The notes: generated by a model from the sequence alone, not told the origin. Positions 1-51,009 are shown, counted from the stretch's first letter. The stretch: DNA of 51,009 bases from Candidatus Muproteobacteria bacterium RIFCSPHIGHO2_12_FULL_60_33 (GCA_001785195.1 MFTB01000089.1:1-51009), one strand, 5' to 3'. Numbers and translations are program-made.

Positions 1-79
1 CCTTGCTGTTGATCTTGAGCGAGATGGCCGAACCCTGGCCGGCCCATTCCTCGGTGTACCAGTTTTTGTCTAAGGTCAT
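1..79 (-). CDS. speE: Spermidine synthase N-terminus (partial, runs off window start)
   Basis: Reverse complement from ATG at 79 reads MTLDKNWYTEEWAGQGSAISLKINSK, typical SpeE N-terminus; divergent from speA. Confidence 0.7.
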   Translation of the reverse strand, partial: MTLDKNWYTEEWAGQGSAISLKINSK

Positions 80-80
80 G

Positions 81-165
81 AGTAGCAAGTAGCAAGTTTC
101 AAGTTGCAAGATTGTAATATCTACCGCTAACTACTTGCCACTTGTTACTTGCTACTTGATACTTC
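81..165. repeat. Inverted repeat of ~7-nt units (AGCAAGT/TTCAAGT) between speE and speA
   Basis: Left arm 81-110 agtagcaagtagcaagtttcaagttgcaag matches the reverse complement of the right arm (about 132-164) at 26/30 positions. Confidence 0.85.
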
Positions 166-170
166 GTTCC

Positions 171-2063
171 ATGATCGGCTGGTCCATACAAAAGGCACGC
201 GACACCTACAACATCGCCCACTGGAGCGGCGGCTACTTCGACATCAACGGCAAGGGCCACCTCGTCTGCCGCCCGGACGCCCGTATCGAGCATCCCGGCA
301 TCGATATGTTCGAACTTTCCCGCGAGATCAAGGCCGTGGGCCTGTCGCTGCCGGTGCTGGTGCGCTTCTCCGACATCCTGCGCCACCGCGTCGAGACCCT
401 GTGCGGCGCCTTCGACCGCGCGATGCAGGCCGACGCTTACCGCGGCCACTACACCTCGGTCTACCCGATCAAGGTCAACCAGCAGAAAAGCGTGGTCGAG
501 AAAATCCTCGCGCGCGACGACGGCCGCGTCGGGCTCGAGGCCGGCTCCAAGCCCGAGCTGCTGGCGGTGCTGGCGCTGTCGCGCCAGGACGGCGGCGTGG
601 TGGTGTGCAACGGCTACAAGGACCGCGAGTACATCCGCCTCGCCCTAATCGGCAAGGAGCTGGGGCATCGCGTGTACATTGTCGTGGAAAAGCCCTCGGA
701 ACTCGATCTCGTCATCCAGGAATCCAAAAATCTGGGCGTGACGCCGCTGATCGGGCTGCGCATGCGGCTGGCCTCGATCGGCGCCGGCAAATGGCAAAAC
801 ACCGGCGGCGAAAAATCCAAGTTCGGCCTGTCGGCCTCGCAGGTGCTGGACGCCATCGCGCGCCTGCGCGCGGCGAACCTGCTGCCTTCGCTTCAGATGA
901 TGCACTTTCACATGGGTTCGCAGATCGCCAACATCCAGGACATTCAACTCGGCATGCGCGAGGCGGCGCGCTACTATGCCGAGTTCCGCGCCAACGGCGC
1001 CGACATCAAGGTGCTTAACGTCGGTGGCGGGCTGGGCGTGGATTACGAAGGCACGCGCTCGCGCAGTTTCTGTTCCATGAACTACAGCGTCGAGGAGTAC
1101 GCGCACAACATCGTGCACGCGCTCACCAAAATCTGCGCCGAGAAGAAGTTGTCCCATCCCGACATCGTGACCGAATCGGGCCGCGCCATGACCGCGCACC
1201 ATGCGGTGCTGGTGACCAACGTGGTGGACACCGAATCCGCCCCGGGCGCGGATTCGGTGCCGAAGGCGACGGACAACGAACCCGCGATCATCCGCGACCT
1301 GTGGCAGACGTTCGCGACACTTTCAGACCGCTCCATCGTCGAGGCCTATCACGACGCCGCCTACCGCCTGACCGAAGCCCAAGGCATGTTCAGTCACGGG
1401 GTGCTGACGCTGGCGCAGCGGGCGCGCGCCGAGCAGATTTATTTCGCCATCTGCTGGAAGGTGCGCGAGCTGTTGCAGCCCGCGAGCCGCACGCACCGCG
1501 AGATTCTCGACGAGCTGAACGAGAAGCTCGCGGACAAGTATTTCTGCAATTTCTCCCTGTTCCAGTCCATGCCCGACGCCTGGGCCATCGATCAGATTTT
1601 TCCGGTGGCGCCGCTCAATCGCCTGAACGAGCCGCCCACGCGCCGCGCGGTGCTGCAGGACATCACCTGCGATTCGGACGGGCGCCTGGACCTGTACGTG
1701 GACGGCGAGGGCATCGACTCGACGCTGCCGCTGCATCCGCTGCGCGAAAACGAACCCTATTTACTGGGAATTTTTCTTGTCGGCGCTTACCAGGAGATTC
1801 TCGGCGACATGCACAACCTGTTCGGCGATACCGATTCGATTCACGTCGAGCTGAAGCCGGACGGCGGCTATCAGTTGTCACAACCGCAGCAGGGAGACAC
1901 GGTGGATTCGGTGCTGCGTTACGTCCATTTCAATGCCGACGATCTGCTCGCGTCCTACCGCGCGAAGATCGAGCGCGCTACTTCGATCAGCGCGAAAAAC
2001 CGCGACACCTATCTCGCCGAGCTGTCGGAAGGATTAAAGGGATATACGTATCTGGAGGATTAA
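171..2063 (+). CDS. speA: Biosynthetic arginine decarboxylase
   Basis: Protein contains YPIKVNQQ, GLEAGSKPELLAVLAL, VCNGYKDREYIRLALIG, GGEKSKFGLS, FSLFQSMPDAWAIDQIFP; start taken at MIGWSIQKARDTYNI. Confidence 0.93.
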   Translation: MIGWSIQKARDTYNIAHWSGGYFDINGKGHLVCRPDARIEHPGIDMFELSREIKAVGLSLPVLVRFSDILRHRVETLCGAFDRAMQADAYRGHYTSVYPIKVNQQKSVVEKILARDDGRVGLEAGSKPELLAVLALSRQDGGVVVCNGYKDREYIRLALIGKELGHRVYIVVEKPSELDLVIQESKNLGVTPLIGLRMRLASIGAGKWQNTGGEKSKFGLSASQVLDAIARLRAANLLPSLQMMHFHMGSQIANIQDIQLGMREAARYYAEFRANGADIKVLNVGGGLGVDYEGTRSRSFCSMNYSVEEYAHNIVHALTKICAEKKLSHPDIVTESGRAMTAHHAVLVTNVVDTESAPGADSVPKATDNEPAIIRDLWQTFATLSDRSIVEAYHDAAYRLTEAQGMFSHGVLTLAQRARAEQIYFAICWKVRELLQPASRTHREILDELNEKLADKYFCNFSLFQSMPDAWAIDQIFPVAPLNRLNEPPTRRAVLQDITCDSDGRLDLYVDGEGIDSTLPLHPLRENEPYLLGIFLVGAYQEILGDMHNLFGDTDSIHVELKPDGGYQLSQPQQGDTVDSVLRYVHFNADDLLASYRAKIERATSISAKNRDTYLAELSEGLKGYTYLED

Positions 2064-2183
2064 AGCGGTTTCCTACTCGGTATGCGTGTGAACCTCAGAT
2101 CGGGGCGGGAATGAGCAATCGAGCCTGACACTGTTGACTCTCCAGGTTTCGCCACATACCTCATCAGCGGAATATGAACCGGC

Positions 2184-2220
2184 ATCCCTCCCGGATTCCG
2201 CTTCACTCCATCTGGGCTAC
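2184..2220. repeat. Half-copy of a palindromic repeat (CCCGGATTCCGCTTCACTCCATCTGGGCTAC)
   Basis: Similar to right arm of palindromic element at 48088-48119 (CCCGGATTTCGCTGCGCTCCGTCGGGCTAC). Confidence 0.55.
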
Positions 2221-2237
2221 GATTTCTTGTGATCGGC

Positions 2238-2738
2238 TCACTTTGAGTACGGGCCCAAGAAACGGCTGCCATTGAAGTGGATAAGATGCGTCGGTGCGTC
2301 GGCGCTCCACACTTCTGTTTCCCACGCAATCATGGATAGATATTTCCGCATGACTTCGCCACGGCTTGGGAAGGCTGTGACATAAACGAGCCCTGCGGTC
2401 GAGTTACTGAACAACTCGGATAACTCGGTATGTCTGCGCCCATCTACCGGTCCACTGCTTGTTACTGCCTCGGCCAGAATCAACCAATTCTTCTCGCGGA
2501 AATAAATCACCACGTCCGGCATTTTTCCGTGCTGGCCGACGCCGACACGTAGTGACTTGAGAAGGGCTCGATCAAAGTATCCCCATTTGCTGCCTGTGTC
2601 ACCCACGTATATGAGCTCGCCATTCGGAACAAAGCGAGGCGAGAACTCTTCGAGACTCGCGCGAATGAGTTCGGAATGTTCACCTGCGCTCAGGGTGATG
2701 GTCTCTCCGTCTTTGATCCGGACGGGGATTCTGGCCAT
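2238..2738 (-). pseudogene. C-terminal catalytic fragment of a BsuBI/PstI-type restriction endonuclease, no partner methylase
   Basis: GDTGSKWGYFDRALLKSLRVGVGQHGKMPDVVIYFREKNWLILAEAVTSSGPVDGRRHTELSELF...TAGLVYVTAFPSR...KYLSMIAWETEVWSADAPTHLIHFNGSRFLGPY matches the BsuBI/PstI RE C-terminal domain; frame stays open upstream (LADKYARHRD) without an N-terminal domain. Confidence 0.78.
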
Positions 2739-2783
2739 GTCGCGATGGCGCGCATATTTATCGGCCAGCGTCTGATGCCCGGA

Positions 2784-2826
2784 AGAGATAAAGGGGATAA
2801 GAGATAAAGGGGACGCTACCCTTTCT
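2784..2826. repeat. REP-like hairpin with tandem AGAGATAAAGGGGA
   Basis: AGAGATAAAGGGGA at 2784-2797 and 2800-2813, followed by AAAGGG-gacgcta-CCCTTT. Confidence 0.5.
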
Positions 2827-2846
2827 TCCTGATTGAACCAGGCGCT

Positions 2847-3740
2847 CTATTTCGCCTGCTTCAGTCGCGCGAGTAACTGCGTCTTCATCGTGTCGGGCAT
2901 GCCGAGAAAGTTGGTCTTCACCATCCCGAGCAAGGCCTGCTTGTTGTCCTTGTCCCAGCCGCGAAATTCGGCGGCCATGGTTTCGACGTATTCGCTGCGC
3001 TCCGCTTCGGGCATCTTCGCGAACGTGGCGCGCGCTTCGTCGAGATTTTTCTGCATGTCGCGCATCGAACCCAGCATCATGCGCAGTACCCCGCCGCCCA
3101 TGGGCGAGTCCGAGGCCTGCTGCAGCACCGTCTTCAATTCTCCCGGTTTGCACTGGGGCGCGGCGGAAGGCATCGCGGTCGCCATCCGTTCCAGCAGCGT
3201 AGCGAGTTCATCGACTTCGGCACTGGTCAGCGGCGGGCTATCCTGCATGGCCTGCATGGCCGTCGCCATGTCCGGCACGGCGCCCGGCGACCCGGGACTT
3301 TCTTTGTCCTGAACGTCAGCGCCGTGCTCTGCTTGTTCTTTCGCCATCATCGCCTGAGCCTGCGCCATCTGCTCTTTCATCATCCCTTCCATGCCCGGCG
3401 GTATAGCCATGCCGCCGCCCACACCGGGCATGGAAGGGAGCGTGCCTTTAGCCGCGCCGGCAGCACCCGAGAGAGGCATCTTGCCCGCGCCCCGCATCGA
3501 CGAAAGGCCAGGCATTGCCCCGCGCCCGCCCAGCATGCCGGCTAACCCGCCCGCGCCTGGGCCTGCGATCGGCAAGCCGCACGGTCCGGCACTCGCGAGC
3601 ATTTTGTCAATCTGTCCTTCGACGAAGCTCCTGACGATGCCCTTCACGAGGTCCTTGGCGATGAACGCGAGCGGCCCGATGGCCTGGGCAGGAAGGGAGA
3701 GCAAGGTCACCCACAGGAAGTATCCGGCAATGCGCTTCAT
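2847..3740 (-). CDS. Secreted Met/Gly/Pro-rich hypothetical protein
   Basis: Signal peptide MKRIAGYFLWVTLLSLPAQA; low-complexity PGMEGMMKEQMAQAQAMMAKEQ segment; helical C-terminus. Confidence 0.65.
   Translation of the reverse strand: MKRIAGYFLWVTLLSLPAQAIGPLAFIAKDLVKGIVRSFVEGQIDKMLASAGPCGLPIAGPGAGGLAGMLGGRGAMPGLSSMRGAGKMPLSGAAGAAKGTLPSMPGVGGGMAIPPGMEGMMKEQMAQAQAMMAKEQAEHGADVQDKESPGSPGAVPDMATAMQAMQDSPPLTSAEVDELATLLERMATAMPSAAPQCKPGELKTVLQQASDSPMGGGVLRMMLGSMRDMQKNLDEARATFAKMPEAERSEYVETMAAEFRGWDKDNKQALLGMVKTNFLGMPDTMKTQLLARLKQAK
3384..3438. repeat. 15-bp perfect inverted repeat inside the 2847-3740 CDS
   Basis: cccttccatgcccgg (3384-3398) / ccgggcatggaaggg (3424-3438). Confidence 0.85.
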
Positions 3741-3909
3741 GGTTCCTCCTCAGCGGACTTTGTGAAGGACGCGGCATTATCGGTGTAGTTAGGATGGCGC
3801 GTCGAATTTCCCAGTATACAGAGCGACGCGAAAAATAGCGGTGGACGGCCGTACCGTCCGGGAAACAGGCCGCCATTTCAACGAAATCGACAGGGCCAGA
3901 CTTAAGCAA

Positions 3910-4482
3910 TTATCCCGCCTCGCCCTTTTTGACTTTCAACCGAATCGCCTTGATGCCCAGCTTCTGTAACTGGACGGCGGTGGCGTCGAGCTGCTCGATT
4001 TTTTCGTAGGGGCCGAGGCGCACGCGGTGATACTCGCCCTTGCCCTCGATGGTGATTTTCTGGATCTGCGCCACCAAGCCCGATAGCGCGAGCTTGGCCT
4101 TCATCTGATCGGCTTCTTCAAAACCCGCGAAGGAACCTGCTTGCAGGATGTAACTGACACCCTCTTCCGGTTTAGCCTTGGCGGCCTTGGTCTTGCTGCG
4201 CCACTCCGGTAGCACGGTCTCGGTTTCCGGGAGAATGGTGTAGAAATCGAATTTCGGCTTGGGGAGTTTCGCCGGTTCCGGTTCTTTTTTGACGGCAACT
4301 TTTTGCGCCGGTTTGCTGAAACTGGAAAACAGATTCGCCAATCCGCCGCGGCCGTCGCCACGATGCGAATACATCTGCCACAGCATCACGCCGGCCACGC
4401 CGATGCCGATGCCGACTACAAGCAGCAGCCAGCCGGGTTTGCGAAAACGGCTTCTCGAAGATCTTCGGCGCGCCTGTGCCAT
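3910..4482 (-). CDS. SPOR-domain inner membrane protein (FtsN-like)
   Basis: Single TM helix LLLVVGIGIGVAGVML then C-terminal SPOR motif YILQAGSFAGFEEADQMKAKLALSGL...YHRVRLGPYEK. Confidence 0.85.
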   Translation of the reverse strand: MAQARRRSSRSRFRKPGWLLLVVGIGIGVAGVMLWQMYSHRGDGRGGLANLFSSFSKPAQKVAVKKEPEPAKLPKPKFDFYTILPETETVLPEWRSKTKAAKAKPEEGVSYILQAGSFAGFEEADQMKAKLALSGLVAQIQKITIEGKGEYHRVRLGPYEKIEQLDATAVQLQKLGIKAIRLKVKKGEAG

Positions 4483-4494
4483 GAAAGCTATTTA

Positions 4495-4591
4495 GCCACA
4501 GAGTGCACAGAGAACACAGAGGGATATGGGGAAAAAATCATTTCCATTTTATAGCTGTGATTTTCTCGGTGTCCTCTGTGATCTCTGTGGC
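4495..4591. repeat. CACAGAG-family inverted repeat
   Basis: gccacagagtgcacagagaacacagag / ctcggtgtcctctgtgatctctgtggc, 23/27 complementary. Confidence 0.85.
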
Positions 4592-4596
4592 AGGTT

Positions 4597-6447
4597 TTAC
4601 ATACTTTCCGGGGCCGACACACCCAGCAGTTTCAGTCCGTTCGCAATCACCTGACGCGTGGCCACGATCAGGTTGAGGCGTGCATCGCGCACCGCGGCGT
4701 CCTCGACCAGAAAGGTATGCGCGCCGTAATAGGTATGAAAGTCATAGGCGAGTTCGCGCAGGTAGTACGCCAGCTGATGCGGCTCGTGGACCTGTGCCGC
4801 CGCTTCCAGCACTTCCGGATAGCGCGCCAGCCGCTGAATCAGCGCCAGCTCATGCGGTTCCGTCAGGCGCGCCAGGTGGCGGTCGCCGTTCGCCGGATCG
4901 TGACGGAAGCCTTTTTCCTTCATCTGCCGGAAAACACTGTAGATGCGCGCATGCGCATACTGCACGTAAAACACCGGATTATCGTTGGACTGTGACTTGG
5001 CCAGATCGAGGTCGAAGTCCATGTGCTGCTCGCACCTGCGCAGCACGTAGAAAAACCGCGCGGCGTCATTGCCGACCTCGCGCCGCAGCTCGCGCAGCGT
5101 GACGAACTCGCCGCTGCGGGTGGACATCTGCATGCGTTCGCCGCCTTTATAAAGGATGGCGAATTGCACCAGCAGCACGTGCAGCCGCTCCGGATCGTCA
5201 CCGATGGCGGCGAGCGCCGCCTTGACGCGCGGGACGTAACCGTGGTGATCCGCGCCCCAGATGTCGATCACCTGGTCGTAGCCGCGCTCGAGCTTGTCCA
5301 TGTGGTAGGCGATGTCGTGGGCGAAATAGGTCTTCTGGCCGTTCTCGCGCACCACGACGCGGTCTTTTTCATCGCCGTAGTCGGTGGAGCGGAACCACAG
5401 CGCGCCCTCTTTTTCGTACACGTGGCCGGATTTCTTCAGTCGCTCGATGGCGCGTTCGGCGGCGGTCGCTCCCGACGTCCTGTCTCCCGCGACACTTGCA
5501 CTTCCCTGTGTATCGCCGGGTTCTATTAGTGAACGCTCGGAAAACCACTGATCGTAAGTGACGCCGAACTCTTCCAGGTCCTGGCGGATGTCGTCGAGGA
5601 TGACCTGAAGCCCGAGGTCGAAGACCTTGCGATAAGCCGCGGTACCGAGCAGGGATTTGGCGCGCTCGATCAGCGCGTCGATATGGGTTTCCTTGTCGCC
5701 GCCTTGGGGTTCGTCGGGTGGAATGTTTTCAAATATTTTGGCGGACGCGTGACGATACTTGTCGCCATTCTCCCGGTGCAGGGTCGCGCCGATGTCGTAG
5801 ACATAATCGCCCTTGTAGCCGTTCACCGGGAAGTCAAACCTCTCTCCGCACAGTTCCAGGTAGCGCAGCCACACGCTGGTGGCGAGGATGTCCATCTGCC
5901 GGCCGGCATCGTTGATGTAGTACTCGCGGTGCACCTGGAAGCCGACGGCATCGAGCAGGTTCGCCAGCGTCGCTCCATAGGCCGCGCCACGCCCGTGGCC
6001 GACGTGCAATGGGCCGGTGGGATTGGCCGATACAAATTCCACCTGCACCTTGCGCCCCGCGCCCATTTGACTGCGGCCGAAGGTCTCGCGCTTTTCAAGA
6101 ATTTCACGCACCACGGTGTGATAGGCATCGGCGCTCAGGAAAAAATTGATGAATCCCGGACCGGCGATTTCGACCTTGACGATCTTTTCAGACGCGGGCA
6201 AGGCCTTGACGATTTTTTCGGCCAGTTCGCGCGGTTTGACGCGCGCGTGCTTGGCGAGCACCAAGGCGATGTTGCACGCGAAGTCGCCGTGCCCCTTGGT
6301 CTTGGTGTGATCAATGGTGATGGTCGCGCCGTGGTTCAGCGGCAGCGCGCCGGTGGCCTCGAGGCCGGCGAGCGCTGAGGCGATCAGATTTTCGATGTGG
6401 TGCTTCAAGGGATGTCCGAAATTGTTTGTAGTCTCTGCGTCTGGCAT
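4597..6447 (-). CDS. argS: Arginyl-tRNA synthetase
   Basis: [62 protein letters not shown]-like and C-terminal anticodon-binding region. Confidence 0.97.
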
Positions 6448-6464
6448 TTAGCCCTCACCCCTTG

Positions 6465-6490
6465 CCCTCTCCCGCGTTTGCGGGAGAGGG
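6465..6490. repeat. 11-bp perfect hairpin CCCTCTCCCGC-GTTT-GCGGGAGAGGG
   Basis: Direct reading; lies in argS leader. Confidence 0.85.
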
Positions 6491-6500
6491 GGAGTCGGTT

Positions 6501-6536
6501 GGCTTCAAGCCGGTAATCTTATTTCGGCTTGAAGCC
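6501..6536. repeat. 12-bp perfect hairpin GGCTTCAAGCCG-N12-CGGCTTGAAGCC
   Basis: Direct reading; second hairpin in argS leader / 3' end of upstream gene. Confidence 0.85.
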
Positions 6537-6597
6537 AGAGACATTGACCGGACGCCGATTCTACCGGCCCGGCGGGGGCGCGAGAAGCCGTGACCGG

Positions 6598-7254
6598 TTA
6601 CGGTTCGGCCGCCTCACTCATCAGATTTTCCACTTCCCGCAGATTGGCCCGTTTCATCGGCTTGCCATCCACCGGGCTCAACGGCGGTTCGCGCGCCTCA
6701 CGCCGGTCGAATATGCACAGTTCAATCGGAACATTATCGGCGGTGAAGCGGTATGCCGGGAACGATTCCTGGCGGTCGCCGCCAAAGCGCAGGCGGCGGT
6801 CCGTCTGTTCGTAAGGGATGCTGTGCTCCTGCAACCAGAAACCTATTTCCTCCGAAAAGTCAGCGGTGAGATGGATCTCAATCGCGCTGGCCGAGGTGAC
6901 GGTCCCGCTCAATACCGGTCCCACCAGACGCGGATCGAACTTGGACAGAAAGCGCATGGCCTCGGCGGCGAGTTCGCGCAGCCGGCGTACACTTTGGGTG
7001 AGACGTCCTCCATGAAACAGCCGCAGGTATTCCTGCAACGCGGAATCCACCTCGTCATTGCCCGGCAGATGCTTGGTCTCGGGCAGCCCCAGGCGCGCCG
7101 CCGCCTTGCGCTTGGCGGTCTGGAAATCGCGCACGCCCTCCTCCGCCATGATGCGCGCGGCATCTGTCGCGATGTGCTGGCGCAGCTCATCTGAGCCCGG
7201 CGAGTTTGGTTTGGGTCGGTGCCCGACCTGGGAAGAGCGGGGTTTGCGGCGCAT
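6598..7254 (-). CDS. Conserved hypothetical protein, possibly degenerate nucleotidyltransferase-like
   Basis: ORF abutting mrcA; RIMAEEGVRDFQTAKRKAAARLG N-terminus; GTVTSASAIEIHLTAD loosely resembles a nucleotidyltransferase motif. Confidence 0.7.
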   Translation of the reverse strand: MRRKPRSSQVGHRPKPNSPGSDELRQHIATDAARIMAEEGVRDFQTAKRKAAARLGLPETKHLPGNDEVDSALQEYLRLFHGGRLTQSVRRLRELAAEAMRFLSKFDPRLVGPVLSGTVTSASAIEIHLTADFSEEIGFWLQEHSIPYEQTDRRLRFGGDRQESFPAYRFTADNVPIELCIFDRREAREPPLSPVDGKPMKRANLREVENLMSEAAEP

Positions 7255-9755
7255 CAGAAAAGTTTCTCGCGCACGTTTTCCGGCACCTTTTCCGGCCCGG
7301 CCTCCGGGTTCGTTTCACCCTCGATGCCGGGGAGATTTTGCGGCGTTTCCGTGCCCTGGATGAAATATTCCTCCATGGCTTGCGGATCGTCGGGCGTGGT
7401 GGGCTTTCCGGTTTCGCTGTTGATGAGGATGCGCACGATGCTCGCCGGCGGTACCAGCGGCTTTTCGGGAACGCCCTCGAGCGCCGTGCGCATGAAGTCG
7501 ATCCAGACCGGCAGCGCCGTGCGCCCGCCGGTCTCGCCGCGGCCAAGCGACACCGGCTGGTCGAAGCCGACCCAGGCCGTCGCCACCACCTCGCTGTTGA
7601 AACCCGAAAACCAGGCGTCGCGATAATCGTTGGTGGTCCCGGTCTTGCCGGCCAGATCCTTGCGTCCCAGGACCAGCGCGCCGCGGCCGGTGCCGGCGCG
7701 GATGACATCCTGCATCATGCTGGCCATGAGGAAGCTGACCTCGGGGCTCAGCACGCGCGGCGCGTAAGCCGGCTTGTCCTTGTCCGTGGCGGCACCCGTT
7801 GTTACGGCGGCGGTCGGATTCCCCTGCGCATCGCATTCAAGGCAGATGATCGCCGGTTTTGCCTGTTCCAGGACATTGTGGTTGGCGTCCTCGACGCGCG
7901 CGATGAAGTACGGGGTAACGCGGTAGCCGCCATTGGCGAACACGGCAAACGCGTTGACCATTTGCATGGGCGTGGCCGAGGCGGTGCCCAGCGCCAGCGA
8001 CAGGTTGCGCGGCAGTTTCGCGGTATCGAACCCGAAACGCTCCATGTATTCGACGGTGTAGGAAACGCCGATGGCGCGCAGCAGGCGCACGGAAACCAGG
8101 TTGAGCGATTGGGCCAGCGCCTTGCGCAGCCGTGTCGGGCCGAAGAATTTTTTGCTGTAATCCTCGGGCCGCCATTCTTCCTCGGGAGAGTCGCCGTCCA
8201 TCACGATCGGCGCGCCGCTGACCGTGCTGGCGGCGGTGAAACCCTTGTCCAGCGCGGCGCTGAAAATAAAAGGCTTGATGCTCGAACCGGGTTGGCGCTC
8301 CGCCTGGGTCACGCGGTTGAAGCTGCTTTGGTAAAAATCGAAACCGCCGGTGAGCGCGAGCACGGCGCCGTCGCTCGGGCGCAGGGCGACGAGCCCGCCG
8401 GCCACTTCCGGAATCTGCGCCAGACGCCACGCTCCGGTTTCCTGCAGCTGTTGCGGGTCTTCGACGGCTTCGAGATAAATGATGTCACCCGGTTTGACCG
8501 CGTCGTCGGCATTCCTGGGGACGTTACCCAGGGTGTTTTCGTCAATGTAACGCCGGGCCCAGGACAAGCCTCCCCAGCCGAGTTCGACCGTGGCGCCGTC
8601 CTGGGTGTAGACCTGCGCGCTTTTTTCCTCGACCTTGAGCACCACGCCCGGCAACAGATCGCCCACGATGCGGTAATCCTTGAGGGCGTCGTCGAGATTC
8701 TCGGCGTCGGGTTTTCCGCGGATCGACACGTGGCCGGCCGGCCCGCGGTAACCGTGCCGGTGTTCGTAATCCAGCAAACCGGCGCGCAGCGCCCTGACCG
8801 CGGCCTGCTGGTGTTTGGCGTTGAGCGTGGTGTAGACGTGAAAGCCGCCGGCGTAGGTTTTCTCGTCATAGGACTGAATCATGTACTGGCGTACCAGTTC
8901 GGCGACGTAAGGCGCTGCGGTGTCTGACTTGAGGGCATGTTTGGCGGCGGCCAGGGGTGATTTGACCGCGTCGGTGTAGGCAGCCTCGTCGATGAAATCA
9001 AGATTCAGCATCTGCTTCAGGATGGTATTGCGTCGTTCGAGGGCGTTGTCAGGATTGGTCAGAGGGTTGTCCCGCGACGGCGCCTTGGGTAGCCCGGCGA
9101 GCATCGCCATCTCCGGCAGAGTCAGCTGCGGGAGATTCTTGCCGTAATAAATCTGGGCGGCCGCCGCGAAGCCGTAGGAGCGGTGCCCGAGGAATATCTT
9201 GTTGAAGTAGAGCTCGAGAATCTGCTGCTTGCTCAACTCACGCTCGATCTTGAAGGCCAGCAGGACTTCCTTGATTTTGCGTGTGTAGGTTTTTTCGGGG
9301 CTGAGAAAAAAGTTGCGCGCCACCTGCATGGTAATGGTGCTGGCTCCCTGTGACGTCGACTGGGTGCGCAGGTTGTGCCACGCGGCGCGCAGGATGCCGA
9401 CGAAGTCCACGCCATGGTGATAAAAGAAGGAGCGGTCTTCGGCGGCCAGTACCGCCTTGATGAGCATGTCCGGCACCTCTTCGATTCTTACCGGAATGCG
9501 TTTTTCCTCGCCGAATTCGGCGATCAATTCTCCGTCAGCGGTGTAAACCCGCATGGGCACTTTCAGCTGCGCCCCCGACAAGTCTTCGAGTGACGGCAGC
9601 GTGGGTGTCAGGATGAGCGCGATCAGGGTGAGTATCACCACCCCGCTCGCCAGCAGTCCAAAAAGTCCGACGAGCGCCAGTTGCCAACGCTGGGTAGGCA
9701 AGTGCTGGCGGGTCCAGCGGGAGAAAGAGCTCCCAGAATCATTCATAGTGGGCAA
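7254..9755 (-). CDS. mrcA: Penicillin-binding protein 1A
   Basis: Transglycosylase motifs AAEDRSFFYHHGVD, QGASTITMQVARNFFLS, and transpeptidase motifs QPGSSIKPF, SLNL, KTGTTNDYRDAWF. Confidence 0.96.
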   Translation of the reverse strand: MPTMNDSGSSFSRWTRQHLPTQRWQLALVGLFGLLASGVVILTLIALILTPTLPSLEDLSGAQLKVPMRVYTADGELIAEFGEEKRIPVRIEEVPDMLIKAVLAAEDRSFFYHHGVDFVGILRAAWHNLRTQSTSQGASTITMQVARNFFLSPEKTYTRKIKEVLLAFKIERELSKQQILELYFNKIFLGHRSYGFAAAAQIYYGKNLPQLTLPEMAMLAGLPKAPSRDNPLTNPDNALERRNTILKQMLNLDFIDEAAYTDAVKSPLAAAKHALKSDTAAPYVAELVRQYMIQSYDEKTYAGGFHVYTTLNAKHQQAAVRALRAGLLDYEHRHGYRGPAGHVSIRGKPDAENLDDALKDYRIVGDLLPGVVLKVEEKSAQVYTQDGATVELGWGGLSWARRYIDENTLGNVPRNADDAVKPGDIIYLEAVEDPQQLQETGAWRLAQIPEVAGGLVALRPSDGAVLALTGGFDFYQSSFNRVTQAERQPGSSIKPFIFSAALDKGFTAASTVSGAPIVMDGDSPEEEWRPEDYSKKFFGPTRLRKALAQSLNLVSVRLLRAIGVSYTVEYMERFGFDTAKLPRNLSLALGTASATPMQMVNAFAVFANGGYRVTPYFIARVEDANHNVLEQAKPAIICLECDAQGNPTAAVTTGAATDKDKPAYAPRVLSPEVSFLMASMMQDVIRAGTGRGALVLGRKDLAGKTGTTNDYRDAWFSGFNSEVVATAWVGFDQPVSLGRGETGGRTALPVWIDFMRTALEGVPEKPLVPPASIVRILINSETGKPTTPDDPQAMEEYFIQGTETPQNLPGIEGETNPEAGPEKVPENVREKLF

Positions 9756-9908
9756 GACTTGTGGAAATTTGTGTCAGGGAGCGTCCGGAATCCGGCGCGT
9801 CGCAGAGTATAAACCACAGTCTGTCAGACACGGTATTTATGCACGCGTGGCCCCGTTTCCCGGTAAAAATCTGCTGAAAAACCCATAAAACGCGGCAAAT
9901 TCAACAAT

Positions 9909-9938
9909 TTGTCATTTCTGAATTCTATGGTCTATATT
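9909..9938 (+). promoter_or_regulatory. Candidate sigma70 promoter for pilM operon
   Basis: TTGTCA (9909-9914) - 18 nt - TATATT (9933-9938), about 70 bp upstream of pilM. Confidence 0.35.
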
Positions 9939-10006
9939 TGGTTTTAGCATTTAATCTACATTTAGATGTATCAATCATAACCCATGGATTTAGAGAGGAA
10001 AATAAA

Positions 10007-11083
10007 GTGAGCGCACTCGCGGGATTATTTTCCAAGAAGAAGCTGCCACTGATAGGGATCGACATCAGCTCCTCCGCCGTCAAGGTGCTCGAGCTGAGCA
10101 AAAACGGCGAGCATCTGCGCGTCGAGCGCTACGCGGTGGAACCCCTCCCCCAGAATGCGGTGGTCGAGCACGCGATCACGGAAGTCGAACAGGTGGCGCA
10201 GGTGGTGGAGCGCGCCGTCAAGAAATCCGGCACCAAGGTCAGGCACGCCGCGGTCGCGGTGCCGGCGGCGCACGTCATCACCAAGACCATCAAGATGGCA
10301 GCCAGCCTGAGCGATCAGGATCGCCAGACACAGGTGGAGATGGAAGCGGATCATTACATTCCCTATCCACTGAACGAAATTAATCTCGATTTCCAGGTTC
10401 TGGGCCCGTCGGGAAACAACCCGGAAGAAGTGGACGTGCTGATGGCCGCCTGCCGCAAGGAAATCGTGGACGATTATCTCGCCGTCATTCAGCGGCCGGG
10501 CCTGACACCCATGGTCGTGGATGTCGAAACCTATGCCATGGAGAATGCCTTTTCTCTCATCACCAGCCACATGCCCGGCGGTGGCATGGAAAAGACCATC
10601 GCCGTGCTGGATATCGGCGCCACGGCGACCACCATCAACGTGGTGCATAACAACCGCTCGGTGTACACCCGCGATCATGCCTTCGGCGGCCGGCAGCTGA
10701 CGGAAGAGATTCAGCGTCGCTATGGCCTCTCTTATGAAGAGGCGGGACTGGCCAAGAAACAGGGTGGCCTGCCGGACAACTACCAGACCGATGTGCTGCG
10801 GCCTTTCATGGAGGCCATGTGCCAGGAAATCATGCGCGCCTTGCAGTTCTTCTACTCCTCGACGCCGTTCAACAGCGTGGATCAATTGCTGTTGGCGGGC
10901 GGTTGTGGGCAGATCGCGGGCATCGATGAACTCGTGGCGGCCCGCATCGGCGTGCCGGCGATGGTGGCCAATCCCTTCGCGAGCATGTCACTGGCCTCGC
11001 GCATCAAGCCGCAACATCTGTCCAATGACGCGCCCTCGCTCATGATCAGCTGCGGACTCGCCATGCGGAGCTTTGACGAATGA
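10007..11083 (+). CDS. pilM: Type IV pilus assembly protein PilM
   Basis: LIGIDISSSAVKVLELS, actin-like fold, followed by pilNOPQ; GTG start at 10007 after gagaggaa. Confidence 0.95.
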   Translation: MSALAGLFSKKKLPLIGIDISSSAVKVLELSKNGEHLRVERYAVEPLPQNAVVEHAITEVEQVAQVVERAVKKSGTKVRHAAVAVPAAHVITKTIKMAASLSDQDRQTQVEMEADHYIPYPLNEINLDFQVLGPSGNNPEEVDVLMAACRKEIVDDYLAVIQRPGLTPMVVDVETYAMENAFSLITSHMPGGGMEKTIAVLDIGATATTINVVHNNRSVYTRDHAFGGRQLTEEIQRRYGLSYEEAGLAKKQGGLPDNYQTDVLRPFMEAMCQEIMRALQFFYSSTPFNSVDQLLLAGGCGQIAGIDELVAARIGVPAMVANPFASMSLASRIKPQHLSNDAPSLMISCGLAMRSFDE

Positions 11084-11655
11084 CCACGCGCGTTAACCTT
11101 TTACCGTGGCGCGAAATGCGCCGCAAGGAGCAGGATCGTCAGCTGCTGACGATCGCCGTGGGTGCGTGGATCCTGATGGGCGTAATCATCTTCTATGCCC
11201 ACGTGCACGTGACCGCGCTGATCGAAAACCAGAACAAGCGCAATGAATTCATGAACGGGGAGATTGCCAAGGTCGAGAAGGAAATCAAGGAGATCGCCGA
11301 ACTGAAAAAGAAACGCGCGGACCTGATCGCGCGCATGAACGTGATTTATCAATTACAGGGAGACCGCACCCAGGTGGTGCATCTTTTCGACGAGCTGGCG
11401 CGCAAGCTGCCGGACGGCGTCTATCTCGCGTCCCTGAAGCACTCGGCCAGCACCATCGCACTGCAGGGCGTGGCCCAGTCGAACGCCCGCGTTTCGGCGC
11501 TTATGCGTAACCTGGCCGCCTCGGACTGGTTCACCGAACCGGAACTCGAAGTGATCACCGTCAAGGCCAAGGGAAGCGAGCGCGTGAGCGAGTTCTCGCT
11601 CAAGGTCAAGCAGGCCGCCAAGCAGCGGAAAAATATCGAGGATACCGGCACATGA
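11080..11655 (+). CDS. pilN: Type IV pilus assembly protein PilN
   Basis: RVNLLPWREMRRKEQDRQ and operon position. Confidence 0.94.
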   Translation: MTTRVNLLPWREMRRKEQDRQLLTIAVGAWILMGVIIFYAHVHVTALIENQNKRNEFMNGEIAKVEKEIKEIAELKKKRADLIARMNVIYQLQGDRTQVVHLFDELARKLPDGVYLASLKHSASTIALQGVAQSNARVSALMRNLAASDWFTEPELEVITVKAKGSERVSEFSLKVKQAAKQRKNIEDTGT

Positions 11656-12278
11656 CGCTGGACGACCTGAAAAATATCGACGTCAACAATTTTGGTTCCT
11701 GGCCGGTACCGATCAAGATCGGCGGCATCCTGGTGGTGTGCGTGGCTATTCTTTTCGCCGGTTTCTGGTTTCTCATCCAGAGTGAACTCGAAGAGTATGA
11801 TGGGGCACAAAAGCAGGAAGCCAGCCTGCGCGAGACCTACATGAACAAGAAAGGCCTGGCGATCAATCTGCCAGCCTACAAGGAACAAATGGACGAAATG
11901 GAGCAGACCTTCGGCAGCCTGCTGCGGCAGTTGCCCAACACCACGGAGGTTCCTGATCTGCTGGTAGATATCACCCAGGCCGGTCTGGGCCGTGGGCTGG
12001 AATTCGCGCTGTTCCGTCCGGAGAAGGAACAGCCCAAGGATTTCTATGCCGAGATGCCGATCAGCGTCGAGGTGCGGGGCAGCTATCATGAGCTGGCACA
12101 GTTCGTTAGCGACGTCGCCGCGCTTCCCCGCATCGTGACTTTTGGCGACATCAATATCGTTGCGACTGGAAAGGACAACAAGCTGACCATGTCGGCCAAG
12201 GCCAAGACGTATCGCTATCTTGAGGAAGGTGGCGCCGCGAAACCGGACAAGGTCAAGCCCCGGGAGCGGAGGGGATAG
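11652..12278 (+). CDS. pilO: Type IV pilus assembly protein PilO
   Basis: Size, single TM, LLRQLPNTTEVPDLLVDITQAG and operon position. Confidence 0.94.
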   Translation: MTLDDLKNIDVNNFGSWPVPIKIGGILVVCVAILFAGFWFLIQSELEEYDGAQKQEASLRETYMNKKGLAINLPAYKEQMDEMEQTFGSLLRQLPNTTEVPDLLVDITQAGLGRGLEFALFRPEKEQPKDFYAEMPISVEVRGSYHELAQFVSDVAALPRIVTFGDINIVATGKDNKLTMSAKAKTYRYLEEGGAAKPDKVKPRERRG

Positions 12279-12280
12279 CC

Positions 12281-12799
12281 ATGAAACCGGTAATACCACT
12301 ACTCATGGCGAGCCTGTTTTGTGTAACGCTGAGCGCTTGCAGCAGCGATGGCTTGGAAGACTTGCGCGAGTTCGTCAATAACGCCTATGCCGACAAGAAA
12401 CCGAAGGTGGAGCCGCTGCCGGAAATCAAAATGCAGGAAACGTTTATTTATAACGCGACGAACCTGACCGATCCATTCGCCGCTTTCAATCTTATGCCCC
12501 AGGGCCAGAAAAGTGCCAGCGGCCCGCGACCGGATCCGAACCGCCGCAAGGAACCGCTGGAGGACTATCCGCTGGACTCGCTGAAAATGGTGGGTACCCT
12601 CAGTCGCGGCAAACAGGCGTGGGCCGTCATTCAGGCGCCGGACGGGACTGTTCACCGCACGCAGGTCGGCGATCACCTGGGGCAGAACTCCGGCATGATC
12701 AACAAGATTACCGAGGAAAAAGTCGATCTGATCGAATTGATACAGGGAACCATGGGCGATTGGGTCGAACGTGAAGCCAACCTGACATTGTTGGAATGA
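12281..12799 (+). CDS. pilP: Type IV pilus assembly lipoprotein PilP
   Basis: Lipobox LSACSS; PLEDYPLDSLKMVGTL...GQNSGMI motif. Confidence 0.94.
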   Translation: MKPVIPLLMASLFCVTLSACSSDGLEDLREFVNNAYADKKPKVEPLPEIKMQETFIYNATNLTDPFAAFNLMPQGQKSASGPRPDPNRRKEPLEDYPLDSLKMVGTLSRGKQAWAVIQAPDGTVHRTQVGDHLGQNSGMINKITEEKVDLIELIQGTMGDWVEREANLTLLE

Positions 12800-12824
12800 A
12801 CTGGACGAACAAAGGCGGGATGAT

Positions 12825-15497
12825 ATGAATGACAAGACGAGCGAAGCAGGGCTACCTATAGTGAAACAGCAAACTCGAATCTTGCGCAGGGTGGCGCTCG
12901 CGTCCGGCCGATGCCTGGCGTTTCTGGTCGCCACGGCCGGGATGACCGCCAGTACCTACGGCGCGGAAATCCAGTCCATCGCCTGGGAGCCGGGCAGCGA
13001 AACACCGGTGTTGCAAGTGCGTGCCGCCGGTGAGGCTTCGTTCACCACCCAGGTGCTGGAAGACGGCCAGCGCTTGCGCATCAGCTTCCCGGACAGCAGC
13101 ATGGGGCCGTCGCTCGCCGAGCTTCAGGGTCTGGACAAGGTGAAGGGCGCATATCCCTATCTTGCCGACAACGGCACGGCCGTCGTGGTGGATCTGCTGA
13201 TGAATGAGCCCGGCCAGCTCGACGTGCAGAAAGCCGAATACGGATACCGCGTAGCAGCCTCCACGACGGCGCCAGCCGCGGCTGCCGTCGAGCTCCCGCC
13301 CGCCGCGCTTGCCCCGACCGTTGCGGTGGAAACGCCGGTTAAGGCCGAGGCGCCCGCCGTGGAAAAACCGGCCGCTGCCGAGCCGCCGCCCGCCGCGCCG
13401 GTCGCGGAAGAGAAAAATTCCATTGAGGATATCGTCTACGCCAAGCTGCCCGGCGACCGGATCCAGATTACCTTCAAGATGACCAAGGCGCCCGCGGAAC
13501 CGAACGCCTTTACCATCACCAATCCGGCGCGGATATCGCTGGATTTCCCGAACACCCGTGTCGGGTTCGCCAAGAAAAGTCTGGCGGTCAAGGAAGCAGC
13601 GGTGACCAATGTGACCGCGATCGAAGCGGATGACCGCTCACGCGTGGTGTTGAGCCTGATCAAGCCGGTCGCGTATTCCACGAACATCGAGGGCAACGAT
13701 TTCATCGTGACCGTGGAGGCGCCCGTCAGCGCCATCGCCGGGGCGGTGGAACCCAAGACCACGCATTTTGCCAGCACCCGCAAAACCGGCAAGTACAGCT
13801 TGAAGGGTATCGATTTCCGTCGCGGGCCCCAAGGCGATGGCAAGATCATCATCAGCCTTTCCGATCCCGCCGTGGGTATCGATATCCGCGAGCAGGCCGG
13901 CGAGATCATGTTGGACTTTCTGAATACCTCGGCATCCGCCGAGCTGCAACGCCGGCTCGATGTGGTGGATTTTGCTACACCGGTGCAGACCATTGACACC
14001 ATCGCGCAAGGCAAGAACACGCGCATGATTATCACGCCCAAGGGCAGGTACGAGCACCTGGCGTACCAGACCGGCAATATCTTCACCGTCAGCATCAAAC
14101 CGGTGATCGAAAAACCGGACGAGAAAAAAGTGGACGAGTTCGGTTATTCCGGGGAAAAGCTGTCGCTCAATTTTCAGAACATCGAGGCGCGCGCCGCGCT
14201 GCAGGTCTTGGCGGACTTCACCGGTCTCAATTTCGTCGTCAGCGATACCGTCAAGGGATCCCTGACGTTGCGCCTGAAGGACGTGCCGTGGGATCAGGCG
14301 CTCGATCTCATTCTCGATAGCAAAAACCTGGCGATGCGCCGCAAGGGCAACGTGATCACGGTCGCGCCCGCGCCCGAGGTGGCGGCCAAGGAAAAGGCCA
14401 ATCTGGAGTCGACCAAGGCGGTGATCGATCTCGAGCCGCTGGTGTCGGAACTCGTCCAGATCAATTACGCCAAGGCCGACGATATCGCCAACCTGCTCAA
14501 GTCCATCAAGCAGGTAACCACGGCGAGTTCGGAGGAACATCCGGTCTTCGGAAGCACTGCCACGGGTGCGACAATTGAAAAATCCTCGGTAGCTAACACA
14601 CTCCTGTCACCCCGTGGGCAAGTGACCGTGGATGCGCGCACCAATGCCATTCTTATTCAGGACACGCCCGGCAAGATCCGCGAGGTGCGCAAGTTGATCG
14701 CCCAACTGGACCAACCCGTGCGTCAAGTCATGATCGAATCCCGTCTGGTGGAGGCGACCGATAATTTCAGCAAATCGCTCGGCATACGGTTCGGCACGAA
14801 GTACGCCGATACCTCACCCAGCGGCCGTGCCGGAGCGGTATCGGGGACGGTGGCCGACAGTTCATCGATTGTGTCGGCCGGAACACTTTCAGCCAGCTCA
14901 AGCGGTCTTAATGTCAATCTGCCGTCCGCCGGTATTGGCAGCTCCGTCGCCGGCTCCATCGGCATCACCATTGCCAAGATCGGCTCGAACGGCGGCCTGC
15001 TGAACCTGGAGTTGTCGGCGCTGGAGCAGGAAGGCAAGGGCAAGGTCATTTCCAGCCCGCGCGTCATCACCGCCAACCAGAAACTGGCGCGTATCGAGCA
15101 AGGTCAGGAGCGGGTATTCACGACCAGCGTGCTGGGTGTCGGCTCCGTGGTGACCAAGAAGGCCACGCTCAAGCTGGAAGTCACGCCGCAGATCACGCCG
15201 GATGACCGCATTAACATGGAAGTGAACATCACCAAGGACAACTTTGCCGATGCCGTCGCCGGCGTGCTGAACGTGAAGGAGATCAAAACCCAGGTGCTGC
15301 TCGACAACGGCGAGACCGTGGTCATCGGCGGCATCTACGAACAGGACAAGGTTAATACTGTCACCAAGGTCCCGTTTTTTGGAGATATTCCTCTGCTGGG
15401 CTGGCTGTTCAAGAGCAAGGAAACCAAGGACAACAAGACCGAGCTGCTGATTTTCCTGACACCCCGGATTCTCTCGGAAAACCTCAGTCTGCGTTAA
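12825..15497 (+). CDS. pilQ: Type IV pilus secretin PilQ
   Basis: AMIN repeats, SLNFQNIEARAALQVLADFTGLNFVVSD, secretin C-terminus VPFFGDIPLLGWLFKSK. Confidence 0.95.
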   Translation: MNDKTSEAGLPIVKQQTRILRRVALASGRCLAFLVATAGMTASTYGAEIQSIAWEPGSETPVLQVRAAGEASFTTQVLEDGQRLRISFPDSSMGPSLAELQGLDKVKGAYPYLADNGTAVVVDLLMNEPGQLDVQKAEYGYRVAASTTAPAAAAVELPPAALAPTVAVETPVKAEAPAVEKPAAAEPPPAAPVAEEKNSIEDIVYAKLPGDRIQITFKMTKAPAEPNAFTITNPARISLDFPNTRVGFAKKSLAVKEAAVTNVTAIEADDRSRVVLSLIKPVAYSTNIEGNDFIVTVEAPVSAIAGAVEPKTTHFASTRKTGKYSLKGIDFRRGPQGDGKIIISLSDPAVGIDIREQAGEIMLDFLNTSASAELQRRLDVVDFATPVQTIDTIAQGKNTRMIITPKGRYEHLAYQTGNIFTVSIKPVIEKPDEKKVDEFGYSGEKLSLNFQNIEARAALQVLADFTGLNFVVSDTVKGSLTLRLKDVPWDQALDLILDSKNLAMRRKGNVITVAPAPEVAAKEKANLESTKAVIDLEPLVSELVQINYAKADDIANLLKSIKQVTTASSEEHPVFGSTATGATIEKSSVANTLLSPRGQVTVDARTNAILIQDTPGKIREVRKLIAQLDQPVRQVMIESRLVEATDNFSKSLGIRFGTKYADTSPSGRAGAVSGTVADSSSIVSAGTLSASSSGLNVNLPSAGIGSSVAGSIGITIAKIGSNGGLLNLELSALEQEGKGKVISSPRVITANQKLARIEQGQERVFTTSVLGVGSVVTKKATLKLEVTPQITPDDRINMEVNITKDNFADAVAGVLNVKEIKTQVLLDNGETVVIGGIYEQDKVNTVTKVPFFGDIPLLGWLFKSKETKDNKTELLIFLTPRILSENLSLR

Positions 15498-15577
15498 ACA
15501 TTGCTGCTGCCAGAGCCGGCCGCCCGATGACGGCCGGTTTGCTTGATTTATGGCCGGGATGCTGGCATACCTGCGCC

Positions 15578-16120
15578 ATGAGCCGGCCGGACAATATCTT
15601 CCTGATCGGTCCGATGGGGGCGGGAAAATCCACCATCGGACGCCATCTTGCCGAGTTGCTGAACAAGGAATTCCGGGATTCCGATCAGGAAATCGAGAAG
15701 CGCACCGGCGCGGGTATTCCGCTCATTTTTGAGATTGAAGGCGAGGCCGGTTTCCGCAGCCGCGAATCGTCCGTCCTGGATGAACTGACGCGCCAATCCA
15801 ATCTTGTGCTCGCCACCGGCGGCGGTGTCGTTCTGTCACCGGATAACCGGAAGATCCTGCATGAGCGGGGCGTCGTGGTGTACCTGCACGCACCGCTGGA
15901 AACGCTGCTGCAGCGTACACACCGTGACCGCCATCGTCCCCTGTTGCAGACGGCGGACCGCCGCCGCACGCTGGAGGACATCCTCAAGGCGCGCGAACCG
16001 ATTTATCGTCAGACCGCGGACATGGTCATCGAGACCTCGCACCGCTCGCCGGTGAGTGTGGCGCGCGAAATCGCGCGCAAACTGGAAGCCCTGCAAACCG
16101 ATGAAAACGCTGCCTCTTGA
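15578..16120 (+). CDS. aroK: Shikimate kinase
   Basis: [20 protein letters not shown]; follows pilQ, precedes aroB. Confidence 0.95.
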
Positions 16121-17186
16121 TCTCGGGGAAAGAAGCTACCCGATTTATATCGGGGCGGGTCTGCTCAACCAGGCCGATTTGCTGAAAAAGCATATCGCCG
16201 GGAGCCGGGTCGCCATCGTGACCAATGCAACCGTGGCGCCACTGTACCTCGCCAAGGTGCGCGCTTCCCTGACCTCCTGTCAACCAATCGAAGTGATTTT
16301 GCCGGATGGTGAAGAGTACAAAACGCTCGAGGTATTGAACCGGATTTTTGACGCCCTGCTGGCGGCGCGCTGCGACCGGCGCACCACCCTCATCGCGCTG
16401 GGCGGCGGCGTGATCGGCGACATGGCCGGTTTCGCCGCGGCCAGCTACCAGCGCGGTGTTCCCTTCATCCAGGTGCCGACCACGCTGTTGTCGCAGGTGG
16501 ATTCCTCGGTTGGCGGCAAGACCGGCGTCAATCATCCGCTCGGCAAGAACATGATCGGCGCGTTCTACCAGCCGCGCGCAGTCGTCATCGACACCGATAC
16601 GCTCAACACCCTGCCGGACCGTGAGCTTGCGTCCGGGCTGGCCGAAGTCATCAAATACGGCCTGATCCGCGACCCCGAGTTTTTCGCCTGGCTCGAGACC
16701 AATCTGGACAAACTGCTGGCGCGCGATGCCGAAGCGCTGGCCTTCGCCATCCACCGCTCCTGCCGCAACAAGGCCGAGGTGGTGGCCGCGGATGAACGCG
16801 AAACCGGCGTGCGTGCCACGCTCAATCTGGGTCACAGCTTCGGTCACGCGATCGAAACCGGCCTGGGTTACGGGAACTGGTTGCATGGCGAGGCCATCGC
16901 CGCGGGCATGGTCATGGCCGCAGACCTGTCGCGCCGGCTCGGGTGGCTGACAGCCGCGGAGACCACGCGCATTGAAAAACTGATCAAGTGCGCACGCCTG
17001 CCGGTGCGTGCCCCCGGCACGCTTTCCACTGCGCGTTTTCTGGAACTGATGGCGGTGGACAAGAAAGTGCTGAACGGGCGCCTGCGGCTGGTGCTGCTCA
17101 AGCGCCTTGGCGAGGCCGTGGTCACCGACGACTATCCGCGCGCCGAGCTTGAGGCCACGCTCGCGAGCATGCGCGAGGCAGCATAA
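16101..17186 (+). CDS. aroB: 3-dehydroquinate synthase
   Basis: [58 protein letters not shown]. Confidence 0.96.
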
Positions 17187-17196
17187 CGGAAAGCAA

Positions 17197-17474
17197 ATGG
17201 ACAGGATTAACAGGGAGAGCCGGAAACAGACGAAGACACTTAACGTGTCTTCGTCCCGGCGAGCGCCCCGCCACGGATGGCGGGGCCGAGTGTGTCGAAG
17301 TTTTTGTGGCCACGCCAAGGACGGCAGGCAGGCCCTCCCTGGCGTCGCCATAGCCGCCTCGGTTCAGCCCGGCCCGCACTTCCGTGTGCGGGCGCTCAGC
17401 GGCGCCGATGCACGTTAAGTGCATCGGCGACAAACCCCGCTTCGCCCTGTTAATCCTGTGAATCTTGTCGATTT
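17197..17474. repeat. Composite element: ACAGGATTAACAGGG inverted termini enclosing a chain of hairpins
   Basis: Outer arms 17200-17214 and 17445-17459; hairpins 17229-17255, 17265-17286, 17403-17429. Confidence 0.75.
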
Positions 17475-17482
17475 CTTTTTTT

Positions 17483-18610
17483 ATGCTCGCGCCCTACGCC
17501 GCTACTGACAAAGCCTCGCGCGGGCGACGGTATCCCGAGGCCGCGCCCGCGAACCGCTCCGAATATCAGCGCGATCGCGACCGCATCATCCACAGCGCGG
17601 CGTTTCGCCGTCTCGAATACAAGACTCAGGTTTTCATCAACCACGAGGGCGATCTGTTCCGCACGCGCCTGACGCATTCCATCGAGGTGGCGCAGATCGC
17701 GCGCTCCATCGCCCGCGCGCTGGGCCTCAACGAGGACTTGACCGAAGCGATTGCGCTCGCGCACGATCTTGGGCACACGCCCTTCGGGCATTCGGGCCAA
17801 GACGCTCTGAATGAATGCCTGCGCGATTACGGCGGCTTCGAGCACAACCTGCAATCCTTGCGCGTCGTGGATGTTCTGGAAGAGCGTTATGCCGAATTTC
17901 CCGGGCTCAATCTTACTTTCGAGACGCGCGAAGGCATTCTCAAGCACTGCTCGCTCAAGAACGCCCGTGAACTGGGCGAACTGGGAAAACGGTTTCTGGA
18001 AAAAACCCAGCCTGGTCTGGAAGCGCAATTGGTCAACATCGCCGATGAAATCGCCTACAACAATCACGACGTGGACGATGGGCTGCGTTCCGGACTGCTG
18101 ACGCTGGAGCAACTGAAACCCATCGCCTTGTTCGCCGGGCAATACGACGAGGTGGTGCGACGCTACCCGGACATTCCCCCGCGCCGGACCATTTATGAAA
18201 CCATACGCCGCATGATCAATCAGGTGGTGACCGACCTTATCGAGAACAGCTGGCGCCGGATCGCGCAGTCCGGGATCAAAGACATCGAGGATGTACGTCG
18301 TCACCCTGAACCCTTGATCGCCTACACCCCGGAAGTGGCCGAAAAGTCACGCGAGCTCAAGCGTTTTCTGCGGCAGAACCTGTATGCGCACGAACGCGTG
18401 ACCCGCATGATGGGCGAGGCGGTGAAGATTGTGCGCGAACTGTTCGAGGCCTTCATGCGGGAGCCTGGATTATTGCCGTCCCAGTACCAGGACAAACTCC
18501 GGCAGCAGAATGGAGCCGGGGAACGGGCCCGGATCATTGCCGACTATATCGCCGGCATGACCGACCGCTATGCCATGCGCGAGCATGAGCGGCTGTTTCC
18601 GGGTACTTAA
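17483..18610 (+). CDS. dgt: Deoxyguanosinetriphosphate triphosphohydrolase-like protein
   Basis: HD-domain motifs [68 protein letters not shown]. Confidence 0.92.
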
Positions 18611-18879
18611 CCGGATAAAAGCCGTTTCCGCTCAATCCCTTCTTTCTCCATTCGCTCAAAAAGCCCCGTTTCCCAACGGGTTCCATTGAACCGGCCCCGG
18701 TGGGCCGGTATACTTTTCGCCCCTTTTGCTCCTGTTTTTTCGAGGTTTTCGCGGGCGGAAGAACGAATCTCCCCGATCCGGGCGAAGCCCCCGCTGGTGA
18801 GTTCGAAAACACAAACGGCTGATCGGCGCATCAGGATGTCTGGTGCCGGATCGCCACCGGCGGCAAATGAAAACGGTGA

Positions 18880-23422
<4,543 letters not shown>

Positions 23423-23430
<8 letters not shown>

Positions 23431-24868
23431 GATCACCGGCTTCATGGAGTTTCACCGCGCCAAGCAGCTGTACCGGCCGGTGGCTGAACGCGTGCGCGAC
23501 TGGAAACAGGTCATGCATCCGCTGCCCGAAGGCGAGCTCAAAAAGCAGGGCGCGCGCTGCATGGACTGCGGCATTCCGTTCTGCCATCAGGGCTGCCCGC
23601 TGGGCAATATCATCCCGGACTGGAACGACCTGGTTTACCGCGGCCAATGGCAGGAGGCCATCAAGCGCCTGCACGCGACCAATAATTTTCCGGATTTCAC
23701 CGGCACGCTTTGCCCCGCGCCTTGCGAGGGCGCCTGCGTGCTCGGCATCAACGACGATCCGGTGACGATCAAGGCGATCGAGCTTGCCATCATCGACCGC
23801 GCCTTCCAGGAGGGCTGGATCAAGCCCGAGCCGCCCAAGGTGTTGACGGGAAAGAAAGTCGCGATTGTCGGCTCCGGCCCCGCCGGTCTCGCGGGCGCAC
23901 AGCAGTTGCGACGCGCCGGCCACGATGTCACCGTGTTCGAGCGCGACGACCGCATCGGCGGCCTGCTGCGCTACGGTATCCCCGAATTCAAGATGGAAAA
24001 GCAAGTGCTCGACCGGCGACTGGAGCAGATGCAGGCCGAAGGCGTGGTGTTCAAGGCCAACGCGCACATCGGCGTGAATGTCCCGGTCGAGGAGCTAAAG
24101 AAAAATTTCGATGCGCTTCTGCTTGCCGGCGGCGCCTGTGCCGCGCGCGATCTCAAGGTCCCGGGACGTGAACTCAAGGGCGTGCACTTCGCCATGGAGT
24201 ATCTGACGCAGTCCAACCGGCGTTGCGAGGGCGACAAAGTGCCGACGGACCAGGAAATCAGCGCCAAGGGCAAGCACGTCGTGATCATCGGCGGCGGTGA
24301 CACCGGTGCCGATTGCCTCGGTACCGCGAATCGTCAGGGCGCAAGCAGCGTGCACCAGCTGGAGATCATGCCACGCCCGCCGGAACACCGCGCCGTGGAC
24401 AATCCCTGGCCGCAGTATCCGTATGTTTATCGCGTCTCCGCGGCGCACGAAGAGGGCGTCGAGCGGGTCTATTCGGTTTCGACCAAACGTTTTATCGGGG
24501 ACGATCACGGCCGTCTCAAGGCGCTCGAACTGGTCAAAGTGGAGCTGGTCCGCGAAGGCGGTCGCGCCATCTTCAGGGAAATCCCGGGCAGCGAGTTCAC
24601 CCTGCCGGGCGGGCTGGTGTTGCTGGCCATGGGATTCACCGGGCCGGAGAAGCCGGGCATGCTGGAGAGCCTGGGCGTGAAACTCACCGAGCGCGGCAAT
24701 GTCTGGCGCGACGGCAACTGGATGACGAGCGTGCCGGGCGTGTTCACCGCCGGCGACATGCAGCGCGGCCAGTCGCTCATCGTCTGGGCCATCGCCGAGG
24801 CGCGCTCGGCGGCGCGCGGCATCGACAAATATCTGACGGGCGCCTCCGACCTCCCCGCGCCGTTATAA
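23423..24868 (+). CDS. gltD: Glutamate synthase small subunit
   Basis: [48 protein letters not shown]; overlaps gltB stop. Confidence 0.96.
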
Positions 24869-24875
24869 GAATTTT

Positions 24876-25031
24876 TGACGCGAAGGCGCAAAGACGCAAA
24901 GATTTTCAGTCTCGAATTATTCCATTAAACCCAAGCGTCTGCGGAAAGTTTCTCTTGCGAGCACCTTAAGCGCAGTGGCGCAAAGGCTTTCGATTCGAAT
25001 CTTTCTTTGCGTCTTAACGTCTTTGCGTCAG
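24876..25031. repeat. GCAAAGACGCAAAG-family inverted repeat
   Basis: tgacgcgaaggcgcaaagacgcaaaga (24876 on) / tctttgcgtcttaacgtctttgcgtcag (to 25031), with an additional degenerate unit at 24971-24986. Confidence 0.8.
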
Positions 25032-25039
25032 AAACTCAT

Positions 25040-26107
25040 ATGATCGAATTGAAAAACGATAGATTATTGCGTGCGCTGCTGAGGCAGCCGGTGGACGTGA
25101 CGCCGGTGTGGATCATGCGCCAGGCGGGGCGGTATCTGCCCGAGTACCGCGCGGTGCGCGAGCAGGCCGGCGACTTCAAGACGCTCTGCACGACGCCGGA
25201 ACTGGCCTGTGAGGTCACATTGCAACCGCTGCGGCGTTTCCCGCTGGACGCCGCGATTCTGTTTTCCGACATTCTCACCATTCCGGATGCCATGGGTCTC
25301 GAGTTGTATTTCACCGAGGGCGAGGGCCCGCAGTTCCGCAAGCCCGTGCGCACCGCCGCCGACGTGGATGCGCTGCCGGTGCCGGACCCCGAGGTTGAGC
25401 TGCGTTATGTCATGGACGCGGTGCGCCTGGTCAGGCGCGAGCTGAACGGGAAGGTCCCGCTCATCGGCTTCGCCGGCAGTCCCTGGACGCTGGCGACCTA
25501 CATGGTCGAGGGTGGCGGCAGCAAGGATTTCGGCCTCGTCAAACGCATGATGTTCGACCAGCCGGCGCTCATGCACCGGCTGCTGGATGTGCTGGCGGAC
25601 GCCGTGACCGCCTACCTCAACGCGCAGGTGGCCGCCGGCGCGCAGGCGCTGATGCTGTTCGACACCTGGGGTGGCGTGCTCACCCCGCGCGACTATCGTG
25701 CGTTCTCGCTGCAATACATGGAGCGGATCGTGCGCGGTCTGACGCGCGAGCACGAAGGCAGACGGGTGCCGGTGATTCTGTTCACCAAGAACGGCGGCCA
25801 GTGGCTGGAGGTCATGGCCGCTACCGGTTGCGATGCGCTGGGGGTCGACTGGACCACCGATCTGGGAGATGCCCGTATGCGCGTCGGAAACAGCGTGGCC
25901 CTGCAGGGCAACATGGACCCGTCCGTGTTGTATGCCTCCGCCGAGCGTATTCGCCACGAGGTCGGTACCATTCTTGAAAGCTATGGAAACGGCAGCGGGC
26001 ACGTTTTCAACCTCGGGCACGGCATTCATCAACATGCCGATCCGGAAAGAGTGGCGGTGGTGGTGGATGCCGTGCACGATCTGAGCCGCCCTTATCATCA
26101 GGCATAA
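25040..26107 (+). CDS. hemE: Uroporphyrinogen decarboxylase
   Basis: [60 protein letters not shown]. Confidence 0.97.
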
Positions 26108-26112
26108 CGCGG

Positions 26113-26532
26113 ATGGACCATGGCCGCTGCCCGTTCGAGAAAGCCATCCTGAGCGCGCCGTGCGCCTGTGAACTGGCCACCCGTTTTTCCGTGGCGGAAC
26201 AGACGGGGGTGAATTGCCGCTCCGACATCGCCCGCAACCATTGCACCACGTTGCTGGCCTTGATGCGCGCGCGCTTCGCGCTCAAGGTCATGGACACCTC
26301 CGACCCTCTTCCATTCGGCAAGGAAATGAAGGTCATGATCGGTGGCCTCGTCGGCCTGCAACGGCTGATTCTGACGGAGCAGGACGCCACGCGGGTGAAC
26401 AATATCCACGCGCTGGTGCAACAGGCGCAGGAAAAATACACCTCGCTGGAATCGCTGCCTTACCAGGAAATCGTCAAATCCATCACGGCGTTCCAGGGCA
26501 AGCGTCGCGGTCACGCGCGTCCCACGCGCTGA
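26113..26532 (+). CDS. Cysteine-containing hypothetical protein
   Basis: Open frame directly after hemE; five cysteines in first 44 residues (C6, C17, C19, C35, C44). Confidence 0.65.
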   Translation: MDHGRCPFEKAILSAPCACELATRFSVAEQTGVNCRSDIARNHCTTLLALMRARFALKVMDTSDPLPFGKEMKVMIGGLVGLQRLILTEQDATRVNNIHALVQQAQEKYTSLESLPYQEIVKSITAFQGKRRGHARPTR

Positions 26533-26804
26533 TCCCTGGCTTAAGCCGGGTTCTCCGGTATCGGCGGTAAGTCTTTGATGCGCGTTGTTTGCGCCTGTTT
26601 CGCCTTATGAAACATTGTTATTTGGAAAGGGCGCGGGTAAATTGACGTCCAATCCGCCAATAAACGGATGTCTTGTTTCGGTAAGAAGAACAAGAAAAAC
26701 AAATCGTTCTGCGACAGCTCCACAGGGATAAGGGTGCCCGTGTCGCGTCACGCGCGGCGGCTTGCGGAGAGTACCGCCGTCCAGGCAGGAGGTGGGGTCA
26801 ATTG

Positions 26805-28142
26805 ATGCAGGATGAATCCGAGGCGAGCGGAGCGTCGTCCTCGAAAAAGCTGCTGGGACTGCTGGAAGGCCTGAAACGCACACCGATCGGTGCCGTCATT
26901 TACGACCAGATAGCCCGAATCGTGGAAGAACAGGGGGGCGTGCAGGCCAAGGTTGACCATGTCTACGCCTCGCTGCTGCACCTGCTGCTGAATGCCTACG
27001 CGCGCGATCCGAGCGCGGACCACATTACCCGCATCAATGCGCGCCTGATCCAGCTGCGCCGCGGCCCGATTATTCCCCGTCCTCGCGGCAAGGTTCCCGA
27101 CGATACCATCGAAGAGAAACTCCACAAGGCGGCAGCTGCCCAGGTCGATTTGGAGGCGGCGGACACGCGGGTGCCAGAGACCGAGCCCGAACCGGCCACG
27201 CGGACGAAGGCCGCGCCAGCGCCAAGTCCGACACCGACTCCCCCGCCGCGTGCCGGAAACGGTACGACACAGGCCGAGCGGCGCGTCGACACCGCTTACC
27301 GCCTGCACCTCGAGCAGCAACGTAACGAAATCGAAAAATTGCAGGAGACGCTCGCCAAGACCGTGGCCGACGCCATCACCCAGAACCGCGAATTCGGCGC
27401 GCTGCTGCAGATCGAATTGCGGGCCCTGCAGCAGGCCAACGGCGACAAGGAAATCGAACAGCTGCGGCAGATCCTGGTCGGCGGGCTGGAAGAGCTGATC
27501 CAGGGACAGAACTCGCTCGATACCAAGCTGCACAAGACCGGAGGCTATCTCAGGCTCATCAAGGCCGACAGCGAGCGCTTGCAGGACGAGTTGAACAAGG
27601 TACGGTTGCTCTCATTGACCGACGAGTTCACCGGCCTGCCCAACCGCCGGGCGTTCATACGTCGGTTGCAGGACGAGATCAGCCGCTCGCAACGTTACGG
27701 TTCCGCGCTCGCGCTCGCCATGATCGATCTGGACGAGTTCAAGGCCATCAACGATATCCACGGCCACGCCGCCGGCGACGCCATTCTGCGCTGCTACGCC
27801 ACCGACGTGCTGACCGTGCTGCGCCACCACGATCTGGTCGCGCGTTACGGCGGCGAGGAATTCGCGGTGCTGTTGCCCAACACCACCCGCGAGGGCGCGG
27901 TGGCCGCCATCCAGAAGGTGAGGAACCGTGCGCTGCAGGTGGTGTGTGAGTTCCAGGGCCGGGACTTCAAACTGCCCACGTTTTCCACCGGCGTCGCCCT
28001 GTATTCGACCGGCGAGACCCACATCGATCTCATCGATCGCGCCGACCGCGCCCTGTACCGCGCCAAGCGGCTGGGCCGCAACCGCGTTGAGCTGGAGCAG
28101 GGGCTGCCGCCGGCGGCGACCCAGACCCGGGGGCAAGAATAA
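26805..28142 (+). CDS. Diguanylate cyclase (GGEEF) with uncharacterised N-terminal domain
   Basis: FTGLPNRRAF, DLDEFKAINDIHGHAAGD, I-site RHHD, ARYGGEEFAVLLP, RALYRAKRLGRNRVE; RBS aggaggt upstream. Confidence 0.92.
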   Translation: MQDESEASGASSSKKLLGLLEGLKRTPIGAVIYDQIARIVEEQGGVQAKVDHVYASLLHLLLNAYARDPSADHITRINARLIQLRRGPIIPRPRGKVPDDTIEEKLHKAAAAQVDLEAADTRVPETEPEPATRTKAAPAPSPTPTPPPRAGNGTTQAERRVDTAYRLHLEQQRNEIEKLQETLAKTVADAITQNREFGALLQIELRALQQANGDKEIEQLRQILVGGLEELIQGQNSLDTKLHKTGGYLRLIKADSERLQDELNKVRLLSLTDEFTGLPNRRAFIRRLQDEISRSQRYGSALALAMIDLDEFKAINDIHGHAAGDAILRCYATDVLTVLRHHDLVARYGGEEFAVLLPNTTREGAVAAIQKVRNRALQVVCEFQGRDFKLPTFSTGVALYSTGETHIDLIDRADRALYRAKRLGRNRVELEQGLPPAATQTRGQE

Positions 28143-28256
28143 CGGCCACGGCGCCTGATCCAGCCTTCCATACCGCTCTGTTCCGCCAGGTTGTGAACCG
28201 GATACTTGCCGGCTAATCTCCTTAAAGGCAGGCCTTTCACGCCTGCGGCAAAGGAG

Positions 28257-29603
28257 ATGGCCTTGGCGGATTCCAACACTTCCACGTCGGCGGATCCGTC
28301 GTTGCTGCAAAACCTGAAGCTCCATCTCGAAGGCCTTAAGCGCACCCAGCACGGACAGATTCTCTACACCCAGATTCAACGCGGCCTGCAGAAGTACGGA
28401 CACGAGGACGGGCGCATCGAGCTGGTTTTTGTCACCTTCCTGCACGCGCTGCTCGGCAAATACGCGACGAGTCCGGCCTGCGACGCGCCCACGCGCGTGA
28501 AGGCACGCCTCATCCAGCAGCGACTCACGCTTTATCTGCCCAGGAACGCCCCGGCGCCGGCGGCCCCGAAACCCGCCGTCGCACCGCCTCGTGCCGCGCC
28601 ACCCGTGGAGGCGAAACCCGCGGTCCCGCCGCCGGAGGCGTCTAAACCTTCCGCCTCCCCGGCGCCGGTGATTGAGGCGAAACCGGAACCGGAAATGAAA
28701 CCAGAACCGATCGCGGAAGTCGCGGCGCCCCCGGTCGAGGGCAGTGCGCCACCTGAGGTCGAGATTGAGCCTGTCCCACCCGAAAAAGAATCAGCGCCAT
28801 CTTCGCGGCAGGAAAAGATCGAGGCGCTGGAGAACACGCTCGCGGAAAAGGTGACGGAGAGTATTGCGGTGGACGAGCAGTTTGGCAAACTGCTGGAGAA
28901 TGAACGCGAAACGTTGAAGAATCTCGAAAGTCCTCTGGGCGATTTCAACGACCTCAAGCAGATTCTGGTTAAGGGACTCAATGAGCTGATTGAGGAGCGC
29001 CAGATGCTGATCGATAAGCTTTCGAGCGCCGGCGATTACCTTAAGGCCGTGGAAACGGACCGCGAGCGCCTGCGTCAGGAACTCAGCCACGCGCGCAAGC
29101 ATGGCATGGCCGATGAACTGACCGGCCTGCCCAAGCGCGAGGTGTTCGTCAAGCAGCTTGAGGCCGAAATCGGGCGCGTGAAGCGCTACGGCTTCGCGCT
29201 CGCCGTCGCGGTCATTGACGTGGACAATCTCGAGTCCGTCAACAGGCGCTATGGGCGGAGCATGGGTGACGCGGTGCTGCGCTGCTACGCCGGCCAAATC
29301 CTCGCCAAGTTCCGCACCTACGATCTGGTGGCGCGCTACGGCGGTGATGAATTCGCCGTGCTGTTCCCGAACACGCAGAAAGACGGGGCGATGCATGCGC
29401 TGGAGAAGGCGCGCAAGACCGCCACCAACAGCTTTATCCAGCAGGATGGAAAAAACATTCCGCTGCCGGGCTTCTCGAGCGTGCTCACGCAGTACGCGCC
29501 GGACGAGCCCGCGTCGACGCTGCTCCAGCGCGCGGACCAGACGCTGAGCCAGGCCAAACTGGCCGGCTACAACCGCATGGTGGTGGCGCTGCCGACGGCC
29601 TAG
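28257..29603 (+). CDS. GGDEF protein paralogous to upstream DGC, altered catalytic-domain residues
   Basis: ELTGLPKREVF, DVDNLESVNRRYGRSMGD, RTYD, ARYGGDEFAVLFP, but AGYNR in place of GRNR; N-terminal region aligns with preceding gene; RBS aaaggag. Confidence 0.9.
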   Translation: MALADSNTSTSADPSLLQNLKLHLEGLKRTQHGQILYTQIQRGLQKYGHEDGRIELVFVTFLHALLGKYATSPACDAPTRVKARLIQQRLTLYLPRNAPAPAAPKPAVAPPRAAPPVEAKPAVPPPEASKPSASPAPVIEAKPEPEMKPEPIAEVAAPPVEGSAPPEVEIEPVPPEKESAPSSRQEKIEALENTLAEKVTESIAVDEQFGKLLENERETLKNLESPLGDFNDLKQILVKGLNELIEERQMLIDKLSSAGDYLKAVETDRERLRQELSHARKHGMADELTGLPKREVFVKQLEAEIGRVKRYGFALAVAVIDVDNLESVNRRYGRSMGDAVLRCYAGQILAKFRTYDLVARYGGDEFAVLFPNTQKDGAMHALEKARKTATNSFIQQDGKNIPLPGFSSVLTQYAPDEPASTLLQRADQTLSQAKLAGYNRMVVALPTA

Positions 29604-29693
29604 CCGTATTAGCCGCCGAGTCGCTGCTTCTGGCCGGCTTCCATTTGATCGGTTAGTATCACGCCGCCACGTTCACATGGAGGAGAGGAATAC

Positions 29694-30245
29694 ATGCGTC
29701 TTCGGATAATTCTGGCCGCGTTAGCGGCGGGTTTCAGCGGCGCGGTTTCAGCCGACTCCCTGGATATCAATCTCAATAATGACACCGTGCAAGGTGTTTA
29801 CGCCACGAACTGGCGCAACGCCGAATTCAACGCGGGTCTGCTATCCAACACCAATCAGAGCGACTGGGTGGCGAGCATGGGCCTGCTGGCCTTTGGCGAG
29901 AAATTGGCCCAGGGCTCGCGCACCGAGGCCGGCCTCGGTGGCAAGCTCTATTACGCCTCGGTCAGCAATGAAGACGTGCTGGCGCTCGGGCTCGGCGGCC
30001 AGTTTCGCTTCTTCCCGAACGACGGCCTGATCGGCGTCAGCGGCTATCTTTTCTATGCTCCGGACGTCGTTACGGCCATGGACGGCAAGAAATTCTGGGA
30101 AGCCGGTGCGCGCGTCGAATTCGAGATCGTGAAGAAAACCGCCAATATCTACCTCGGCTACCGCAAGGTGCAGGCCGATCTGGACAACAATGCCCGCGTG
30201 ACCGTGGACTCCGGCACTCATGCCGGCGTGAGGATCGTCTTCTAG
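29694..30245 (+). CDS. YfaZ-family outer membrane protein
   Basis: Signal peptide; beta-strand pattern; SLDINLNNDTVQGVYATNWRNAEFNAGLLSNTN. Confidence 0.75.
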   Translation: MRLRIILAALAAGFSGAVSADSLDINLNNDTVQGVYATNWRNAEFNAGLLSNTNQSDWVASMGLLAFGEKLAQGSRTEAGLGGKLYYASVSNEDVLALGLGGQFRFFPNDGLIGVSGYLFYAPDVVTAMDGKKFWEAGARVEFEIVKKTANIYLGYRKVQADLDNNARVTVDSGTHAGVRIVF

Positions 30246-30281
30246 GTTCATTTTTTCCAGGCGCGGCCACGGCGCTCCTCC

Positions 30282-32255
30282 ATGAAAAGCCTCTGGAACG
30301 ACAAGGAAGCCGCGCCATTCCCGGGTGACCTGGGATTGCGCGTCTACACCTCGCGCCTGCTCGGGCGCGACAACACGCTCGTCCTGCACGGCGGCGGCAA
30401 CACCTCGGTCAAGATCGCGGAAAAAAATCTTCTCGGCGAAGACGAAACCCTGCTGTACGTGAAGGGCAGCGGCTGGGATTTGGAGCACATCGAGGCCGAG
30501 GGTTTTTCGCCCATCCACATCGATCGTTTGCTTAAGCTCGCGAAGCTCAAAAAATTGTCGGACCCGCAAATGATGAACGAATTGCTCACGCACAGGGTGC
30601 GGGCCTCGGCGCCCACGCCCTCGGTCGAGGCGATCCTGCACGCCATCCTCCCGTACCAGTACGTCGACCACACCCATGCCGACGCCGTGATCGCCATCAC
30701 CAATACGGCCGATGGTCTTTCACGCATCCGCGAGATTTACGGCGACAATGTGGTGGTCGTTCCCTACGTCATGCCCGGTTTCGATCTGGCGCGCCGCTGC
30801 GCCGAGCAGTTCGCCGCCGACGTGCGCAAGAACACCATCGGCATGGTGCTCATGAATCACGGGATTTTTTCCTTCGGCAAGACCGCGCAGGAATCCTACG
30901 AGCGCATGATCGACCTGGTCACGTGGGCGGAAAACTATCTGGCGAAGTACAAGGCCTGGGTGCTGCCGGAAGCCAGTGAAAAACCCATGGAGAAACCCCT
31001 GCGCCGGGAACTGGCCGGTCTGCGCCGTGAGCTGTCCGTCACCGCTGGCTTCCCGGTGATCCTTGCGGCGCATGAGGATGCCGCCAGTCTTGCGTTCGCG
31101 CGCCGCGAGGACATTGCCACGATCTCGCAGCAGGGACCGGCTACGCCGGACCACGTGCTCCGCACCAAGCGGGTGCCCATGGTGGGGCGCGATGTGAAGG
31201 CTTACGCCGAGGCGTACAAGAAATATTTCAACGAGCATGCGCCGAAGGCGAAAGAACCCAAGACCATGCTCGACCCCGCCCCGCGCGTGATTCTCGATCG
31301 CGAATTCGGCGTGGCCACCGTTGGGCGCAGCGCGAAAGATGCCGCCATTACTTATGACATCTACGCCCAGACGATGGAGGTCATCCAGCGCGCCACGGCG
31401 CTCGGCGGCTGGCAGGCGTTGTCGGCCAAGGACATTTTCGACGTGGAGTACTGGGACCTGGAGCAGGCCAAGCTCGTGGGTGGCGGCCGGCCGCCGGTGT
31501 TCGGCGGCGAAGTGGCGCTCGTGACCGGTGCCGCCTCCGGCATCGGCAAGGCCTGTGTGGATTCGCTGCTGGCACGCGGTGCGGCGGTGGTGGGGCTCGA
31601 TATCAATCCTGCCATCACCGGTCTCTATAGCCGTCCCGATTACCTCGGTTTAGTCAGCGACGTGACGGATGAAAAACAGCTCATTGAGGCGCTGGAAAAA
31701 ACCGCGTGTACTTTCGGTGGCCTCGACATGCTGATCCTGAATGCCGGCATCTTCCCGCCCGGCTGCCGCATCGACTCTTTGACCACGATGGAATGGGACA
31801 AGGTCATGCGGCTCAATCTTGATGCCAACCTGATGCTCCTGCGCGAGGCGCATCCGTTATTGAAGCTCGCGCCGAAGGGCGGGCGCGTGACCGTGATCGG
31901 TTCGAAGAACGTCCCGGCACCGGGACCCGGTGCCGCGGCCTACTCGGCCTCGAAGGCGGCACTGAACCAGCTCGCGCGCGTCGCCGCGCTCGAATGGGGT
32001 GCGGACAACATCCGCATCAACTCGCTGCACCCCAACGCCGTGTTCGACACCGGCATCTGGACCGAGGAAGTGTTACAGGCGCGCGCCAAGCACTACGGTC
32101 TCACGGTCGAGCAGTACAAGAAGAGAAATGTGCTCAAGGTGGAAGTCACGAGCCGTGACGTCGCTGAACTCGCCGCTGAAATGTGCGGCCCGCTGTTCGC
32201 CAAGACCACCGCCGCGCAGGTGCCGGTGGATGGCGGGAACGAGCGGGTTATATGA
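30282..32255 (+). CDS. Bifunctional class II aldolase / short-chain dehydrogenase (RhaD/YuxG-like)
   Basis: Class II aldolase domain (VLHGGGNTSVKI, HTHADAVIAITNT) fused to Rossmann SDR (VALVTGAASGIGKACVDSL, YSASKAALNQLARVAALEWG). Confidence 0.9.
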   Translation: MKSLWNDKEAAPFPGDLGLRVYTSRLLGRDNTLVLHGGGNTSVKIAEKNLLGEDETLLYVKGSGWDLEHIEAEGFSPIHIDRLLKLAKLKKLSDPQMMNELLTHRVRASAPTPSVEAILHAILPYQYVDHTHADAVIAITNTADGLSRIREIYGDNVVVVPYVMPGFDLARRCAEQFAADVRKNTIGMVLMNHGIFSFGKTAQESYERMIDLVTWAENYLAKYKAWVLPEASEKPMEKPLRRELAGLRRELSVTAGFPVILAAHEDAASLAFARREDIATISQQGPATPDHVLRTKRVPMVGRDVKAYAEAYKKYFNEHAPKAKEPKTMLDPAPRVILDREFGVATVGRSAKDAAITYDIYAQTMEVIQRATALGGWQALSAKDIFDVEYWDLEQAKLVGGGRPPVFGGEVALVTGAASGIGKACVDSLLARGAAVVGLDINPAITGLYSRPDYLGLVSDVTDEKQLIEALEKTACTFGGLDMLILNAGIFPPGCRIDSLTTMEWDKVMRLNLDANLMLLREAHPLLKLAPKGGRVTVIGSKNVPAPGPGAAAYSASKAALNQLARVAALEWGADNIRINSLHPNAVFDTGIWTEEVLQARAKHYGLTVEQYKKRNVLKVEVTSRDVAELAAEMCGPLFAKTTAAQVPVDGGNERVI

Positions 32256-32258
32256 GTT

Positions 32259-32339
32259 TTCAACGCCAAGGCGCAAAGGGCGCAAAGAAAAACCCGGGAA
32301 AATAACTGAAAAAATCTTTGCGTCTTTGCGTCGAAAATT
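32259..32339. repeat. GCAAAGACGCAAAG-family inverted repeat
   Basis: caacgccaaggcgcaaagggcgcaaagaaaa / aaaatctttgcgtctttgcgtcgaaaatt. Confidence 0.8.
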
Positions 32340-32356
32340 AATAAATCAGAGTTTCC

Positions 32357-32770
32357 CTAAATTATTTTCCCAGCCCAATCCAACACCGCCAGCACCCGCG
32401 GTACCAGTAATCCCCGCGCGGCGTCGTATTCCAGCCAGCGGAATTCATCGTGCTCCGGTTTGCCGAGTTCGGCGGTGACAGGGAGAAAGACTTCGCCTTG
32501 GGGCGATTCTGCGAGGTAATAGCGCGCGATCTTGTTCTTGCCGTAGGGTTCGGTTTCGATAAATTCGTGCCCCCAATGAAAGTGGAGGCCGGTCAGCGTG
32601 GTTTCTTCCTCTACCTCGCGGATCGCCGCGGCCAGCGGTTCTTCGCCAGGCTCGACCATGCCCTTGGAAAAATCCCAGTAATCACGGACGCGCAATAGCA
32701 GGTAATGATATTGATCGTCGAAGCGTCGTACTAACACTACTCCTGCCGAAAGAGCCGGTTTGGCATTCAT
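32357..32770 (-). CDS. Nudix hydrolase (diadenosine tetraphosphatase-like)
   Basis: Nudix box-like GEEPLAAAIREVEEETTL; C-terminal LAVLDWAGKII. Confidence 0.85.
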   Translation of the reverse strand: MNAKPALSAGVVLVRRFDDQYHYLLLRVRDYWDFSKGMVEPGEEPLAAAIREVEEETTLTGLHFHWGHEFIETEPYGKNKIARYYLAESPQGEVFLPVTAELGKPEHDEFRWLEYDAARGLLVPRVLAVLDWAGKII

Positions 32771-32802
32771 TGTGGCTTAGAACTCATAACAAAAAGAAAA
32801 AT

Positions 32803-33057
32803 TAGACAGGATTCACAGGATTAACAAAATTTTTTATTCACAAGATTTTTAATCCTGACAATTCTGTCTGGAACAGAATTGGACGGCCGAAGGCCGCCCG
32901 CCGGGTGTACGCCAGGGGCGAGGTGGACAAGAAGACGGTCCGGGGGATCGTCTTCCCGCCGAGCGGGCCGCCAGGGATGGCGGCCCTGGACTTTCGAGCG
33001 CCGCGGGACGCAAAGCGAGAAAGGCGTGCATCAAAATCCTGTTAATCCTGTCCGTTC
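32803..33057. repeat. Composite element: GACAGGATT[A/C]ACAGGATT inverted termini enclosing hairpins
   Basis: Left arm 32805-32821, right arm 33034-33052; hairpins 32931-32955 and 32965-32986. Confidence 0.75.
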
Positions 33058-33095
33058 ATTTTGTTAGAGGCTCTTAGTGTTTGCGGGGATGAGAC

Positions 33096-33126
33096 AAAAA
33101 ACAAGGGCGGCCGAAGCCGCCCTTGT
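33096..33126 (-). terminator. Rho-independent terminator for fccB
   Basis: On minus strand: caagggcggc-ttcg-gccgcccttg followed by tttttt; UUCG tetraloop, 10-11 bp stem. Confidence 0.9.
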
Positions 33127-33150
33127 CACGCTGCATGACTTAAACCGTGA

Positions 33151-34443
33151 TCAGCCCCAGATGTCGGCGGTGATGCTCTGGTACCAGCCGACGGTGTACT
33201 TGGCCTCGTTCTCGCGGAAGGAGTCCGGCGCATCTTTCGGACTCACGCCGCCCGCGCCCGGCACCTCGGTGATGCCTTTCTCCGTCACCTTGTACACGCC
33301 CGCGACCGAGATGCCGTACTTCGGCGCGATCAGGCTGTAGCAGGTGTTGACCAGCGAGCTCTCGGCCGGGGTTTCGCCCTTGAACAGGGCCACGATGGCG
33401 GCGGCGCACATCTTGGCCTCGCTGCTGGCGGCAAAGGCCGACTTCGGCAGCGCGCCGGCGATCGAGGAATCGCCGATGACGTGCACGCCGGGCTGCATCT
33501 TGGACTCGAAGGTCCTGGGGTCCACCGGGCACCAGCCCTTGTCGTCGGCCAGGCCGGAGGCCAGCGCGATCTTGCCCGCGGTCTGCGGCGGAATGAGGTT
33601 CACCACCGCGGCCTTGTGCTTGTCGAGCGTGGTGTCCACGACCATCTTCTTGGTGTCCACGGCCATGACCACGCCGCCCTTGGCGCCCGGCACCCACTCG
33701 ATCATGTCGCCGTAGACCTTTTTCCAGCCGTCCAGGAACAGCCCCTGCTTGGAGAATGCGTCCTTGGCATCCAGGATGAGCACCTTGGATTTCGGTTTGT
33801 GCTCCTTGAGGTAGTGCGCGATCATGCCGGCGCGCTCATACGGCCCCGGCGGGCAGCGGAACGGGTTGGCCGGGGCCGCGATCACCACCACGCCGCCGTC
33901 CTTCATGGCCTTGAGTTTCGATTGCAGCAGCACCGTTTGCGGGCCGGCCTTCCAGGCGTGCGGCATGATTTCCGCGGCCTTTTCGCTGTAGCCTTCGATG
34001 GTGTCGAACTTGAAATCAATGCCCGGTGAAACGACGAGACGGTCGTAGGACAGCGTCTTGCCGCTCTTGAGCGTGACCTTCTTGCCGGCCGCGTCGATGG
34101 CCGTCACGGTGTCGTGCATGACATTGACGCCGTGTTTCTTTTTCAGCGCGTCGAAGCCGTGGGTGATGGAGTCCATCGTGCGCAGGCCGCCCAGCACGAG
34201 ATTGCTGAACGGGCAGGTGATGAACTTTGCATTCGGTTCCACCAGCGTTACGGCGATGCCGGGATCGAGCCGGCGCAGGTATTTGGTGCAGGTGGCGCCG
34301 CCGAAGCCGCCGCCCACCACGACCACGCGCGCGCTGCCCTTGCCGCCTTCGGCGGCGCGAGCGAGCGCGGCATGACCGAGCACACCGGCGGCGGAAGCCG
34401 CCCCGGCGATTTTGAGAAAGTCTCTGCGTGTAATTTTGCTCAT
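33151..34443 (-). CDS. fccB: Flavocytochrome c sulfide dehydrogenase flavoprotein subunit
   Basis: Tat signal [51 protein letters not shown]-terminal FCSD-type region. Confidence 0.9.
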
Positions 34444-34452
34444 GTCATCCCC

Positions 34453-34842
34453 CTATTTGAGATTGGTGCCGATGTAGTTGGCGAGGGCCTCGAGTTCCGC
34501 GTCGGTGTAGCCTTTGGCAAGGCGCATCATCACCGTGGCGGGAAGCTCACCGGACTTGAACCCCTTGAGCATGGTTTCCGCCTGCTTCGCGTTCATGCCG
34601 GTAAGGCCCGGGATGGAACCGGCGCTGCGGCCGTCGGTGCCGTGACACGAGTAGCAGGTGCTGATCATGTTCCGCACCGCGGCCGGAGTGGGCGGTGGCG
34701 CGGGCGGGGTAACCGCCGCCGGGGCCGGCGCGACGGCCGCCGTCGGTGCCGCGGCTTTGGCGGGCGCCGGCGGGGGTTCCGTGGCGCAGCCGACCAGGGC
34801 GGCCCCGAGCAACAATGTCAGTGTGTGATTTTTGAACCGCAT
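34453..34842 (-). CDS. fccA: Monoheme c-type cytochrome lipoprotein, partner of fccB
   Basis: Lipobox LVGCA; one heme motif CYSCH; ALANYIGT C-terminus typical of class I cytochromes. Confidence 0.8.
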   Translation of the reverse strand: MRFKNHTLTLLLGAALVGCATEPPPAPAKAAAPTAAVAPAPAAVTPPAPPPTPAAVRNMISTCYSCHGTDGRSAGSIPGLTGMNAKQAETMLKGFKSGELPATVMMRLAKGYTDAELEALANYIGTNLK

Positions 34843-35182
34843 TAGGCACCTCCTTTTGTGGATAAATCAGTCATCCGTCCGTATGCCGGAGATACGGGAA
34901 ACGGCCGGCGAACGCGCGATCCGCCGACTGGATCAGGAACTGCTTCAAAATTTTTTTGATCGGGCACGCTGAACTCGCCGCACCCGCAAGATTCCCTCTC
35001 CCGGAGACTGGGCTTCTCCTGTCGGTTATCTAACTCCTTTCATTCGGGGATGGCAAGCTGCGAGCAAACAGCCCATGCCTCCTTGTGTTTTTCAGCGCCT
35101 GTTCTGCCAATCTGTCATTGTCAGAAAGAGTGCGGCGCAATTTCTCTGAACGACGGTTTCGTTTGAAAACCGGATTCGAGCT

Positions 35183-35450
35183 TTATTTCCGGGCTTTCGG
35201 CGGCGGCGCCAGCATATCGATGCGCTCGCTGGCACTCGGCATCAGCACCGGTGCCTGTAACAGACGCAAACGTCGGGCCAACGCCTCCATCGGTTCGGGC
35301 TCGCCATGTACCAGCGCCACCGCGGGACGGCATTCATTGTGCCGCGGTGCGGCTGAAAATCAGGTTCGGCATGGTGAAGGGGTCGCCGCAGCGCACCATC
35401 AGGCACGAGCCGGTGACTTCCCGGGCAGCGCCGAAGAATTGGATTTCCAT
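35183..35450 (-). pseudogene. Internally deleted MBL-fold (RNA-processing exonuclease-like) hydrolase remnant
   Basis: Minus strand from 35450: MEIQFFGAAREVTGSCLMVR (MBL N-terminus); further in: RPAVALVHGEPEPMEALARRLRLLQAPVLMPSASERIDMLAPPPKARK-stop (C-terminus); middle several hundred codons absent. Confidence 0.65.
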
Positions 35451-35577
35451 TGCGAGACCCCGGGTCAGGATGGATTTGCCGTGGCCATTATCGCAGGAAA
35501 TCGTGGCCGGTTCTTTTGCTTTCCGAGATGTTTGGCGTTTAAACTCTCCGCTCTGGATTCATGCCAAGGAGACGATC

Positions 35578-36144
35578 ATGAATAAATACAAATCCCGGTT
35601 GCGGGTACTGCTGGTGATTGCCGTGGCCGCGCTGGCGGCCTGCGCGGGCCAGACCCGGCTCGAGAGCGATCTCGGCATCAAAGGCGCCCCGGAATGGGTC
35701 AACAAGGGCACAAGCTATGTTAATGACAAGGACGGCCGGCTGTTTCACGGCGTGGGCTCGGCCTCGCCCATGGGCGATGTGACGCTGCAACGTGCCACCG
35801 CCGATGACCGGGCGCGCGCGGAACTCGCGCGTATCTTGTCCTCGTATCTAGATGTGGTCTCGAGCGACTACCAGTCAGCGGCGCGCTCGGGCGATAGCAA
35901 GGTTTCCGAAGAGGCCGTCTCGCGCCAGATCAAGAATTTGTCCAAGGTGAACCTGGCGGGTGCGAAGATCATCGCCCGCTGGCAGGACAAAAAAACCAGC
36001 CTCGTCTATGCGATCGCCGAACTCGACATGAAACAGGTCAAGGGCACCGTGTCGGCGGCGCAGGACATGAACGCCGACATGCGGCGCTATCTCGAAAACA
36101 ACGCCGACAATATTTTTGACCGGGTGACAAAGGAGAAACAGTGA
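35578..36144 (+). CDS. LPP20-family lipoprotein
   Basis: Lipobox LAACAG; APEWVNKG; RATADDRARAELARILSSYL. Confidence 0.82.
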   Translation: MNKYKSRLRVLLVIAVAALAACAGQTRLESDLGIKGAPEWVNKGTSYVNDKDGRLFHGVGSASPMGDVTLQRATADDRARAELARILSSYLDVVSSDYQSAARSGDSKVSEEAVSRQIKNLSKVNLAGAKIIARWQDKKTSLVYAIAELDMKQVKGTVSAAQDMNADMRRYLENNADNIFDRVTKEKQ

Positions 36145-36764
36145 TGGGCTTTCCATTCCGCGTTGATGCAAGACTGGTTTCGGCGCTGGCGATTTTCCTG
36201 CCCGCGCTTTTTGTCGCCGGTTGCGGCACGTCGGTGGAGCGCATGGACACGGCCGAGGTCAAGGATCTGTCCGGCGCGTGGAACGACACCGACTCGCGCC
36301 TCGTGTCCGAGGAGATGATCCAGGACGTGCTGTCGCGCGACTGGCTGCTGGAGTTCACGCGCAAGCACAACAAGAAGCCCGCCGTGATCGTGGGCGAGGT
36401 GCTTAATCTCAGCCATGAGCACGTTAACGTGAACACCTTTACGGCCGACATGGAGCGCGCGCTCATCAATTCCGGCAAGGTCCAGTTCGTCGCCTCCAAG
36501 GGCGAGCGCGGCGAGGTCCGCGAGGAGCGCAAGGACCAGGACATTCACGCCGCCGAGGCCACGCGCAAACCCATGGGTCAGGAGCTGGGCGCCGATTACA
36601 TGCTGAAGGGCACGATCAACACCATCCTTGATACTTCCGGCTCCAGCCAGGTGAGGTATTACCAGGTGGACCTCACGCTCATCGGTCTGGCGGACAACGT
36701 CAAGGCCTGGGTGGGGCAGAAGAAGATCAAGAAGCTCGTCAAACGCGGGAATCTCCGTTACTGA
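36144..36764 (+). CDS. LpoB-like penicillin-binding protein activator lipoprotein
   Basis: Lipobox FVAGCG; DLSGAWNDTDSRLVSEEMIQDVL, YMLKGTINTILD, YYQVDLTLIGL; overlaps previous stop (TGATG). Confidence 0.85.
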   Translation: MGFPFRVDARLVSALAIFLPALFVAGCGTSVERMDTAEVKDLSGAWNDTDSRLVSEEMIQDVLSRDWLLEFTRKHNKKPAVIVGEVLNLSHEHVNVNTFTADMERALINSGKVQFVASKGERGEVREERKDQDIHAAEATRKPMGQELGADYMLKGTINTILDTSGSSQVRYYQVDLTLIGLADNVKAWVGQKKIKKLVKRGNLRY

Positions 36765-36780
36765 TAGCGGGGGCGCCGTC

Positions 36781-38148
36781 ATGCGCGCCCGGCGCGGCAT
36801 CGTCACTTTCCCGCTGCTGGCAGGGCCTCTCTTCGCGGCCATGTTGCTGTTTGCCGGCTGCGCTACCTACAGCGACTCGTTTTCCGTTATTGAAAACGAC
36901 ATGGCCGCCCAGCGTTTCGAGGCGGCATTGCAGGAACTCGAAAGACAGCGTCACCCCGCTCGCGATCAGGTGGTCTACCTTCTGAACAAGGCGATGCTCG
37001 AGCGCATGAAAGGTGATTTCACCGTTTCCAACCGGACATTCGAAGCCGCCAAGTCGCGCATGGAGGAACTTTACGGCCTAAGTTTGCGGGAACAGGCGCT
37101 TTCGGTCGTGGTCAACGACGCCACGCGCAGTTATGCCGGCGAGGAATTCGAACGGGTCCTGGTGCACCTGTACATAGCGCTTAACTATCTGCAATTGGGC
37201 GACCTCACCAACGCACGCGTGGAAGCCCTGCAGGTGGACGAGCGACTGCGCGAAATTACCCAGAAACTCCCGCAAAACCGTTATACCGAGGATGCATTGG
37301 CGCGTTATCTCACCGGCATGATTTACGAGGAGCGGGGGGAGTACAGCGATGCCATGATCGCCTACCGCAAGGCCTACGAAGCATACCGCGAGTACCGCCG
37401 GAAATATTTTGTGGACATCCCGGATACGCTCAAGCGCGATCTGCTGCGATTAGCGCAGCAGATGGGCCTGACCGGTGAAATGCAACAGTACCAGAACGAA
37501 TTTCATATTACGCACTGGATGAGCACCGCCGAACTCGCGCAGCAGGGTGAACTCGTTTTCCTCCTGCACGACGGCCTTGCTCCCATCAAGCGTGAACATG
37601 CGGTGACTGTCGTGGACCCCGCGTCCGGCCATCTGGTTCGTATCGCCGTGCCTTATTACGAAACGCGTCCCACGCCGGTAAACCGCGTGCGTGTGATGGC
37701 GGGAAGTTCAGTCGCCTCGGCCGAGGTGGCGGAAGACATCAGCGCCATCGCCTTCAAGGATCTCGAAACCAAGATGCCGGCGATTACCGCACGTGCCCTG
37801 GCGCGTGCCGTGCTCAAGGCGCAAATGGCCAAGGCCGCGCGCGAGAACGCGCGGCAGCAGAACCAGAACAACGCGGGCGCGGCCGTGGCCGCCATGGCGG
37901 TGGAAATCGCCGGAGTGGTGACGGAACGCGCGGATACGCGCAGCTGGTTGACGTTACCGTCGCGCATTCATCTGGCGCGCCTGCCCTTGCCGCCCGGAAA
38001 CTACGCGGTTAAAGTCGATCTGCTGGGCGATGACGGCCGGATCGTTTCCACCCGGGAATACGCCAACATCGTCTTGCGCCGGGGCGCGAAGACCTATCTC
38101 TCGCTCCACTGGATTCCGCCATACGTTCCAACAAGGAGATCAAGATGA
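36781..38148 (+). CDS. COG3014-type uncharacterised lipoprotein with TPR-like helices
   Basis: Lipobox LFAGCA; operon position; helical repeats, C-terminal beta region. Confidence 0.75.
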   Translation: MRARRGIVTFPLLAGPLFAAMLLFAGCATYSDSFSVIENDMAAQRFEAALQELERQRHPARDQVVYLLNKAMLERMKGDFTVSNRTFEAAKSRMEELYGLSLREQALSVVVNDATRSYAGEEFERVLVHLYIALNYLQLGDLTNARVEALQVDERLREITQKLPQNRYTEDALARYLTGMIYEERGEYSDAMIAYRKAYEAYREYRRKYFVDIPDTLKRDLLRLAQQMGLTGEMQQYQNEFHITHWMSTAELAQQGELVFLLHDGLAPIKREHAVTVVDPASGHLVRIAVPYYETRPTPVNRVRVMAGSSVASAEVAEDISAIAFKDLETKMPAITARALARAVLKAQMAKAARENARQQNQNNAGAAVAAMAVEIAGVVTERADTRSWLTLPSRIHLARLPLPPGNYAVKVDLLGDDGRIVSTREYANIVLRRGAKTYLSLHWIPPYVPTRRSR

Positions 38149-39167
38149 AAATCCTGTTTGCGGCGATAATGGGATTGACGCTGCTCGCCGCCGCCGGCTG
38201 CGCCACGCGTTCCGCCATGCCGGACTGGGTCAACGGCCCAGCCGAAAAGTATCAAAGCGAGCAATACCTGATCGGGCGCGGTCAGGCGGCCACGGCGGAG
38301 GAGGCGCGCGACCGGGCGCGCGCGGATCTCGCCAAGATATTCGAGGTGTCGGTCGCGGTGGAGAGCCAGGACGTTCAAACCTTCAGTCTGAAATCGCCAG
38401 GCGCCGGCAATGAGACCGGACCCGCCGGCGAATATGCCGCACAGGCCTCGCGCCGCATCACCACCCGTGCCGATCAGATTATCCAGGGGATCCAGATCGC
38501 CGAGGTCTGGCAGGACCCGCTGACCAAGACGCAGCATGCGCTGGCGGTGCTGCCGCGCTTACAAGCTTCAATGCGCCTGCACCAGGAAATCGAGCGCCTC
38601 GATGCCGCCACGCGCAAATATCTTGAGGAGTCACGCGGCGCGACCGACCTTCTGGTCAAGATCGGGGCTGCCGACCGCGCACTCGGGACACAGCTCGAGC
38701 GCACCGGCTATCAGAAATCCTTGCGCGTCGTGGACCCGACCGGGCGCGGCGCGGAACCCGAATGGAACACCGCCAGGCTCAGCGCCGATCTCGCTGATCT
38801 GCTTAAGCGCGTGCATGTGGCAGCACAAGTCGCACCGGATGCGCCACCAGGCTTTGCCACGGCCGTCAACGGCGCGTTGGCTGGCGCCGGTTTTCTGATC
38901 GAGACCGGCGAGAAACCGGAGTACGTTCTGGTCGCGAATCTGGTGTTGGAAGATCTGGGCTTGCGGGATGGCTGGTACTGGCAGCGCGGCGCGTTGGAAG
39001 TCACGCTTCGGGAGACCGCCGCCAATCGCGTACGCGGCAGCCGGCGTTGGGACATCAAGGTTTCAGCCCAGGATCACGCCGTGTCCCGCCAGCGGGCGCT
39101 GGATCAGGTCGCTGCCATTCTGGGGCGGGAGTTGCGCGAAACAGTGGTCGGTTTCGCGTCGCCCTGA
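38145..39167 (+). CDS. Second LPP20-family lipoprotein
   Basis: Lipobox AAAGCA; MPDWVNGPAEKYQSEQYLIGRGQAATAEEARDRARADLAKIFEVSV; overlaps upstream gene. Confidence 0.8.
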   Translation: MKILFAAIMGLTLLAAAGCATRSAMPDWVNGPAEKYQSEQYLIGRGQAATAEEARDRARADLAKIFEVSVAVESQDVQTFSLKSPGAGNETGPAGEYAAQASRRITTRADQIIQGIQIAEVWQDPLTKTQHALAVLPRLQASMRLHQEIERLDAATRKYLEESRGATDLLVKIGAADRALGTQLERTGYQKSLRVVDPTGRGAEPEWNTARLSADLADLLKRVHVAAQVAPDAPPGFATAVNGALAGAGFLIETGEKPEYVLVANLVLEDLGLRDGWYWQRGALEVTLRETAANRVRGSRRWDIKVSAQDHAVSRQRALDQVAAILGRELRETVVGFASP

Positions 39168-39170
39168 ACG

Positions 39171-39878
39171 TCAGCCCGCGATTTCGAGGCAGCGCCCGGA
39201 CCGAATCGGCGGTCGCGGCCCGGCGAGCGCCAGGATTTTTTCAGCCACGCGCTCGGGCGGCATGCCCATCCGCCTTCCCGAGTATTCCCGCTGCATATCG
39301 GTGTCCACTCGCCCCGGACACACGGCATAGACACGTATGCCCTGTGCGGCGACTTCCTGCGCCAGGCTTTCGGTGAAGCCCACGACAGCGAATTTAGAGG
39401 CGCAGTAGCTGGCCAGCTCGGCGAAGCCCGTCAGTCCCGCCCCCGAAGCGATATTGATGATGACGCCCGAACCGCGCGCGAGCATGTGGGGCAGCACCGC
39501 GCGCGTTACGTACAGCACGCCCTTCACGTTGGCATCCACCACTTCATCGATCTTTTCCGGCGGCTGCTCGGCAAATGGGCCACTCCAGGCGCGCCCGGCG
39601 TTGTTCACGAGTACGTCAATCTCGCCCAGCCGGCGGCGGCATTCCTCAATAAGCCGCTGAACCTGTGCGCGGTCCCTCACGTCCGCTTCGATTGCCGCCA
39701 CCGTGCCCAGATGGCTTAAATGATTTTCCGCTTCCTTGAGCCGGTGTGAATCTTTTGCACAGATGACAACACGCGCACCTTGTTCTAAAAAAGCGCGGGC
39801 GATGGCGAACCCGATCCCGCGCGAACCGCCGGTGATGAGCACCACGCGGTCAACGAACGATTTTTTGTTCGATTCCAC
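39171..39878 (-). CDS. Short-chain dehydrogenase/reductase
   Basis: VVLITGGSRGIGFAIARAFLEQGA, LVNNAGRAW, YCASKFAVVGFTESL. Confidence 0.92.
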   Translation of the reverse strand: MESNKKSFVDRVVLITGGSRGIGFAIARAFLEQGARVVICAKDSHRLKEAENHLSHLGTVAAIEADVRDRAQVQRLIEECRRRLGEIDVLVNNAGRAWSGPFAEQPPEKIDEVVDANVKGVLYVTRAVLPHMLARGSGVIINIASGAGLTGFAELASYCASKFAVVGFTESLAQEVAAQGIRVYAVCPGRVDTDMQREYSGRRMGMPPERVAEKILALAGPRPPIRSGRCLEIAG

Positions 39879-39898
39879 CGAGGAAGAATTTTATGCGG

Positions 39899-40777
39899 TC
39901 ATCGCAACTCGCTCAGGAGCGAATCCATCATGCGCTCCGCCTGCGAACCGTAGCCGCCGCCGAAGAGATTGAAATGGTTGAGAATGTGGTAGAGGTTGTA
40001 CAGCGTCTTACGCGCCTTGTAACCGGCATCGAGCGGCCAGGTATCCTGATACGCCTGATAAAACCGCGTGGAAAATCCGCCGAATAATTCCGTCATCGCG
40101 ATATCCGCTTCACGGTCGCCGTAATAGACCGCGGGGTCGAAGATCACCGGCTGCTGTTCCACCGCGCCGACGTTGCCGCCCCACAGATCGCCATGCAACA
40201 GCGACGGCGCGGGCCGGTAGGTGCGGAAAAAACCTCCCAGCTCCGCCATCAGCCGCTCGCCCTTGCGCATCAGGTCATGGCCGTTGCGCATGGCGAGCCT
40301 GAGCTGGAAGCCGAGACGGTGTTCGCGCCAGAACTCCACCCAGTCGGCGCAGGGCGTGTTGATCTGCGGTGTCGAACCGATGGTGTTGTCCATACTCCAG
40401 CCGAATTGATCGCGCGTGGCACGATGCATCTGCGCCAGTTCCCGCCCGAGCTGTTCGAGGCTGCGCGCATCCGCACCTTCCAGATCGAGATATTCGAGCG
40501 CGAGGTAGGCCGAACCGTCGGCCGTGCCGGAACATACCGGCTGCGGCACGCGCACGCTGCGCGTCTGCGCGATTTCCTTCAGACCCTCGGCTTCGGCCTC
40601 GAACATGGCCAGGCGCGCCGTGTCATTGAGCTTGACGAAGTAACGGCGGTTGCCGTCCGTGAGAACCGTGGCGGAGTTGATGCACCCGCCGCCGACAGAC
40701 TGCCGTGACCGAATGGCGAAGGGAGCGCCGGTGGTTGCGGAAATGTGCTGTGCGATCGCTGCCCAGGTTGTATCCAT
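39899..40777 (-). CDS. Fructosamine kinase family protein
   Basis: GGCINSATVLTDGNRRYFVKLN, PSLLHGDLWGGNVG, FDPAVYYGDREADIAMTELFGGF; start set at MDTTWAAIAQHI. Confidence 0.9.
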   Translation of the reverse strand: MDTTWAAIAQHISATTGAPFAIRSRQSVGGGCINSATVLTDGNRRYFVKLNDTARLAMFEAEAEGLKEIAQTRSVRVPQPVCSGTADGSAYLALEYLDLEGADARSLEQLGRELAQMHRATRDQFGWSMDNTIGSTPQINTPCADWVEFWREHRLGFQLRLAMRNGHDLMRKGERLMAELGGFFRTYRPAPSLLHGDLWGGNVGAVEQQPVIFDPAVYYGDREADIAMTELFGGFSTRFYQAYQDTWPLDAGYKARKTLYNLYHILNHFNLFGGGYGSQAERMMDSLLSELR

Positions 40778-40993
40778 TCCCCCGCCTCCCTCATCCGAGA
40801 CGGGTAATGTAGGACCAATCCCCGGAGGCGAGAAGCCCGTTTTGGTCTGGCGCGGCGCCGGAAAATGACACCCCTCATGACCGAATAACAGCCAGGCCCT
40901 GCCGTTGATCCCGGGGCCTGCAAAAAATCGCGAAAAAGGCCTTATTTCCCCCATTATTTTTCGTAAACCGCTGATTTTATGGATGCCGATAAG

Positions 40994-41009
40994 TGGCACT
41001 GGATTTGCA
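40994..41009 (+). promoter_or_regulatory. Consensus sigma-54 promoter
   Basis: TGGCAC-TGGAT-TTGCA, full match to TGGCACN5TTGCW, 172 bp upstream of GGDEF-EAL start. Confidence 0.75.
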
Positions 41010-41180
41010 AGATTTACCGGCCGCCAGCGTGTTGGCGCCACGGGAAGGTCAGCGCCGGGCGGCACAGGGACAGGGAAATACCAGGAGGTTATCAAGGTTC
41101 CAATGGAACGGGAACGACCACGAACGGATTCGCATCGGCGTTTATTCGTCTTCAGTCGTCTTTGGCGATTAAGAATAACG

Positions 41181-43544
41181 ATGCTGTTTAATCAGTTATC
41201 CATGCGTATGAGCCTCACCGTCGCCGTGATGGTGGTGGGATTGCTCGGCATGTTTTTTGTGCTCGCGAGCGGCGACATCTACCGCGACGTGAGCCTGGCG
41301 CAGCAGCGCGTCGCGCTCGGCGAACAGGTCAAGACGCGGCTCAGCGACCTGCGCCGGGAACTGGATGCGGAATCGCAGCGGTTTGTCCTGTTGGCTCGCG
41401 CGGAACCCGGGTTGACGAACTCGGTGGAAGGCGGGAAGACATCCGCCGTCGTGCGCCATCTCGACCGGGTTTTCGACCGTCCCGGTTTCGCCTCCACCCG
41501 CACCAGGCTGGCCAAGCTTCAGGTGCTGAATGCAGATATGAATGTGCTGGCCTCCTCCGGCAAGGGCGTCCCCGAGGCCGTCCTGAATCATCCCGCGTGC
41601 GCGAACCTGCGCGCCGCGGCGGCCAAGCGCAAAGACGCGGAGCGTCAGAAGCCCGTGACCGGCGTCTGCGTAGAGGAGAAAAATATTTATCACCTGCTGA
41701 TTCATTCCCTGGGCAAACGCCCAGCGTCCGGTTTTCTGCTGGTCGCGACGGACATGACCCCGCGGTTGACCGGGGCCGACAACATTTTCAACCTGCCCGT
41801 GCGCCTGAGCTTTCCCGACGGGGCCTTGCTGTTCCGCTCCGCCAACTGGCCACGCGACGATGAAACAGAAAGTTATCTGGTGGCGGAACAGCCCTTCGGC
41901 ATGGCGTCCCGCCCGGTGATCCATGTCGGTGTCAGCCAGGACATCCGGATATTCAGCGACGGGTTGGCGCTCACCCGGTACAACATTGCGGCTGTTGCCG
42001 CCTCCGCGATTCTGCTGGTCGCCCTGCTCGTGTGGTTTGCGCTGCAGAAGACCGCCATCAAACCGCTGCGGACACTGGCCGCCCAGCTGCGCAAGGCCCG
42101 TTCCGACAAGAGTCATCTCGGCGAGCATGTGGTGGTAAGCGGCTGCGCCGAGGCTGTCGAACTGGGCGCCGCCTTCAACAGCATAACGACGCGGCTCAAG
42201 GAACTTCATGAAAGCCTGGAAAGCCTCGCCTTCACCGATCCGCTGACGAAGCTGCCGAACCGCACGTTGTTCCACGAGCGCCTGGGACACGCCATCGAGG
42301 ACGCCAAGCGCGATTACAAGCCCTTCGCTCTGATGCTGATGGATCTCGATCGCTTCAAGGATATCAACGATACCCTGGGTCACCAGGTCGGCGACCTGCT
42401 GTTGCAACAGGTGGCGGCGCGCCTGCGCAGCAAACTGCGCGATATCGACACGGTGGCGCGCATGGGTGGCGACGAGTTCGCGATTCTGCTGCCGGCAGTC
42501 AACGACAAACACGCCACCATGGCGGCGCGCATGCTGCTCCAGGTCTTGCGCGCGCCGTTCCGCATCGAGGAGCAGAGCCTGGACATTGGCGCGAGCATCG
42601 GCATTGCGCTCTATCCCGATCATGGCGTGGACGCCAACATTCTCATCCAGCGCGCGGATGTGGCCATGTATGCCGCCAAACACGCCAACAGCGGCCATGC
42701 CTTCTACGACAGCACGCAAGACCAGCACAACCCGACGCGGCTGACGTTGCTCGGTGAACTGCGCCATGCCGTGGAACAGGAGCAGTTCGTGCTTTACTTC
42801 CAGCCCAAGGTGAATTTGAAGACTTCCCAGGTCACGGGTGTGGAGGCGCTGATACGCTGGAACCATCCGCGCCAGGACCTGATGCTGCCGGACACCTTCA
42901 TTCCGCTGCTCGAGCAGACCGGCATGATTCGCAGCCTGACGCCTTGGGTGCTGAACGAGTCCCTGCGCCAGGGCCAGCAGCTCCAGGACCAGGGGCTGCC
43001 CATCAGCATTTCCATGAATCTGTCGGTGCGCGACCTGCAGGACCCGTATCTGGCGGATTCCTTTGCCGAGCAACTGGCGGCGCTTCAGATTTCGCCGCGC
43101 TGGCTGGAGCTGGAGATTACTGAAAGCGCGGTAATGACCGAGCCGGAGCGCGCCCTCGAGGTGCTTGCGCGCCTGTCCGCGATGGGGCTAAGAATCGCGA
43201 TCGACGATTTCGGCACCGGCTATTCCTCACTTTCTTATCTGAAAAAGCTGCCGGTCAATACCATCAAGATCGACAAGTCGTTTGTCATCGGCATGGGGCG
43301 CGACGAAAACGACGCGGCCATCGTGCGCACCAGTGTCGATCTGGCACACAACCTCAAGCTCGAGGTCGTGGCCGAAGGCGTCGAAAACGAGGAAACCCTC
43401 AACCGCCTGGGCGAGCTGGGCTGCGACACCGCGCAGGGGCACTACATCAGCCGCCCACTGTCGGCGGAAGAACTGTCGGTCTGGCTTAACCAGTCTTCCT
43501 GGGCGCTCAGGCGCAACCCCAAACTGTTACGCCTGCATAAGTAA
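41181..43544 (+). CDS. Membrane HAMP-GGDEF-EAL cyclic-di-GMP protein
   Basis: N-terminal TM, periplasmic region, second TM/HAMP, RDID...GGDEF, EALIRWNHP, DDFGTGYSSLSYLKKLPVNTIKIDKSFV. Confidence 0.94.
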   Translation: MLFNQLSMRMSLTVAVMVVGLLGMFFVLASGDIYRDVSLAQQRVALGEQVKTRLSDLRRELDAESQRFVLLARAEPGLTNSVEGGKTSAVVRHLDRVFDRPGFASTRTRLAKLQVLNADMNVLASSGKGVPEAVLNHPACANLRAAAAKRKDAERQKPVTGVCVEEKNIYHLLIHSLGKRPASGFLLVATDMTPRLTGADNIFNLPVRLSFPDGALLFRSANWPRDDETESYLVAEQPFGMASRPVIHVGVSQDIRIFSDGLALTRYNIAAVAASAILLVALLVWFALQKTAIKPLRTLAAQLRKARSDKSHLGEHVVVSGCAEAVELGAAFNSITTRLKELHESLESLAFTDPLTKLPNRTLFHERLGHAIEDAKRDYKPFALMLMDLDRFKDINDTLGHQVGDLLLQQVAARLRSKLRDIDTVARMGGDEFAILLPAVNDKHATMAARMLLQVLRAPFRIEEQSLDIGASIGIALYPDHGVDANILIQRADVAMYAAKHANSGHAFYDSTQDQHNPTRLTLLGELRHAVEQEQFVLYFQPKVNLKTSQVTGVEALIRWNHPRQDLMLPDTFIPLLEQTGMIRSLTPWVLNESLRQGQQLQDQGLPISISMNLSVRDLQDPYLADSFAEQLAALQISPRWLELEITESAVMTEPERALEVLARLSAMGLRIAIDDFGTGYSSLSYLKKLPVNTIKIDKSFVIGMGRDENDAAIVRTSVDLAHNLKLEVVAEGVENEETLNRLGELGCDTAQGHYISRPLSAEELSVWLNQSSWALRRNPKLLRLHK

Positions 43545-43618
43545 GTGGGCTCTCCATATCCGCGGAAATTTATCTCCGCGCGCGGCAGCCTGCATCCGCT
43601 TTCCGTTTCCGAATCCCG

Positions 43619-44047
43619 CTAACAGTTATCTTTGCCCAAACTGTAGGCGCCGGGCCCCTGCGCGACGATAAACAGCAGCGCGCCCATGATCGCCAGGTTT
43701 TTCTGGAACTGGATGAACTGCATCTGCATCTGATCCGGTGGCAGTCCCCAGTAGGCGTGAAAGAGTAAAGTCACCGGGATCATCCACAGGAAAATAATCG
43801 TGGCGGCCCAGCGCGCCTGCCAGCCGACCAGGATCATCAGGCCGCCGCCGAGTTCGATGGCGATCGTCAGAACCAGCATGAGCTTGATCAGATTGGGATC
43901 GAGGCTCGGCATCTTGGCGGCCATGTATTCTGCCGCACCTACAAAACCGGTGATCTTCTTGAAGCCGGCGACGATGAACAGATTCGACAGCAGCAGGCGC
44001 CCGATCAGCGGCCCGTATTGCTGTGCCCATTTGCATGCACCCTTCAT
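43619..44047 (-). CDS. DoxX family membrane protein
   Basis: GRLLLSNLFIVAGFKKITGF, ELGGGLMILVGWQARWAA; four TM segments. Confidence 0.88.
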   Translation of the reverse strand: MKGACKWAQQYGPLIGRLLLSNLFIVAGFKKITGFVGAAEYMAAKMPSLDPNLIKLMLVLTIAIELGGGLMILVGWQARWAATIIFLWMIPVTLLFHAYWGLPPDQMQMQFIQFQKNLAIMGALLFIVAQGPGAYSLGKDNC

Positions 44048-44139
44048 GTTTCATCCTCCTGTTCCATGGTGTCCCGCCGCATCGTAAACGTTGTTTTACC
44101 CGATGCCTAGCCGATCTACAGGCATTTTGGCGCTGGAAA

Positions 44140-44241
44140 ATGCCTCCGGTTGTCTACTTTATGCACAGCGAAAATGCGCCGGAAAAAGACCCGGAGCATG
44201 CGGCCAAAAATTTCTCGATAAAGCCGGGTGATTTTATTTAA
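44140..44241 (+). other. Candidate 33-aa small ORF (MPPVVYFMHSENAPEKDPEHAAKNFSIKPGDFI)
   Basis: Complete ATG-TAA frame in the DoxX-priA divergent intergenic region. Confidence 0.25.
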
Positions 44242-44350
44242 CGTATTGATCTTAAAACATTTAACGCGTCAGTTTATTTTTTAATCAAACTAACAGAATT
44301 GCCGGAAATTGCCGTGCGACAAAGCGCGTACCACGGCTTCATCAACATTG

Positions 44351-44359
44351 TTATCCACA
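44351..44359 (+). promoter_or_regulatory. Consensus DnaA box TTATCCACA
   Basis: Exact 9-mer upstream of priA. Confidence 0.4.
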
Positions 44360-44509
44360 GATTCTGTGAGTAACGTTCGCGCCTTTTAGATACAAGCGCT
44401 TAGAGGCAAGTCATGACAAACCTGTGAGCGTGGAGCACGGGTGTTTCACGTATTGCACATAAAGTGTTCAAAAAATTTCGTTCCATGGCCTTGTGATAGA
44501 GTCGCCGCC

Positions 44510-46708
44510 ATGTCCGCTGCGCCGCGAATTTACCAAGTGGCAGTACCCACCCCTTTGTATCGCGCGTTTGATTATCTGGCCACCGTGTCACTGGTGCCGG
44601 GGGCGCGCGTGCAGGTGCCGTTCGGTCGCCGGGAAATGATCGGCGTCGTGCTCGGTGAGGTGGCGCAAAGTGAGCTGCCAGCCAGCCGCTTGAAGGCCAT
44701 CACGCAACCGCTGGATGCCGGCGCCATACTCCCACCGCCGATACTGGCTCTGCTTCGATGGGCGGCGGATTATTATCATCATCCTCTCGGCGAAGTCATT
44801 CACACCGCCCTGCCGGTGCGCTTACGCAAGGGCCGCGCGCCGGTCGTCGGTGGGGTGAAGGTGTGGATGCTCACCCATGAGGGAAAGGCCGTGGATCCGC
44901 AGACGCTGAAACGCGCCCCGGCGCAAAAGCATATGCTCGAGGCGCTGGCGGCGGCCGCGGAAGGTCTCAACGCGGAGCAGCTGGCAAAAGTCTCGCAGCG
45001 CTCGGCGGCGGCACTCAAGGCGCTGCGCAGCAAAGGGTGGGTGAGCAGTCACCAACGTGACTCGCCGCCTGTTACGAACGGGAATTTGCCGTCCGCGCCG
45101 GAACTCAATCCGGGCCAGAAGTCCGCCGTGACCGCCATCGTTGCCAAGTTGGATGGCTTCCACCCCTTCCTGTTGCACGGAGTCACCGGCAGCGGCAAGA
45201 CCGAGGTTTACCTGAATGTGATCGAACAGGTGCTGGCACAGGGAAGGCAGGCGCTGGTACTGGTGCCGGAAATCAGCCTGACGCCCCAACTGGTTGTCCG
45301 CTTCGAGCGGCGCTTCCGTGCGCCGATTGCGGTGCTGCATTCCGGGCTCAACGAACAGGAGCGCCTGAGTGCCTGGGTCAGGGCCAGCGCAGGCAGGGCG
45401 CCCATTGTGCTCGGCACGCGCTCCGCCGTGTTTACGCCGCTCAAAAATACTGGTGTCATCGTGGTGGATGAAGAGCACGATGCTTCGTATAAACAACAGG
45501 ACGGATTTCGCTATTCGGCACGGGACGTGGCGGTGATGCGCGCCGCGCGCGAAAAAATACCCATCATCCTGGGTTCCGCGACACCTTCGCTGGAGAGCCT
45601 CAAGAACGCGCGTCAGAGAACCTATACGCTGATCGAATTGCCGGAACGCACCGGCAGCGCCGTCATGCCGCAGGTGCGGCTGCTCGACATGCGCCGGCTC
45701 AAGCCGAGCGAAGGACTCTCGTTGCCGCTGCGCGAGGCGCTCGCGGACAGGCTCAAAAAGGGCGAGCAGAGCATCCTGTTCCTGAACCGCCGCGGTTTTT
45801 CCCCGGTGTGGATGTGTTTTGACTGCGGCTGGGTGGCTCCCTGCAAGCGTTGCGACGCCCAACTCACGCTGCACCAGAAAAAACAGAAACTGCTGTGTCA
45901 TCATTGCGGCGCGGAACAGGAAGTGGCGCAGCGTTGCCCGTCCTGCCGGGGCGAGAACCTGCATCCGCTCGGCGAGGGCACGGAAAGAGTGGAGGGCGCG
46001 CTGGAAAAGTTTTTCCCGCAGGCGCGCATCGAACGCATCGACCGCGATAGCACCGCGCGCCGCGGCGCGCTCGAGGAAAAATTACGGCGCGTCCACGAGG
46101 GCGAGGCCGATATCCTGGTCGGGACCCAGATGCTCTCCAAGGGGCACGATTTCCCCAATGTCACGCTGGTCGGAATCCTGAACGCCGATCAAGGACTGTA
46201 CGGAACCGATTTTCGTTCGAGTGAACGGTTGTTCCAGCTGATCATGCAGGTGAGCGGCCGCGCCGGGCGCGCGGACAAACCGGGCGAGGTACTGATCCAG
46301 ACCTGGCATCCGGACCATCCGTTGTTCGCCGCGTTACAGCGGCACGACTTCCACGGCTTCGCCGAGTTTGCGCTCAACGAACGCCGCGAGACCGGCTACC
46401 CGCCCTACAGCCATCTGGCGTTGCTGCGCGCCGAGTCGCCCACGCCCGGCGCGGCGCTCGAATTTCTGCAGGAAGCGCGCACGCTGGCCGTGCGACTGTC
46501 GCCCGGGGAAGGCGTACAGATTTTGCAGCCGATGGCGGCGCCCATGGAGCGGCGTGCCGGGCGCTATCGCGCGCAACTGCTGGTGCAATCCAATCAGCGT
46601 GCGCCGCTGCACGAATTTCTAGGTCAATGGGTAAGGCAGTTGGCCGAGGCGAAGTTCAGTAAAAAAGTGCGTTGGTCACTCGATGTCGATCCCGCGGAGA
46701 TGTATTGA
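44510..46708 (+). CDS. priA: Primosomal protein N' (replication restart helicase PriA)
   Basis: LLHGVTGSGKTEVYLNVIEQ, DEEHDASYKQ, zinc cysteines CFDCGWVAPCKRCDAQL, GTQMLSKGHDFPNVTLV. Confidence 0.96.
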   Translation: MSAAPRIYQVAVPTPLYRAFDYLATVSLVPGARVQVPFGRREMIGVVLGEVAQSELPASRLKAITQPLDAGAILPPPILALLRWAADYYHHPLGEVIHTALPVRLRKGRAPVVGGVKVWMLTHEGKAVDPQTLKRAPAQKHMLEALAAAAEGLNAEQLAKVSQRSAAALKALRSKGWVSSHQRDSPPVTNGNLPSAPELNPGQKSAVTAIVAKLDGFHPFLLHGVTGSGKTEVYLNVIEQVLAQGRQALVLVPEISLTPQLVVRFERRFRAPIAVLHSGLNEQERLSAWVRASAGRAPIVLGTRSAVFTPLKNTGVIVVDEEHDASYKQQDGFRYSARDVAVMRAAREKIPIILGSATPSLESLKNARQRTYTLIELPERTGSAVMPQVRLLDMRRLKPSEGLSLPLREALADRLKKGEQSILFLNRRGFSPVWMCFDCGWVAPCKRCDAQLTLHQKKQKLLCHHCGAEQEVAQRCPSCRGENLHPLGEGTERVEGALEKFFPQARIERIDRDSTARRGALEEKLRRVHEGEADILVGTQMLSKGHDFPNVTLVGILNADQGLYGTDFRSSERLFQLIMQVSGRAGRADKPGEVLIQTWHPDHPLFAALQRHDFHGFAEFALNERRETGYPPYSHLALLRAESPTPGAALEFLQEARTLAVRLSPGEGVQILQPMAAPMERRAGRYRAQLLVQSNQRAPLHEFLGQWVRQLAEAKFSKKVRWSLDVDPAEMY

Positions 46709-46714
46709 TTCAAT

Positions 46715-46808
46715 GCCACAGAGGTCACAGAGAACACAGAGTGAAAAACCAAAATTTCCAACGAATGGCCTTAAATTGTTTCTCGGTGATCTCTGTGTGC
46801 TCTGTGGC
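46715..46808. repeat. CACAGAG-family inverted repeat
   Basis: gccacagaggtcacagagaacacagag / ctcggtgatctctgtgtgctctgtggc, 23/27 complementary; left arm 25/27 identical to 4495 copy. Confidence 0.85.
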
Positions 46809-46816
46809 AATAAATC

Positions 46817-47890
46817 TTAGTGCGGGATGGCCTCGAAGATTTTCTGGCCGTTGTCGTCATTGAGCAGGCGGTAAACGCGCCATGCCGTATCCTTACCGGT
46901 CCGACATGCACCGTAGCGAAACGGCATGATCCTCCCCGCCAGGGCAAAGCGCAGATCGTTGAACCACACGCACAGACCGTCTTTGATGTGATCCACGCGG
47001 TACAGCGCCGGAAACAGGGCAAAACCCCGATAGGCCGCCAGGGCCTCCGAGTACCATACCTGTTCCGCCAGCTTGGCGTCCTTCCCCAGGCCGAAACGTG
47101 GCGCCTGTTTCCACAGGGCATCCCGCACCGGGTAGTACGAGGCATGCACCTGACGCAGCCAATTGGCGTCCTCCGGGGGGAATTCCGGAATCTCATTGCG
47201 CCACAGACTCACATAGGACATGTAATACGAATCCTTTTGCGGAATAACGATCATCCAGTGGAATGGCGAGAAGGGTTGGGGAATGGCCTCGACCGTTGCT
47301 CCCTCAAGCTGATGCCGCGCGGCGTAGGCCTCGCCCACCGCGACCGCGCGTTGGTGCAGGATTCCCTGAATACCCACGTAGGCGGCCAGCACGGCCAGAC
47401 CGATGACGGCGGGTTTGCGCGCAAGGTTCCACACCGCCGAGGCAATGAGTCCCGCCACGATGATCGCCGTGAAGTAGGGATCAATGATAAAGGTCGTCGG
47501 AATCTGTGCGCGCCAGGTGGAAAACGGCGCGAAGATCATGGTGCCGAAGGCGGTGATCACGTCGCCGACGATATGGATGCCGATGCCCAGCGCCACCACA
47601 CCTGCGAACGCGCGCCAGGAATATTTTCCGCGCACCAGCAGCATGAACAGCAGCGACAGACCCAGCGCCCACAGCGGCAGCATGATCACGGAATGCGTGA
47701 CGCCGCGGTGCACGGTGAGATAGGTCAGGGGATCGATGAAGCGCGTGATGAAATCGCTGTCGGGAAACGCCGCGCCCCAGAAGCCAACCCACAGGCGCGC
47801 GCGTCGCGGCAACTGACCCGGTCGCGGGTCTTTCGGTTCCGTCGCGCGCGCCAGCAGCGCGCCGGAGAGCGCATGGGTCAGTGTGTCCAT
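46817..47890 (-). CDS. Membrane-bound metal-dependent hydrolase (YdjM/DUF457-like)
   Basis: MDTLTHALSGALLARA, HRGVTHSVIMLPLWALGLS, VVALGIGIHIVGDVITAFGTMIFAPFS. Confidence 0.88.
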   Translation of the reverse strand: MDTLTHALSGALLARATEPKDPRPGQLPRRARLWVGFWGAAFPDSDFITRFIDPLTYLTVHRGVTHSVIMLPLWALGLSLLFMLLVRGKYSWRAFAGVVALGIGIHIVGDVITAFGTMIFAPFSTWRAQIPTTFIIDPYFTAIIVAGLIASAVWNLARKPAVIGLAVLAAYVGIQGILHQRAVAVGEAYAARHQLEGATVEAIPQPFSPFHWMIVIPQKDSYYMSYVSLWRNEIPEFPPEDANWLRQVHASYYPVRDALWKQAPRFGLGKDAKLAEQVWYSEALAAYRGFALFPALYRVDHIKDGLCVWFNDLRFALAGRIMPFRYGACRTGKDTAWRVYRLLNDDNGQKIFEAIPH

Positions 47891-47938
47891 GTTATCGATT
47901 GAAGTATATCGCTACGTGTCTCGAACTTATCTCAAAAA

Positions 47939-48185
47939 ATTTTTGAAACCACAGATGATCGCAGATAGAAAAAGCGAATGGGTTCTTTATCTGTGTTAAT
48001 CCGTGCCCACCTGTGGTTCCTAAGCAAGCATGTAGCCCGCATGCAGCGCCAGCGGAGTGCGGGGGAATTCTGCGCCGGTAGGCCTCACCCCCGGATTTCG
48101 CTGCGCTCCGTCGGGCTACCTCCATGAATCCGTCACGGGTTAATCGTTATTAGCGTTTATCCACGTTCATCTGAGGTTTCAAAAT
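47939..48185. repeat. CACAGATGA-family repeat, outer arms TTTTGAAACC[A/T]CAGATGA, interrupted by nested palindrome
   Basis: tttttgaaaccacagatga near 47940 and tcatctgaggtttcaaaat near 48168 are reverse complements with ~2 mismatches. Confidence 0.75.
48031..48119. mobile_element. Palindromic MITE/REP-like element, GTAGCCCGC...GTCGGGCTAC
   Basis: gtagcccgcatgcagcgccagcggagtgcggggg / cccccggatttcgctgcgctccgtcgggctac imperfect inverted arms. Confidence 0.6.
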
Positions 48186-48191
48186 CTTTTC

Positions 48192-48240
48192 TTGACAGTC
48201 GTATATAAGTAACTCATAATTTAGTTAGATAACTTACTTA
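48192..48240 (+). promoter_or_regulatory. Sigma70 promoter with overlapping palindromic operator upstream of TetR gene
   Basis: TTGACA (48192) - 17 nt - CATAAT (48215); TAAGTAACT...AACTTACTTA and AGTTAgaTAACT dyads over/next to the -10. Confidence 0.6.
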
Positions 48241-48262
48241 CTACTTTAATTTATTGATTCAA

Positions 48263-48826
48263 ATGGAATTAAAGGAAACTAACAAGCGCTTTCGCTTGCT
48301 TGAAGCGGCGAACAAATTGGTACATGCGCATGGATTCAATCAGACCACGCTGGCCGATATCGCCCAGGAAGCCGCGGTCCCCGTGGGCAATGTTTATTAC
48401 TACTTCAAAACCAAGGAAGACATCGGTCACGCGCTGATTGAGCACCGCGCGAACTTTTATCGCGGTCTCATCGCCGCGTGGGACAAGCTCCCGGACCCGA
48501 AAAGACGCATTCATGCGCTGATTGGCGAAGTGGAGGGGCAACGTGAGGCGTTGGCCTCCAGCGGCTGTCCCATCGGCAGTCTTTGCCAGGAGCTGCACAA
48601 GGACGGAGGCGCGCTCGCGGAAAAGGCCGCGAGCCTGATGGCCGCCATTCTGGGGTGGACCGAGCAACAATTTCGCGAGCTTGGCAAGGGAAAGGAGTCC
48701 GCCGATCTCGCCTTGCATCTGGTGACGGTGTTGCAGGGCGCCAGTTTGCTCACGCATACCTTCAATCAGCCGGATTTGCTACTGCGGGAAACTGCCCGGC
48801 TCAGGGAATGGGTCAACGCCCTGTAG
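48263..48826 (+). CDS. TetR family transcriptional regulator
   Basis: NKRFRLLEAANKLVHAHGFNQTTLADIAQEAAVPVGNVYYYFKTKEDI helix-turn-helix. Confidence 0.93.
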   Translation: MELKETNKRFRLLEAANKLVHAHGFNQTTLADIAQEAAVPVGNVYYYFKTKEDIGHALIEHRANFYRGLIAAWDKLPDPKRRIHALIGEVEGQREALASSGCPIGSLCQELHKDGGALAEKAASLMAAILGWTEQQFRELGKGKESADLALHLVTVLQGASLLTHTFNQPDLLLRETARLREWVNAL

Positions 48827-48892
48827 CGCATGAACCGATTCAAATACCCAAGCGAAATTTGAAAACCCCCTTAACCCAAACAGGAGATCACC

Positions 48893-49123
48893 ATGCCAAA
48901 CACAGCACAGGAACTCGATGCCCGGGGATTGAACTGCCCGTTGCCCATTTTGCGCGCCAAGAAGGCCCTCAACGGACTGCAGCATGGCCAGATTCTGCGC
49001 ATACGCGCCACCGATCCGGGTGCGGTCAAGGATTTCGACGCCTTCTGCAAGTCGACTGGTAATGAGCTGGTTTCCTCCGAACAGAGCAGTGGCGAGTATG
49101 TTTTCCAGATCCGCAAGAACTGA
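48893..49123 (+). CDS. tusA: Sulfur carrier protein TusA
   Basis: ELDARGLNCPLPILRAKKALNGL. Confidence 0.93.
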   Translation: MPNTAQELDARGLNCPLPILRAKKALNGLQHGQILRIRATDPGAVKDFDAFCKSTGNELVSSEQSSGEYVFQIRKN

Positions 49124-49171
49124 CGGATATTCCTCTGTCGGTCAACCAGAAGCCTTTGAAAGGAGGCAAGC

Positions 49172-49804
49172 ATGTCTAACGTAGCTGAAATGCCGTCCGG
49201 CAAAATTCCCAGTGAGCTGTTGCAGAAGCACGGTGCCGCGCTCGATGCCTGGTTCGACGAACGTTTCTCGAAAAAACTGAAAGAGGCCGAGGAGAGCAAG
49301 ACACCGTCGCTCGCCATTATCGCCACCAAGGGCACCATGGACTGGGCCTATCCGCCGTTCATTCTGGCCTCAACCGCTTCGGCGCTGGGCTGGGACGTGA
49401 ACGTGTTTTTCACGTTCTACGGTTTGGAGTTGCTGAAAAAGGAGTTGCAACTCGAGGTCAGTCCGCTCGGTAACCCGGGCATGCCCATGAAAATGCCCTT
49501 TGGCCCAAAATGGTTCAAAGGCATCAATTGGAACATCCCGAATCTGGTGATGGCCGGCGTCCCGGGATTCGAGAAGGTGGCCACGGGCCTGATGAAGAAA
49601 ACCGTGAAAAATTGCGGTGTTGCCTCGGTTCAGGAACTGCGCGATGTCTGCGTCGAGGCCGGCGTCAATCTGGTCGCGTGCCAGATGACTGTTGACCTGT
49701 TCGGCTATACCCGCGACGATTTCATCCCCGAGGTGAAAGACTGGATCGGCGCCGCCAGTTTCTTGCCGATCGCGCAAAAGTCCGATGTGTGCCTGTTCAT
49801 CTGA
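49172..49804 (+). CDS. dsrE2: DsrE2-like sulfurtransferase (DsrE/DsrF family)
   Basis: SLAIIATKGTMDWAYPPFILASTASALGWDVNVFFTFYGLELLKK...VNLVACQMTVDLFGYTRDDFI; adjacent to tusA. Confidence 0.9.
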   Translation: MSNVAEMPSGKIPSELLQKHGAALDAWFDERFSKKLKEAEESKTPSLAIIATKGTMDWAYPPFILASTASALGWDVNVFFTFYGLELLKKELQLEVSPLGNPGMPMKMPFGPKWFKGINWNIPNLVMAGVPGFEKVATGLMKKTVKNCGVASVQELRDVCVEAGVNLVACQMTVDLFGYTRDDFIPEVKDWIGAASFLPIAQKSDVCLFI

Positions 49805-49820
49805 GGAGGAAGGGCGAGCC

Positions 49821-50264
49821 ATGAGCGCACAGATGGAAGATGATCCGTTTTACGCCGCGTTTCGCGGCCAGTTTACCGGCGTGCTGAGCTGGGAGGACCT
49901 CGATGTTTTCTGGGAGGTGGTGCGCAACAACGCTGCCGCCGGCTGGTATGTGTATGCCGTCGGCGAGGCGCCGCCGGCCGCGCCTTCGACCGCCGGGCAG
50001 GTCCATGCTTTTCTGTCCGAGATCGACGTGCTGTTGCGCCGTGAACATCAGGAGGACTATTGCGGCATCGTCTACGCCGACAGCAAAACCGAGCCTTCCA
50101 TAATCAAAATCTTCGACCCGAACAATCTCGGGGTGCAATGCGGATTCAGCGACAACCCGCCGCTGCCGGGCTGGGTCATGAGCTTACTGCCGCCAGTAGC
50201 GCTCCATGACCGCGCCCACCGCCCCGAGGCCCGCAAGCGCTGGTGGCGGAGGTTGTGGGACTGA
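49821..50264 (+). CDS. Hypothetical protein of tusA-dsrE2 cluster
   Basis: Starts 17 bp after dsrE2 stop with RBS gaggagg; MSAQMEDDPFYAAFRGQFTGVLSWEDLDVFWEVVRNNAAAGWYVYAVGE. Confidence 0.75.
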   Translation: MSAQMEDDPFYAAFRGQFTGVLSWEDLDVFWEVVRNNAAAGWYVYAVGEAPPAAPSTAGQVHAFLSEIDVLLRREHQEDYCGIVYADSKTEPSIIKIFDPNNLGVQCGFSDNPPLPGWVMSLLPPVALHDRAHRPEARKRWWRRLWD

Positions 50265-50288
50265 ACAGGGATGTTGTAGTGCGCGATA

Positions 50289-50708
50289 TCAGAACGGCTT
50301 GACCACCGCCAGGATGACCCCGGCGATGAGGATGACGGTCGGGAATTCGTTGAACCAGCGGTACCAGACATGGTCATGGCGATTGCGGTCGTATTTGAAG
50401 TCGATCATCAGCTTGCCGCAGTAAACGTGGTACAAGATCAGGATGATGGTGAGCGCCAGCTTGGCGTGCAGCCAGCCGCCGGCGAATCCGTACCCGAGCC
50501 ACAGCCACAGTCCGAAACCGATGGTGAGAATGCCGCCCGGCGTCGTGATGCCGAAGAAGAGCTTGCGCTCCATCACCTTGAAGCGCTCGATGCCTTCGCG
50601 GTCGGTGGCCGGTGCCATGCTGTGATACACGAACAGGCGCGGCAGGTAGAACAGCCCGGCGAACCAGGTGACGAGAAAAATGATGTGCAGGGATTTGATC
50701 CAAAGCAT
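50289..50708 (-). CDS. hemJ: HemJ/CopD-family membrane protein (protoporphyrinogen oxidase)
   Basis: MLWIKSLHIIFLVTWFAGLFYLPRLFVYH; YHVYCGKLM; WYRWFNEFPTVILIAGVILAVVKP. Confidence 0.93.
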   Translation of the reverse strand: MLWIKSLHIIFLVTWFAGLFYLPRLFVYHSMAPATDREGIERFKVMERKLFFGITTPGGILTIGFGLWLWLGYGFAGGWLHAKLALTIILILYHVYCGKLMIDFKYDRNRHDHVWYRWFNEFPTVILIAGVILAVVKPF

Positions 50709-50739
50709 GATGGCTCGCTTTTTTTGGCGGCAATGCGGA

Positions 50740-51009
50740 TCAGGCGCCGGGGACCTTCAGGTGGCGCGAGATGATACGCCGGGCCTTGGCCATGTCCAAA
50801 CGGCCGGTGTAGCTCAGTTCGGTTTTTCCGTCCGGTGCGATGAGAAAGGCGGTCGGGACGTAGGGCACGCCGCCGAAGGCGCTGGTCACCACGCCTTGCA
50901 CGTCAAGCGCGACGGGATAGGGCACGGCGTGGCGCTGTACAAATTCCTGCACCCTGATCGGCGGATCGTAGGGCATGGCGACGGCGATCATTTCAAGCCC
51001 TTGTGGATG
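50740..51009 (-). CDS. TlpA-like thioredoxin-family protein, partial (runs off window end)
   Basis: IAVAMPYDPPIRVQEFVQRHAVPYPVALD...GGVPYVPTAFLIAPDGKTELSYTGRLD; frame open past 50991. Confidence 0.75.
   Translation of the reverse strand, partial: HPQGLEMIAVAMPYDPPIRVQEFVQRHAVPYPVALDVQGVVTSAFGGVPYVPTAFLIAPDGKTELSYTGRLDMAKARRIISRHLKVPGA

What the first reader, a model, noticed from the sequence alone, without database searches (positions are those of the whole stretch)
81..48185. Convergent architecture: five unrelated families of 'unit-built' inverted repeats at gene boundaries
At least eight intergenic loci (81-165, 4495-4591, 17197-17474, 24876-25031, 32259-32339, 32803-33057, 46715-46808, 47939-48185) carry long imperfect inverted repeats. 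Each arm consists of 2-4 near-tandem units of 7-10 nt: AGCAAGT; CACAGAG(AA); ACAGGATTA; GCAAAGAC; CACAGATGA-type. The unit sequences are unrelated between families, but the design is shared (direct units inside arms, 10-100+ nt variable loop, strictly intergenic). I know of no named element class with this definition, though similar strings are familiar from environmental genomes. One mechanism generating several sequence families is inference.
Basis: partly seen in the sequence, partly recalled or inferred. Interest (0 to 1): 0.78.

Follow-up and report, generated by a model that had tools for sequence, protein, structure and literature searches.

The report
Mobile unit-built hairpins between genes
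Between many genes of this uncultured bacterium sit small hairpins whose arms are rows of short repeated "bricks"; several brick families share one design, most look like copies of small mobile DNA pieces lodged just behind stop codons, and at least one family demonstrably jumps.

Summary
All eight loci hold inverted repeats built of 7-10-nt units (0 of 300 shuffles reach any of them). The families are multi-copy, with at least seven unit types in this genome. Of 286 unit arrays, 282 lie outside genes. Copy number varies strongly by lineage: 0 to 382 ACAGGATT matches per congener. It is not one clean class. (1) The GCAAAG/GCAGAG branch contains a true MITE: ends GGAANNTCTGATT, perfect 4-bp target duplication in all 16 distinct copies scored, some nested inside other hairpins. 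(2) ACAGGATT arms are the ends of a ~255-nt composite copied at unrelated sites. (3) Other families show no target duplication and no linked transposase. Congeners show empty sites of -4 to 14 nt, different families in the same slot, and one inverted loop. The two arms are consistently non-identical (A-arm/B-arm), which speaks for copying of an asymmetric element and against fold-back duplication. Hairpins sit a median 9 nt after a stop codon and avoid divergent gaps. The same architecture with other units was described in Geobacter metallireducens (2009) as putative regulator-binding sites, so this is a new variant of a known but unnamed kind. The mobiliser of most families is unknown.

The parts
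81..163 (.). AGCAAGT-unit hairpin upstream of speA (arms 81-110 and 134-163)
   Evidence: 87-nt span folds with z -6.8; element near-identical in congener G008, different units in G005
4495..4591 (.). CACAGAG-unit hairpin between argS and the next gene (arms 4495-4521, 4565-4591)
   Evidence: empty 9-nt spacer in G002, G007, G008, a GTTCAAG/GTACAGG hairpin in G005
17199..17469 (+). Composite: ACAGGATT arms around about 225 nt of GC-rich palindromes; copied at many unrelated sites
   Evidence: homology starts and ends within the arms; gene junction overlaps (-1 to -4 nt) in G001, G002, G003, G007, G008
24869..25037 (.). GCAAAG-unit hairpin after gltD, with a 101-nt loop
   Evidence: the orthologous slot holds GCAAAG, GCCAAG or AGCTGA hairpins in congeners, loop inverted between G005 and G007
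32262..32332 (.). GCAAAG-unit hairpin of the MITE branch (arms 32262-32288 and 32315-32332)
   Evidence: loop shared with other MITE copies
32339..32356 (-). Right terminal inverted repeat GGAAACTCTGATTTATTA of the GCAAAG MITE; left TIR missing here
   Evidence: 16 of 16 distinct two-ended copies elsewhere have 4-bp TSDs
32804..33052 (.). ACAGGATT arms 32804-32827, 32846-32869 and 33035-33052, with a GC-rich insert between the second and third
   Evidence: no hairpin in the orthologous gap of G005, G007, G001
46714..46809 (.). CACAGAG-unit hairpin between priA and the convergent ydjM-like gene (arms 46714-46741, 46782-46809)
   Evidence: orthologous and interrupted in G005, ACAGGATT hairpin in G007, 33-nt gap without hairpin in G001
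47947..48186 (.). CACAGATG-unit hairpin (about 47947-48018) with a REP pair and a further outer arm (about 48158-48186)
   Evidence: absent from the orthologous gap of G005 and G007

Best explanation
The loci are copies of small non-coding mobile elements whose brick-built arms are the element ends. Several families with different bricks have amplified. One branch (GCAAAG/GCAGAG with ends GGAANNTCTGATT) is a MITE moved in trans by a transposase that duplicates 4 bp (shown: duplications; inferred: the enzyme, probably IS5-like because of the YTAR-like site). For ACAGGATT, the arms bound a composite that is copied to unrelated places (shown), by an unidentified activity that leaves no recognisable target duplication (inferred; perhaps one acting on single-stranded hairpins). 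The other families are assigned by analogy of design, copy number, arm polarity and empty sites (inferred). Copies survive, or are aimed, at gene junctions just after stop codons; slots are reused by different families, loops can invert, and elements insert into one another. Once lodged, the hairpin probably acts as a 3'-end element (mRNA stability or translation termination, as reported for REPs near stop codons); this last step is inference.
For: 16/16 distinct TIR copies with perfect 4-bp TSDs, several nested in other hairpins; loop homology between copies; composite with arm-bounded homology and unrelated flanks; 15 of 21 hairpin-bearing orthologous gaps lack it in another congener, empty gaps down to -4..14 nt; 0-382 copies per congener and none in 36 gaps of G001; conserved A/B arm polarity in both gene orientations; 282:4 intergenic bias; divergent gaps depleted, p=5e-4, and 59% of hairpins in residual gaps <=50 nt that hold 5.8% of comparable spacer DNA.
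Against: No TSD and no mobiliser for the non-TIR families; their loops are mostly unique, so recent copying is shown only for subsets; no autonomous partner of the MITE found; slot co-occupancy could partly be vertical inheritance with in-place unit change.
Confidence: 0.68

Rival explanations
1. Paired binding sites for a nucleoid or global regulator protein (IHF/HU-like), as proposed for the look-alike elements of Geobacter metallireducens; tandem units give cooperative binding and the hairpin is incidental.
For: Tandem units in register, short conserved unit, same design in Geobacter described that way (PMC2700814).
Against: Divergent (promoter) gaps are depleted; presence/absence and family change between congeners at the same junction fit a regulon poorly; copies with TSDs. 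Does not exclude binding in addition to mobility.
Confidence: 0.12
2. Transcription terminators or mRNA 3'-end hairpins kept by selection, which diverge in sequence but not in shape.
For: Strong predicted folds (z -4.3 to -11), position just after stop codons, depletion in divergent gaps.
Against: Loops of 20-40 nt and no unit hairpin among the terminator-like sites scanned in 32-51 kb; many lie between co-directional genes <=20 nt from the next start; mismatches show no preference for G-U over A-C on the mRNA strand (84 against 74); orientation is random; empty sites exist.
Confidence: 0.1
3. REPIN-like elements mobilised by a Y1 tyrosine transposase (RAYT).
For: No TSD in most families, hairpin form, extragenic, 3'-end bias; Y1 genes are frequent in hairpin-bearing relatives.
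Against: None of the 31 Y1 loci examined has unit arms on both sides; the G008 one is flanked instead by an inverted GGCGCGTGATACGCG repeat. G015 has no detectable Y1 but about 100 ACAGGATT matches. Unit arms lack the GTAG/CGTC tag and the 20-40 bp REP size.
Confidence: 0.05
4. Mutational origin: slippage expands a short unit and template switching copies it in inverse orientation, without transposition.
For: Tandem units and quasi-palindromes are classical slippage and template-switch products (general knowledge).
Against: Facing spacers are mismatched, the opposite of a fold-back copy (6-10% identical against 27-31% for swapped arms); the same units recur in other phyla; TSDs.
Confidence: 0.05

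Closest known systems
Geobacter metallireducens 'predicted global regulator binding sites' classes 1-3, and multicopy sequences of G. bemidjiensis (PMC2700814, PMC2996986)
   Same: Tandem 7-9-nt units (GTTGCTYN, TCTCCGTS, MTYCTGA) in pairs on opposite strands at variable distance, multi-copy; IS elements nearby; multicopy sequences in 12% of gaps in G. bemidjiensis
   Different: Other unit sequences and copy sets; read there as IHF/HU sites; no TSDs, empty sites, composites or arm polarity reported in the text read here
MITEs (review PMC10969869)
   Same: Below 500 bp, inverted ends, intergenic, stem-loop; GCAAAG/GCAGAG branch has 4-bp TSDs
   Different: Long arms made of short tandem units; most families without TSD or known parent IS
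REP/REPIN/BIME with RAYT (PMC3733652, PMC3116915, PMC12306157)
   Same: Extragenic palindromes, inverted pairs, near stop codons
   Different: No GTAG/CGTC tag, no single 20-40 bp palindrome, no unit-flanked RAYT
BrickBuilt MITE of Porphyromonas gingivalis (PMC4596501)
   Same: Intergenic MITE containing tandem bricks
   Different: 23-nt bricks without spacers in the body, small inverted ends, reported from P. gingivalis only
TAACTGA repeats of Beggiatoaceae (PMC4679880)
   Same: Intergenic tandem heptamers with patchy spread across phyla
   Different: Direct arrays, almost never inverted, mostly just before start codons

Membership tests
MITE (GCAAAG/GCAGAG branch with GGAANNTCTGATT ends) | Terminal inverted repeats | tested here: met
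   16 distinct two-ended copies of 121-199 bp
MITE (GCAAAG/GCAGAG branch with GGAANNTCTGATT ends) | Target-site duplication | tested here: met
   Perfect 4 bp in 16 of 16 distinct copies (TTAA, TTAG, CATA, CTTG)
MITE (GCAAAG/GCAGAG branch with GGAANNTCTGATT ends) | Parent IS with the same ends | tested here: inconclusive
   No IS-sized pair of ends around a transposase in G000, G005, G006, G007; G000 is 79% complete
MITE (ACAGGATT, CGCAGAT, AGCAAGT, CGCCARG families) | Target-site duplication | tested here: not met
   No enriched direct repeat of 2-9 nt at offsets 0-15
MITE (ACAGGATT family) | Inverted ends bound a copied unit at unrelated sites | tested here: met
   Composite copies
REP/REPIN with RAYT | GTAG or CGTC tagged palindrome of 20-40 bp | tested here: not met
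   Unit arms
REP/REPIN with RAYT | RAYT gene flanked by the repeat | tested here: not met
   31 Y1 loci; G015 lacks Y1
Geobacter paired tandem-unit sites | Tandem 7-9-nt units in pairs on opposite strands, variable distance, multi-copy | tested here: met
   definition from PMC2700814
Geobacter paired tandem-unit sites | Same unit sequences | not tested
   Class consensuses resemble AGCAAGT (GTTGCTYN reversed) and CACAGAG (TCTCCGTS reversed) by eye only
Geobacter paired tandem-unit sites | Binding by IHF/HU | not testable with these tools
   Proposed, not shown, in the paper
Intrinsic terminator | GC-rich stem, short loop, T tract | tested here: not met
   Scan of 32-51 kb lists no unit hairpin; loops are longer than the scan allows
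BrickBuilt | 23-nt bricks without spacers | tested here: not met
   Units are 7-10 nt with 1-3-nt spacers

The most novel reading that the evidence does not exclude
One widespread, still unidentified hairpin-handling machinery recognises the architecture (brick period, mismatched spacers, two non-identical arms) rather than a fixed sequence. It places such hairpins directly behind stop codons, and so sustains many brick 'dialects' in unrelated phyla.
Probability: 0.12. Interest if true: 0.9.

Novelty: new variant of a known kind. Interest (0 to 1): 0.6.

Why it matters
Up to about a third of the sampled gene junctions of this genome, and about one in seven of the congener stretches chosen by synteny, carry a strong inverted repeat; in the window's genome most of these belong to these unnamed families. 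Congeners differ from none to hundreds of copies. The material gives empty sites, slot turnover and arm-bounded composites, so the mobiliser can be hunted by gene presence/absence. It also shows how tightly packed operons can be opened by non-coding DNA without breaking genes.

Tried and rejected
Y1/RAYT linkage: flanks of 31 Y1 loci and the copy-number comparison give no support. TSD search for non-TIR families: none. RNA-strand pairing (G-U against A-C): no bias. Fold-back duplication: contradicted by mismatched spacers. An independent 'spacers must mismatch' rule: after orienting elements by arm type the ACAGGATT effect is fully explained by inherited asymmetry, the other two only partly, and in Chloroflexi the arms are mostly symmetric, so I do not claim it. 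Autonomous IS for the MITE: only a false pair around tsf. Phage or plasmid vectors for the ACAGGATT element: no phage and one short plasmid hit; units occur in 13 (ACAGGATT) and 60 (GCAAAG) IMG/VR contigs, hosts not examined. Rfam: nothing in the window. Literature by sequence: nothing, then one irrelevant hit.

Full report
What was claimed. Eight intergenic loci carry long imperfect inverted repeats built from short tandem units of several unrelated families sharing one design.

Is it there? Yes. The arms are at the stated places and each stem beats 300 of 300 dinucleotide shuffles of its own spacer. In the MAG that holds the window (G000, 1.86 Mb, 79% complete) every family is multi-copy while reversed-pattern controls give 0-1. 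In 752 kb of that MAG, 118 of 375 intergenic gaps have a stem score >=28, none of the shuffled gaps and none of the length-matched coding segments. These stretches were picked for hits, so the rate is an upper value; congener stretches picked by synteny give 17/122 and 11/75, of which the recognised unit families make up 9 and 7.

How many families? Besides the five named: CGCCAGG/CGCCAAG, CGTGAAT/CGTAAGT, and in congeners GTTCAAG and AGCTGAT. Some are one-base relatives of each other. The main units carry a C-A-purine-purine core on the strand that runs towards the loop in the left arm; this was noticed by eye and not tested.

Anatomy. Typical arms have 2-4 units and a median loop of 20-40 nt. 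In the three large families the units are in register between the two arms more often than between swapped arms (46 against 23% and 66 against 40%, p<0.002; 50 against 24%, p=0.004), while the spacers that face each other are identical far less often (10, 6 and 6% against 28, 31 and 27%; p<=0.001). The cause is mainly a conserved difference between an A-arm and a B-arm: 15 of 16 scorable CGCAGAT hairpins have one TGAA-arm and one TGGA-arm, 7 in one and 6 in the other orientation to gene direction among co-directional cases. An inherited polarity inserted at random orientation is what copying of an asymmetric element would give; fold-back duplication would give identical arms. In Chloroflexi the ACAGGATT arms are mostly symmetric, so this is a lineage property. 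Mismatches show no G-U preference on the mRNA strand (84 G-U, 74 A-C).

Mobility, branch 1. Copies with ends GGAANNTCTGATT/AATCAGANNTTCC around GCAAAG or GCAGAG hairpins have perfect 4-bp direct repeats outside the ends in all 16 distinct cases (TTAA, TTAG, CATA, CTTG; a seventeenth row is an overlapping mis-paired call). Several sit inside ACAGGATT or CGCAGAT hairpins; at C75:17114-17303, for example, the insert splits a TTAA within an ACAGGATT arm. G000 has 50 end matches, three congeners 1, 9 and 3. This is a MITE; the YTAR-like target points to an IS5-type enzyme (inference from known IS families). Window locus 32262-32356 is a truncated member that keeps one end.

Mobility, branch 2. The window's 17199-17469 locus is a composite of ACAGGATT arms around about 225 nt of GC-rich palindromes. 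Full-length copies (86-97% identical) occur at three other places in G000 and at several in G005, G006 and G007; in the alignment, homology starts and stops within the arms and the flanks are unrelated. The arms are thus the ends of a copied unit. No target duplication was found for the non-TIR families, and none was evident by eye around the composite copies.

Comparison of orthologous junctions. Of 117 orthologous gaps, 21 hold a unit hairpin in at least one congener; in 15 of them another congener has none, the empty gap being in several cases only -4 to 14 nt. Different families share a slot, for example CACAGAG (G000) and ACAGGATT (G007) after priA, GCCAAG (G005) and CACAGAT (G007) at another junction, and GCAAAG, GCCAAG and AGCTGA types after gltD. 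Co-occupancy of slots exceeds independence (p=1.5e-4, 6.7e-4), partly through vertical inheritance. At the gltD slot the loop is inverted between G005 and G007 (alignment score 36 against a shuffle maximum of 19). ACAGGATT matches per congener range from 0 (G001) to 382 (G006), and G001 has 0 of 36 gaps with such stems.

Position. Co-directional hairpins lie a median 9 nt after the upstream stop and 20.5 nt before the next start. 50 of 79 have a stop codon within 15 nt. Divergent gaps are depleted (5/102 against 148/843, p=5e-4). 59% lie in residual gaps <=50 nt, which hold 5.8% of comparable spacer DNA. Whether this is targeting or survival cannot be told here. REPs placed fewer than 16 nt from a stop lower translation (reported in PMC12306157), which suggests a testable effect.

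What mobilises the rest? Not shown. Y1 transposases of relatives are not flanked on both sides by unit arms, and G015 has none detected but about 100 ACAGGATT matches.

Spread. The exact 3+3 ACAGGATT hairpin exists in a Muproteobacterium, another gammaproteobacterium, Chloroflexi and Verrucomicrobia/Opitutae. A GCAAAG hairpin is in 8 of 185 genomes of the class, in seven families.

What is known. The architecture was described in G. metallireducens as paired 'global regulator binding sites' of 7-9-nt units on opposite strands at variable distance, with IS elements at fixed distance from some (PMC2700814), and similar multicopy sequences occupy 12% of gaps in G. bemidjiensis (PMC2996986). No name or mechanism was established there, as far as read; the supplementary alignments could not be opened. 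New here: proof of transposition for one branch, arm-bounded composites, empty sites, slot turnover, arm polarity, and recurrence of the same unit across phyla.

Limits.

Noticed in passing
window 48032-48119; C24:3901-3989: Inverted pair of GTAGCCCG-type REPs (REPIN-like) inside the larger CACAGATG-unit locus; a second pair elsewhere in the MAG.
   Followed up: no
window 17237-17421: The cargo of the composite is a string of GC-rich palindromes with ANGGA-like apical sequences (ACGGA, AAGGA), reminiscent of CsrA/RsmA-binding hairpins; function untested.
   Followed up: no
L264 (G008:C131:49788-50135): A 196-aa Y1 transposase (RAYT-like) flanked by inverted GGCGCGTGATACGCG repeats, the same palindrome as the GTAGGGCGCGTATCACGCGCC pair at G000 C94:7431-7508: a likely REPtron of this genus.
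   Followed up: partly
G000 C11:7625-7728, C12:7991-8185, C57:8243-8367, C112:12335-12464: CCCTCTCCC-type inverted repeats, resembling Geobacter 'class 4' sites (CCYTC units) said to be common in many genomes.
   Followed up: no
G000 C12:4394, C106:7095, C112:1854, C112:7956, C80:9392: A further dispersed inverted repeat, (G/A)TTATTGACCCGGCACG, without tandem units.
   Followed up: no
L135-L160 (Anaerolineales HSG25 contigs): Many near-identical copies of a mostly symmetric ACAGGATT hairpin with an 11-nt loop and conserved outer flanks TAAAACAATATCTG...CAAAAAATGCTTTT, apparently a recently amplified version in Chloroflexi.
   Followed up: partly
L013 (G000 C113 near 9500); G005 locus G: A short repeat GACGAACGAGCGCAGCGAGTAGGGCTTC, tandemly repeated in one case, sits inside the right half of CACAGAG hairpins.
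   Followed up: no
G005:C1:1917343-1917416 and G000 C13:1765-1821: GCAAAG hairpin with a loop identical in two species whose genes are only about 80-90% identical; orthology or transfer not checked.
   Followed up: no
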